DNA of 64,000 nucleotides. Origin: Branchiostoma floridae. Its lineage: Eukaryota; Chordata; Leptocardii; Amphioxiformes; Branchiostomatidae. Below are positions 1-64,000 of the stretch, piece by piece. Positions within the stretch are counted from its first letter, which is position 1. The number at the start of each line of letters is the position of its first letter. The notes below the pieces were generated by a model. The model had not been told where the DNA came from, ran no database searches, and saw only the letters and a list, made by a program, of their open reading frames with translations. The stretch is from contig NC_049988.1 in NCBI RefSeq assembly GCF_000003815.2, positions 1,718,678-1,782,677 on the forward strand, in the 5' to 3' direction. A program made the position numbers and the translations under genes.

Positions 1-300
1 ACTTCTTTAAAATGTAGCACTCGGTTTTCTTGGGGTCCGACGTACAATTCAAACATCAGCGGCTATTCCTAACAAACTTATTGTAAGGGACGATATTGAG
101 CTGAAGGTCACCCCTTACAGTTGTGCAATTACTAGTATAGATATGGATGTCTTATACCTCGTAGCAATATATGTATGATTGCAGAAGCTTGCATTTACTG
201 AAGAGTGACAAGTTTTCCCCTGAGATTGAAGATCCCAAAATTCTCTTCTACAATGTCTAAAAGTTTAACACCCTCCATGTGAACCTCTCGTACCCTACAG

Positions 301-1679
301 ACTACAGCACCTACCCAGCATCCTCCCTCATATCCGCTTCAACCTGCTGACCTCAGACGACACGGCAGCCATCTTGGAACACCCCCTGGTCAGGGAGGAT
401 CCTGGGAGTTCTGAGGTCATCAGGGATGTGGTACAGAAAGAGAACCCTAACCTGAAGCCGAGGCTTGGGATGACCACGGAGATGGTTCTGCTATCCAATG
501 CAAAGTCAGTATATACTTCTTATTCGTTTAAGTTTCTACGTCTACAGCCCTTGTTCATGGTTCTTACACATTTTGAAGTCCTGCAATACATATTTCTACA
601 GACTCAGTCATGAAAACATGCCCTGCGCCTAATTCCACACATACTGAATTTCATTTCCCTGTGGCTACACAAGTAGATTTGAAAGATAACATCAGAGCAT
701 GCTGTGACTTGGGCCTCTTTCATTCCAGAAGTTAAGAGTTTCCAGTCCATTTCATTGACAGTTCCTGATATATTCTGTCCTCTTCAGTTCCAGTGATCTC
801 CTCTTCATGAACCCTCAGGAAGGGAAGTACATCACCTGCAGTTATAATTGTAAACAATTTACTGACGCCATAGATTTGACAGTCACCAGCGATAACAACA
901 TCTACAGACTGACTCGTAAGTTGGACAGTAGCAGACAGTTGTCCATTTATAAGTACAACCATGCGGAGAATGTGTGGGAAGATACTTGTATGTCCTTGGT
1001 GTCTACGTCGCTAAGATTGGGAAACAATTTCAATTGCTACGAGGAACACCTTGTTGAAGTTGATCAGTCTTTATACTACCTTGCTGAGAATATAGAAGAA
1101 GGCACGATGTTGATGAGAAAGTACAACCAGCACACAGATCAGTGGCAGGAGTGTTCACAGCTGCAATTTGAAAATACTACGGACTTCTACAGTGCAGCAC
1201 TGTCCAGTGGTCCATACCTCTATTTCCTCACAAGCATGGAGATGTATCGCTACGAACCGAGACATGACCGTTGGTGCAAGCGGAGCCCATCACCAGAACC
1301 AAATCTTGAAATCCGTTCAGCAGTTGTCATGGGAACAGAGATTTTCTGCACCGATTTTGACTTCAGTCAGACTATGGTATACGACACAGAATCAGACTGC
1401 TGGCAGAGACTGCAAGGTTGGCCAGACGCAGGGAACCGTGAGACTAGTGGTTCTCCCAGTCTTTTTGTTCTGGCGAACCAGCTGCACATATGGCTCACCT
1501 GTAGCTATGATCATAATGAGGATGTAGAAGAACATCTGGTATATGTGTATGACAGGTCTGCTGATACATGGAGAGACTTGAAGGCCACTTTGCCAGATAA
1601 GGAATATTTTTCGTATGGTCGCCTGTGCTCTGTGGCGCGTATATACCTACCATATCTAGAAGTGCAGGATAAGTACTAG
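301..1679 (+). CDS. BACK-kelch protein, last two exons (5' part outside window)
   Basis: Two exons are visible: 301-504 and 788-1679 (stop TAG). The first follows a CCTACAG acceptor and encodes the end of a BACK domain (LPHIRFNLLTSDD, then ILEHPLV). The second encodes about 295 residues of kelch-type beta-propeller blades, seen as repeated units with Y-x-Y/D and W positions (IYRLTRK, YKYNHAENVW, YRYEPRHDRW, VYDTESDCW, VYVYDRSADTW). Donor 504/505 (GTCAGT) and acceptor 787/788 are phase-compatible. Proteins of this family are usually substrate adaptors for Cullin-3 ubiquitin ligases; that role is from the family and not shown here. The BTB domain is not in the window, so the gene starts upstream. 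Blade motifs are diverged, with few GG pairs. I cannot assign an orthologue. Confidence 0.85.
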
Positions 1680-3700
1680 TAGACATAGAATGTAGCCGTT
1701 GCAGGAAAGGATTGTTTAATGTACATTTTGTGTAGAATTTGTCTCTTGAGGAGTACCCCAATGATGGATAGATTTTGTGGTACATTCGCAACAAGCTACC
1801 TTTGGACGGAAACCCTTCAACAAAGTAGTAATACCCATTGCTTGAAAGCAGAGATCGGTGTCGCTATATGTACATTACACTTTGTATTATTTTAGGGTTA
1901 ATTTTTAGTTCTAATTTTTTTTTATAGAACTAGTTTATAAACCTGCATTTCCATTTACTTTATATATGTATACTTTTGTATCATTTCTAACAATAATATC
2001 TATTGATAAACACAATAAGTCATTCTTTAGTTAAGTGCTATTCGGTTTAAAGGCCGATCGTACTTTGACGAAATTAGTAGATGATGCATTTATGATTTCT
2101 GTGGTGATAAATTTTGTGACTAAATGTCTGTGATATTTTGACAGCCTGAGAAAATTTCTAGGATACAAAAGAAATGACAAAATTGCCCCCATTCATTCAT
2201 CTGTAAATTTTCCTTCAAAGCTATTTCGGCACCAAACCAGTACATATTTATTTATTTCAGGCATTTACCGACCCATATGAAACAAAGACAACATGAAAAA
2301 CACAGAATATGTACAAGACAGCATTTTATAACATCATAGAATTATGTATAGGTATGTAAAGAGACGCCGCCAGAGATTGCTGAAGAATGAATTGAGGTAG
2401 AATGAGTAATTGAGGTAGAATGAGTCAGACCTAACTACAGACTGTACAATTGTACAGGCGACTTAGACTTAGATGAATGAAGTTGATATCATATCTTCAA
2501 AGAAAGATAACAACAGAGACGTACCATAGTTCCAATGCAAGCCATCAGCAGGCCAATCCCCTTTATTGGAACTGATAGCGTACCAGTATCGTATGCCACC
2601 CAGCAATAGGGATCACACTGACGAGGAACTTAGGATGCTAACGGGTGAAGAGCAACTCTATAACAGAGGTCACATTACGTGTGACATCCCCCGTGCTTTA
2701 GCCTGTGTTTACACGATCTTTCACTGGCCAGGGTTAATGACACCCTCCAAGGTTTTGGCAACTGTAAAGCCGGCCACTTCGTTTTTAGTTAGGCTACGCT
2801 GTGCTTAAACTTGGCCAGAAAAATTGGTCTCCAGACTACCACCACTGGCTCCTCTCTAATAATGTAAACAGACGGAAGACTTTACCACAATGTGGCAGTA
2901 CCACACTCGACTACCACCTGACTGGCTCCTCTCTAATCATGTAAACCTACTTAACACAATACCACAATGTGACAGCCCCACAAAGTAGTTATGATGATCG
3001 GACACCACTAATCTGATGAGAGACTACTGCAGAGATTATTATATTTAATGTAGGAATTTTAGACGAGTTTGGAACAATAATGTGGACACGTTAAAGATTG
3101 TATCAAAATGTGCACTAATGTTTATGATATATTGGTGTGCTATTATATTTTATTCCACTTGCTGCACTATTATATTTTACTATTTTACACTAAACGACGC
3201 GATTCAGACACCCTATGCAGTGGTTGCCTTTGAAGCTGATTGATTTGAAATATTAAATAAACCATTGATTTGTTGATTTTAGACATCAGAGAACGCACTG
3301 CAAGGCCCAGTAGCCAACTTGGCAGTTTCAGAACAAGAACTTTAGACGTTTCAGAAAGCGTACATTATCCTACATGGTTCTGTAGCTGATCATGGTAGAA
3401 TTCACAGTGTGTCTATTGTTACGAAAATAGAAGCAAATTTCAATGTTAATGTAGTTAACTCATCGCTTCACACCACCGTTTTGTTGCCGATAGGATTTTT
3501 TTGTTCCCCCAAAAAAATTTTTCAGGTAGACTAATAGCAACAGCGAATTGTAATAAATACTTATACATGTAATTGTAGAACCGAAAAATGTATCAGAGGG
3601 GATTTCTAACAATAAGTAGCTGTCATTACGACCGGTTTTGAAACAAAAATGTACAGTATTATACGAATATAATAATTTTATGTAAACTAAAGCGTAATTC
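1680..3700. other. Gene-free stretch downstream of kelch gene
   Basis: AT-rich sequence holding the kelch 3' UTR and old repeat fragments. A LINE-like tail with AATAAA lies near 3250-3265. At 2567-2584 an 18-base string is shared with 6284-6301, just after the first zinc-finger exon, so a decayed zinc-finger unit may lie here. I see no convincing gene. Confidence 0.5.
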
Positions 3701-3734
3701 AGAATCCAGTCGGCATATGTCTGTAAATACTGCT

Positions 3735-3840
3735 ATACGGAATAAAACAGTCATGTAAGAAGAACAAGTTACATGTCCTATTCCAATATTTTAGAATTAA
3801 CCATCTCAAAGTTGCGAGCGTGCATATGCTGTGGTGATGT
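3735..3840 (+). repeat. Copy of zinc-finger-unit 3' flank
   Basis: The sequence AACAGTCATGTAAGAAGAAC and about 70 bases after it match 6388-6480, downstream of the zinc-finger coding exon. This marks the tail of an earlier, otherwise lost, zinc-finger unit just before the promoter at 4183. Confidence 0.6.
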
Positions 3841-3879
3841 GGTCAGTAATCGACCCATGTGCGGCCATAGGAGATAGGT

Positions 3880-4100
3880 TTCTAACCTTTAACTCTTTGC
3901 CAAACACAGAAAAGGAATTGGTTAAAAGGAAGAATGAATAAATCAATGAATGAATAAGTGAACGAATAAATCAGAAAGAAAGAATAAGAAAGGTAATAAT
4001 TATAAGAAAGAAGGAAGAAAAGAAAGAGAAACAAGATAACGAAATGGAAAGAAAAGTAAAATAAAAAAGAAGAAGACAGACGAAAATCCAAAAAAGGCAG
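3880..4100 (+). repeat. Purine-rich tract ahead of zinc-finger promoter
   Basis: The + strand is almost all A and G (GAAAGAAAGAAT-type repeats). Similar purine tracts lie at the same relative place at 13500-13560 and 56580-56610, between the 3' flank of one zinc-finger unit and the promoter of the next. Confidence 0.6.
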
Positions 4101-4182
4101 TCACTCCATGGTTCTGAGGACAAATTTCTATCATGTAATCTGCCTATTATATCCAGATAGAAATATTGGGTACCTCACCAAT

Positions 4183-4331
4183 AGTGTAGGCGGAACGTAC
4201 TGAACAATAATGGGTAAGCAGGAATCGAATGACCTTTCACCCTACAGTGTCCGTCATTTTTCACCGCTTGCTGCTCCAGACAGGCGCTTGCAGGAGGATT
4301 GTGCGAAGGTAATAATCAACACCGGAAGCAG
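4183..4331 (+). promoter_or_regulatory. Zinc-finger unit 1: promoter and noncoding exon 1
   Basis: The module starts AGTGTAGGCGGAAC, has a TATA-like site weakened here to GGGTAAGCAGG, a CACAGTGYCAGTCACC-like stretch (diverged here), TTGCTGCTCCAGACAG, then CTTGCAGGAGGATTGTGC, and ends at a donor AAGCAG/GTAAAT (exon end 4331). Related modules occur at 13581 and 62666, and a fragment at 12409. Conservation between copies and the shared donor suggest core promoter plus 5' UTR exon of the zinc-finger gene at 5226. Transcription start is not known. Confidence 0.65.
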
Positions 4332-5132
4332 GTAAATACGAGATATACATACAACATGACTGCATTAGTATGAAGTATAGGGGTTAGAGGTCATTTGTAT
4401 GGTATGCGGGCGACATTAGGCAGAAATGTAAGACTTTTCGGGGTGACGAAAATAGTGGTGGTGGGGAGGGGGGCATTTTTACCTTCATGGAATTCCGGAA
4501 ACAAAGGAAAAAAAAAAACATTCCTCCATTTCGTCTACTTACCATTCTTCTTCTTTTTTTTCGAAACAAATAATGAACTGGTCAGACCGCATCATCATGG
4601 TTACTGAGGTGTAGCAAACATCCTGTAATGTACGGTTACATGTAGCAAGTATCAGGACAAAGCTCGAGGGGCTAGATTATATGACTGTGTTTGTGTAAGA
4701 CCAAACAGATCTTTTCTACCCGACAGGCGACCAATAAGTGTACTGAAGATGCCGCTGGGATCATTGAGGTCGTTGGGAGAGTCTACTGTAAAATGGGTGG
4801 CCCTTTCATGACGGGTGATTTGTTATGAGCTGTAGCTAATCACTAATAAAAGGCTTGGAGCTAAAATGACCGAACTGTACTTTTTTTGCGCTAGAAAAGT
4901 AAAAACAAAATACTACTCTTGTACATGAATTGGTATCATCTTTATGGCTGCAAATACACCAGATATTATTATTATTATTATTATCACTTCCTGTCACTTA
5001 AGGTGAATGTAACTAGTAATAGTATATTGGAAACAAATGCATTTTAAGAAAATAAAACAAAACCTAATTGTAAATAGCTTGTTAGGCTTGATAATTATGG
5101 TTAACATTATTTGTTTGCTTGAAACTAGTTTT

Positions 5133-5218
5133 AATGGGGCTATTTCTTCTTTTCTGATATTTTCTATTCCATTAGGTTCAACATATTTCTTCTTTTCTGA
5201 TATTTTCTATTCCATTAG
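5133..5218 (+). repeat. Tandem duplication of splice acceptor (2 x 43 bp)
   Basis: The stretch ending TTTTCTATTCCATTAG/GTTCAACA occurs twice, with acceptors at 5175/5176 and 5218/5219. The related gene at 51655 has one acceptor here. Use of the upstream copy would add 43 bases to the 5' UTR and not change the protein. Confidence 0.8.
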
Positions 5219-5225
5219 GTTCAAC

Positions 5226-6224
5226 ATGGCAGAGACAGGTAAATGGTCTCTTACTGCTGCTTCCAAGAACCTCGGTGATGGGTCTCCTACAGGATTTCTA
5301 GGTGACCGGAATGAAAGTAAAACCAAAGACCAGCCAACAGTGAGCACAACCATAGCGGTTAGTCAACCAAAACCAAACACTGGTGAGAAGCCTTACATGT
5401 GTGGGGAGTGTGGATACAGGACAGCATGGGAGTCTCACTTATCCCAACATATGAGAACACACACAGGGGAAAAACCATTCAAGTGTGACCAGTGTGACTA
5501 TTCTGCTGCACGAAAATACAGCTTGAAACAGCATCTAGCCAAACACGCAGGTAATAAATCCTACATGTGTGGGGAGTGTGGGTATAGAGCAACTCAAAAG
5601 TGTCACTTATCCAAACATATGAGAACTCATACCGGCGACAAACCATTCAAGTGTGACCAGTGTGACTATTCTGCTGCAAATAAGTCCAACTTGAACCAAC
5701 ATTTAGTCATGCACACTGGCTATAAGCCCTACATGTGTGGGGAGTGTGGGTACATGACAGCTCTGAAGTCTGACTTATCCAAACATATGAGAACTCATAC
5801 TGGTGACAAACCCTACAAGTGTGACCAGTGTGACTATTCTGCTGCACATAAGTCCAACTTGAACCGACATTTAGCCATGCACACTGGTGATAAGCCCTAC
5901 ATGTGTGGGGAGTGTGGGTACCGGACAACTCAGAAGTCTCATTTAGTGGAACATATGAGAACTCATACAGCTGAAAAACCCTACAAGTGTGATCATTGTG
6001 ACTTTTCTACTGCACATAAGTCCAACTTGAACCGACATTTAGCCATGCACACTGGTGAGAAGCCCTACATGTGTGGAGAGTGTGGGTACAGGACAGCTCA
6101 CAAGTCTCACTTATCCCAACACATGAGAACTCATACTGGTGAAAACCCCGACAAATCTGGGCAATTCGGCTATTCTGCTGCACTGAGATCTACATTGGAC
6201 AACCCTGGTAAAGCACACCTGTGA
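5226..6224 (+). CDS. C2H2 zinc-finger protein, nine fingers (unit 1)
   Basis: The ATG at 5226 follows an acceptor CCATTAG and begins MAETGKWS. The paralogue at 51655 begins the same way (MAEAG), which fixes this start. Product 332 aa. After about 55 low-complexity residues come nine intact C2H2 fingers joined by TGEKP/TGDKP linkers. They alternate strictly between two types: MCGECGY...HMRTH and CDQCDYSAA...HLAKH. A tenth finger has lost its cysteines (DKSGQFGYSA) and stops soon after; more decayed finger sequence follows the stop. Such arrays bind DNA in the nucleus; the target is unknown. The whole coding region is one exon, preceded by an intron of about 0.9 kb and the noncoding exon at 4183-4331. 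Confidence 0.92.
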   Translation: MAETGKWSLTAASKNLGDGSPTGFLGDRNESKTKDQPTVSTTIAVSQPKPNTGEKPYMCGECGYRTAWESHLSQHMRTHTGEKPFKCDQCDYSAARKYSLKQHLAKHAGNKSYMCGECGYRATQKCHLSKHMRTHTGDKPFKCDQCDYSAANKSNLNQHLVMHTGYKPYMCGECGYMTALKSDLSKHMRTHTGDKPYKCDQCDYSAAHKSNLNRHLAMHTGDKPYMCGECGYRTTQKSHLVEHMRTHTAEKPYKCDHCDFSTAHKSNLNRHLAMHTGEKPYMCGECGYRTAHKSHLSQHMRTHTGENPDKSGQFGYSAALRSTLDNPGKAHL

Positions 6225-6995
6225 AGAACACTACAAATCTGAGAAATGTGATTTCGGGACATATAAGAAGACTCCCTTATCCGAACTGATAGCGTACCAG
6301 TTTTTATGTTATCTAGCTATAGTAAAAAAAAATGTACAACAGATGTCATCTACTTGTAGCAAATATATCATGTTGTGTATGCATTCTGCAACAGTCATGT
6401 AAGAAGAACACTTAACGTGTCCTATTCCAATATTTGAGAATAAGCCTCCTCACAGTTACGACCTTACATATGCTGTAATAAGTTCTATATCCCTTTCTTC
6501 TTTATATTGAGGTGACCGCCTTCAGCGTTTTGAAGCTTCTGTAACCTTTGAATGTGTTGAGTTTGCTGAAATGGGCGGTTATGCCGACAAACACTTGAAA
6601 CAGATTTGAGTCTTGAAAATGTCCACGTGGAACTTAAGGCGCCCTCCAAAGATAGTAATAGTTAGTTCATATTAGGTCATTCCCCAAATGTTTTAGGTAT
6701 GTGATTCCGGTATGTTTGTTTAAATAGAAACAAAATATTGTCCCTTTCAGACGATAGCGTATAGCTTCTGCGTGTTTTATAGCATTGAATATCGGTGAAT
6801 TCATAGCTAGAGACATTTTGACAATCGCTTTAATATTCCTGTCGTAATTCTCATTACATAGTATTTGAATTAATGCCTTTCCTGAGCGTTTCTGGCCATT
6901 TTTAGATTAAAGATTCTATACTGGTCCCCTTTGCACTGGCATTAAACCAAGTGACCTGATATCTTATATGGGGCTGCCTTGGACATGTACCAACA
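6225..6995. other. Zinc-finger unit 1 3' flank and unassigned DNA
   Basis: 6240-6300 still shows decayed finger codons. 6388-6480 matches the copy at 3735-3840. From 6480 on I see only AT-rich, probably repeat-derived sequence and no gene. Confidence 0.5.
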
Positions 6996-6999
6996 GGGA

Positions 7000-7440
7000 T
7001 CTTTCACGTTTTCCTTTCATTTATTAGGAATGCAATCAGTGCAATACAAGTGGCAGCCAGTTAGCTGCAAGGCTGGTAGCGGATACCACTGATACATATA
7101 ACAATTCAAATTGTTACAATGTAGTAGATAGCAGTAAATTGTACAATGAACAAAATACATCATCATCAAATATAAATACCAATAAGCGAGAAAAAAAGAG
7201 AAAAGATGGTATGGTTGGAAAGTCTGTTGGGTTTAGTATTTTTACACGTCAGTGATCGAATAAGAGGTGGTTTCTGCATTTGGCCTTGAAGATTTTGACG
7301 GTGGCGGACTCTGACTTCATTGGATAGAAGGTTCCACAGACGTGTGGTGTACAAAAAGTAACTGTTTTTGTGTTTGTTCTACTCCGGGGAATACAAAAAT
7401 CTAAAATTATTCACTTTCGAATTTCTACTTTTTTTTCTGA
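7000..7440 (-). mobile_element. CR1-like LINE 3' end fragment
   Basis: Read on the minus strand, 7250-7360 encodes the typical C-terminus of a CR1-type reverse transcriptase: TTRLWNLLSNEV followed, after a one-base frame change, by ESATVKIFKAKCRNHLLF. The rest is probably 3' UTR. The fragment is short and frameshifted, so it is dead. Family placement rests on this C-terminal motif only. Confidence 0.5.
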
Positions 7441-8478
7441 ATAAAAATGTACATTTTGTCTGCGGTCCAGCTTTGCCTTGGTATCAAAACCAAATAACTT
7501 TTTATACACATTAATCACTTTGAAATAACTTAACTGGTTCATTTAATTCTGTTATTTTTAGGCTACGGCCGGCTTTAACGTTTTGCTCCTATGTCACAGT
7601 ATTACAGCAAAACTGACCGTAAATTTGGTACGAGAGTACTTACGACATAAGCTCACATATCTTCGTCACATTTTGGCATTATCTTTAAATGCAAAAAAAT
7701 GTGACGAAAATTATGTTGGCGTATACTTAGTAAACGTCAGAGCTATATATTTTCGGATGTAGGGCTATTTTCAGGTCAAACATTATGTCTTTGCCTCTTA
7801 TGTCACTGTACTACATCATCCAAACGGCCTGATATTTGCCACGGGGTCGCCTGGGACGCATTCTGCAGGGAGTCATTCATCCTATTGAAGTATTCATTTG
7901 GGGATTTTAGGCTATTTAGACCACTAGTATACATTTGGGCCTCCCATGTTTCTTTATTATAGCTAAATGATCAGTGATTTGGTGTTTGATTGCCGAGATA
8001 TATATTCACATATTTGGTATTTGCCACTCCGAAATGGTTTATCTAGATTAAAAAATATGTACTTTGGTTTCATTCTATGAGAGCGAAGTGACATGTTCCT
8101 TAGTATGGGTTCAGTGCTCCTACAAGGGGTGGGAATTGGTAATTTGGGAGAGTCCATTTTGCATTGGATGTTTAAAACTTAATTCCATTTTATAGGGGGA
8201 AATGCTATGTCAAAAATTGTGGATTTTGTAAGAGTCCAATTTGGAGAAGACGTCTCCTGCGTATACCTCCCAGCTCAGATTAGCTTCTTATGCCAGAAAA
8301 TTAGTCTGCCTCTTGCAGAAAAACAAAATGCCATTCGCCGCACGTCATACCGCCATCACGCCAAATAAGGGCAAATTCGACCTTTATTCCTCAGACTCAT
8401 AAAGGTCTCATTTGCAGTATTCATACATTTCACAGTTTTACACTGCACGACGGCTGTCTGCAAATCATTGTCCAAATA
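7441..8478. other. Unassigned repeat-like DNA before the lectin gene
   Basis: A phrase near 6955-7010 (CTGATATCTTATATGGGGC and on) recurs in diverged form near 7830-7885, so part of this stretch may be an old tandem or dispersed repeat. The last 100 bases should hold the lectin promoter and 5' UTR. No TATA box is clear. Confidence 0.4.
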
Positions 8479-10833
8479 ATGTCCACGCAAGCACAGCCGG
8501 TCCGGTCTACTTTCGCCGGTCCCGGCAGCAGCCAAACCAACAGACCGCTTCCGCAGCCCCCTCCTGTCCACCAACGCAACGGCGCTTCTGGGAGTCGGCT
8601 GGAGAGGCAAGAAACTTCTTTAGACACGTACGAAGAAGCCGAGAGAGTGTACTACATAATCAAGGATCAAGATCTGCCGCCGTCTTTTCATGGGGTGGGG
8701 CGGCAGCAGGAGTCCCCCCAGGCGGGGGTGGAAACCAGCGGGCTGCCGCCCAAACCACCTCCTGTCCGTCTGAGTGGTTCACACAGGCGTGTCCGCCATG
8801 GCAACGGCACTTCTGAAACATTTTACGAGGGATCCGAGGCGATGAAAGATTCCGCAAAGTACACGTCTGCAGGTAGAGGCCTTTTTTTGTGCCTTTTTAG
8901 TAGGTATTTGCACGATAAGATAAATTTGATTGACGAGATGGCGCATGATCACTTATGTGCAAGCCCGTAGGCAGGGGGATTCAGGGGGTACCCCCTCAAA
9001 ATGATCAATAAATCCTCTATTAACGGCGCTGTTATCGACAATGTCCGTTTTCTACTTTGAGATCCTGTAAAAAAACAGGAAATGCCGTTTCAGAGAGATG
9101 AATTTCCGAAATGTACCGGGGCCGGGATACACGCCCCCTCTAAAGTGGTCCAAACAATCTACAAATGACCCCCAACAACAAAACCCTGGCTGTGGGTATG
9201 CTGACGTATTCACAGACTTTGCAGTGTCAGAATAGCTGAGATGAAAAGAGTATTCATCTGCTACTTATGATATTCATATAAAGTGAGTAATGAATACTGG
9301 TTGTGAGTCTTTCATGCACGTATTTTACGCCTGCTACCATAGGTCATGGGACTATAATTGGCAAAGGTGTAAGGTCGTGGACTGTAATTTTCTTGTATTA
9401 CTTTTAATGTGTAGACGTTTGTTTGAAAATGAAATGAGCCAAATACTTTTCAACAGACAGCACGTATCAGGATGGAGCGATCGGTCATCGTAAATTCATC
9501 CGCTCCCACCTTAGCCGCATGGGTGCCGGAATTGTCGTGCTGCTAAGCCTGTGTGCCGTGGGACTCGCCCCTCTGACGTTCATTAATAAAGAGGTAAATG
9601 TGATATTTTTTCTGACACTATTTCTGATGTGTTTATAAAAGGTATAAAAACAGAACTCTGCTGTTTCATAAGCTTGCTATTCTGGCGTACACATTAATGT
9701 ATTTATGTTTACAGGAAATATCTCAATTGGCCACCACTGTTGGCGCCTTGAAGCGCGACCAAGACTACATCGGCCAGCTGTCCACCACTGTTGACGCCTT
9801 GAAGCGCGACCAAGACGACATGCGCCAACTGTCCGCCACTATTGACGCCTTGAAGCGCGACCAAACGACATGCGCCAACTGCCCACCACTGTTGACGCCT
9901 TGAGGCGTGACCAAGACAATATGTCCACCACTGTTGACACATTGAAGCGCGACCAAGACGACATGTCCACCACTGTTAACGCCTTGAAGTACGACCAAGA
10001 CAACATACGCCAACTGCCCACCACTGTTAACGCCTTGAAGCGCAACCAAAACGACATGCGCCAGCTGTCCGCCACTATTGACGCATTGAAGCGCGACCAA
10101 AACGACATATCGAACACTGTTGACGCTTTGAAGCGTGACCAAGACGACATGTCCACCACTGTTGACGCCTTAAAGCGCGACCAAGACGGCATGCGCCAAC
10201 TAGCCACCACTGTTGACGCCTTGAAACGCGACCAAGACGACATGTCCACCACCGTTGACGCCTTAAAGGACGACCAAGACGACATGCGCCAACTGGCCAC
10301 TACTGTTGAAGCCTTGAAGCGCGACCAAGACGACATGCGCCGACTGTCCACCACTGTTGACGCCTTGAAGCGCGACCAAGACGACATGTCTACCACTATT
10401 GACGCCTTGAAGCTCGACCGAGAAGACATGCGCCAACTGTCCACCACTGTTGACACCTTAAAGCGCGACCAAGACGACATGTCCACCACTGTTGACGCCT
10501 TGAAGCGCGACCAAGACGACATCTCCACCACTGTTAACGCCTTGAAGTACGACAAAGACAACATACGCAAACTGTCCACCACTGTTGACACCTTGAAGCG
10601 CAACCAAGATGACATGCGCCAACTTTCCACCACTCTTGCAGCCTTGAAGTGCTACCAAGACGAAATACGCCAGCTGTCCGGCACTGTTGACGCCTTGAAG
10701 CGCGACCTGGATAAGGAGCGAAACCGAACCGCCGCCTTGGAGCAGCGTCTTCAAGAGATAAGTAAGGCGCCAGGTAACTTGTGTTTTCGATCTTATGTGT
10801 ACTTTTTGTGATAGTGTATTGAACATTTGTAGT

Positions 10834-10891
<58 letters not shown>

Positions 10892-11752
10892 TTGGTATGT
10901 CGGCTTTGATCTTTTAATGTTTACTCTTATGTTAAGCAACATCATTAGATTTAAAACAGTGCTTAATTAAATTGACTATCAGTTAACAAACACATATTGT
11001 GTGTAGGTATCATCCAATGTGCATTCCTTAGCACGATATCAAAACCCCTTTTCAGCGCATTGTCCTAAAGGTTACGCAATGTTCCGTGAAATCTTCTACA
11101 AGGCATTCGACACACGTAAGACCTTCAGCGGAGCTTCCATGACCTGTGTTGAAGACGGCGGCACCCTCACCATGCCCCGAGACGCTGAGACCAACGCCTT
11201 CCTGATTTCCTTGTACAAGTCCGTGAGCGACAATGGTGACTTCTGGTTCGGCCTGCACGATCAGTATAGAGAGGGAAGCTTTGAGTGGGTGGATGGTTCT
11301 GCACTTGGGACGTACAACACCTGGTATCCAGGACAACCGGACAACAGTGGCAACGAAAATTGTGTTCATTACTACTCAATCCAAACCTCGAGAGACAAGT
11401 GGAACGACGCTGAATGCAACTATCAGAATCGCTTCATATGCCAGACTGTTCCAGGTGCGTATTGTAGCCGTACCATTTCACGACACCCCTCTCATAGCAC
11501 TCCCTAATTAATGCACTAGACATCTTAGATTATTATCGCTCTTGTCACAAACACATCATTATGTAATTGTTGCTATAAACACATCATTCCGCATCTCGTC
11601 CCTGATAATTTTGTACTATTTCCTAACATCACTTGTCTAGTAAACATGTCACAGCTCGGGTATTCATCTGATCTGGCACAGCATTATTTTGCTCTTGTTA
11701 CAATAAATACATCATCTCATTGCTGCGAACTATTTTTCCAGGACGTCCATAG
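8479..11752 (+). CDS. Type II membrane C-type lectin with repeated coiled-coil stalk
   Basis: Five exons can be read: 8479-8872, 9457-9593, 9715-10773, 11056-11454, 11742-11752. Exon 1 gives a proline-rich cytoplasmic tail with a tyrosine cluster (YEEAERVYYII). Exon 2 gives a basic stretch and one membrane segment (about residues 154-173), fitting a type II protein. Exon 3 encodes about 20 repeats of 14 or 17 residues (consensus TTVDALKRDQDD, with or without MRQLS), a coiled-coil stalk. Exon 4 is a C-type lectin domain with WFGLHD, QPD and WND calcium-site motifs and the last cysteine in RFICQ; QPD usually means galactose-type binding. The stop falls three codons into exon 5 (PGRP*). Exon 3 has one base missing between 9864 and 9865. 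All other phases agree if that base is restored, so this is either one lesion or a sequencing error. Confidence 0.8.
9715..10720 (+). repeat. 42/51-bp coding repeats of the lectin stalk
   Basis: Repeats of GTTGACGCCTTGAAGCGCGA come in two spacings, 42 bp (14 residues) and 51 bp (17 residues, with a MRQLS insert). A 14-residue unit is two heptads; 17 shifts the heptad register. Reading frames on the opposite strand here are shadows of this repetition. Confidence 0.9.
10838..10889. repeat. (TA)n microsatellite
   Basis: About 25 TA units lie in the intron between the stalk and lectin-domain exons. Confidence 0.95.
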
Positions 11753-12239
11753 GCGACAAGCGGAACTCTCGACCCCTGGCGGCTTTCCGACCATCCGCAG
11801 TGAAAGGTACCAGCCAAATGTGAAAACTTGACTTATAGGGTTAACAACAATCTTAACAAATAGTACCTTGTTGTATAGCTGTCTACATGTTTGTGGAGTG
11901 GTAACAAAAATGTCAAATGAATAGTAAGAATGAAATTTGATGAAGCTGCCTGTTTAATGATAATCTCTCCTCAGAGTAATAAAGCTCATGATTTTAAGCT
12001 ACTTCTGAGGCATTTCCCGAGACATTTGTCGCAGGCATTAGAGCGAAACGGATGGGATTTAAAAAGTTCAGTAGAGATACCTTCATTGTTTCTTTTGTTG
12101 TAACGTTAGTAAAGAAGGAAAAGACGCCCGTCTACACCAAGCGTAAGGGCGGCACATACGCGTGAACGTCCACATATTTGAAATTCCCGGGTAAATGTAC
12201 TGGAGTATTCGACCCAGAAACTTGTTTCTGGCACAGTGT
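11753..12239. other. Lectin 3' flank, no gene seen
   Basis: AT-rich. A possible polyadenylation signal AATAAAGC lies near 11978-11985. No coding potential recognised. Confidence 0.5.
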
Positions 12240-13560
12240 GAGCTTCTGTGGCATTAGATGCAGTTTTAGTAACTGCCATGGTCAATATGTAAGAACGTAA
12301 CTGTTAAGCGAAAATAGGGAAGTTAAATAAAAGTACAAATTCTACTCTGTTGACTCTTATGTATACCTGGTTGGCAATGTTGTATCACAGCAGTAGCCCA
12401 CTGTCCAAAGTGTAGGTGGAACACGCTAGACTCCGAATGTGTATAAGCAAGCATTGAATTAACCTTTCACCCCACAGTGCCAGTCACCTTTCACCCACGA
12501 TGGTCAAATGTGATGTTTTGCAATCTGGTTACAAATAGCTTGTGATATTTTGTTTTACATTTCAAACATCCGCGTCATTCTGTCGCTAAACGGAATATTC
12601 ACAAACAATAATATGGCAAAATTACTTCATTGCTTCCATAAAAGTGTCTTCGTCAGTGTTTTTTTACATTTCACTTCTGTGCACTTTGTGTTCGGTCATT
12701 GATGTATAATACACAACCATGCTTTGTAAGGATGTGTCAATTGCTTTCTTCTTAGCCCAATGACCAATTGTAAACTGTTACAAAGGAGGTACAAATATTT
12801 CTACAATGCTGTTACCATTATCTATCTGTTTAAAAAAAAAAACTTCCCAATATACACAAGGTACTGTCATGTACAAATTAACGCCTAATATCCAGTAACC
12901 CGTCTCATGGCGTAACCCACCAGGTTAGTACTGTAGAGTACAAGCTAGCGCTGCATATCCAGACATGCTACAGACAGATTTGTATATATTTAGATGCCAC
13001 AACTCCCATAATGCAATATAGGCAAATATATCAAAGACTGCTTTGCCATTAGAAAGAATAATGATTGAAACTCATGATTAGCCCAACTCTATTGTAATAC
13101 ACAAACAATGTACTATATCAAAGCCTTGTGTTAGCCCTTCCTGTTATGTTAATTAGAATGTTAAGTCTTGTTCTATACACCTATTTTGTACTTTGTGTAA
13201 TATATTTAGTCGTTGCCATACATTGTACGATGTACAAATGTAGTGCAATAAAGTTCATATATATCCGGACACATTCATTTGTCTGCTCAACTCACAGCAG
13301 ATTGGTCCATGACTTTTTTTTACTAAAACTGTGCTGTACTAATACTGGTGATATTGGTAGTAAAACGATTTATTTCTCTAACACGACCGGCAAGTTGCGG
13401 TCCTTGTACAGATTATGAAGCTCGTTTACATATAATGGGACAAATTCCATTATTACTCAACAATACATTGCGCACGTGATTGATTATTTCTGTACAATGT
13501 AAAAACACGATAAGAATGAAGGAAGAAACGGAAAGAAAGAAAAATCCAGAAAGGTGGCAT
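12240..13560 (+). repeat. Zinc-finger-unit 3' flank, duplicate of 53070-53930
   Basis: The order of blocks matches the DNA after the zinc-finger exon at 51655-52590: AATAAAAGTACAA then CTGTTGACTCTT (12325 and 53150), TTTCAAACATCCGCGT (12560 and 53498), ATTGCTTTCTTC (12740 and 53540), CTCATGGCGTAAC (12905 and 53696), AAACTGTGCT (13325 and 53810), AACACGATAAGAA (13504 and 56585). It shows that the zinc-finger genes arose by duplication of a unit several kb long. Confidence 0.8.
12409..12495 (+). repeat. Stray fragment of zinc-finger promoter module
   Basis: AGTGTAGGTGGAACACGC, TGTGTATAAGCAAG and CACAGTGCCAGTCACCTTTC match the promoter modules at 13581 and 62666. It lies inside the 3' flank and lacks exon 1, so it is a displaced copy. 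Confidence 0.7.
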
Positions 13561-13580
13561 TAAAAGGGCACCTCCTCTGA

Positions 13581-13741
13581 AGTGTAGGCGGAACACACTA
13601 CACACTGAGTCTGTATAAGCAGGGATTACATTGATCTTTCACCCCAAAGTGTAACCTTTCACCCCTTGCTGCTCCAAACAGACAGACGTGCAGACGCTTG
13701 CAGGAGGATTGTGCAGTGGTAATAATCATCACTCGAAGAAG
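13581..13741 (+). promoter_or_regulatory. Zinc-finger unit 2: promoter and interrupted noncoding exon 1
   Basis: The best-preserved promoter module: AGTGTAGGCGGAAC at 13581, a TATAAG box at 13614-13619 (CTGTATAAGCAGG), CTTTCACCCC, TTGCTGCTCC, then CTTGCAGGAGGATTGTGC. In the other units the exon ends about 10 bases later at a GTAAG donor. Here it is cut at the AAGAAG of 13736-13741; the same AAGAAG and the donor GTAAGAACG appear at 50152-50162, past two nested insertions. The coding exon of this gene is at 51655-52590. Confidence 0.8.
13736..13741 (+). repeat. Retrotransposon target duplication, left (AAGAAG)
   Basis: AAGAAG here and at 50152-50157 flanks the retrotransposon. Intact units read AGAAGCAG/GTAAG at this place, so the host site was CGAAGAAG/GTAAG. 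Confidence 0.7.
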
Positions 13742-13742
13742 A

Positions 13743-14797
13743 CAAAGATTCAAGATTCTTGCTACAAGATTCAAAGAGCTGAAAGGTGAGCTGGAAACTG
13801 AGACAGTCGATAAAGAATGCTACTTTGATGCTAGGTTACCACCCTTCTCCATTGGAAGAATAACAGGGTCATTCACACCCAAAATGAACAACCAATGCAG
13901 CAAAGAGCAAGCAAAAGAAGAAATAGCACAGTTACTGCAAAGTATCAAGCTGACAAAGACAACCGTCGTCTTTACGGACGGATCGTCTCTAGGGAACCCA
14001 GGTCCGACAGGATGCTCGGCAGTGATCTACGAACATTGGGGCAGAACAGAACCATACACTGTCAAGAAGCCCGTTGCAGCAAAGTCAAACAACTATGAGG
14101 GGGAATTGCAGGGACTTCACCTGGCACTCAGCACACTGAGCAAGAGGGAAAGAAGTGAAGAGAGAGTGCTCATCTTATGTGACTGCAAGGCGGCAATAGA
14201 AAATGTCATCACTACTCACCAAGTAGATGCCTATAACGATCTAGTTAACAACATAAGACAGAAACTGCACGAAATGAAGCAGAAGAGAGTCAACATTCAA
14301 ATTGAATGGTGCCCAGGGCACATGGGAGTAGCAGGCAATGAGCTAGCCGACGAACAAGCCAAACTTGCAGCTGAAGAGGCCAGAAACAGCAACATGAATA
14401 CAGTGTGGACAAGACAACAAGCCCTCAAACACATAGAAAAACAAGCAGAAGAAAGATGGAAAAGAAGAAGCGAGCTACATACTACCAGCAAACACATGCA
14501 GAAGATAAATGTACAAATGAAGAAAAAATGCAAAGTACTGGGACTGAGGTCAACCCAAATTGCAATAAACCAGCTGGTGAGTGGGCACACCTCACTCAAC
14601 GCCTACAGAAACTGGATAGACGACACAGAGTCACCCAACTGTGAAGCCTGTGGGGAGAGAGAAAGCACAGAGCACTTCCTGTACTACTGCCCAAGGTATG
14701 AGAGCAGCAGACACAGAATGTATAACGAGGTGGACAACATATACCAAGAACTCAGTACACGGGAGAAAGAGAGAAGGCTGGACATAGTGACGCTAGC
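13743..14797 (+). pseudogene. Retrotransposon RNase H and C-terminal zinc-knuckle region, split by insertion
   Basis: An open frame from the truncated 5' end; the first ATG is at 13884. The RNase H catalytic set is present: D in VFTDGSSLGNPG, E in NYEGELQGL, D in LILCDCKAAI, D in GNELADEQAK, after H in CPGHMG. Near the C-terminus lies a CEACGERESTEHFLYYC zinc-knuckle-like motif (CxxC, H, C). The frame runs to D-I-V-T-L-A, where the giant transposon begins. The codons beyond that at 14798-14873 are TIR sequence and not retrotransposon protein. The true C-terminus is at 49897-49996 (GMREDLGEE, YIEDTGRF, stop TAA). The fragment is intact in frame, so the insertion is fairly young, but it lacks endonuclease and most of the reverse transcriptase and cannot move itself. 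Confidence 0.85.
14791..14797 (+). repeat. Giant transposon target duplication, left (CGCTAGC)
   Basis: CGCTAGC directly precedes the left TIR and recurs directly after the right TIR at 49890-49896. With one extra base it would be 8 bp with a mismatch (A/G). Confidence 0.9.
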
Positions 14798-14940
14798 CAC
14801 CCCATACAAGTACCGTTTTCACTTACAAGAGGTTAACGGTGGTCACAGTGATGCAGTTACAAGTGAGCTATGAGACGTCTCCTGTCTCCTGAGAGAGACT
14901 GGTAACCACTTACAACTGGATCAGAGAGATGGGCATGTGT
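14798..14940 (+). repeat. Left terminal inverted repeat (143 bp)
   Basis: Starts CACCCCATACAAGTACCG and ends GATGGGCATGTGT. Matched base for base by the reverse complement of 49747-49889 except at three positions. Outside these limits the two ends diverge at once. Confidence 0.95.
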
Positions 14941-15139
14941 ACCTAGCATGATCTAGCATGTGTCCAGTGCATAGCAACAATGCCACGTGCAGAAAGAGGA
15001 CAATACTCGCGAGACTTTGGTGATGGTACGAGATCCAGGCTCGGGATGCGGGATTTTTTAGGTGGCTAGTATCTAGTATCAGAACCCGGAATTTGTTGTC
15101 TTGTTTGACTGCCAGCAGTTGCTCAAGTCGACCAGTTCC
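14941..15139 (+). promoter_or_regulatory. Probable promoter and 5' UTR of transposase gene
   Basis: The 199 bases between the left TIR and the ATG of gene A. There is no TATA box that I trust. The TIR itself may hold transposase sites and promoter elements, as in many DNA transposons; that is inference. Confidence 0.4.
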
Positions 15140-18100
15140 ATGGCGAGGTAAGCACATTTTAATACTTAACATACTTTACTGGACATTTAGAGGTTAATAG
15201 TCAACTACCGCTTCTCACTCTCTTGTGTTTTGTGATGTATATGCGCGCTTCGGCCACGCGCGGGTGAAGGGGGAGGGGGGTGCATCAAGCACGGTGCACA
15301 TATCATGCATCATATAGCGGTCATACATGTATCCAAACCATAAAAGGTGGGTTGGTAACATTCTAACATGAATCCAGGAGTACCAACTATTAATAGATAC
15401 AGAAACGCAGCTACAGAAACTATGAAGACTAAAAAAAGTCGAATCGAAATTAGGTGCTTGCTTTAGCCTTTAACCAACAGATATTCCCGAGCTCATATTT
15501 TCCCGAAATTTTGGCATCATGGGAAAATTTAATGTAAAATGAACAACTTGAACTATGGTGTATAGACCATATCAGAAACGATGCAAGGAACTTGCCGCAG
15601 TAGCTTTTAACAGGAATGTTTTGTTTGTATTATCATGCTCTCACACACAGTCACAGACTTGGGGGTTTGATGAAAAAGCTGGGATGTGCCCCTGGCCTGT
15701 ATAGCTAGCCTGGCTATGATATCCCCCCAATCATGCGCCCTAAAATGGCTAGCCTTTCATGTATCTGCACCTTCTAGCAGAATGTCAACAAATTACAGCC
15801 AGAGTGCTTGTAAAGAGCATGCAGATCGCTTGTAAACAGTAAAGTCATTTGATCGAATCAGGTTTCGATTTGCCAACACGTACACAGGAATCAGATTCAA
15901 TGCGCTCGGTGATGGAAATCACCAACAAATTGCTGACTGAAAATCGTTACTGGCTTGATCCTGTGCTGATTTATTGTGGGTCACAATAATTATAGGGCTC
16001 TATTTCTGGCATGTTTGTGTGTTGTATGATGCTTTGCAGTTGCAGAGTACACAGGGTGTGGTTTCATAATTGAATTAGTTGAAATAGATATCTATTCAGT
16101 CCCACCTACCTGCAGCTGGATGTGCAGATATAGCACTTTTACTAGTTTTAGTTTGTTTGTTGACAGTTTGGCAACTATACCGTACAGTATACCAAATTTG
16201 GCACAAAATTCTGCCCCTGGTGTACACATCCCCAAATGAACCTCAAACACATATAGGACGAGTTGGATGTAGGATCTTTTCTATTCAGTTTAATTTGAGC
16301 TCAATTTAGTAATTTCATGTTCCACTTTTCTCACTAAGATTAATCAGAATTTGGTTGGGATGAATAGCAAACATAGAGACCGGCAGTGGCATGTTTTGGC
16401 ACCTTCAATTTTCTGGCAAATGCTCTTGACCAGTTCCAGCTAAGTTTTGCAAGTACAATTGTGGTACTCAAAGTACTAGTAGGTGTAGGGCAAAGTCATA
16501 GGACTCATAGGGTTCTTCACGTATGTTACTGTGATATATCTTTTGTCAGCAGTTGTCAAGTAGTTAGTGCTTTGCCGGATATTTCAATTGTTTTAATCCA
16601 TGTTTCTAACCATTTGTTAGATTTTTATGTGTATCAGATTTTGATTGGATGAAGATTTCTAATTATACATGTTAAGGGAGTTTTCTAATAGTATTTTCAA
16701 TTTATGACCATAGATTCTTATCTTTGTGATAGCTCTTTGAACTACAGAATTAGGTAATGAATTAGCCATATAGATTTAGACTAGAAAGGCCAACATTTGC
16801 TTGAGAGCAAATACAGCATATTTCAGCCATCTCCCTCATGCAACAATACGCCTTGAGGTCGTTAACCCCTTTAGCCATTGGAAAATGACCCAAAAAATTC
16901 TCAAAAATATCATTTTAAATTGTTCCATGCCAAAAATTATACTTGGGTCATTTGGATAAATATCTAGAACACCCCTTTACCAAATTTCGGGTCATTTGGT
17001 TGTAAAACGAGGGAACAGGAGCCCAAAATGTCCAATTTTTGTCAAAAAATGGCCATAAAATCGCAATATTAAGCATTATGTTGTACTGTATGGAAAAACT
17101 GTTCTTGAATTCATGTGCACATAATTGAAGGGCACTTTTATACCAAATTTCAGGTCATTCGGTTGTAAAAAAAAACGAGGGTACAGGAGGCAAAAATGTG
17201 CTTTTTTTTTTCAAAAAATGGCCAAAAATCGCAAAATTAAGCATTTTGTTGTACCGTATGCCAAAACTGTTAGCAAATCTGGGTGGGCATATGATCAGGG
17301 CACCTCTGTACCAAATTTCATGTCATTCGGCTGTAATACCAGGGTACAGGAGCCCCAAATATACATAAAAATTGACAAAAACCTCAATAAAATCATTTTA
17401 AAGGCAGAAGAGAAGAGAGAAAGAGAGAAAGAAAGAAAGAAAGAAAGAAACATTACGAATACAATATATTTCACCATACCTATGGTATGGCTGAAATATA
17501 ATTAGACATAATTAGACATTATTTCTATTTTGGTTTATCTATAGATCTGATTTTTCTTCTCTGTAAAGTACAGTATACAATTATGTATACCACTACTTAA
17601 CTTTGTCTGTAATTAGCCCTCGGGCCTGAACTTGCAATAAAGAATATTGTTATTATAATATTGAGAGCAGAGACAGATGTGTTCAGACACTACTTATATC
17701 TTATATATAAACTTCGTCAACTTCTATTATAATCTATATTCACTTTTCTACAGTATCTCAAAGCGAAGGAGGAAAACAACGTTGGGATTCTTTGTGCCAG
17801 GAACAAAAGTCACCATTTATGATGACAATGGCAGGAAGAGGACTCACTGGGTGCAGGTGAATCCTGGAGGCACATCCACGGCTAGACCTACTACTAGTAC
17901 TAGTACTACATCTACAGCAACAGACCAACACTTAGCCCAGTCTTCTGAGGCTTCTGAGATACCAGTAGAACCAGCATCCTACACCCAAATCAAGGAAGCA
18001 TTGAAAGAGGCATGGGCAGAGAAAAGAGACGACCTCATTAAGACAGCTATTCAGTCAGCTGTACCACCAACTTCTATGTGCTATCTGTGTGAAGAGGAAG

Positions 18101-21100
18101 TTCTCACAGCCCCACTGATCTTTTGCAAGGATTGCAGTCCACTTGGAGTTTTCTGTTTTAGATGCTTTGAGAAGATTCATAAGAGTCCCTCACTCCACTG
18201 TGCTGAGGAGTGGAAGGTGTGTTGAAATAAAATTGTGACAATGCTTTGTTTAAATTGTATGAGGAAATCCTCCACATGCATATACATGTGTACCTATGTT
18301 GGAGATATTTGCATGATCTGGCTTCTGTAAGAGGTTTAAGTTAGTATATCCTTGTCTTTCTTGTGATCTTATTTCTACTTATTTCTTTTTACATAGCATG
18401 ACATTAACCTATGCCTTGAATGTAGTTCTCTACATCACAGAGCATATGCTCTATACTAAATTAGTATAGCACTCAGTTACTTGATAATGTCACAATTGAT
18501 ACAAAATGGATCTCTGCTCATTTTTCAGGATGGCTGTTTTCAGCCGTATGTCTACAATAGACCTCTAGTGCTGCCTCACCAGAAGAACTGCCACAGTTCA
18601 AGCTACAAACCTCTTAGGGTCTTTGATCAAAATGGTGAGTAATGCAATTTATTTGTTTATTTTTGTCTTTTTAGTTATAAATAGTGTACAGTCAAACCTG
18701 TATTAGTGACCACCTGGCCCTGGCCATTGCGGTCATTTTTTGTCGGTCCCTTGGATTTGTCCCATTTCCTATTAAGAAATAGTCTATCACTGGAACCTGT
18801 CCAGCAGGGGCACAACCACACAATTCACAACCACACGATTTCTGGTCCCATAGATACAGGAAAACAGCCTATTGCGACCATACAGTGACTGTATGTCACC
18901 CTGAGTTTAAAATTATACTTTTGGAGGATTTCCCGACAGGGTCATTTTGGTGGTAGCGGATGATACCATGCCTTCTTGAACGTTAGAGAACTTAGAGTAC
19001 AAGTCTTTGTCAGTGAATTTACCAACAGCGCATGGCAATATCAATCATTTTTGGTAGATTTGACTTTGACAGGGTCAGTTGGTTTTTGTGACGATTGAGA
19101 CAATGTTACTTTGTGAAAAAGATTAGTGGGTACTGAAATCATATGTAACTTATTGCTTGTGGTGAATTGATCAACATTTTCTTTAAGTGGCCACCTGTCT
19201 ATAGTGGCCACATTTCCCCAGTCTCTTGAGTGGTTGCTATAGCCTGGTTTGACTGTACTGTTTGTTGTATTGTACAAGAATGGTTGCTTCAAAGGTGTAC
19301 ATATTAAAATTCAAAGCCACAATAGATGTATTTTGTAATGTGAAGAAAATATTTTTGGTAATGTAAAAGTTATCACTGAAAGAAGTGTTAAGAATTGATA
19401 GCTTGAAATAAATATGCAGGTTAGTGCAGGTAGTTTTTATGTCTAATGTAGTGCTAAGAGTGCCTGTTTGGGAACTAATGACTAAGGGAAGCTAGCATCA
19501 AACCTTCCTTGAGTTTCCTGTTTACTTCAATACACGTGTACACGTGATTCAATACACGTGGTGATTCAGTGTTTTGAAGATTTGGTAGTTTAATTATAAC
19601 ACAGTCTCACTGGACTAAGGGAAGTAATAATCATTTATTGTTCTTCACACATGGACCTCATTTCAGTCATGCAATGTTGAAATATGTGGTATTTCTTATT
19701 TGACACGAGCACTGGTAGTGGTAGGATTACGTTACCTGCGCCAGATCTGCCTCTTCCATGCAGCCTGTATGTGTGTATTTGAGGATTTCTGTTTTCTGTT
19801 TCCTGTACTGTGTCATGACTTTTGCCAAGTAGGTTATACTTTTGGTTGTGCCATGGTGGAGTGGCTACACTCTTGCTGTGGATGTATGTCAGTACCAAAA
19901 GAAGACTAATTATGCATAGAGGAGCTAAATGTGCATAGCTGATGCACTAAAAACCTTTGTGGGTATGTCAAGACATTTTCAGCCATGGAAAGTATTACCC
20001 TTATTGCAAAACTTTAAAATGTTTCAAGTATTGTACCATATCATACCATCCTCCTTAACATTTTGATTTGCCTTGTAATTTCCCTCAGGCCGCCTACAAC
20101 ACTTAGATGTTGCAGTGTGCAGATGTGGATATGAAACTGAATTGCAAACATTGCTGAAGTTGGGACTGTGGGGAGCAACACCCACAAATCCAAAGACAGC
20201 TTTTTCTGTTTCACTCCTGGAATGGTTGGTCTGGCTGTGCAGAGAGGCCCAGGTGTCAACATTAGCATTCTGCAAGGCAGTTAGATGGAAAAATGATTTG
20301 ACACTGAATGAGGTAAAAAAAGTTTTTTCTTGATGACCTATTACTGATTTGAGTGTGTCTTAAAAAAGGAAAATAAACAATTAATTTTTTTTTCTAAAGG
20401 TTGAACACTACATAGTGCTGTTTCTCTGTACTACTGGTAATATAACTTGCTCACTGCTGTTTTCTATTATTTTGTAAATGCATGTTCTCAAATCCAGCTG
20501 AATTGCTCACCAGTGTTTCCCTGTAAGGCTTACATAACAACATCAAGTTGTTGAATTTCAAATTTCATATTCCCATGCTGAAATGGAGAATGTGACATGT
20601 TATATCTGCTGAAAAATGTTTACCTGTCAATGCATGAATGTGAAGTAACAACATATCAGGCATATCTTAAGTATGATTCAGAACAAGTTACTTGCAATTC
20701 TTTTGCATTGTGTCACAGCATACTCCAGATTTTCATTGTATTAGTGTCAGTTTTGGTTAACCTGCTTTTCAATCAACCAATGCTCTGAGTCCATTTGTCT
20801 TTTGTTTATTTTGACAGATGAATTCTCTCCATCGGGCCCTTACTGGAGAATGTATTGCCGAATTTCGCCACTTTCAGCACAGGCTGGAAAGCATGAAGGA
20901 CTTGAGTCCTTCACTTGATGGTGGAATTAGCTGTCCTGCTTGTCCCAAGGTATATCATATATATTCCTCTCTTCCTGCATTTTTTAGTGTGTGCGTTGCT
21001 CATTTCTAGATGTAAAGCAACGACTTGATGATGCAGTTGCCCACTTTATAGATTTCCAAACTGTGTTAAAACTTAAAGAATTTGTGCTGCTTTCAATGCT

Positions 21101-24100
21101 TCAGTGCATATTAGATCAGAAATCAGATTGTGTTTAACATAACGCATTTGGGTACATTTGTCATTTTAACCAATGTCCTTGACAACTTATTGGAAGTTTA
21201 TCTATTGGCTTTCCTAATTTATTAAGCAAAAGTATGCATAGAATGTGAAAACATGATTAAACAATAATGTCATAGTATATATTTTCTTCTTTTTCAGAAT
21301 GATGGGGAACAGATCATTGCAATTGATGCAAATTTTGGTCTGGTCAGAAAGGCAAGCTCTGGTACAAGTTCTGCACCCCCCCTGCATGGACAGTCCATGT
21401 TCCTGGAAGATGAAAAACTGAAAGAGTTCCTTGCTGACTACTATGATGAAGAGAAGCCATCTGAGGTAAGTTTCTTTCTTCAACGTCATTCTAGGTATAG
21501 ATGGTATCGGCAACATCAAGGAGGTTAAAAACCTCCTTGGTAACATTATGTAGTATCCCCTGCTTATCTTTGCTTTTGTAAATACAGACCAACTAAATGT
21601 ACCAAAATTAGCCTCAATATATATCATTTATACTCTCCAAGCAGAGGTTAGGCTCCAGCTGTTTTTGAACGTTTTTTTAGTTGTTTTTATCGGGCTTTCT
21701 ATTTTGTCATTTTTTTTTTTTGCTGTGTCCGGCCTAACAGCGAAAAATAGTGACAAAATAGAAAGCCAGATAAAAACGACTAAAAAAACGTACAAAAACA
21801 GCCGGAGCCTAACCTCTGCTTGGAGAGTACTAGTATATCATTTAGGGATGTTGACTACATGTTTTTTCAAATCTATTTGAAAGTCTCTCAAATAAGATTT
21901 AAAATTACATGTAACAGCATGCACTATCTTGTGAATTTGAAGCCTCCATTTGAAGGGACCATGTGAAACTAAGACGTGCGCATGGTACTATTATTATGAA
22001 GTTTATTGCAAATTCTTGCCAATAGGCTAATTGCAGGTAACACGATAGATTCAAACAGTGTAAAAACAATAATAATATGTTTAAAAAACAATAATAATAT
22101 GTTTATTGCAAGTTAATTGCAGGTACAAACAACATTTATAACAAGGAAAATACAAAGGTGCTAGGATCTACATTCTATGTACATTATACTGGTTTTGTTG
22201 GGTTTGACTTCTTCTTTAAAGCAAGCGATGTACATATGTGTCTACTCTAGTCTAAAACTAGTAAGTATATCCAGTTTAGTGTTAACCCTTGTGCTTGATA
22301 CAACTATGTTCATTTTTGTACTTAGTCATGTAGAAAACGACATACCAAAATTGTTTCAAAATGCCTTGTTGTGAAAACTATATATTCACCAATCAAACAA
22401 GTCTTTGTGTTTACATAAAAACATGTCTCCCGCAAATTGACCATGAATTTTGATGGATGCAATTCTTTAATTTTTTAGAGATTCTGAACTTTGGATTCTT
22501 TTTCTTGCTCTGAATGAAAGTCTGACTGAATATCATTAGCCAAATAAGAAATATAGCCGCAGATTTTCATACTATAAAAGAAATAGGAATACTTGTTTTG
22601 GATTACATCATTTTCTTCAGATGTTTTTTGTTGCTGTTCTTTCTACATCAGGACTGTAGCCACTTTAAAGCTGGACAGTGCCTACGCTCTAAGGCACAGC
22701 ACCAAAAACTGGATGTCACTGGCGTCTTTGGGAGTGTTTGTAGGCATAACATCCCACTGAAGTTTCTGAATATGTTCCATGGAGAACGGTGGGTGTGCTC
22801 AGTTGTCTTAATGTAACTTATTGCTCTGATTATGTTCTTACAGTTAAAGCTTTCATTCAAAAATGGTTGGATATTTTCAGCGAAAATACTTTATAGTATA
22901 CAACACCAGGCACATGTCACATTGGGTGAAAGAGTACAATGTTTTTAACATCATCTTATCACCAGGGTAACATGTTTGTAGCTTTATTGAACATTACATC
23001 TTTAGGTCTCATTCATTGGCATATATGTTTTGTGTATCACCATTTGCTTCAAGGCATTGTCTGTTGGGAAACATTTTAAATCATTCATTCTTTCTTGAGT
23101 ACTTTCATCATGCTCCAAAGGAATTAGTGTAACTTTTGGTATGACTCATGATTCAGGCAGTGGTTTGTTTATCATCTTTGTCTTCTGTATCATCTCCAGC
23201 TTTGGATATCCAGTCTTCCTAATCAGGAACCTGCTCAGAGATGCCAAGCTGCGGAATATCAAACTGAAAATCATCTATGATGTTGCATGTTCCCTAAAAG
23301 CACACCTTAGAAAGGTAAGTTTTTCCAAACTTTTTACAAACAAACAAAATGACATGTATGAAACTGAAAGTTGGACCAGACAATCCAACTTCCATTTTTT
23401 GTATAAGCAATGAGTTTTTGTCTATAAGTACACTTCATGAGCTTCAACACCTTGCGCTTGTGCTACCAGTATATATCCAAATTTAGCAGGGCCATTCTGT
23501 AGAAGATTTAATACCTTAAAGGGGGAGTATTTCAACAGTTTTTACACAGGTAGATTGATGCAGTACAATTTGATTTTAATTAATAAGAGTTTATTATTGT
23601 GCCTTATTACACTGGTACCATATATTATAAGACAGGAGTATTTCTTTTCCAGAGTAAAGACAAGGAAATCAAAGAGATGCTGCCACAGCTGAGTCTGGCT
23701 GTGGATGTATTTCACTCATATGGTCATACACCTCTATGCCAGGTACGTGGATCTTAAGTAAGCCTTATGTATGTATGTATAAGCCTTACATAATTTCTGT
23801 GGTCTCAATTGTGATTTCATGCAAGCTTATAAGGGGACCTTTTTAAGTTGAAAATTTTAGAAAAAAAGGTTGTTCATGCTTTAATAATGGAATGTCTAAC
23901 ATTAAACTGTCAACTTTGTCAGTTGTTAGGGAAGAAAAAGCAACAACTGGACCATGGCATAGGTGATTTCAGATGATTTTGCCACAAACCTGTTTGTCAA
24001 GGTCCTTAAAGTGTTTTTAGTTTACAGTTGTTTAGTATTTTTTGTTCTTAGACATTTGCATGTATTATTTCAGGTCCAATACAACACCAGAAGACTCGAG

Positions 24101-27100
24101 GGCTATGGTCTCACTGATGGGGAGGGAGTCGAATCTTTGTGGTCATACCTGCGCAGGTTTGCTAGGATCACTAAAGAGATGACCCCAGCTCACAGGTTCG
24201 AGAAGTTGAGCGATGCACTGGTCCATTTTGCTATGCGGAAAGCCATAGACATTGGTGTGTGGTCCTTCTTTGTTTTCTACATATCATAATCAAGGATATT
24301 CATTACCTTTTGACTGCTTAAGTACTCAAAATTTCAAATTGAATACTTACATGTATGTATGTAGAAACATGACCACTGCATGTATGTATCCCAGTTGAAG
24401 CAGTTTAAGATTACTTATGCTGAAAATGATGATAGCATTTTGAAGTCCCATTGCTCCTGTGTTGAACATCAAGCAGGTCATGTGGTAAGATATAATTGTA
24501 CAACAATAGAGAATTTTGACTATGGCAACAAAGCCACCTTTAAGGACTCTTTTATGTTTTTGAAGTTAAAATGTCCAGTTAATGGGATAAGATTGATAAT
24601 GTGCAGAAATTAGGGTCTCAAAACAGTGACAACCTCACATATTACTCCAGTGTACACATTTTAAATATTTCAAGCCCCGTATTTGAAATATGTACATATT
24701 TAGAATACATACATACATGCCTGTTTGGTTGTTGTCTCATTGTGATGTTCCATTGTAATGTAAATTGAATGCTACCTTGTCTTTCAGAGGTTACTCTTAA
24801 AGATAAGATGAGGAACACAAAGATGACAGAAACGATTGCAGATGAAAATCTCAAAGAAGCCATGAGCCATGCAGGAGGTAAGAAAAAGGCAAATGTTTCT
24901 TTTCATTGACACCCTCAGCCAGTCATTTCTGTGTAAATTACAATCTTGGAACTTTCTGTCTGGCGCACCTTTATGGACATAGAGTGGAGTAGAGTAACCT
25001 TCAAACTGGATAGCTTTGTTGGCCATCATGAGTTGCTTTTCCCAGAGGTCTTTCCTTTTTAAATTTAGCCACTAAATCTCTTGGTTCATGTAATAAGTCT
25101 GTATCTTCCTTTGTATATGCTTCAATTGCTGTGCAAGTATCTCTGCAAGGAAGATTTATTCTTACTTTCCTAATCCTTCAGTTCCTGTTTCACTGGATGA
25201 CATCAAGAGGTGGCAGGAAATGGAAACTGAATTGATGAAGAAGAAGAAACAACCATCAAGTGAGTAAAAAAAAATGCATTTTGGATTATCGGCCTCAGTT
25301 GTTGCATAAAGAAATGTAGAATGGTAATATGTACCTCACACCAGTAATAGAACATTTTCCAGAAATGTATCCCCCTCATTGCTTTCCTGGCTCATTTTAC
25401 TTGTAACGTATGATAATTAAGTAAGTATAATAATAATTATAATAATAATGATAATAATAATAATGGTTTATTCAGAAACAACAGTTTTGCCACATTGCAG
25501 CCATGGGCTGAATTGCGTGGGAAACTTTACAGTCATTGAAATCGACAATAGTATGCGTATATTGTAATTTAGTGTTGCTTGTGTTTCTCTAAAACTACAT
25601 CTGATTGACTGTGAATAAGTGCAGTGTAATTTTGCTCATGATTGCTTATGATTACATTTTGACCCCTGTTTCAGAGAAATGCAATAAAATAAATCATGCC
25701 ATTTAATTGAATCAGATGATCCTTGTTTTGTTTACCTCTACATTGTTTTCTTTTTTTTTTGTAGCATCAACCTGTGCCAAATGGATGAAGGAATATGCAG
25801 GCAAGTTGGTGAGACATCATAAATTGGGGTAGGCTATATTTCCTTCAAAAACTGATATGATTTAGGTATTTTCTTTCAGTCTAGTGTTTTGTGTATTTAA
25901 GACATACATCATTCTGCAAAAATTATTGACATATGTCAGCCAATGATATTAAGTAATACAGGTTTTCCTTGCAGGAAGAAAATCCAAGAGTGCCAAGATG
26001 ACTCTGCTCTCCAAGTTCACCATTCAGCTTTCCTAAAGTGAGTACTTGTTTCAATGTACCTAGATGTTTTAATAAGTTATAAATATGTTTGGCTCTAGCT
26101 AGCTCAAAATTTTTATCCGTCAGCCAATTCCCATTGTTGCAAAAACTGCAAAAATTACCTGATTTCGCTATGACACTACAAGGTAAATGTTGTCATTGAG
26201 AGAAAATATGACACCACTTTAATTCTTTTCATAAGTAATGCCTACTATCTATGATATCCTCTGACAGATATGAGTGAAAATCTAGATGCAATTGATTTCC
26301 AGGTTGGAATCCACCCTGAAGGGTATTGAAGGAGAACACGGCATTACAAGATGGCAGCAGAGTAGCCCAGAATTCAAGGCAGCACTGAAAGACCTCGACA
26401 TTGAGGAAAGAAAGCAACGCCTCTCAACACTACAAAGTGTGTCTTGCCAGAGATCATTTTTGATCTCACTTAAAGGACGTTACCCAGGTCAGTGTCCAAC
26501 TTGTTTCCAACACAAGTCTTTGAATGAAAGAATGACAAATCAACAGCATAATCGATTTTACTTTTCAACATAACTCATACAAATGGTGTTTTTTATGTAC
26601 AGATAGCTGTGCTGTTATGTTAGGTCCATGTGTTAAAAATCAACAGATTACCCCTGTGTAGCTACCCTGGATACCAGACCCCAGCTCGATGTCCAAATAT
26701 ATCGATTGTGTGGGCATCTGGCCTGATGAGATAGGCCTTCTTCTCAAGTTTGCCCAAATAGTTGGCAAAAATCCACACCAATATAACAGCAGCAAGATCA
26801 GCAGGAGGCAATTTACACCCGTCATGATTGCTTAAAAAACCCCAATTGTATTGTTTAATCCATAACAGTGAGCACTAAGAAATGAAGTGTAGCAGTACTG
26901 TTAGATAAGACACCCCATGTCCTGCTGGGTTAGAGGCTGTTACCTCATAATCGACATATATTTAGGATTTTTATTTCCCAGTAATGTTTCAAGACACCTT
27001 GTTTTATCATCATTATATTTTCTGTGTTGTTTAATCTAGTCACCACATAATTAGATCAAAACTGTTTACAAAGATGAAAACAGTGGTTACTTTGGTCACC

Positions 27101-28449
27101 AAGATTCGATCTGACAGAATGTAGAGTTCCATGACAAAATTACCTACATTACTAGAAGTATAGTCAAGCATTGAATGAGTATGTCATTCAATAGCAGTAA
27201 GTAACCACCATTTCATTTTTCAGATGGCCAAGAGATTGCATTGAAGCTTTCCAAGCAGATAAGATCTACAAACAACAAGCTGTCAAAAGCAATTCAAGCG
27301 TACAACACAATACCCTGGTCTCCACAAACTGGAGAGTTTCCACCAAGACTCAACTTCTCTCAGGCCACTGACCCCACGTGGGCTACTTACCAGATGCTGG
27401 GCCCATCCATGGTATTGTAGAACACTTTTGAATAGCATTTCAAATTGGCATGCTTCCAGTAATTTAAAAAGGGAAACTTGACTCAAGGGAAACTTGACTC
27501 AAGAAGCTGTAAAAAACTGACAATTTGACATTTAGTTTTTACTACGTATTAGTAACATCCAGCAGATATATTATTGTCATAACATGGGGATCGTGTTAGA
27601 AAATATTTCTACAGTCAAACAGGTCTAAAACAGAAGCAGTTAATGTTGTCAACATGAAGATATGACAATACCAATGCCAATGGACATTGGATACTCCACC
27701 AAACAGATTCTTTTGTAAAAAAAATGGACCATTGTTTTGAATATCGCCCATTCACAAGTTTTCACAGATAACTAGTTTCAGGAACGGACCCACCACTATC
27801 CTGGGGATATTTTGGAAATAATGTTTGGAGTGTGTGTGTGTGTGTGTCCTCGCATGCATTCATGTGTGTGTGTGTGTGTGTGTATGTGTGTCTGTGTCTG
27901 TGTGATATTTTGTCAGTAGTTAACAGCCTTTCAGACTTAACTTGAATGATATTCAAGGCGTTGAGTCCTTTTACCTCTATGACAACTACTAACCCACTGA
28001 GTTATGTTTCATTCTTCTTTCAACAGAGTGAACCAGGACTGCCCTACAGCATCAAAAGAAAGGCCATCGATGCTGTGAGTATGAAGGAAAGGGCAGCTGA
28101 GGAGAGACAGATGATAAAGGAAGAAATGGTTAGGGTCTGGCGCCATTTCCAAGGGGAATATGACTGCACTGAGAAAGCTGTTAGGCACTGTCAGCAGAAC
28201 GACAGTATGAAAGCAGAGCAGGCTATGCTATTGCAACATGTGATTAGACTAGAGAAGAGACTGTCCAGAATGCATGGCGTCTTTAAGCAGTTCATAGTTC
28301 TACCTGACCCTCCTTCATCTCACATACCCATGTACTCTGATCTAGTCTTAGACTCCTCTGAAGCTGAATACATCAGTGTTGATGATTATGAAGAATACTT
28401 CAGTGAAGAAGAAGAGGAGGAGGGGGAGGAGGAGGAAGGGGAAATTTAA
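15140..28449 (+). CDS. KDZ transposase (gene A), 17 exons, 904 aa
   Basis: Exons: 15140-15147, 17754-18216, 18529-18634, 20089-20312, 20818-20949, 21298-21465, 22652-22788, 23200-23314, 23653-23742, 24074-24254, 24788-24877, 25182-25259, 25765-25828, 25975-26037, 26303-26487, 27224-27411, 28027-28449. Every junction is GT-AG and every phase fits; coding length is 2715 nt. N-terminus is basic (SKRRRKTT), then a Ser/Thr-rich linker, then a cysteine cluster (about residues 111-150, CYLCEEE, FCKDC, FCFRCF, HC) like the CxC domains of KDZ proteins. The catalytic core follows: D321 in IAIDANFGLVRK; LDVTGVFGSVCRH; D440 in YDVAC; H472-x3-H476-x3-C480; and DGEGVESLW (E498/E501). The C-terminus is helical and ends in an acidic tail (EEEEEGEEEEGEI). 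It should cut and join the element's ends in the nucleus. The 8-nt coding first exon is inferred from phase and position. Confidence 0.9.
16930..17380 (+). repeat. Diverged tandem repeat, about 2.5-3 units of ~170-180 bp
   Basis: Each unit carries TACCAAATTTC-GGTCATT-GG-TGTAA, a run GAGGGTACAGGAG, then AAAAATGGCC-AAA-ATCGCAA, AAGCATT-TGTTGTAC. Units start near 16978, 17140 and 17310. Confidence 0.75.
17600..17665 (+). mobile_element. LINE 3' tail fragment (CR1-like)
   Basis: GTAATTAGCCCTCGGGCCTG, then CTTGCAATAAAG and a TTATTATAATATT simple tail. The same tail occurs in reverse near 21995-22140 and 33425-33560, so it is the 3' end of a dispersed LINE or SINE family. Confidence 0.6.
18689..19255. 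mobile_element. MITE, pogo/Tc1-like ends, in gene A intron 3
   Basis: Begins CAGTCAAACCTGTA and ends GGTTTGACTG, flanked by TA on both sides (18687-18688, 19256-19257). These ends and a TA target fit Tc1/mariner-pogo type elements. No transposase frame inside; 567 bp. Confidence 0.75.
21631..21833. mobile_element. Foldback MITE with ~80-bp arms in gene A intron 6
   Basis: Arms begin TACTCTCCAAGCAGAGG and extend through a near-complete hairpin (CTTTCTATTTTGTCA paired with TGACAAAATAGAAAG). An 11-bp direct repeat TATATCATTTA lies on each side (21620-21630, 21834-21844). The end ACTCTCCAAGC also appears near 32705 and 47644, hinting at related decayed copies. Confidence 0.85.
21990..22280 (-). 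mobile_element. LINE 3' tail fragment, gene A intron 6
   Basis: GTTTATTGCAAATTCTTGCC followed by GGCTAATTGCAGGTAAC is the reverse of the tail at 17600. Parts recur at 33430-33590 (GTCTACTCTAGTCTAAAAC, GGGTT-GACTTCTT). Confidence 0.55.
25425..25580 (-). mobile_element. LINE-like tail with AAT simple repeat, gene A intron 12
   Basis: (AATAAT)n, then GGTTTATTCAGAAACAAC. On the minus strand this reads as a 3' UTR end with AATAAACC and an ATT simple tail. Confidence 0.45.
27826..27905. repeat. (TG)n microsatellite in gene A intron 16
   Basis: Two TG runs parted by a short CTCGCATGCATTCATG stretch. Confidence 0.9.
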
Positions 28450-29423
28450 ATTTGGCAAAAACTTCACAAACGCTATTGTCAAGTAATTCTTTTACATGAT
28501 GTAACAGATTTTTCTTTTGGTTGTATGTAAGTATATGTTTATTTGCAGAAGCCTTAACCAGTATTTGACTAAGCAAACCAATATGCTGCATTTGCATTTC
28601 TATAATAATTACACATCTTGTCTTGCATGACCCTCAGTAAACTTTTCTGAAAATTAAAACTGGAATGGCACTAAAGAGCCAGAAGGCATGCTTGAGTTAT
28701 GAGTTATGTATGCCTCATGATTACAGTACCCCCATTAGTGGAGGAGTTTGTTTTCATCAGTGCTGTTTCAGTCTATGCTGTACTGTATCTCATTAGAATT
28801 ATTGGTGTGGATAATCCTAATTTTCAGGAAATTTGTTGTAGCATATACTAGTTAGTAGTAGTACTCTGTAAGGTTTCAGCAGCATACCAATAGGCAGTTT
28901 TTCTTATTAAGACAGATACATATTAGTGTTGTTGAGATCTCTTAAAGCATGTGTACATATCCTTTGATTCCTATGTTGTTAGATATTAAGCAAAGAAAGT
29001 GCTATATAGTCTTACTGTATTTATGACTTCCACTGCATACCATACCATATGTTTCTTTGGACAGGTGCGAAGCAGGAGATGGTGCTGTTTATGCAAGTTA
29101 CACTGGTCTAGAATGTTCAGACCACTGGCTTTAGTTGTTCACACTAAACATCATGTGTTTGTAGAAAAAAAAGATAAAATAGTCAGAAATTGGGTGTCCT
29201 ATAATAAGTGAGTTTTCTCTTCTTTTTTTTTTGTTCACTTCTGAGTGCCACATGTTTAGGAATAAGTCATAACAAGTGTGATATTTTGTGTAATGTTTTG
29301 TGTTCTGCTGCGATATGGGTAATGTTGTAAATATGCTCACCCAACTGGAATACCATATACATATATATATGCTATTTTAAAACAGTTAAAACTGAACAAC
29401 ACCTGTTCATTGAATGATTTCAC
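28450..29423 (+). other. Gene A 3' UTR and flank
   Basis: AT-rich, no further coding exon recognised. An ATTAAA near 28650 could serve as polyadenylation signal; no AATAAA is close by. Confidence 0.4.
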
Positions 29424-30365
29424 ACTGCCCTCTTTTTGTCAGAAAAGCTAAATTCGGCTAAATAGCAAATTTCAGCCCCAAAATGAGACCAACTTCAAAC
29501 CAACTTTATTGGGTGCAAATTAAGTTCCTGACATCACGCATGCCCTCGTTTTGTCAAAAAAGCTAAATTTGGTCCTTTGAACCAAAAATAGCAGATTTCA
29601 ACCCAAAAATGAGATGTCGACAAACGGTGTCCGATTTCCTTCGAACCAACTTTATTGGGTGCGAAATAATTTCCTGACATCACGCATGCCCTCGTTTTGT
29701 CAAAAAAGCTAAATTTGGTCCTTTGAACCAAAAATAGCAGATTTCAACCCAAAAATGAGATGTCGACAAACGGTGTCCGATTTCCTTTGAACCAACTTTA
29801 TTGGGTGCGAAATAATTTCCTGACATCACGCATGCCCTCGTTTTGTCAAAAAAGCTAAATTTGGCCCTTTGAACCAAAAATAGCAGATTTCAACCCAAAA
29901 ATGAGATGTCGACAAACGGTGTCCGATTTCCTTCAATCCAACTTTATTGGGTGCGAAATAATTTCCTGACATCACGCATGCCCTCGTTTTGTCAAAAAAG
30001 CTAAATTTGGCCCTTTGAACCAAAAATAGCAGATTTCAACCCAAAAATGAGATGTCGACAAACGGTGTCCGATTTCCTTCAAACCAACTTTATTGGGTGC
30101 GAAATAATTTCCTGACATCACGCATGCCCTCGTTTTGTCAAAAAAGCTAAATTTGGTCCTTTGAACCAAAAATAGCAAATTTCAACCCAAAAATGATATG
30201 TCGACAAACGGTGTCCGATTTCCTTGAAACCAACTTTATTGGGTGCGAAATAATTCCCTGACATCACGTATGCCCTCGTTTTGTCAAAAAAGCTAAATTT
30301 GGCCCTTTGGACCAAAAACAGCAAATTTCACCCCGAAAATGAGATGTTGCATACGATGTCCGATG
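29424..30365. repeat. 146-bp satellite, about 6.5 copies
   Basis: Units keyed by GCCCTCGTTTTGTCAAAAAA start near 29541, 29687, 29833, 29979, 30125 and 30271, an exact 146-bp period, preceded by one shorter diverged unit and followed by a decayed end. Each unit also has CAACTTTATTGGGTGCGAAA and GACATCACGCATG. Central units differ at few positions. Short open frames on the minus strand are products of the period. Confidence 0.95.
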
Positions 30366-33300
30366 AAAGATACAGATGTATGTGAAATCACAGCTATATT
30401 TGTATTGAAATTGTAGTAGAAATTTGTAAGTTCAATTTAGAAATTAGACATTTCTCTTATATAATAGTAGTACAAACAAATGTATCATTAAGGTGAGCTA
30501 GTTAGCAGCAGTTTTTGCATCTTGTACACTGTGAACTACTGTATGTACAGTCAGTATCCCAGTCTTTTACAGTGTTGTTTTTAACCCATATACACATACA
30601 TATAGCTGATGAGGATAACAATATAGATGAATAAACAGAAACACAATCAGGATCACATCCTGTTGTAAAAGGAGGTGTTGAATGTGTGTCTATTCCAAGT
30701 ATACAGTTCTTTATTTATATGGAGTATATTTTATTTGAAATATTCTTCGTCAGTCAAGCCACTATAAAAATAAACCGTAGTCTGATTATAAAATCTGCTT
30801 CTTTAGTTACATATAGGACGGATAAGCAGCAATCATCCAGAGGTTTAATACAATAGAATTATATGGTTTCTTCAAGCTTTCCAGGTAATTTGTTGTTAGT
30901 TACTACAGTTAGAATATTCATTGAAAACAAAGCCACAGCATGCAGTTTTGAAGTTAACATTTTTAAGTGATACTGTCAAGTCCTACAATTGCACAATTGA
31001 CTTGAAAGCTCTGCACCTATAGAACAAAAATGATTCAAGTTTAGATGGCATATACTGAGAGTATACACGTTGTTGATATCCTTCAACATTGACCGCAACT
31101 GCCAAGCGCCCAGAAAACCATACAACTCAACTCATAGCTAGTTTGAACAAGGAGGCTTGAAAGGCTACCATGGACGTCAATGCTTTATTTGCGTCGATAT
31201 CTGCTGTTCCGAGGAAAGTCGCTAGGTTTCAATAACTGTGGGTTGTTCGAAAGTACATTGAATTAAACACGCTGAAAAGACTTCTGAAGGAATGAAATAC
31301 CACAATACGAGTGTTTTACTACTTTTGTATGTATTCATTGACGAAGAAAAGGTTTTAAACTCCGCAAAAGAAGCCGATTAAATTTCGCCGCGGTGGCGCC
31401 CTGTAGTACTGAGAATTATCGCTAGGATATACATAAATCATGTTTTTTGTTAAATATATCGAATAAAACTCATTAAAATGACTATGTAAAGAAATAAATA
31501 TCAAATTACGATTGTTGTAGTCATTCTGTAGATCATCAATGTCGAATGAAATGTTTTTAAACTCGGAAAAGCCAACATAAGCGCCACTGGCCGGTACACA
31601 TTTTGCACGGGTCGAAAATGAAGATATATGTAACACTCATATCTTCAATCAGATTAATGGAACAGCAGAATTACCAAGGGCACAGATAGATTGAGATATT
31701 GACCTAATGTTGTGAAAATTTCCTCGAAAAATTCCGCTCCCTTCATGATTTATGAAGAAAAATTCATTTCTGTAGCATGCGGTTCAAATCACGCCAGAAG
31801 TAGATAGCAGGTGGCACGCGGGGCGCCCTCGCGTGATAGTTGAACATCTTGGTTTTTCATATCTCACATAGAAAACGATGGATTTTTCTCAAATTCTGTG
31901 GACATGGTCCTGGAAGCTTCCTTAGTTCTTGTATGAATTCCTGTGCGATAACCTTGTTTTCTTATTGAGTTACTAACATTTGAATTTCGGAGAATTAATC
32001 ACATATTTCGGCTCCCACTTTTAAATAAAGGCTCACATCTCCCCTAAAGTATATTGAGTACAGACACTCAGAATGAAAGCGAGGATAACACCCCAAATGT
32101 CCTTAACAGACTTATATGGAACATTGTCTATGTCATGATCATAAATTCCTAACATACATTATTTTGGTAAGTTTTGTATGTAGAACTTTGTGGAACGCGG
32201 GTTGGCTGGAACCTCGCGCAGTTTGTAACGTGTATTGCGTAGGATGTTAAAAGTTTAACTCTCACCAAAGTCTTTCTTATATTGCGCTTTAACTCTCAAC
32301 TCAGTCTTTCTCATGTGAAGGGAACAATGATTTGAGCTCCCTAATATTGTCTGCTAGCCCATTCTGGCCTCTGTTGTCAACTTCTATATTCTAACCACAT
32401 GAAGCACCATGTCGACGAGTTAAGTTTATCCATCCCTTTAGACGTCCATACTTTTCAATTTTGTTTATCCACAGTTACTTGGGTATTTTCATCAAAAGTA
32501 AAAGTTCAACAAGATTTTGAAGTCAGTCGCCATTTCTGCTTAGGTTTGTATGATAATATCAAGTGCGAGGGCTGCAGGTGGCACTGTGATGTGTGTCCGC
32601 CCTCTACCATTAAGAGCGCATCTGATGGGAAGCGGCGCCTCGGACGTTGAATTTTAAGGCTACAGAGTGGTCACCAGTTCCTTTAGCACACTATGTGACT
32701 ATAGTTACTCTCCAAGCTTAGGTTTTGGGAAAATCATGACATTTTCCTTTCATCCGTTTTTTGTCGATTTTGGGTCCCTGGTGTGTGATCTTGGTACTGC
32801 AGCAGAACTCGGAACTGTAAACATTGTGACCTGTGTAATTCAGTCAAAAATGTATATAACCAAGCATTCATTATGCATATATGAAAGTAATTTGCATAAT
32901 CAGAATATTTCATGGAGGTATGAGGTCTCCGAACTCTTGCTTATATAGTGACTTGACTGATGCAAAAAAACGCATAGGAATTAAGAACTGTGTAATTGGA
33001 ATGGACACCTTGAACATCTTCTTTTACAACAGGATATGATCCTTTGTATTTGTGTTTATTCATTTATCAGTAAAACATTACATCTGAAAATAAGTGCAGC
33101 TCAAACTCGCAGATAACATTTATGTAATCAACAGATATTGAAAGATTCAGGAATCCAGCAAAAATTTCATATTCCTGTTACCTTCATCATCAACTGCTAT
33201 AATAAGAAATGAATGAATCAGAACATATAAGGTCCTATCTTAAAATTCATCCAACGTTGACATTGACATGGTGAAAAGCTCTGCAGTACAACACACACTG

Positions 33301-33424
33301 TGACAGTTCACCTTTGAAATCACTTCATCACGAAGCTACTCAGATACCTAAACAGTTTATATAGAGTGTCTAAAACACAACTACTCTATCTCTGAGCAGC
33401 TTCCTTAGATGGGATAGAATATTT

Positions 33425-33600
33425 GTAATAACAAAGTTTATTTCAAATTCTTGCCTGAGGGCTAATTGTAGGTAACATGAGAGATACAGACAAGGTAAAA
33501 AAAACAATATCAAGGGTGTCTACTCTAGTCTAAAACAAGGAAAAGCTAGGTCCTGGGTTATTGGGTTCGACTTCTTTTTCGAAGACAGTGGAAGACAAAA
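33425..33600 (-). mobile_element. LINE 3' tail fragment
   Basis: AAGTTTATTTCAAATTCTTG then GAGGGCTAATTGTAGGTAAC, a diverged copy of 21990-22280 in the same orientation. Confidence 0.55.
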
Positions 33601-34611
33601 GATCCCATGATATAGAACAATATATTACTAACAGTGTACCCTGCTTCTTTGTTTAATCAGTCATGCTTCAGGTCTGATAATTTTCTAGTCCACCCTCTGT
33701 GTTTCGATAGACTTTGGAAAACCAAATATCTGTTATGATAACAGCCATACAATCATGATGTCCATTTAATGCAAGTTTCCATTTTATCAGCTTGATTATA
33801 TGCTGTGTTATTGCAATTCAAATTACATATGTGGGTAAACACAATACTGAAAAAGGCTGGGATCATAACAGTGTTACTGAGAGCATACAATTTTGTACAT
33901 ACAGTAGTTCATGGTATAAAGTAGATATGAGATGTAAAATGGCTGCTTACTACATTACCTTATTGATACAACATATATAAGATAATTTTCAAATTTCTCA
34001 TTTGAACTTACAAATGTCTACTTAAGTAGCTGTGACTGCCCATACATCTGTATTAGTAGATTTTCACTAGCTGTTTTACATTTGCACAAGCTTATAAAGT
34101 TATTATTTGGACTTTGGTTGGTTCATAAATAACCTTTCTATGTAGAAACATTAGTACTATTGTGCTACATCATACGGTTCATGTCCACTGTCAGCTCACA
34201 CAAACATGCAAGAACAATTAATCTAATGACTTATAGCAACAACAACACAGAAATATATCAGCTCTGATGAACATGATTGATATAAAGGCTCTGTTTTTTC
34301 CTTGTTCTTTAGATGCTTAGTGTTATATAGTCTTTATACGCACAAAAAATGCACATTTGTCTTGTCACCTTTTGACAATAAAGACCAGTTACACAACATA
34401 GAATATGAATTTTCCTCTGTAGAATTTCATACGTTTATACCAGTTTGACACACACCTGATACAACACATCACCCTTCAGAAAGTGAGTCCTAGCAAGGAG
34501 GTTATATCTCATATGTTGATAAAACTTCCTTCCTAGATATCAACATACCTGGTAAGTGTTGCCCCACACAGTCACAGTGTAATTGTACTGTACACTGACA
34601 ACAATTATTCA

Positions 34612-34725
34612 AACAAACACACACATACACGCACGCACACACACAAACATGCACGCATGTGTTCATGCACATAATTACACAAATTGACACAAATGCACAC
34701 AAACTCATACACAAATACACAGACA
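34612..34725. repeat. CA-rich simple repeat
   Basis: Imperfect ACACACAC tract with ATGCACGCATG interruptions. Confidence 0.85.
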
Positions 34726-35776
34726 CATGCACATCTCTATTAACATTTGCATTAGAAATAAAAACACTTGGATACTTGATAATTAGACAAGTATGGAATT
34801 AGGTTTATTCAAGGTTTATCATTGTCAAAATAATTGGGAAAAAATTTTCCCCTCCATTTTAGAAAAGTTATCTTAACTTAGCTAAGTCCAAGTTTCATAC
34901 AAGTGACACAAGAACTCAAAATTAATAAAAATTAACACTTAAATGATAAGAAAGGATGACTGTTTGAAACTTTGCTCACTCCTAAAATTCCAAGTATAAA
35001 AGAGAATAAGAACTTTTGGGCTAACATTGTCATGCGACCCGAAAAGGTTGAAGAGAATCTGCTTCATCTACAATGTATACTATACTTCCTACACTAGATC
35101 TATATTATTATAATAGTTACAAGCTGTCACTCAGCATACTTGTGACACTGAAAGACACCATACTCTGGATGACTATCATGTAGATTGGTAAGTAACTGAC
35201 ATAAAAACTTATTAATTTAGGTGTATCATAATGGAACTTTGTAACACACGTGTACTTACTATTATTAAATAATGTTTTACCTTTGTTATTTTTTACAGTC
35301 GGCCTGCTGGCCTTCACAAGGCTCAGCGGATCGGTGCTCTAGTAAAAATTGGACAAATTAGAGCTTACAGTGCACTAGGGAAGTCGGCCGGCCAGAGGAC
35401 TTACTTCCTCATTTCAACATTCCTAGGCCAATTATTAAGGTCCTACTACTAGGCTTTAGTTATTCCTAACTCGGCCAAAGTCACCTATTTCCCCATTTCT
35501 ATTCGGCCAGGCGAGAGTCTGGTAAAGACAGCTGTCTGTCCGGACCGTCAGTAACTAATCAGGGCGGGCCGGTTTATAGTAATCGGATGACACCCTGGCT
35601 ACTTTCCCTTCCCTCTATTATTTATATCTAATGTTTAATATCTAATGCGATTCCTCTTTTGAAGTCGGGGACCGGGTTTGTTTGTTTGTTTGTTTGATTG
35701 GGATCTCCATTACTTTAAGTGATAATCGTTCGACGACTTTTGCAGCGTCTGCTGCGTCATGGAATAATTTTGGCGA

Positions 35777-35875
35777 GCACAAATGCGCGATCTGCAACGT
35801 AGGCTAATATCACTATCCCCGGACACTTTCCGGCATAGAGAACCTTAGCCCACATTCCAGATCGCGCATTTGTGC
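35777..35875. repeat. Inverted repeat (31-bp arms) upstream of gene B
   Basis: GCACAAATGCGCGATCTG at 35777 pairs with CAGATCGCGCATTTGTGC ending 35875. Arms of 31 bp (35777-35807, 35845-35875) have about three mismatches and a 37-base loop. Pairing weakens outward. It lies about 230 bp before the gene B ATG, so it is either a small foldback element or a promoter structure. Confidence 0.8.
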
Positions 35876-36102
35876 CCTCCAAAAAATACCAATTGAAGTC
35901 TGCGAATGAGGCTAACCTCTGGGGCCCTGGCGGATCCCAGTTTTATCAACTGGGGATCTTGGGGGTCGCAGCGCGGACACGGCCAGCTGATTGGCTGACA
36001 GGAAGTGTCAATTGAAGAAAGCGCGCGGTTTACAGTCACATCGCCCAGATGGTTTGCACCCTGCGCTGAACGGCTATCAACGAAGAACGCTCTGTATCCA
36101 AC

Positions 36103-39100
36103 ATGTCAGACTTTTCAGCGAATGTTCCTAACCCCAACCCTGTGATGACCGTACAACAATCTTCGACACCTGGTTTCAACAACAGTGATCTCGACACGGA
36201 TCATTCCACGCTACCTGCCCAAGTACCAAAGTAAGACTTTAACTTTTAACGTTATATACATTATGAGAAAACAAAGAATCTGCACATTTTTGTCGGTGGT
36301 AACTACCGCCTGCCTGGCCAAAACCTAAACATCGAGTGTAGATAGGACAAGTTTTGGTGAAAACGCCCTTTAACACATGTGCACTTCTCTTCTCGAGGTC
36401 CAGTTTCCTCACAGCTTCACCGTCCACGCGGTGAGGCCAGCCCTTGTCGCGACATGATCGTAAGGGTGTCAGAGGATAATTAGACATATTTCAATATAAC
36501 TTCCTAGTATTGTAACCTCTCAAATGCTGGCGACTTGGTGGTCAGCAACTTCTAATCTCCGCATGGTGGCTGGGCGACACCTAAATGACCAGCGTTGAAT
36601 CCGCTTGGAGATATTAAAAAAAAGTAACTTTCACCTAAGAGCACTCGCCACTGTCAAATTATCCTTTGTAATTTCCTTGAAAAAAAAGTCCCAAGTCTTC
36701 ATTCAGATCAGAGACAGTATACGTTAACTGACGTAACGTTATCAAAAATGTACAATCCAATGCAAAAATTCAGCGGAAATACTCTATTGTTTTGATACTG
36801 TATAACACCACTCAGCTATCCTTCTGTGCAGCGCCGGCGTTTATTTTCGGCGGGGGGCATTTTCCAAGAGAAACCGTATGTGCAGACGGCTTCTACGATT
36901 TCTCCCACCAAGGAGCTTTCGTCTGACTGGCGTGCTTCAAAAGAACAAAAGAAATGCAAATCAAACCTTCCTCAAACAATAACGACATCACCACACCAGA
37001 AGCCCACAAACCCAACCTCACTTGCAAGGAGGTGATAAAAATCTCTCTGTTTATATTGCTAGTGTTAGGGAAATTTGTGGCAAGCGTGCGCGGGAAAAGG
37101 CATTGGACGGGTCATTTAGCACAGGGCAGGCGGCATGAGAAGATTTAAATTTGTAAGGAGTGCGAATGAGCGGTGTCGCTTAGATATCAGACACTTTTTA
37201 AAAAGCCATCATAATTATAATGTGGCAAACCAGACGCGCCTACACCAAGAAGGTTGAACCTCCTTGCCCACACACACAAACGTGACCTAATGATGAAGAC
37301 CTTTTTTTAAAAAATAAGTAAAGACCTTTATTGCACATTTTTGCCCCAAATGGGCCAAGTAAATATCTCATAGTAACAAGTATAAACATGTAACAATGGT
37401 AACAATCATGCCATTATATATCTATATGTAAGTGAATTTTATGGATGATTATCCCGACAGACTGCAAAAATAGTTAGATAGGGCGGAAAAAACAAGATAA
37501 AAAAACAAGATGAGAAAATAAGATTCAAAATAGACATCACGGCCAACTGAGCATTCATTTCTGTATTCAAGACAAGTACTGGTGTATTAAAAATAAAAGT
37601 TACACTAGTGTGGTGGACCGGTGTTTACTTATCAAGTTGGCAACTATACTCATGCATGGCTGCCATATTTGTGCCATTTTTAAAACTATCCAATTCCAAC
37701 TAGTTTCACTTCTGCAACTAAACTTCTACAATTCCAATCAACAGACTACATGTGAAGCTAAAATTTGCCCATTTTGGGATAATTTGTCATCACGTTGACC
37801 ATCTCTTAAGAAGAAAAATTTCTTGTTTTTCTTTTTAAATCAGGTGATTTTTAATGAGCGTGCTGATGTCATCCACAAAATTTACATGCTTTGACCTAAT
37901 CTGCAGTAGTACATTTGACTTCATGATCATCTCACCTCTTGCATGGTACTTGCATAAATGTAGCTAGCTGTATGATTGGTTAGAGTAATGGTATCTTGAA
38001 CTAAAAGGCTGAGAGGAATATAAGGTCATGTAAATTTCTCTTTACTATTCAAGCATCTGAAGTGGAGAAAATTCATTGTACGTGACGCGCCAAGTGCAGG
38101 GCAGGATGTTAATAATAAGTTCTATTAAAGAGGTTCTGAATTATCTAAGCACAAGTACTAGTTCTGGTGAAGTAAGAACAAGATATCTTACTACATGCAA
38201 CAACAAAGCCTATAATGTATGCTAGTATGTAACAGATATGGCAGCATTTTGTAGGCCTTTCAATAACTAAAGCTCCATTGCCCCAATTAGCAACAATTGC
38301 ATAATAAAAATTAAAAAAATTAAAAGCTAATGATGTATTTCTGATGGTAAATTTCTATCATTTTTGTCATTAAAGCAAAATCAAGTGCATTTCATAGATG
38401 TAATACACAAGAGGCGAGTAGAAACAGTTTCCTGGTTCCCGAGAATTGAACCTGGGCCCGCCATTTTGATAACCCAACATCATAATTGCTACTCCAAAAG
38501 ATCTAGACAATTAAGAATGGTCAGTTGGGGGTGCCTGAACAGATCACATGTCACAGATTAGATCCTCTGCAGTCCAGATTTATTAATGCTACCAATATCA
38601 AATACTGCAGCAGCAGAACAGAGTGGACTAGTACCTACCAAGAAATATCAACATTCACTCAGGATTTCTTGAGTTTTGCTATTCATGCACACACGTATCA
38701 CACTTACAGTTACAGACAATATACAAATTCACATACACAGACCTGCACACACACAAACACACACACACACACACACACACATACTCATTCAGTCACACAT
38801 ACACTCATATACACTAACAAACACACACACAAACTAATTCACACTCATACACACACTAATAGACATATTCACACACTCATAAATACACACACATACCCTA
38901 ACACACTCACATAAACAGAGTGACACACACACTCATACAGGGTTGTAGCCAGCCTGAAATCATTTTCAGTCCCCTTGATTTTGAATGGGAATCCTATTGA
39001 GCACTGAATGCCTGGTGTGACGTTGCGCGTCATTTCTAGTGGGTCTGGGTCCCAGAAAAGTTTTTAATCAAGACCCTCTGAAACAAAATTTCCTGCATTT

Positions 39101-42100
39101 TGAGACTGAATGGGGAAAACTTTTTTCAGTCCCCAGCTGCAAAATTCCTTCGTAAGCTGCAAAATTCCTTCGTAGGACTGAAGGACAGGTGCTGGCTACA
39201 ACCCTGCACTCATACACACAGACACACACATTTACACATAGATATAATCTGAAAGACATAACCACTCCTTTTGATAGAGCAAAGAATCTTTCAATTTTGT
39301 AGTTAAGGTAAAGTAGAAGATGAAGTACATTTACCGTAGATTGCCCTTTGTATGATAATTCTATTTGACTGTGTGTTAAATAGATCTCTCCCCTTCAGAC
39401 ACTTGAAAAGTAAAGAGAAATTCATATTCCTTACAGCTTTTGATAAATCAACTCTAACAATCCAGACAGCTAGCTATATTTATGCAATCACCAAGAAGCG
39501 AGAGGAAGTTGAATGTACGAGAGTAAATTAGACATATATAATATTAATATATGCACATACACATACAGAATGCATGACTGTTTCCATTGTTACATGTATA
39601 TATGATTGTGACCTATAATCAGCCCATTGGGCAAAAATGTGTGATAAAGGTCTTCTTTATATATTCAATACACTAATCCATACAGGCACAAATACACTAA
39701 CACACACACACACACACACACATTCACACACTCAGGCACACTCACTCACACACACACACACACAAATGGCTACTTTAAAATTCTTCAAGGTACTTTTAAG
39801 AAGACCAACTCATGTGAATACATGTAACGTTACATGTTCTGTCATATGATACAGTAGATGTATTGGACATTTGGTTGTTTCAATTCAGAGCTGATTTAAA
39901 TCAATATGCATTTCTTCCTGCCAGGAAACGAAGAAAAAACTTTACGGCAGAAGAGGTGGCTATCCTGAATGATCTGTGGGGCAAAGGGATGACCGAGGCC
40001 CGGTCAACAGGGGCCCAGAGACTGGTAGAGCAGGCTGCCGCACTCACTCACAGCACTACAACGGAGATAAAGGTCAGTGTTCCTCACATAGCATGCATGA
40101 CATTTAACATGGGTTTACAAGCAGACAACAAGCCTGAGGAAAAAAATTCAATTTGAAAAAACATTGATACAATATCAAAATATCAAAAGAACTGTATGAA
40201 ATTTGTTCACTTCTGTGTTCCTTTTTCAGACATGGGTCCACAATAAGAGGAAGAACTTGCAGAAGGCAGGTGGCAACGCACGACCCAAACGAGTGCGACC
40301 AACCAAGAGGAAGAAATCTGCTCAAAATGTCTATTTGAGTCAGAGGCTAGCAGGTGCGCCTCTAATTTAATGCACATACATTTGCCTGGGTTAACATCAA
40401 GTAATACCCGATCGTTACAAACATCACAGCAAAAATATTGTTGGTTGTGAAAACAAAAAATTTACAGTACTTGTAATAACATTGTACAAACGTCAACTAC
40501 ATTGTACACTGCTACACACTGCTATAATCTCAAACTAGAGTCGGCACAGCACAGTGTTTCAACGAAATACTTAGACAACGGAGCAGATGGATTATATGGA
40601 GAGCATGATTAAGCCAAGAAAAAAAAGATGTTCAAATTGTTAACAACAAAGTGTCATTTCAGAAAATAGACCTTACCAGTAATTTTGACAAAAGAATTTA
40701 GTTACAACAATGATTTTGAAAAAGGTATTGTGAGTTAACTGTACTTTCTTCTAACTACCTACTTTTCACTAAACCCCAAACTATCATATCCGATGTGAAT
40801 ATAGAGGGAGCAACATTAACTGCGGCTCAGCAGGAGTACAGGGAGATCAAGGCTGAGAATGGGGATAGGCTGCGGCTGCTGCAGGCAGAGGCCAAACAGG
40901 CCAAGCCTGTAACCCTTGAAGACCTGTCGACAAAAGACAAGAGGCTGGAAGCCAAGACTCTGATTAAGAAGTTACAAGACCTGGTGAGAAGGTTCATCTT
41001 CCTAACAAGTAACAGCAAATCTTTTCATATGAAAAACAACTAATGCTAGTAGTGTCAGCAACAGTACCATATTTTAACTTTGGCTTTGCAGTTTTTTATG
41101 TAATGTGGAGAAACGTTAAGCTATCATGTCTTATTAGGCACTATTTAGTGACGTTGATAATTTTATTAAAATGAAACGACTGAATTTTGTTTCAGGCACA
41201 CGAGTTTGAGACCTGCAATATGGAGGTTGCTGTGCTGCTGTTCAGCAAAGACCACCCAGGAGTGGGCTGTATTGGAACCAGAAAAGGGAAACAGTTCCTT
41301 ATAGACCAAGAGCCCCACACTGCTTTATCTTTACAATTTGCCAAAGCCATGAATGGTAAATTTTTGTTGAAATCTTTTTTTTCTTCTTAAAAGTCAATCC
41401 GTTAACAAACGTTGTTGAATACTGATTGATTTCGAAAGTGAGTAAAAGTAGATTTTAATTCATACTTGCTGTGGCCTTAATGACAAAACAAAGTACATCA
41501 ACTGATCATGCATCCTTTTCCAGATGGAAAGGTCCCAGAAGCGGCTAACAACACATGTACACTAGACCTGGCAAAGGAAGTCAGAGCCATGCTCAGTGAG
41601 AAGTATGGTAGGTGCACTTCCTTAACTGTCATTAGTAATTTTGGTGCTATTTATAATGGCTCACATAATTCTGACTAAAGTAACACACATTGGAAAACAG
41701 TTTTTGATTCCACTTACTTACATTGTACAAAACTGCTCGTTTCTCATTTGAAAGGTTATTATCAACATCAGAGCTACATTTTTAAACCAAATATATGAAC
41801 AATTTTCAGAGGCCCTGACAGGCGACAAACGAGGGTTTCCATACCAAAGGTTTAGCCTGAAGGATGGAAGCATCACCGTGCACTGGATTCCTGAGGGCAT
41901 AAGCATCGACCACATTGCATCCATTCGTAAGGACCAGCTGGAAGCACTCCTTCAGGAAAAGGACAACATAACAGTTGAAAGTAAGTTTTTAAGGTATTCA
42001 GTATCTATTGCACATTGTATCAATTGATCTTATCATAGATAATTATCTTATACTAGAGTACCATAACTTCAGAATCAAGACAGAAATCCACGAAAAGCTG

Positions 42101-43444
42101 CCTTGTTTCTACTTTTTGGACTTGATTTAACTTAACTTAATTCTACCACTTGCTATAGTACCACCAAGAATTTAAAATCCCTGTTATAGAGAGGCCTCCA
42201 CAAGATTGTTTTGAAAATCTTATTTTGTAAAGTAATTGTACCTCAGATTACAGATGGTAAAAACTTAAAAGGACAGACACTACACACTAGCTTGCTTTCA
42301 AACGGAAATAGAAGTAATTTAAGTATTACATATGCCAAAAAAGAAATATGGAATCTGATAATTGTTATGAAAAATGTTTCACTTGTCAGTTCACAGCACA
42401 CCGAACCCACATGCTCCTGATCCCAGCAGTTCAGCCGCAGGCACATCAATGGGTGAGTCCCAGCTGCAGGAGACAAACTCCACCTCCATGGATATGGCAG
42501 TGGCTACAACAGGTCCCGCAACCAGCAGGATGGAGGAGTCCATGGAGATGGATACAGAGACAGGAACTGGTGGAGTGGATGAGGAAGTGTCAGAGAACAC
42601 TAATCCTGCAGGACCAGGTATGGGACCAATTCTTTGACTTCTTTGAAGTTGTCCTGAAAAGATGATTGTTTTATCATCATGTTTTATCAAAGATGTCCAA
42701 CATGTACAAAGACCTGGTAACATGCACATGGCCTACTAACTTCAGCAAGTATTGACCAAGGTAAAGTCTTAATTGATATCAGATATGCAAAACGAACAGA
42801 TATACAACAACGCAACTATATTGAGACTTTTATTTCTTTAACTGAAAAATAGCATGAATTACGAAAGAAGATAACTATTATATTGTTGTGACTGAAAAAG
42901 AGACTGTGCATACAAGCTAATAGAATTTGGTGTTTTCAAAATGTTTTCTACAGGTACTGAATGCATGGAGCTGTTGCTGAACTTGGAAAGAAAGATTTCT
43001 GAGAAAGTGACACAGCAGCAGACAGAAGACAGTGAAGGAGAGGAGAACATTTCACAGAGTGACAAAAGGAAGACTAAAGGAAGAAAGGGCAAGGGGAAGG
43101 GCGAGGGGAAGAGCAAGGGGAAGGGCGAGGGCAAGGGGAAGGGCAAGGGGAAGGGCGAGTTGAAGGGCAAGGGGAAGGGCGAGTTGAAGGGCAAGGGGAA
43201 GGGCAAGGGGAAGGGCGAGTTGAAGGGCAAGGGGAAGGGCGAGTTGAAGGGCAAGGGGAAGAGCAAGGGGAAGAGTAAAGAGAGCAGCGAGTATTATTTT
43301 GTAGAGAAAATTATGGACACACGCATGAAAGAAGGTGAGATCCAATTCTATGTCAAATGGCAGGACTATCCTGAAAAGGATAACACATGGGAGCCATGGT
43401 ACAATATTCCCTCGGAAGTCAGACAGAATCTCTGCCAGTACTAG
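36103..43444 (+). CDS. Homeodomain-like and chromodomain protein (gene B), 9 exons, 570 aa
   Basis: Exons: 36103-36230, 39925-40072, 40230-40353, 40805-40983, 41196-41355, 41524-41607, 41810-41980, 42390-42617, 42954-43444. All junctions are GT-AG, all phases fit, and the 1713-nt frame is open. Residues 1-42 are polar. About 43-104 look like a diverged homeodomain: basic KKRRKNFTAEE, helix with ILNDLW, and a recognition helix TWVHNKRKNLQK (W and N at positions 48 and 51 of the fold). A basic tail, a helical stretch and an unrecognised middle region (FETCNMEVAVLLFSKD, FPYQRFSLKDGS) follow, then an acidic Ser/Thr-rich part, a Lys-Gly repeat (KGKGE) and a chromodomain (about 517-570: YYFVEKIMD, FYVKWQDYP, NTWEPW). 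A chromodomain usually reads methylated histone tails. Lying between the same TIRs as gene A, it is probably an accessory or targeting protein of the transposon; this is inference. Confidence 0.85.
37300..37420 (-). mobile_element. LINE 3' tail fragment, gene B intron 1
   Basis: AAGACCTTTATTGCACATTT, then TGCCCCAAATGGGCCAAG; on the minus strand a tail with GCAATAAAGG. A related tail in + orientation is near 39615-39655. Confidence 0.5.
38740..38937. repeat. Degenerate (CA)n tract in gene B intron 1
   Basis: ACACACAC runs mixed with CTCATAC and ACTAA units; continues at 39207 after the MITE. Confidence 0.9.
38938..39206. mobile_element. hAT-like MITE in gene B intron 1
   Basis: Terminal repeats CAGGGTTGTAGCCAGC and GCTGGCTACAACCCTG are perfect 16-bp inverses. 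An 8-bp duplication CACTCATA flanks it (38930-38937, 39207-39214). CAGGG ends plus an 8-bp target are typical of hAT. It has no transposase frame. A 20-bp piece (GCTGCAAAATTCCTTCGTA) is doubled inside. Confidence 0.92.
39690..39765. repeat. (CA)n microsatellite in gene B intron 1
   Basis: ACACACAC tract with CTCAGGCACACTC interruption. Confidence 0.9.
43083..43275 (+). repeat. Purine-only coding repeat (Lys-Gly-Lys-Gly-Glu)
   Basis: Units AAGGGGAAGGGCGAG and AAGGGCAAGGGGAAG repeat in the last exon of gene B. The + strand is nearly all purine. It encodes a basic linker before the chromodomain. Length is likely variable between copies. Large minus-strand frames here are shadows. Confidence 0.9.
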
Positions 43445-45087
43445 TATTCTCACTCTCTCAGTAGTATTACACTCCTTTACCAGCTTTGAAACTATGTAAT
43501 GGCACTGTAGGATTTGCTCGGAGATTATATTTCGATACAGTTGAACCAGAAACAACCACCTGTAGATGATGCTAGTAAAACTAATATATCAGTCTACATT
43601 GTGTAAGTTAATGCAGAAAACATTCCAAAGTGTACTCTATAATAAGAAGTTACTGACACATACTTCAATGTTTATAAAGATTCCAAACATAGAAGTGTAT
43701 TAAAATCTTAGGGCAGTATCTCTGTTGTTTGTACAATTGTTAAAAGCCTGTACTGATCTCCAAGCAGATGTAATATTATTGATAAGATTTTACCTCAATC
43801 TCATTGCCTTACACATGTTTATGCCAAATTCTTTCCAGCCTTTCAACTATTGCACTTTGTATTAGAGTTTGTAATGACTCCTGCTCACAAAGCACATAGA
43901 ATGAGCCACATTATTACATAAGATCACCAGCTAGTACTGTTAAAAATACAATCTTTTGCAAAATACAATAGGACAGAATGTTATCCTGGTGCGGCGGTGG
44001 TGCCACTTATGGTTCATGTATCTGAATTCTCATAGGCAACCAAGGGGGTGGGGACAGGCAAGTTTGTTTGTTTTTTACACTTAATTTAATTCAATTGGAT
44101 TTGTTGTGGGATGAAGCCTTACATGAACACATAAACTTAATCCAGATTCTGTCTGGCACAAACTACATCCATTTCATATGATGGCATTGTAAAATTAGTA
44201 TCTGACTTGTTTATTTGCCTTCCTATTTTGTTCTTTTTCACTTGTACAAGTTGTGGTTTTCACTTGTACTAGTTGTGGTTTTCACTTGTACAAGTTGTGG
44301 TTTCTAAGTAAGTCTGTGAACAGAAAGATTATGCTACTGACATAAGTACGGAGGTCAGTCACTTCGACCGGAAGAGTTGTTAAGTGTTCCACACTGTTAG
44401 TAAAGTAACCAAGCCCGCAAACCTCACTGTCATCTCTGTGCATGCATGAAAGGGAGAGTGTAGATAATTTAAAACCCTATATGGCTACAGCAAATGAAAG
44501 ATTCTCATGAATTAGGACAAGCAGGAATTAGGTAAGGTCTGGCAGTTATGTGTTAGTAAGTTGTGGATTCAATACTCAGTACTCTTTCTGTTACCCTGTT
44601 GTTCTCTACACCATCTTCCACTTCCAGGATCATCCTAGATTTCAGGATTATGACTAGGGTAGAAAGGATCACAAGGTGTTGTTCACATTGCTCTAACTGG
44701 CTCCTAACGAATGCATTCCTGTCAAAAGTCAGTATTGACAAGAACATCCAGTAAATAGATCCTTCAGAAACCCAATTATGCAACAAAACTCCATAGAACA
44801 GAAAACTCAATGAATCAATTAAGGTGTTTGCAGTGTAGGGAAAGGTGTACCCTCTTAGGCTAATGTTACATTTCAAAACCAGGGCCCAGCCGGGATGGAG
44901 TTCCATAACCTCATACCTTACCTAAATGATAATAACCTTTTTGAGTGATGTACCAAAGATGTTTATCATTGATTATGCCAGTCCTCATTTACATAGATCA
45001 TCCTTCAAAGGAACACCCAGTTAATAGTGCAAACATTTCTGATAAATGAAGAAGAAACATTAGAAATGATAATTACCATAAATGATA
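43445..45087. other. Gene B 3' UTR and gene-free DNA
   Basis: AT-rich with no recognised exon. ATTAAA near 43699 is a possible polyadenylation signal. It contains the small palindromic repeat at 44239-44304. Confidence 0.45.
44239..44304. repeat. 22-bp unit x 3, each with a 12-bp palindrome
   Basis: Unit CACTTGTACAAGTTGTGGTT plus TT, three times in tandem. ACTTGTACAAGT is a perfect palindrome; the middle unit has ACTTGTACTAGT. Confidence 0.9.
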
Positions 45088-45275
45088 TACTGTAAATGCA
45101 GAAATGTTCGCGGAGGATTACTGTTCGCGGTTTTCACGACGGCCGCTTCACCGCGAACATTTTTCCATAACGATAAGAGACTATGCGCATGGTGCTACCG
45201 CAAAATCACAGCGATAAGTCCATTTTCCCGCTACCGCAAAATTAAATCCCCGCAAACTTAAATACATTTACAGTA
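45088..45275. mobile_element. MITE with TACTGTAAATG ends
   Basis: Left end TACTGTAAATGCAGAAATG, right end ACATTTACAGTA (imperfect inverse), with internal CGCGGA/TCCGCG-like parts around GTTCGCGG and CCGCGAACA. 188 bp, no frame. Confidence 0.75.
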
Positions 45276-45990
45276 ATCATTATGGGTATTTCTTGTTTTG
45301 CTAGATGTTTCACATATTTGCCTTGATGAATACATAAGAATAATATTAAATGAGAAAAAAGATATGCCAACCCTTTCTAGAGTTATTCTCTTTCAAAGTT
45401 TAAATGAAATCTTCTTTCCAAGAGCTATCAACCACTATTTAAAAATAATTTCCATTGTACTTCTGGAACAAGAGATACAATGTATCAGAATAAGTTTTAC
45501 TACAGTATCATAACAAGCTGCTAGAGGGCCCCATATGTAATCTGTTTGAGGTGACATACGTTTGTGACACAGTTATATACCTATAGTATATATCTAGGTG
45601 ACACAATTTAGACACAAATACAAATGCTGCTGAAAACATAACCTTCTTGGCAAAGGTAACAATGCTCGAGGACGTTATATAATAATAATTCATGTCATAC
45701 CAGGGCCGCGATAACGTTTGATACAGGTGTTCGGAATCGTGTGATAATAAGCCGTAACACACGGGCTTAATTATCAATTAGAAGTTGTATCACACAGGCT
45801 TCCATCGAATATTTCGAACATACACTGCACACGCCAGAGTGGCGTAGTCGAAAATTCGAATACCTGACTCGGACATTGGACCATTGCTGTTGTAACGTTT
45901 GTTTGAGGGCACCAATTTCTTTAACTTATGGCGCATTTCGCATCCAAATACAGGTGGATGTGTTTTCTCAGGTGGGTATGACATAAATAA

Positions 45991-46122
45991 ATACAACACG
46001 GTGTATTCCGCATCACCCTCAGCCCCAGCCCTCCCGCGGGTCGGATCACCCTCCAGCCGTCGGGCGATCCTTCCCGCGGTAGGGCTGGTACCTCGGGTGA
46101 TACGGAATACACGGTGTTGTAT
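45991..46122. mobile_element. Small foldback MITE (ATACAACACGG ends)
   Basis: ATACAACACGGTGTATTCCG at the left pairs with CGGAATACACGGTGTTGTAT at the right, with CCTCCCGCGG/CCGCGGTAGGG pairing inside. 132 bp, no frame. Confidence 0.85.
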
Positions 46123-46548
46123 TCTATATAAAACCTTGCAATGCCCCGTCTGAGGTCACCTACTTCTAAATTTGTATGTCATGTGTGGTGCTTGTATATT
46201 TTGAACACATACCTTTTCATCCTTTCAAAACATATTTTCGTTCATAAAAATATCTTAAATGCTTAGCAATTTTCTTTCAAGCCTCATTGTAGATCCTGAT
46301 ATGTGTAGTCCATTGCATTCATATTAGTATTCTCCTAAGAAAATCCTACTTTGCCCTCTTACTGAGGTGGATTTGGCAGATCCTTGAAGCTGAATTCGGA
46401 CCGTTCATACTAGGGGTGGATAATGGTATGGTGGACCGGTACAAAACCGTTTTTCTTAGTGGACCGGTCCTGAAAAACCAGACCTGAAAAAAATTGGTGG
46501 ACCGGATGTTGGACCTATCATAAACAAAACAGATTATATAATCAGGTA

Positions 46549-47308
46549 ATGATACGATTTTTAAGACTTTATATCCGTACACAAAAATAAAGCGCTTACC
46601 AACAAGCTTTCGATCAGTCCTCTGATCCTTCTCAAGTTGTAATGACCCAAGACCTAAGTCGCACTTCCGGAACGGAAGTGTGACGTCAGTAAAGGGTCAA
46701 AGGTGCTTGACAGTCGGTATCGGCCCCCGTCTCGGTTGAGGGAAGGTTGGTGGGCTCTGATGTAAATGGCCTCTTTCACTCCCCTGAGAAAGTAATCCTG
46801 TTCGGAATCAAGTATCTCCACCTTGTCGAAATCCACAGAGTGTCCCGGAGATTCTATGTGGATGTGTTGTGCCACCTCCGATGTTTTAACTGAGCTGGGC
46901 CGTCTATGCTCTAGAAACCTGGTTCTGAGAGCGCGGCTAGTTTCACCTACGTAGGACTCCTGACAAGGGCCACGGATGTTTTGGCCTTGGCAAGGAATGT
47001 GGTAAATGACACCACACTTATCAGCCTTTGGAGTTTTATCCTTAGGTGCAACCAAATACTGTCTCAGGGTCTTTGTGGGTTTGAAGCACGTTTTGGGCCG
47101 ATACCGACTGTCAAGCACCTTTGACCCTTTACTGACGTCACACTTCCGTTCCGGAAGTGCGACTTAGGTCTTGGGTCATTACAACTTGAGAAGGATCAGA
47201 GGACTGATCGAAAGCTTGTTGGTAAGCGCTTTATTTTTGTGTACGGATATAAAGTCTTAAAAATCGTATCATTATGTTAACTACCGTCACAGATGAACTT
47301 ACATTCAA
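46549..47308 (-). mobile_element. Penelope-like element, truncated, with inverted terminal arms
   Basis: A 13-bp duplication ATATAATCAGGTA flanks it (46536-46548, 47309-47321). Inside are two inverted arms (46548-46726 and 47095-47273) that match at every base of 179, plus a 35-bp extension next to the right arm. Terminal arms in inverted order and a short extra end are known from Penelope-like elements. The core keeps only a GIY-YIG endonuclease; the reverse transcriptase is absent. Confidence 0.85.
46654..47118 (-). pseudogene. GIY-YIG endonuclease fragment of Penelope-like element
   Basis: About 150 residues on the minus strand. The GIY-YIG core is seen as CGVIYHIPC, then SYVGETSRALRTRFLEHRR (second Y, catalytic-type R), and further on AIYIRAHQPSLNRD at the end of the domain. 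Cysteines around CGVIYHIPC and GPCQE fit the Penelope type. The frame has no upstream reverse transcriptase and its two ends run into the terminal arms, so it is a remnant. The first codon of the open frame is GTG, not a true start. Confidence 0.8.
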
Positions 47309-47321
47309 ATATAATCAGGTA

Positions 47322-49746
47322 TTTATATATTTTGGGGCTTACCGGTCGAAAAAAATGACAAGAGCGCAGAGTATTTTTATAGTCATTTCTGTGAAGCTTT
47401 ACAACCAATGATACAGAGGCAGTTAGTCTAGTAGGATTGTAGAATGCTAGTGGGGGTCAAATACTCCACAAAACATACTTTTTGTAGCGAAATGGAGCAT
47501 TGTTTTAAGTATCTTCCATTCACATGTTTAAATGCAGAGAGCCAAGAATCATACAATTATTACCAGTTAAGGAGCATTGCACACTCAACCACTACATGTA
47601 CTAAGTAGGTGAGTTTTGCACAATGTGTTAGGAAGTTCAATTTTACTCTCCAAGCAAATATTGAGCTTCAGCTGGTTCCTGGCATCTTCTTAGTTTATTC
47701 AGGTTTTCCATTCTGCCAGGTTGATTCGGTTGAATCAAAATGGCTATAACCTCCTTGCTAGAACATAGCATTGAGGGTTGAGGCTGGTTCAATGTGGTGT
47801 AATAGGTAGGCTACTGATCTCACGGTCTCTAAAGAGTATTGTCACAGCAACTCCCTCACTTCACTCACTGATAGGTGACAATGAGTACCTAGTCCGTTTG
47901 GGGCATTGTTCCAATAGGACATTAATCAACGGAGGTCAAACAAATACGGCTTTCCAGAAAAGGTAGTGTAGGTTGTTATTACCATTGACTTACTGTTTCC
48001 TCAAGAAAATTCCAGTATAGCCTTGGTGCCCAGAAAAGATAGCCCGCTGCAGGTAGCCCACCCCACTAACCTAGCCCACCTTTTCTGGAAACCTGGATAC
48101 TACTACCACACCCCAAGAAAACACACCACAATATCAAGAAGACACTGGGTCATTCCAAGGTTTCCAGTGTGAGTGAATCAAGCCTTACAGTATTCGGTAC
48201 GTAGGCTACATAACCTTAACTAAGTTGAAGGCGATAGCCTAGAAAGGAAAGAAAGACCCTAATACCGCCCTAGGACATCTAAACAACATGCATGCAAATC
48301 TGAGTTCCACAATAATGTCATTTAAAAATGTAAATTGCAAAATACATTTGGCATTAGTGAAATGCAAACCTTGTGCATAATTGTTGGCGTTGATAAAAGC
48401 TCCATGGGACTGCTGTTCTCCTTGTAACGTTCGGTATTTTTCGCCATACCCGGTGTCTGAAGGTGCACAGTAGGCTGTGCTCCCAATCCCCTGGTTCAAA
48501 TTCCGATTTTCTGTTGATAGATTTTACTATATGTCTTGAGTTTGCTTGTCGCTGGAAGTGTTTCTAGATAAGAGTCAAGCCCATGTTTTCTCGATTATAA
48601 TGCATGCCGGCATGAATCAGCCGATTGCTCAATGACCTGCAGTGGCGCCCTCTCTCCGGAAGGAGGAAGAACGCCGGCCTCACCTTTTTTATCAGCTTGT
48701 TAATAACAGGATCAACATAGCTACATGGAACTTGCTCAAACCAACCCAAGGGCAGACTCGGGGTAGCCACCAACTCAAGTACCAACCAATTTTCGCCCAC
48801 ACAGACACATACAGATTCTCATAACGTTACATTCCTAGAACAATTCCGGAGTGGCATTCACTGTCTGGCGCGGTAGTAAGTGCTCCCACCGTTGAGTTAC
48901 TTCCATGCCGGGCAGGAGGGCTGCCCGCCCTAACCCGGGACCTCAACTACCCCCCCCCCCCCCCAATTTGCCCCTCGCAGGGTCATCATAATCTCGAACC
49001 AGATCCACGGTGTGTAATGTATAGTATCAAACTTCCCGTAGGTGCCCGTTTGACTCCCTTGGCCGTCTACACTCCTTGGTCAGCTTTGATACTATCTAAT
49101 GGCACCGTAGGATCTGCTTGGAGATTAGGGTCATCTGGGGGTGTTAACGATGATAATGATTATACGATGATGATTGTCGATATTCCAGTCTATACCGTTG
49201 ATTTTGTACAGTACAAGGATCAGGTGCCCATTTTTTTGCCACAACGCCCCCCTCCCCCAAAGGCGATTAACGTTATCAGTAAATTTATAGATCTGTCCAC
49301 AGAAGTATTTACCTAAAATGAAAATTCGATTCTATCACTATAAAATGCACATGACGAATTATGGCAGGGTCCCTAAAAAGGGATTAAACAGCGGCAGCAT
49401 GTAACATGTGTAGGTAGGAACTTTTACGATCGAGTGGACCAGGCCTGACCATCAGAGCCGCGATAAGTCATGCCGAGGGTTTAAAGAAAAAGCATAACTG
49501 CACTGTTTGCGAACCCAATCCTTTACAAGTTCCAACACATGTAGAAACAATACACCCAACTCACTTTCAGCTTATATTCTTGTCCAAAATAGCGCAAAAC
49601 TGTAATTTCTATAGCATATTCCTTGCGATTCCTTGGGTATATAGCATAGCTCCGGGTCGTCCAGGTCAACACGTACATCTAGGTGACCCATGAACCCAAG
49701 AATGACCTCATGTGTACTGATACTTGGTTACCCATCGAAAAACACA
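47322..49746. other. Right end of giant transposon, no gene recognised
   Basis: 2.4 kb before the right TIR. A copy of the ACTCTCCAAGC end lies near 47644. A run of about 16 C is at 48951-48964. 47830-47930 looks like dispersed repeat sequence. No exon is supported. Confidence 0.5.
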
Positions 49747-49889
49747 ACACATGCCCATCTCTCTGATCCAGTTGTAAGTGGTTACCGGTCTCTCTCAGGA
49801 GACAGGAGACGTCTCATAGCTCACTTCTAACTGCATCACCGTGACCACCGTTAACCTCTTGTAAGTGAAAACGGTACTTGTATGGGGTG
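49747..49889 (-). repeat. Right terminal inverted repeat (143 bp)
   Basis: Reverse complement of 14798-14940 with three mismatches. Ends CTTGTATGGGGTG directly before CGCTAGC. Confidence 0.95.
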
Positions 49890-49896
49890 CGCTAGC
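49890..49896 (+). repeat. Giant transposon target duplication, right (CGCTAGC)
   Basis: Same seven bases as 14791-14797. Confidence 0.9.
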
Positions 49897-50151
49897 AGGG
49901 ATGAGAGAAGATCTGGGAGAAGAAACAAACAAAATGATGTACAAGGCATTCTCAAAGTATATAGAAGACACAGGGAGATTTGCCGGGGAGGACTAATAGG
50001 TCACCAAATTACTATACACGAATGTGCAAAGCACCAGAGTTCAAGCACCAATGAGCAACAACCACATGAGAAGCACCTAGATGGAAATAGTACCTGGAGC
50101 TCACGTCTAGCGAAGAAATAGACGTTAAGCAGGGACAACAACAACAACAAC
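49897..50151 (+). mobile_element. I-clade-like retrotransposon, right part with (CAA)n tail
   Basis: Continues the frame broken at 14797: G-M-R-E-D-L-G-E-E, then YKAFSKYIEDTGRF and stop TAA at 49994-49996. The 3' UTR ends GGGACAACAACAACAACAAC. The AAGAAG duplication (50152-50157) and the host donor GTAAGAACG follow. Confidence 0.85.
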
Positions 50152-50157
50152 AAGAAG

Positions 50158-51650
50158 GTAAGAACGGGATATACAGACAATATGACTGCATCATTATGAA
50201 ATATAGGGTTTAGCGGTAATGTACATTGTTTGTGAGCGACATTAGGCAGAAATGTAAGACTTTTCGGGGTGACGAAAATCATGGTGTGGGGAGGGGGGCA
50301 TCTTTACTTTCACGGAAGCAAGGCTACGCGGGTCACGGGTTCCTCACTGGGCTTCCAGTGACGAACATACATTCAAAATGGAATCGTCACTAGACTCCAG
50401 TGACGAAGAAAGTTCGTCACTGGTTTCCCAGTGATGATTTGCTTTGTTCCAGTGATGAAGCTCTCTCGGTACTGGGATTCCATCAAGGTCACCAGTTCCT
50501 CACTGGGATTTCCAGTGATCGGTGACTCTTCGTCACTGGACGCCGAGTGATGAAATCATTTCCGTAGTGGGCTTCCAGTGACCACGTCCTAATAGCACTG
50601 GAACGTTCCAGTGCTGAGTTCGCCTAATTCACATGTCGCCATAGCCGTGTTAATGTAACGGTTAATAGATCTGTTCCGGGAGTGTGGTGATTTGCCGACG
50701 AAAAGAGGCGACGATAGAATTAACTTTAAGTGCTAACTTTCAAATCCCCTCAACTGAATCGGTGATTCCTTTTTCTTCAGTAAATAGATACGCCAGCGTA
50801 ACACACGGTGGGTCCCAGCAGTTGGTTTCCCGGAGTGCAGAATATTTGTCGTCACTGGTTTACAAGCTGAAGTTTCCTCATCACTGGAAAACTAGTGACG
50901 GTAAGTATCCCCCACTGGTACTAGAAAGCCAGTGACGACGCGACTTCATCACTGGAAACTGAGTGATGAGAAATTTACCCGTGACCTCGGTAGTTTTGCT
51001 TCACGGAAACAAAGGAAAACATTGCTTTTGTTTCTCTTACTTGTCCAAACAAATAAATGAACCAGACCGCTGTCACAATGGTTACTGGAGGTGTAGCAGG
51101 CACACTGTTGTGTTCGGTTACATGTACCAAGTAGCAGGACAAAGCTCGATGGGCTGGATTTAATATCTAATATCTAATATGTGTTTTGTGTAAGACTAAA
51201 CAGATATCACTAAAACGGCGAGTCTAACCGACAGGCGACCGATAATTCTACTCAAGATGCCACTGGGTTCATGTAGGCCATTGGGAGAGTCTACTTTATT
51301 ATGGGGTGTGTTTTTATGACGGGTGATTTGCTATGGGCTGTAGGTAATCATGAAATGTTAGGAGCCAAAATGTTCGAGCTGCAAATTCTGTGACGAAAAA
51401 AATCCCTTCGGGGGAATACATTGCATACTGTATCATTTTATCACCTTATAGTGAACATGACTTAAGTGAAGTCTAGCATATTGAATACAATGGACTAATA
51501 GATATTTTGGAATTTCAACACATAAAAATCACCTAGCTTGATAGGCTATACCATGTAAATGCAAACATAATTTATTTGTTTGAAATTTTCTAGTTTTGTT
51601 TGGTCTATTTCTTTTTTTCTGATGTTTTTTTTTTTCTATTCCATTAGATT
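50158..51650 (+). other. Zinc-finger unit 2 intron
   Basis: Starts at GTAAGAACGGG and ends at the acceptor TTCCATTAG before 51648. It matches the introns of unit 1 (4332-5218) and unit 3 (62821 on): GGCAGAAATGTAAGACTTTT, GGGGTGACGAAAAT, TACCCGACAGGCGACC-like phrases. It holds the hairpin element at 50318-50999. Confidence 0.75.
50318..50999. mobile_element. 682-bp TIR element made of TCACTGG/CCAGTGA hairpins
   Basis: A perfect 9-bp duplication TTCACGGAA flanks it (50309-50317, 51000-51008). The related introns at 4490 and 62985 read straight through this site. Ends are imperfect inverses: GCAAGGCTACGCGGGTCACG and CGTGACCTCGGTAGTTTTGC. Inside, TCACTGG or ACTGGG and CCAGTGA or CCAGTGC occur again and again as facing pairs, clustered at 50345-50625 and 50845-50970. 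No protein frame. A 9-bp target fits Mutator-like elements, but this is only a hint. Confidence 0.85.
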
Positions 51651-51654
51651 TGAC

Positions 51655-52590
51655 ATGGCAGAGGCAGGTAATGGATCTCCTACTGCTGTTCCACAGAACG
51701 TCTGTCATGGGTCTCCTACTGGAGTTTTAGGTGACAAGGATGTAAGTGTAACAAAAGACCAGCCAACAGCTATCAAAACCAGTTTGGGCTGTCGACCAAA
51801 GTCAACCACTGGTGATAAGCCCTACATATGTTGGGAGTGTGGGTACAGGGCAGCTTACAAGTATGCCTTATCCCGACATATGAGAACCCATACAGGTGAA
51901 AAACCCTACAAGTGTGACCAATGTGACTATTCTGCAGCACAGAAATCCCACTTGGACCAACATCTAGCCAAACACACTGGTGATAAACCATACATGTGTG
52001 GGGAGTGTGGGTATGTGACAGATCGGAAGTCTGGCTTATCCCGACATATGAGAACACATACCGATGACAAACCCTACAAGTGTGACCAGTGTGACTATTC
52101 TGCTGCACAAAAATCGAGTTTGGACCACCATCTAGCCAAACACACAGGTAACAAACCATACATGTGTGAGGAGTGTGGGTACAGGACAACTAAAAAGTCT
52201 CATCTATCCGACCATATGATAATTCATACCGGTGAAAAACCCTACAAATGTGACCTGTGTGACTTTTCTGCAGCCAAAAAATCCAATTTGGACCAACATC
52301 TAGCCAAACATACTGGTTACAAACCATACATGTGTGGGAAGTGTGGGTACATGACAGATCGGAAGTCTGACTTATCCCGACATATGAGAACCCATACTGG
52401 TGACAAACCCTACAAGTGTGACCAGTGTGACTATTCTGCTGCACAAAAATCCAGTTTGAACCAACATCTAGCCAAACACACTGATGATAAACCCTACATG
52501 TGTGGGAAGTGTGCGTACAGGTCAACTCGGAAGTTTGACCTTGTGAGACATACGAGAACTCATACCGGTAAAAAAAACTTTAAAATATGA
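51655..52590 (+). CDS. C2H2 zinc-finger protein, nine fingers (unit 2)
   Basis: ATG at 51655 after the acceptor TTCCATTAG; begins MAEAGNGSP, paralogous to 5226-6224. Product 311 aa. Nine C2H2 fingers alternate between CGY...HMRTH and CDQCDYSAA...HLAKH types with TGDKP/TGEKP linkers. The last finger ends HTRTHTGKK and the frame stops at TGA. The promoter and first exon of this gene are at 13581-13741. The retrotransposon and the 35-kb transposon lie between them, within the 5' UTR exon, so normal transcription is likely broken unless another promoter is used. The coding exon itself is undamaged, which suggests a recent interruption. Confidence 0.92.
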   Translation: MAEAGNGSPTAVPQNVCHGSPTGVLGDKDVSVTKDQPTAIKTSLGCRPKSTTGDKPYICWECGYRAAYKYALSRHMRTHTGEKPYKCDQCDYSAAQKSHLDQHLAKHTGDKPYMCGECGYVTDRKSGLSRHMRTHTDDKPYKCDQCDYSAAQKSSLDHHLAKHTGNKPYMCEECGYRTTKKSHLSDHMIIHTGEKPYKCDLCDFSAAKKSNLDQHLAKHTGYKPYMCGKCGYMTDRKSDLSRHMRTHTGDKPYKCDQCDYSAAQKSSLNQHLAKHTDDKPYMCGKCAYRSTRKFDLVRHTRTHTGKKNFKI

Positions 52591-52780
52591 CTAGTATTAG
52601 TAACTTACCATTCTGCTGTGCGAAAATCTACCTTGAAACAACTCAGATTTGTAACTTATTCCAACATGTGTGACTGCACTGCAGCAAAGAAATGCAATTT
52701 TGATCGACATCCTACATGTGTGTGGATACAAGACAGTCTGGCTAAACACCTCAAACAACCTCAAATTACCTAAAACTGCT
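52591..52780 (+). pseudogene. Decayed zinc fingers after the stop
   Basis: Finger-like codons continue past the stop in shifting frames (YHSAVRKSTLKQ, NMCDCTAAKKCNFDRH, SLAKHLKQ). The array was once longer. Confidence 0.7.
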
Positions 52781-53952
52781 CTAATATGCAATGTACAGGG
52801 GGCAAACAGCCTTGTGTGGTGCTCTAGATAGATTGCCTAATATGCATTTATGGATTAACAAAACGCAGCAAGTCCGAAGTATTTAGCGTTATTTTATGTT
52901 CATGCACTGGTTTCAAGATCGAAGCAATGTCTGGCCACCACATCTGTAAAATGAGTCTGGATGGGGAAGTTTTCGGCCGAGTGCATATGGCGGGAACACC
53001 TGACTGTTTGACTAAGTTGAGGCCTTGTCTTGTGAAGTGATGCTCTGTGACATTAATATATAATTAACTTTTTAAAAAGTAGTCTCAGTGAATATCATGA
53101 CTGTCATTAATTATGTAAGAGCATAACTGATAAGTGAAAATTAAGAAGTTTAATAAAAGTACAATTTCCAGTCTGTTGACTCTTGTCTGGTTGGTTTACA
53201 ATATTTTATCACAGAAGTCCACTGTATTATGCTGCTGTAGTCGTCTGGACACCCTGCAGTCTTTCTATAAATATCACACACTTTATCCTGTTCAGCTCAA
53301 TATGATTTCTGTAGTTTCCTTTCTGAAAACAACGATCCTAGTCCTCTATCTGTCACAGGTCAATTCTATTTTATTGATAAATAGACACATCTAAGTCAAG
53401 ACAAGGGTTTGTAGACAACATTTGCAAGAATTGTTAATTGTTTCGAATGGAAGAATATCAAAATTTGAATTCTTTTCAATCCCTGTATTTTCAATAGATT
53501 TCAAACATCCGCGTGATTCTGTGAAATAATGTGTAAATTGCTTTCTTCCTAGCCATTGACCCATTTGCAAACTGTTACAAGAAAATGGGAAATATTAATG
53601 GAATACTATTACCATTATCTATTCATTTGAAAAAAAAGACATATTCCCAGGACGAGCAATGTAAATCTGTTTGTCCTGCACACCCGGTAAACCGCCTCAT
53701 GGCGTAACGAGCTAACTTTGTACTAATATGTATAAAATATCGCGCTGCATATACGGACACATTGATTTGTTCACTCTACTCACAACAGGGTGGACCACCT
53801 CTCTTTAAAAAAACTGTGCTATACTAATGATAGTAATAGTAGCAGTAGAGTAATCTTTTCGTCTTAAAAAAAACAGCCAAGTGCGGCCCTATTACCAAAT
53901 TATTCTGTGGGCACAATCCTCCGTACGTGCAAATTCGTGCTGTCTACGTGCC
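52781..53952 (+). other. Zinc-finger unit 2 3' flank
   Basis: From about 53070 this matches 12240-13440 block by block. No gene. It resumes at 56443 after the LINE insertion. Confidence 0.75.
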
Positions 53953-53971
53953 AAAACGTGGGTAATCTTTT

Positions 53972-56423
53972 TTTTTTCAAGGCTATATTCGTAAAAAAAC
54001 AAATACATACATATGCAGGCTATTATGTATAACCACAATACACGACATGATTGCCACAATTGTCATTGAATAATTATGATACATGTAGATGGTTACAAAA
54101 ACAACAAGTAATTTTTTACATTCAGGACTTTTTCCTTCATAACAAGTTAACAGTATGTTATAACTCTTTAGATCTAGACTGGACTAGAACTATAGTTTAC
54201 ATACTATGGGTTAAACAGTTGTTGTTGTTTTTTATGACTTAAAGAACATTATTTAAAACTTAAGTACATACAAGTAAGACATTACAGAACATGAAGTCTT
54301 TGAGTTCACAATTGAAAATGTTAGATAAGTTATGGCCTGAAATTGGCCGTGGGCACTTTCTAGAAAAAAAAAACATGTTTTAAAGATAACCCACTTTGCT
54401 ATAGATATAATTCGTATTCTTCTCTTCAGAATATTTTCTTTTATTGGCTGGTTTACCTTTCCCAGTATCATCTCTTCAAAATCAATATAAGGGTTACAGG
54501 GGCTAAATGGTACAGAAGTATGTACCAAATTCCACAGGTTAGTTAGCCTTTTGCATTCCAGAAACATATGTTTATAATTGTCAACATGTCCACTGTCACA
54601 TTATTTACATATAGGATCAACTACTTGACCATCTTCATCTTGTATTTTCCATTTGTTTAATTTCTCACCACATGGTAAAGTTTGATGAAGTAGTTTAATT
54701 TGTAATTAAGTTCTGCTATTTGTGTTTCTTTACATGAAGTTGTGCCTAGCATTTTCCAAATCTTCTTCCAGTTAAGTGAGCCTATATCAAAATGTGTCTG
54801 CCATTTCTGTTGGCAGTTTGGAACTATAAATATTTGTAACATAAGGTTTCGGTATATCACAGAAGTTTTTGGAAAATCTAAGGCTGGTGTTTCTGGCGTT
54901 TCTCTTTCGATACAACAATTTTTACGTATGGCCCGTTTTACAATGAGCAATTCACACATCCAGTTATGTTTCTTGTTAAGTTTTCGGAACACCTCTGTGT
55001 CACTTATAAAAGCACCATTTTGTAAAAAATCCTGTATATAAACAAAACCAGAATTAATCCAATGTGGGTACAAGAGTGTTTTCCCCCCTGATACAATGTG
55101 CTTGTTTCCCCAGATAATCTGGTTTGTGTGACAATTGCTCTTAGCTTTGTACCATGCATAAATGACTTGCTTATAAAAGAGGGGTACATTATACAGGTAT
55201 TTGTCTTCAATGCAACTCATTTGAAACACCAAATTCAAGTCTATATCTAAGGAAGATAAGTAATGTAAAGGTATATGTCTCCAAGAACTCTTACCATTAA
55301 GCAAACGTTTAACCCAAGACGCCAAGAAAGCATCTTTCACACTATGTATGTCTAGCATTTTTAAACCTCCCTGTTCATAGTTGCCAATAAGAGTTTTCCG
55401 TTTAATCTTATCCTTTTCTCCACTCCACACAAAATTAGAAAAGGAAGCATTTAGCTCCTTTAACACTATTGTTGGTGTTGGAAGAATGTTCATTACATAT
55501 GTTACTTTTGCAGCTGCCAATGCCTTTACAGTGGTTATTTTCCCAAATAAAGAAAGATTCCTTTGGCGCCATGTATTGAGAACTGTTTTAACTTGTTTTA
55601 CCTTGTCATCCCAGTTTAATTTCATTAATTGTTCCTTGCTATGACCAAAATTTACACCAAGTGACTTAATTACAGAAGGACATTGGATACCTGCTATTTC
55701 ATCTTTTCTGCGTTTCCATATACCTAGCCACAGTCCTTTTGTTTTAGCTTTGTTTAAGTTGGGTCCAGCCACATTAGAGAATGAGCTAAGGCACTCAAGT
55801 GTTTCATACAGTGAGTCTTCAGTGGACAAGAAAACAGTGGTATCATCTGCCACCTGGCACATCTTAATTTCTGCTTCGTCTACTGTGACACCTTTGATAT
55901 TTTGGTTATTTTGTATGCTATAAAATAGGACCTCTGCTTCAAGAAGAAACAGTAGCGCACTTAATGCCATCCTTGTCTTATACCCCGCTGCAGTTGTATA
56001 CTAGCGGCTTTCCAGCCATTGTTGATGACTGAGGCCAGACAGTCAGAATACATGATCTTTACCCAGTTTACAAAATTTGGGCCAAAGTTAAATTTCTCTA
56101 ACACCTTAAACATAAAATTGTGCTCCACACAATCAAACGCCCTGTCTTATCTTTGTAGTCACAGAAGTCAATTATACCTTGAATTAATCTGACATTTTGT
56201 CCTATGAAACGTCCTTTTATGTAAGCACACTGGTCCTTATTTATTAGATGTTTCAGGAGAGGTTTAATTCTATTTGCCATAACAAAAGCAAGTATCTTAT
56301 AATCGGTATTCAAGAGGCTTATAGGTCTCCAATTGCTAAGTGATTCCATGTCTCCATTTTTGTGTATCAATCTTAGTAGGGCCTTTCTGAAGGAGGGTGG
56401 TAGTCTTCCTTCAATGAGTGCAA
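53972..56423 (-). mobile_element. L1/Tx1-like LINE, 5'-truncated copy 1
   Basis: A 19-bp duplication flanks it: AAAACGTGGGTAATCTTTT (53953-53971) and the same with one change at 56424-56442. The minus-strand copy starts inside the reverse transcriptase region and ends in a T-rich run (poly-A tail) at 53972. The flanking DNA joins to match the uninterrupted flank at 13380-13510. Confidence 0.9.
54253..56423 (-). pseudogene. Reverse transcriptase C-terminal half, LINE copy 1 (broken)
   Basis: Minus-strand pieces give LPPSFRKALLRLIHKNGD, NWRPISLLNTDYKILA, AYIKGRFIGQN, then RT motifs. A deletion of about 27 bp removes the LDFEK part of motif A, with the first catalytic Asp. A one-base deletion in the motif after RGIRQG shifts frame near 55970. 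VADDTTVFL (motif C) is intact. A further frame change at 54657 and a stop within the terminal zinc-knuckle (C-K-stop-C, then HMFLECKRL) follow. The copy is dead. Confidence 0.88.
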
Positions 56424-56442
56424 AAAACGTGGGCAATCTTTT

Positions 56443-56967
56443 GCGATCCGTAAGTGGTAAGTACCACCTCCGTTTATTTACATATAAAAAGAGACACATA
56501 GCGAGACACATTGCATTGTCACTCACCAATACAAGACACACAATGTGATTACGTCAACAACTGATTATTTCCGTGCTTTGTGAAAACACGATAAGAAGGA
56601 AGGAAGAAAAACTAGAGTTCGGCGACCTCATACCTCCATGAAAATTTAGAGCTTTCGAAAATGTCATGCAATTGACTGACACATTAACATAATTTATGCA
56701 TGGTGTTGTTGATCATTGACTAACGTACACGTGTCACAATTATGAAATTCCCATTATTAAGCATAAAGTGGTTTTGGAATGTTTACATAAATTATGCAAA
56801 TAAGTGCCTCATTACCATATTTGGTATCTGCTTATATTCCACCTATCATAACTAACATGTGTTACATGTATTGAGGTCCAGTTATTGAAAATACTATACA
56901 ATTTCCTAATTGATTATGCAAATTAAGTCATCATTTGCATAACATTCATATAATTATGAACATCTTT
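56443..56967. other. Zinc-finger flank end and dispersed repeat
   Basis: 56443-56610 completes the flank seen at 13420-13520 (AACACGATAAGAAGGAAGG). From 56620 on the sequence is AT-rich with TTATGCAAAT phrases and continues past LINE copy 2 at 61928. No gene. Confidence 0.6.
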
Positions 56968-58063
56968 TTTTTTCACTTTTTATTCACAAGTCATAAATCT
57001 AAAGTACAGAACATTCAAAGATAACCACCTAATCACTATAGAACATACGACTAAATATACAGAACTAAAGTCGATCATTATAGAATATTTGAACTAGCAT
57101 TACCTTACCATTTTACACACTAGTCTACCTTTACTCAGTCATCTAGACATATGCAATACTATCATACTATAACACATTTACATATTGTTGCAGGGGCCAT
57201 TCCCACTGGCTTTTTTTGGCTAGGGTTTGCTCCCTAGGACTTTTTTACAGGGGTGTTTTATCCCCCCTGGATTTTTTGTGCTAGGGTTTCTTCCCTAGGA
57301 CTTCTGTGCAGGGGTGTCATCCCTGGGTTTCTGTGCAGGGTTTTCCTTCCCTGGTTTCAATTTTACACATATCACAAATTTACATGAATATTACTCAAAC
57401 ATTCCATTTGCATTAAAAAAAATCTGAAGATTCAAAAGGAATCACAAATATAAACACATCAAGTATACCACTATCTTAGCACTAACAAACTCACACAAAC
57501 ATTGCAATGTTTACAAATACAACATTAGGCTTACAAAAAAACCTTAACATTAGAACAATAAATACAAGAAGCAAACGTCAAAAGCTGAAAACATAAAAAA
57601 AATACACAAACATGATCATCACATCAGTATTAAAGACAAAAATACACAAATAAGTAGGATACAAAACAGTCTTACACTAGTTACAGCAAGCATACAATTT
57701 CCAAAAAACAAACATTACAATTTACAAAAAGAAGCTGCATAAGCAGGTTTACACAAAAAGACATGATCAACTTTACAAAGCAATAGAGCAAACAAGAAGA
57801 AAGTAGTCATCACTCATCCAGAATTGAGAAAAAAAATGACAGGCATAAGCAATCTTAGCTAAACAGTGATCTGTACTACTGTGCAATATAAACATCAAGA
57901 CAACATCAGGTTACAAAAACAGAAACATTCTGTTACATCACATAATTTACTTTTGGACTAATGGCTGTCACAGCAATGACAAGTGGAGAGCACAAATTCA
58001 CAGAGCATCATCAACAGTCAAGAACATTCGTACCTTGAATGGATACAATGCCAAATATGTGTG

Positions 58064-61000
58064 TCATTCCAAAAATCCCAGAGAAATGGAAATCTTGAAA
58101 ATGTCATATTTCAATAATTTCACCTCGCTATCTTTATCTTGAACCCACGATTTGAAAATAGCAAATTTTGCTAAAGTCACCACTTTGTTTACAAAATGGC
58201 TGACCTTTGACCTATATTCATAACCTAGAAAAATAGTTGACTTGGTAATTTTTACCCTAACCCCCTTATGAAATAAAAAGTCCTCTATCTTCTGCCAGAA
58301 ATGTTTCAGTCGTTTACATTCCACAAACATGTGTACATAGTTTTCCTCTACATTACATATCCCACAAGTTGGACTGTATACTTTACCTGTCTGTATACTT
58401 TACCTGACTGTATACTTTACCTTTATTTTCCATTTATTCAATTTGTATTTACAAGGCAAGATTTGGTGTAACAACTTAAAGTTAAATTCTCTTATCTTGT
58501 TTTCTTTAATGTCTACAGTTAGACCTTTCCATATTAGCTGTTCATTCAATACAATAACGTGTAGCAATTCCCCTAAGTTATCAATACTCTTTCTCTCTGT
58601 AAATATCTGCTTATTTAAATGGTTGTATACAGTTCTAGATATAGCCTTCTCTAGTGGTATAAATTTATCTTGAAGCAATCCAATTTGTGTTGGTTGGGAT
58701 TCTAGTTTATTTACTTGGTTAGAGTGCAGAGCTAATTTTGTTTTCCATTCTTTTGGTATCGCATTAAGAAGGTTATTGTGCTCAGCCAAAAAGTTTTTGG
58801 TATCGTTTAATTTTTCCAATAGTGTCCTTGCTAATATAAAACTACCACCAGGAAAAATATCTTTAATCTGAATTAGGCCTTCCTTTATCCAGTTTCTATA
58901 AAATAATGTTTTTCTCTTCAAAGTGACGTTCTGATTACCCCAAATTACTTCATTCAGTATTTCCTCTAATGTCTGAGGTTGTTTAGTTATCCCCCCTCCT
59001 GCTTTATGCCAAGCAAGGACAACAGCTTTATAGAAGTTAGGTATTTTGGGGATTTCTGGACAATGTTCTTTAGTTAGGAAATTCATTTTGAAAATCAAAT
59101 TGTCATCACCATAATATTTAAGATAAAAGTTGGGGATTGATTTCCACTGGGCCATAAGTCCATTACAAAGTCTTCTGACCCATGAAGCCAATAGACCCTG
59201 AATCTGACATCTAACATTAACCATTTTTATTCCACCTTCACAGTAGTCTCCAATTATACAGTTTCTAGAAATTTTATCCTGTTTATTATCCCAAAGATAG
59301 TTCCATAATGTCCTTTCTATCTTCCTTATTGCCCATTCTGGGGTATCTATATTCATGAAGTTGTAAATTAGTTGGGCCAATGCAAGTTGTTTAATGACTA
59401 CTACTTTACCATATAGGGTTAGTTTTCTACTTTTCCACAAGTTAAGTGTATTCTTTAGCTAATCTATTTTCTTTTCCCAATTTAGGAGTTCACATACACT
59501 TGGGTTATGGCCAAAGTAAACACCAAGTGCTTTAATGGGTTCTTTTGTCAAATCTTAGTCTAAGATTCTTTTATCACTTTTCTCCCATACACCAATCCAC
59601 ATAGCTTGGGTTTTAGATTCATTAAGTTTAGTTCCTGCTACCTTACTGAATTCTGTTATAACCTCCACTGCATTTAGTATTGAATTTTCATATGTTAAAA
59701 TTAATGTTGTGTCATCAGCTACCTGGCTTATTTTAATTTCCTCACTACCCTCATTATGTGGAACTAAGATTCCCTTTATATCTTTAGAGGTTCTAATCTT
59801 AGTGGCCATAATTTCTGTCACAAGTATAAACAGCAGACAAGATAATGGGCACCCCTGCCTTATACCTCGGCTTAATTCTATAGGCTCTGATATCCAGCCG
59901 TTATTTAATATATTACAGCAAGTATCTGTATATAGTATTTTTATCCATTCTATAAATGCAGGGCCAAAGTTAAATTTGTGTAGAGTTTTGTACATGAAGT
60001 CTCTATTTACAGAGTCAAAGGCTTTTTCAAAATCCAAGAACAATAGAGCTCCAGTCTTTCTTTCGTGTTTAGAATAGAAAATTATGTCATTTATTATTCT
60101 GATATTTTGTCCAATGAAACGCCCTTTAATATATGCTGTTTGACTTTGGTTAATAAGTTTTGGAAGTACCTTTTTAACTCTATTAGCTATGGTAAAGGCT
60201 ATAATTTTGTAGTCACAGTTAAGTAGGCTTATGGGTCTCCAATTCTTCAAAAGGTACAATTCATTTTTCTTATGTAATAGTTTTAGGAGTGCTGTTCTTT
60301 GCGAGTAAGTCAATCTTTTGTTTTGATAACCCCCTAGAAATGATTTGTGTACCAGGGGCCCTAAGCTACTCCAAAAATGTTTAAAGAACTCAGAAGGAAG
60401 TCCATTAGGCCCAGGGGCTTTATTATTTTTCATTCCATTTAAAGCTTGCTCACATTCTTCTAAGGTTATTGGTTTATCTAATTCATTTTTCTCATCATCA
60501 TATAGTGTATTATCTAATGTTATATCTGACAAATATCCTTCAACATTATCTGGATTAATATTATCCTGACTATATAGGTCCTTATAGAAGTTTACAGCTT
60601 CTGCTAGAATTTCATGTTGATCAAAAATGTCCCTGTCTCCCTGTTTTAGCATATCTATGTTGGATTTAGTTATGTTTTTCCTTTCTAGATTGAGAAAAAA
60701 TTTAGAGCATTTTTCCCCCTCTTTAATCCATTTGGCTCTAGACCTTATGTAGGCTCCTTTTGCCCTTGTTTCATATAATTTGTCTAGCTGTAATTTTGCC
60801 CTTACTAGTTTATCCCTAGTTAATGAATAATCTGCCTCACTTTCAGAATTTTCTAGAATTTCAGTTAGTGTTTTTATTTTGGTTACTAAATCATTTTCCT
60901 CTTGTCTACATTTAACAGCTCTCTTCTTACAGTAAGAAATGGAGAATTCTCTAATTCTTACATAGCATAATTCCAAAAGTAAACCAGGGGGTAATTCAGA

Positions 61001-61852
61001 CTCCTCTGTTATTGTGTTTTGAATCAGTTCTTTAATCTCATTACAATACTCTTCCTCTTTAAGTATTTCAGTGTTTAGTTTCCAATAGTTGGGGCCTCTA
61101 TCTTTTGCTGTGTTATATAGTTTAAGAAAAATTGCATTATGGTCTGTTTTTACACTAGGTCTAATATCACACTTTCTGACTGAACTGATTATGGATTTTG
61201 AAATGAACCAATAATCTAATCTACATGAAACCTTATGGAAGTTATCCCTGTAGGTATACTGTCTAAGCTCTTTATTTTTTCCCCGCCAAATATCACAAAG
61301 GTTTAGGGATGAACAAAACTTTCTTAAAACTACTGAAGACTGTTCTACATTAGTCATTGTCCCTCCCTTTTTATCTTTATCACTATGGTACACTGCATTA
61401 TAATCACCCCCTGCAATTATATCTCTAGTAGTGTCATTACTGAGCTGTCTATTATCATCTATCCATCTAATAAGGTTAGTTAGGAAGGAATTTCTATCAG
61501 TTACTTTATTTGGGGCATAAATATTAACTAATGTTAAGTCAAGGTCTCCTATATGGCAATTAATTAGGATCTTTCTCCCTTCCCCATTATCATCAAAAAC
61601 GTCTATGTTTTCTACATTACATTTTGGTCCAAAATAGATGGAAACTCCTCTACTTTTACTGGTTCCACAGGAGTGGAAGCCCTTCCCACCCCAGTCTAGA
61701 TCAAAGGCAGTTTTTACTTCAGAAGTTACATGTGTTTCTTGTAAAAATACTACATCTGCTTTTTGGTCTTTGCACCATTTAAATATAGATTTTCGTTTAA
61801 TCTTATCTCTAATCCCTTTAACATTTAAAGATAAGCAATTAAGATCAGCCAT
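58064..61852 (-). pseudogene. LINE ORF2: AP endonuclease and reverse transcriptase, nearly intact
   Basis: ATG at 61852 (MADLNCLSLN). The first 230 residues are an AP-type endonuclease: LSLNVKG, FLQETHV (Glu), NIYAPN, GGDYNAV, CRLDYWF, KTDHNAIF (Asp-His). Reverse transcriptase follows: NWRPISLLNCDYK, AYIKGRFIGQN, FLDFEKAFDSV (motif A), RGIRQGCPLSCLLF, QVADDTTL (motif C). The frame is open from 61852 to a single stop at 59555-59557, meets a second stop at 59459-59461, then runs on to a 17-bp triplication near 58374-58423 that breaks it again. After that come CGICNVEEN and HMFVECKRL, a CCHC-like C-terminal knuckle. Only a few lesions separate it from a full ORF2. Confidence 0.88.
58374..58423 (-). 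repeat. 17-bp unit x 3 in LINE ORF2
   Basis: CTGTATACTTTACCT plus two bases, three times. On the coding strand it inserts extra codons and shifts out of frame. Confidence 0.9.
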
Positions 61853-61927
61853 ACTCACAAGATATTATACAGTTGTCAGCACATTTTTTGTCCTTTGGAC
61901 ATAAGCTCCTTACCAGAGTACAGAAAA

Positions 61928-62562
61928 AATTATGAACATCTTTGCCTAAGCTACCTACATGCCTAAAATGCAGGCAATCCGTGGTTCCTTTCTCTTTGGA
62001 GTGTCTTGACAAAAACACCCCTGCAGTTCCACAATTAAATGTTAGGGGGCTAAAACTTGCCTCACTTGTTAATGGCACTAAAAGCAATCTACAACCTAAA
62101 TGTCAAGACCATAGCATGTCTGAAACAAGAGATACATTGAAAAAACTGCTATGTTAGAATATTCTCATTAATTATGCAAATGTACTCTTATTTTGCATAA
62201 TTAGTATCTTATCTTGTACAACATTGTCTAAGGTACCTACATACCAAAAATGATGAAAATTCGTTGTTCCCTTCTTGAGTTATCCTCTTCAGAAGTTTTT
62301 GACAAAAATGCCCCTGCTATCCCAAAACTACACGCTAGGGGGCCCAAACTTATGTCATTTCTTCCTGAGCACAAGAGCTATCTAAAACTTAAAGATCGTG
62401 ACCATAGCATGTTCAGAACACCGAGATAGCAAAACCGGAAGTTGCACTGCAGTACCAAGGGGAGCCGCTAGGGGGCCCAAAATCTAATCATTTCCAGCTT
62501 TCATCACACACTACCAACACACCAAGTATGAACCCAATCCACCCAGCCGTTCTTGAGTTATC
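61928..62562. repeat. Dispersed repeat with two diverged copies
   Basis: Two diverged copies (about 61945-62150 and 62215-62430) share CCTACAT-CC-AAAATG, TTGACAAAAA-CCCCTGC, TTAGGGGGC or CTAGGGGGC and GACCATAGCATGT. The end, GCCGTTCTTGAGTTATC and a CA tract, is a phrase I associate with common repeats of marine animals (memory only). Confidence 0.6.
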
Positions 62563-62578
62563 TTGTTTACACACACAC

Positions 62579-62641
<63 letters not shown>
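62563..62641. repeat. (CA)n microsatellite
   Basis: About 39 CA units with one CG. Confidence 0.97.
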
Positions 62642-62644
<3 letters not shown>

Positions 62645-62665
62645 ACAGACAGGCAGCAGCTCTGA

Positions 62666-62820
62666 AGTGTAGGCGGAACGCGCAACGCATTGGATGTGTT
62701 TAAGCAGGCAACGACTTGACCTTTCAACCCTCAGTGCCAGTCACCTTTCACCCTTGCTGCTCCAGACAGACGCTTGCAGGAGGATTGTGCGGAGGTATTT
62801 AAAATCATCACCAGAAGCAG
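62666..62820 (+). promoter_or_regulatory. Zinc-finger unit 3: promoter and noncoding exon 1
   Basis: AGTGTAGGCGGAACGCG, TGTGTTTAAGCAGG (TATA site changed to TTTAAG), CAGTGCCAGTCACCTTTC, TTGCTGCTCCAGACAGACGC, CTTGCAGGAGGATTGTGCGG and donor AGAAGCAG/GTAAGAACG. An intact version of the exon cut in unit 2. Confidence 0.7.
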
Positions 62821-64000
62821 GTAAGAACGATGTATACATACAGCATGACTGCATTATCATAAACTATAGGGAGTAGTGGTCATTTATATGGTATGCGGGC
62901 TGCATTAGGCAGAAATGTAAGACTATTCGGGCATCGGGGTGACGAAAATGGGCGTGGGGAGGGGGGCATCTTTACATTCATGGAAACAAAGGAAAACGTT
63001 GTTTCTGTTCCGTTTCTTCTACTTGCTCGTCTTCTTCTCCAAACAAATAATGAACCGCTGTCACCATGGTTACTGAAGATAAGACTTCTCACACTAGTTA
63101 CCACGCATGCGTGGGTGAAAGTAACTCTGGGTAATTTATGTCCAAGTCTTAGGCCCTCAGACGTCACCAGTCTAACGTCTCTACTACTGTTTCGATTTGT
63201 GTAACAATGTCCCGAACGTAATGGCGCCTGCAAAATGGCGAAATGTTGATTTTCTGTGTGCCTTCAACTTTGACAAATTACCCAGAGTTCCTTTCACCCG
63301 CGCATGCGTGGTAACTAGTGTGAGAAGGCTTATTTAGCAAACATTCTGTGGTTTTCGGTTACATGAATGTGTTTGTGTAATTGTGCTTGTGCTACATTAG
63401 GCAGAAATGTTTGACTTTTCTGGGTGACGAAAATGGGGCTGGGCAGAGTGACATCTTTCCCTCCCGGGAACAAAGATAACACATTGTTTTGCCCCGTTTC
63501 TTCAGCTTCTCCGAACAAGCAAGGTACTAGTATATCTCCTAGACCAGGCAGTTATCACCATAGTAACTGGAGGGGCAGCAAACACCCTTTGGTGTTCGGT
63601 TACATGTAGCAAGTACTAGTACTAGTATTATGACATTTCGAGGGGCTGGATTATGAATGTGTTTGTGTAAGACTAAACATATCTTGTTTAAAACGGCTAG
63701 TCTACCCGACAGGCGACCGATAAATCTACTCAAAATGCTGCTGGGGTCAAGTAGGCCATTCGAAGAGTCTACTTGAAAAAATGGGTGGCGCCTTTATGAC
63801 GAGTGATTTCCTGTGAGCTTTTGGCAACCACAAAGGTCTTGAAGCTGTAACTTTAGAAGATACAAAAAAGCTCATCTCTTGGGAATAAAAAAAACCCAAA
63901 ACAGAGAAAAAACACCCAACCGAAAATAGCTTCTTAGGCTAGACAATGTATATGTAAATATGAACATTATTTGTTTGCTTGCAATCATTTTGTTTTAATT
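62821..64000 (+). other. Zinc-finger unit 3 intron, coding exon beyond window
   Basis: Matches the unit 1 intron up to AACATTATTTGTTTGCTTG near 63965, which in unit 1 (5104-5122) lies about 100 bases before the coding exon. A nine-finger exon is therefore expected just past 64000. A second partial copy of the GGCAGAAATGT...GGGTGACGAAAATGGG phrase occurs at 63398-63440. Confidence 0.7.
63079..63333. mobile_element. MITE with ~55-bp TIRs in zinc-finger unit 3 intron
   Basis: Left ATAAGACTTCTCACACTAG... pairs with right ...CTAGTGTGAGAAGGCTTAT over about 55 bp, including ACCACGCATGCG and CTCTGGGTAATTT. Units 1 and 2 lack it (GGTTACTGAGGTGTAGCA). Target duplication unclear. Confidence 0.88.

Follow-up and report, generated by a model that had tools for sequence, protein, structure and literature searches.

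The window analysed here (64,000 nucleotides of Branchiostoma floridae DNA) contains a DNA transposon of 35,092 bp at positions 14798-49889, with both ends fixed to the base. Its left terminal inverted repeat (TIR; 14798-14940, + strand, 143 bp) begins CACCCCATACAAG and is identical to the right TIR at 140 of 143 positions, with mismatches at the other 3; the right arm (49747-49889, - strand, 143 nt) ends ...GGGGTG and is 98% complementary to the left arm. The termini are of the form 5'-CA..TG-3', and they are flanked by a 7-bp target-site duplication (TSD), CGCTAGC, whose left copy (14791-14797) pairs with the right copy (49890-49896) and which is present as a single copy at empty LINE sites. 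A DNA transposon does not acquire identical TIRs on insertion, and TIR divergence was therefore left unused as a clock. Two multi-exon genes lie between the TIRs, gene A and gene B, both annotated on a single contig of 23,931,428 bp.

Gene A (15140-28449, + strand) encodes a KDZ transposase of 904 aa, and the NCBI-annotated protein P0001 maps to it letter for letter through 17 exons, open over the full length (exons 1-9: 15140-15147, 17754-18216, 18529-18634, 20089-20312, 20818-20949, 21298-21465, 22652-22788, 23200-23314, 23653-23742; exons 10-17: 24074-24254, 24788-24877, 25182-25259, 25765-25828, 25975-26037, 26303-26487, 27224-27411, 28027-28449). P0001 carries the KDZ transposase domain PF18758 (5e-46; 157.6 bits against a curated cut-off of 26.6) and two cysteine clusters over the cut-off, CxC2 (2.8e-9, 37.6 bits) and CxC1 (2.1e-7, 31.5 bits); none of the 8 Pfam matches listed for this protein (E up to 10) is to CxC7. 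Across 43 aligned proteins (alignment A3), D321 (exon 6) and E498 (exon 10) are invariant and D440 (exon 8) is conserved in at least 90%, and these candidate catalytic residues presumably form the D/D/E triad. The predicted KDZ structure has a pLDDT of 82, and a structure search gave no confident PDB match that would show an RNase H fold (the best had an E value of 0.07).

Gene B (36103-43444, + strand) encodes a companion protein of 570 aa, P0093, which maps exactly to 9 exons (36103-36230, 39925-40072, 40230-40353, 40805-40983, 41196-41355, 41524-41607, 41810-41980, 42390-42617, 42954-43444), so that the two intact genes, the first with 17 exons, described in the earlier note are both present. 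Exons 2-3 (39925-40353, + strand) encode a homeodomain-like region; PF00046 was reported in one of three stand-alone members, the relative P0094 and not P0093, at 0.00039, which is below the cut-off, and the region matched the engrailed-type PDB chain 4qtr at 1.3e-4 with profile A2 and has three confident helices in the predicted model of P0094. Exons 6-7 (41524-41980, + strand) encode a GTF2I-like repeat (PF02946, 0.00021, below the cut-off), which is above the cut-off in the relatives P0094, P0101, and P0013 and matched PDB 2dzr at 8.7e-6 with profile A2. The last exon (42954-43444, + strand) encodes a lysine/glycine-rich repeat and an HP1-type chromodomain (PF00385, 3.8e-12) that matched the HP1 structure 1kna at 4e-11, with Y, W, and Y aligned to what we take to be the residues of the HP1 aromatic cage (position Y24 is backed by the Y24F entry 6asz); in P0101 the first cage position is non-aromatic. 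An HMG-like signal was marginal (0.014, in P0013 only). The predicted model of gene B, built from three sequences, is of low confidence as a whole (pLDDT 46.9), apart from the homeodomain-like, HMG-like, and chromo regions. The 35-kb element, whose two genes are intact and open over their full length, is most likely autonomous.

The element interrupts a retrotransposon copy, the left part of which (13758-14797, + strand, including the left TSD) was recognized by its identity to other copies and contains the RNase H end of an ORF (PF00075, 3.7e-20), and the right part of which (49897-50156, + strand), placed by the joined-flank frame and copy alignment, contains the last codons, the 3' end, and an ACA-type tail. 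Given its RNase H domain and tail, the host is presumably a LINE. When the flanks are joined with one TSD copy, the RNase H ORF reads through to its own stop (...RLDIVTLA up to the junction and GMREDLGEETNKMMYKAFSKYIEDTGRFAGED beyond it, followed by two stop symbols), which agrees with the split reading frame proposed in the earlier note. Read in one of its two other frames, the right flank also stays open, for all 68 codons, which makes the openness of the joined frame weak evidence by itself. The decisive evidence is that empty CGCTAGC sites, which the same note had suggested looking for in the retrotransposon, were found with a 251-bp query of joined flanks: 12 of 29 genome matches, all paralogous copies, run uninterrupted across the junction for at least 236 bp (92-100% identity), and three among the matches listed are 100% identical over 249 bp. 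Six LINE copies were fetched for comparison. Five of them match the left LINE part at 99.2-99.6% over 979-1040 bp and align to the two flanks together, without a gap, over 1,236-1,300 bp (99.0-99.6%); for the sixth the corresponding figures are 99.6% over 241 bp and 98.8% over 508 bp. The 35-kb element transposed as one piece into this very young retrotransposon copy; the LINE copy was laid down first and the element inserted afterward. With its two intact genes and this young target, it is a promising candidate for a giant transposon that still works in an animal. Both the movement as a unit and the recency claimed earlier are thus upheld, the former by the paralogous empty sites with their single TSD copy and the latter because five of the six copies match approximately 1.3 kb of the host LINE at 99.0-99.6%. 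This identity compares with a heterozygosity in amphioxus that is reported as 3.2-4.2% (PMC12500494).

Relatives of gene B recur with KDZ genes in other lancelets. A KDZ gene and a gene B relative lie on contigs of equal length, and so apparently adjoin, in two cases (P0002/P0094 and P0003/P0101), KDZ exons are fused to gene B in P0059 of B. belcheri, and in B. lanceolatum P0013 and P0006 have their first 625 residues in common, followed by gene B in P0013 and by KDZ in P0006. The pairing is seen in three lancelet species and in two KDZ subclades of a tree of 46 of the 92 homologous proteins, which was drawn without labelled Kyakuja, Dileera, or Zisupton references. A sturgeon prediction, from a record labelled UNVERIFIED_CONTAM, joins KDZ with homeodomain-end, HMG-like, and chromo segments; in the tree this protein lies outside the other fish on a long branch. 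These gene predictions, from two further lancelets and with less weight from a sturgeon, suggest that gene B is a partner of the KDZ transposase and not random cargo. We think it unlikely that the element moved with gene B as a mere passenger, a captured host gene without a role in transposition. Such cargo would fit the faster divergence of gene B (40% identity to B. lanceolatum, versus 71% for gene A, in homology searches queried with preliminary gene models in which the middle of gene A was inexact and the first exon of gene B was missing) and the mobile relatives described below, which have no DNA-level trace of gene B, implying that gene B need not act in cis. Against it stand the recurrence of the pairing across species and subclades, the sturgeon prediction with its labelled record, and the results of searches for gene B. 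No stand-alone host ortholog was found among the approximately 8,000 best candidates per protein search: the first search returned two lancelet gene B proteins and six weak matches (E 1.5e-5 to 8.7e-4), which we judged to be chance or common single domains, and the second returned five matches, four of them wholly or partly in the query already and one a new relative, P0101. Elsewhere in the genome, a one-exon search gave only two places, both on C6, one frame-shifted and the other truncated; a second genome search for both genes, in which the best 43 of 88 candidates were scored, missed these fragments, so that further copies of gene B may be present.

Searching the genome with the TIR gave 36 matches, 34 of them outside the 35-kb element. 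Twenty of the outside matches face each other in ten pairs, at distances of 7.8-14.2 kb, and enclose neither gene A nor gene B; the remaining 14 comprise 2 on C3, 10 single matches, and 2 partial ones. In an eleventh relative that was fetched, C3, the two TIR matches have the same orientation with one end in the stretch, and it is left out of the TSD and identity counts. Perfect 7-bp TSDs flank six of the ten two-ended relatives (the other four are without a perfect TSD), and a perfect 8-bp TSD was found at none of the 11 copies, the window element included. Neither gene B nor the transposase region (15.3-26.2 kb) has a DNA match in any of the ten, whose TIRs are 94-96% identical to the left TIR of the window. 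Compared over aligned stretches of 300 bp or more, nine fall into two subfamilies with internal identities of 97.5-98.9%, and the short C5 copy is 94.2-95.7% identical to all others. As for coding capacity, three of the ten were looked at, and the longest stop-free frames were of 138 and 142 aa and, in C5, of 393 aa consisting of an internal repeat; we regarded none of these as a gene. The earlier note had regarded such TIRs without gene A elsewhere as telling against a transposon; they do occur, but as ten facing pairs, six with perfect TSDs, they support it, and they mark what are probably non-autonomous relatives.

Because the interiors of these relatives are mostly only 65-86% like the 35-kb element, their direct parent would be a different, related element. 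This, together with the single full copy found, lends something to a reading that we nevertheless consider improbable, namely that the 35-kb element is transposition-dead and that its relatives were moved by another KDZ transposase, unassembled or lost. The genome search for the KDZ domain gave 12 matches at 8 loci, of which only the window locus lies inside a pair of these TIRs, and comparison of the hit lists placed no other KDZ match within 200 kb of any TIR match. Both genes, moreover, are open over their full length, and the window copy transposed after the LINE copy, itself 99.0-99.6% identical to its sisters, was laid down. No second complete two-gene copy was found in the assembly, and because there is only this one the 35-kb element could be a lone survivor. 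It is extremely improbable that the ends were brought together by misassembly or belong to two different elements: TIRs that occur 36 times could mislead assembly, but the matching TSDs and gapless empty sites speak against this, both genes are annotated on one contig, and the same pair of gene types is joined in gene predictions of other lancelets.

The PF18758 match over the cut-off, the conserved D/D/E, the CxC clusters, and the ends with a TSD are those of a KDZ DNA transposon. In the available sections of PMC12730594, Kyakuja (KDZ group, fungi) likewise has a KDZ transposase, TSDs of 7 bp, and 5'-CA..TG-3' termini, but the two Laccaria families described are without TIRs and encode a TET/JBP dioxygenase, whereas the lancelet element has 143-bp TIRs and a different companion. 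Zisupton (KDZ group; fish, nematodes, fungi) resembles the lancelet element in its KDZ transposase, TIRs, and multi-exon gene (PMC9297572, available sections). It differs in its 8-bp TSDs (PMC12730594) and in the CxC7 cluster defined by platyfish Zisupton (PMC12062965, both in their available sections); the lancelet element has neither of these marks of Zisupton sensu stricto. The Cryptococcus elements KDZ1, KDZ2, and KDZ3, which were shown to be mobile, share a KDZ + CxC1 transposase and TIRs (139-241 bp), but are approximately 9-11 kb long with TSDs of 8 bp (KDZ1) or 4-8 bp (KDZ2, KDZ3), and the available sections of PMC12810828 mention no homeodomain or chromo companion. Chromodomain-bearing Gypsy retrotransposons are likewise mobile elements with a chromatin-reader domain, there fused to a retroelement integrase (PMC12477816, available sections), whereas the lancelet element is of the cut-and-paste type and has its chromodomain on a separate protein. 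In size the element belongs with the giant eukaryotic transposons (>20 kb), a review of which does not mention KDZ, Kyakuja, or Zisupton in its main text by word search (PMC6431247). Neither KDZ transposons nor KDZ genes with several exons are new, and the statement that intron-rich elements of this kind are rare in animals has to be softened in this respect, multi-exon KDZ/Zisupton transposases having been described there (PMC9297572, available sections); the striking points are how large the element is, how recently it inserted, and the gene that accompanies the transposase. In the open-licence literature, with the founding Zisupton (2012) and KDZ (2014) papers outside the search, we found neither this size, gene-B partnership, and dated insertion nor a GTF2I/homeodomain/chromodomain companion of a KDZ transposon, and, in the sections available, nothing relevant linking Zisupton to a chromodomain.

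The locus very probably represents an autonomous-looking KDZ cut-and-paste transposon of 35 kb that inserted recently and in one piece into a young LINE copy and duplicated 7 bp of target there, with gene B presumably a dedicated accessory. The gene A DDE transposase would bind the TIRs and move the element, and could also move the gene-less 7.8-14.2-kb relatives in trans. Gene B might link methylated chromatin to the DNA of the transposon or of the target, acting in the choice of insertion site or in keeping the element expressed, and we infer that this companion most likely helps to target or protect the element. A more tentative proposal, possible rather than probable, is that a lineage of chordate KDZ giants consists of two-component transposons, in which a transposase is accompanied by a homeodomain-GTF2I-chromodomain reader that steers insertion to, or protects it from, H3K9-methylated chromatin, and that the element is possibly still moving in Florida lancelets. 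If so, the KDZ group would have countered silencing by its hosts on two occasions with different chromatin tools, the fungal KDZ elements having recruited TET/JBP demethylases instead. The companion gene thus offers a concrete hypothesis for the dealings of the element with chromatin, and the gene-less copies with the same TIRs would be natural substrates for trans-mobilisation in an invertebrate chordate.

It is unusual to have evidence from an animal that a cut-and-paste element of 35 kb, bearing two spliced genes, transposed recently; KDZ elements with stated sizes are 9-11 kb (Cryptococcus; PMC12810828, available sections), with platyfish Zisupton outside this comparison. The interior contains six 146-bp tandem repeats (29493-30364), and of the ten relatives with both ends, nine have a similar array (approximately 69-73%), the short C5 copy having none. 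In the region 47300-49450, no part besides the repeat at 48626-48987 had a scored match among the best 40 of 4,385 candidates. Nested insertions may account for the length. Two pieces of this kind were found inside the element: a short insertion at 46547-47274 with 180-bp, 100% identical inverted repeats and a Penelope-like fragment (no Pfam match at 0.01) whose motif we take to be of the GIY-YIG type, and a high-copy dispersed repeat of approximately 360 bp at 48626-48987, SINE-like by its size and number, that is 76-88% identical to 40 other matches listed.

The assembly that we searched comprises 513 Mb in 431 contigs. Both ends that the earlier note had claimed to be precise held: the element at 14798–49889 is bounded by 143-bp TIRs whose arms are identical at 140 of 143 positions, and the 7-bp duplication CGCTAGC is present at both sides. 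The insertion interrupts an open reading frame bearing an RNase H domain (PF00075, 3.7e-20), and from this domain together with an ACA-type tail we infer that the interrupted element (13758–14797 and 49897–50156) is a LINE. When the flanks were joined with one copy of the duplication, the frame read through to its own stop, as had been claimed; since another frame of the right flank is likewise open, this is modest evidence by itself. A query with the joined flanks (251 bp) returned 29 genome matches, 12 of which span the junction uninterrupted over at least 236 bp at 92–100% identity, three of these being listed at 100% over 249 bp. The junction-spanning matches are empty sites within sister copies of the host LINE, and these uninterrupted sites show that the 35 kb arrived as one unit. 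With longer flanks, five of six fetched LINE copies aligned gaplessly over 1,236–1,300 bp at 99.0–99.6% identity, which supports the recent movement that the earlier note had proposed, and the sixth aligned over 508 bp at 98.8%. The insertion must postdate the host LINE copy, whose divergence from those five is 0.4–1.0%; given the heterozygosity of 3.2–4.2% reported for sequenced amphioxus species (PMC12500494), it is young relative to standing variation in such species. Nine 249-bp matches to the joined query at 99–100%, on nine contigs, mark the host LINE family as young too.

Each of the two genes claimed within the element is intact. The KDZ transposase encoded by gene A (P0001, LOC118424401; 904 aa) fits the window letter for letter in 17 exons (15140–28449), the number given in the earlier note, and contains a KDZ transposase domain (5e-46), with CxC2 and CxC1 also over cut-off; among 43 aligned relatives, D321 and E498 never vary and D440 is at least 90% conserved. 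Comparison of its structural model with solved structures (Foldseek) gave no confident relative. The matches listed (at least 92 proteins) place relatives in fishes, echinoderms, molluscs, cnidarians, a priapulid and fungi. A quick maximum-likelihood tree was built from 46 of them, with the eight fungal rows as root; in it, the window protein joins B. lanceolatum and B. belcheri-type proteins in one group (SH-aLRT 100), and this group is nested in a lancelet and fish clade of 26 rows (SH-aLRT 96), outside which a sturgeon prediction (P0062) sits on a long branch. Very short branches join KDZ proteins of distant fishes (bass, minnows and catfish; P0017, P0018, P0019, P0026, P0027), a hint that the fish KDZ element was recently transferred horizontally.

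The left TIR matched the genome at 36 places, and 22 of these, paired by inspection, form 11 facing pairs including the window; the remainder are two matches on C3 that face the same way, 10 single matches and two partial ones. We fetched 11 relatives, 10 of which show both ends. These ten measure 7.8–14.2 kb, all have the same outermost 15 bp at each end, and carry a perfect 7-bp TSD in six cases. Over aligned pieces, six form one subfamily (97.5–98.9% within), three form a second (97.7–98.4% within; 94.1–95.3% from the first), and the tenth, a short copy on C5, is 94.2–95.7% identical to all others. None of the ten has a DNA match to 15.3–26.2 kb of the window, which holds most transposase exons, or to gene B at 36.1–43.4 kb. 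Maps of three relatives showed roughly collinear derivatives, with the 30.4–32.5-kb part inverted in the two long ones. Since matching interiors mostly share 65–86% identity with the window element (97.6% in one 41-bp piece) whereas the TIRs are 94–96% identical, the relatives derive from a related element and appear to depend on their TIRs. KDZ-domain matches were found at eight loci, and the window is the sole one of these enclosed by such TIRs; elsewhere, the shortest TIR–KDZ distance among the matches listed is ~211 kb, on C6.

Gene B (P0093, LOC118424216; 570 aa) maps exactly in nine exons (36103–43444). Its last exon encodes a chromodomain (3.8e-12), closest to HP1 (4e-11), with Y, W and Y at the three cage positions. 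Upstream of it lies a GTF2I-like repeat scoring 22.0 bits in P0093, under the cut-off of 27, and over it in the gene B proteins P0094 (30.0), P0101 (34.1) and P0013 (31.5). The N-terminal region is homeodomain-like: P0094 scores 20.6 bits against a cut-off of 22.9, the Pfam results of P0093 and P0101 lack this match, a profile of three sequences matched an engrailed-type PDB entry (1.3e-4), and the model has three confident helices here and is weak elsewhere. A marginal HMG-box-like signal (0.014) came from P0013 alone.

Several predictions suggest that gene B accompanies KDZ genes; outside the B. floridae assembly, adjacency was read from protein predictions. In B. lanceolatum (P0002/P0094) and in the floridae x belcheri hybrid (P0003/P0101), the source contigs of the KDZ and gene B proteins match in length, which is weak by itself because the contig of another KDZ protein, P0012, has one of those lengths too. 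Stronger evidence comes from B. belcheri P0059, in which a part near-identical to the N-terminal region of P0003 is joined to a part matching the C-terminal region of P0101, identical over aligned stretches. In B. lanceolatum, P0013 and P0006 have their first 625 residues in common and then continue as gene B and KDZ, respectively, a pattern consistent with two transcripts from neighbouring genes, here in a second KDZ subclade. The sturgeon P0062 runs from KDZ into homeodomain-end, HMG-like and chromo segments, in a record labelled UNVERIFIED_CONTAM. Elsewhere in the B. floridae genome, a search with one exon frame found gene B at two places on C6, one frame-shifted and one truncated; a search with P0013 matched gene B at the window alone among the 43 of 88 candidates scored, and missed the C6 fragments. 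Both fragments lie at ~21.4–28.0 Mb of C6 among many KDZ exon matches, some with internal stops. A further KDZ match, at C19:9729806–9730063, lies within a 434-aa open frame and may represent either a domesticated gene or a KDZ lineage poor in introns. We found no description of the gene A/gene B pairing in the open-licence papers searched, among which the founding papers did not appear.

Like fungal Kyakuja (PMC12730594), the window element has 7-bp TSDs and CA..TG ends; unlike two Laccaria Kyakuja families described as being without TIRs (PMC12730594), it has long ones. Its TSD differs from the 8 bp of Zisupton and the Dileera family Zisupton-1_PGr (PMC12730594), and its CxC2/CxC1 domains from the CxC7 cluster, defined by platyfish Zisupton (PMC12062965). 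By this combination the element is KDZ, yet we assign it to neither Kyakuja, Zisupton nor Dileera. Mobile Cryptococcus KDZ elements measure 9–11 kb (PMC12810828), and both multi-exon Zisupton genes and relatives in lancelets had been noted earlier (PMC9297572); in a review of giant eukaryotic elements above 20 kb (PMC6431247), a word search for KDZ, Kyakuja and Zisupton found none of the three.

The element inserted recently as one unit, with a 7-bp duplication, and its genes are intact. Most likely, a DDE cut-and-paste transposase from gene A would act on the TIRs, both those of the window element in cis and, in trans, those of the gene-less copies. The gene B product would read methylated histone tails while binding DNA, and would serve target choice or counter silencing. 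The gene-less copies show that gene B need not ride on the moving DNA; they do not address the need for its product.

Inside the element, a SINE-like repeat occupies 48626–48987; a search with the sequence around it gave 4,385 first-look genome candidates, 40 of which were scored. At 46547–47274, perfectly inverted 180-bp arms flank a GIY-YIG-like reading frame, without a Pfam match at 0.01, in what looks like a very young nested Penelope-like fragment. A 146-bp tandem array lies at 29493–30364; in comparison with the relatives (L009–L027), its match is absent from the short C5 copy and spans ~0.4 kb at C10:2.36 Mb and ~2.3 kb in the C12 copy, as if the transposon carried and spread a satellite.
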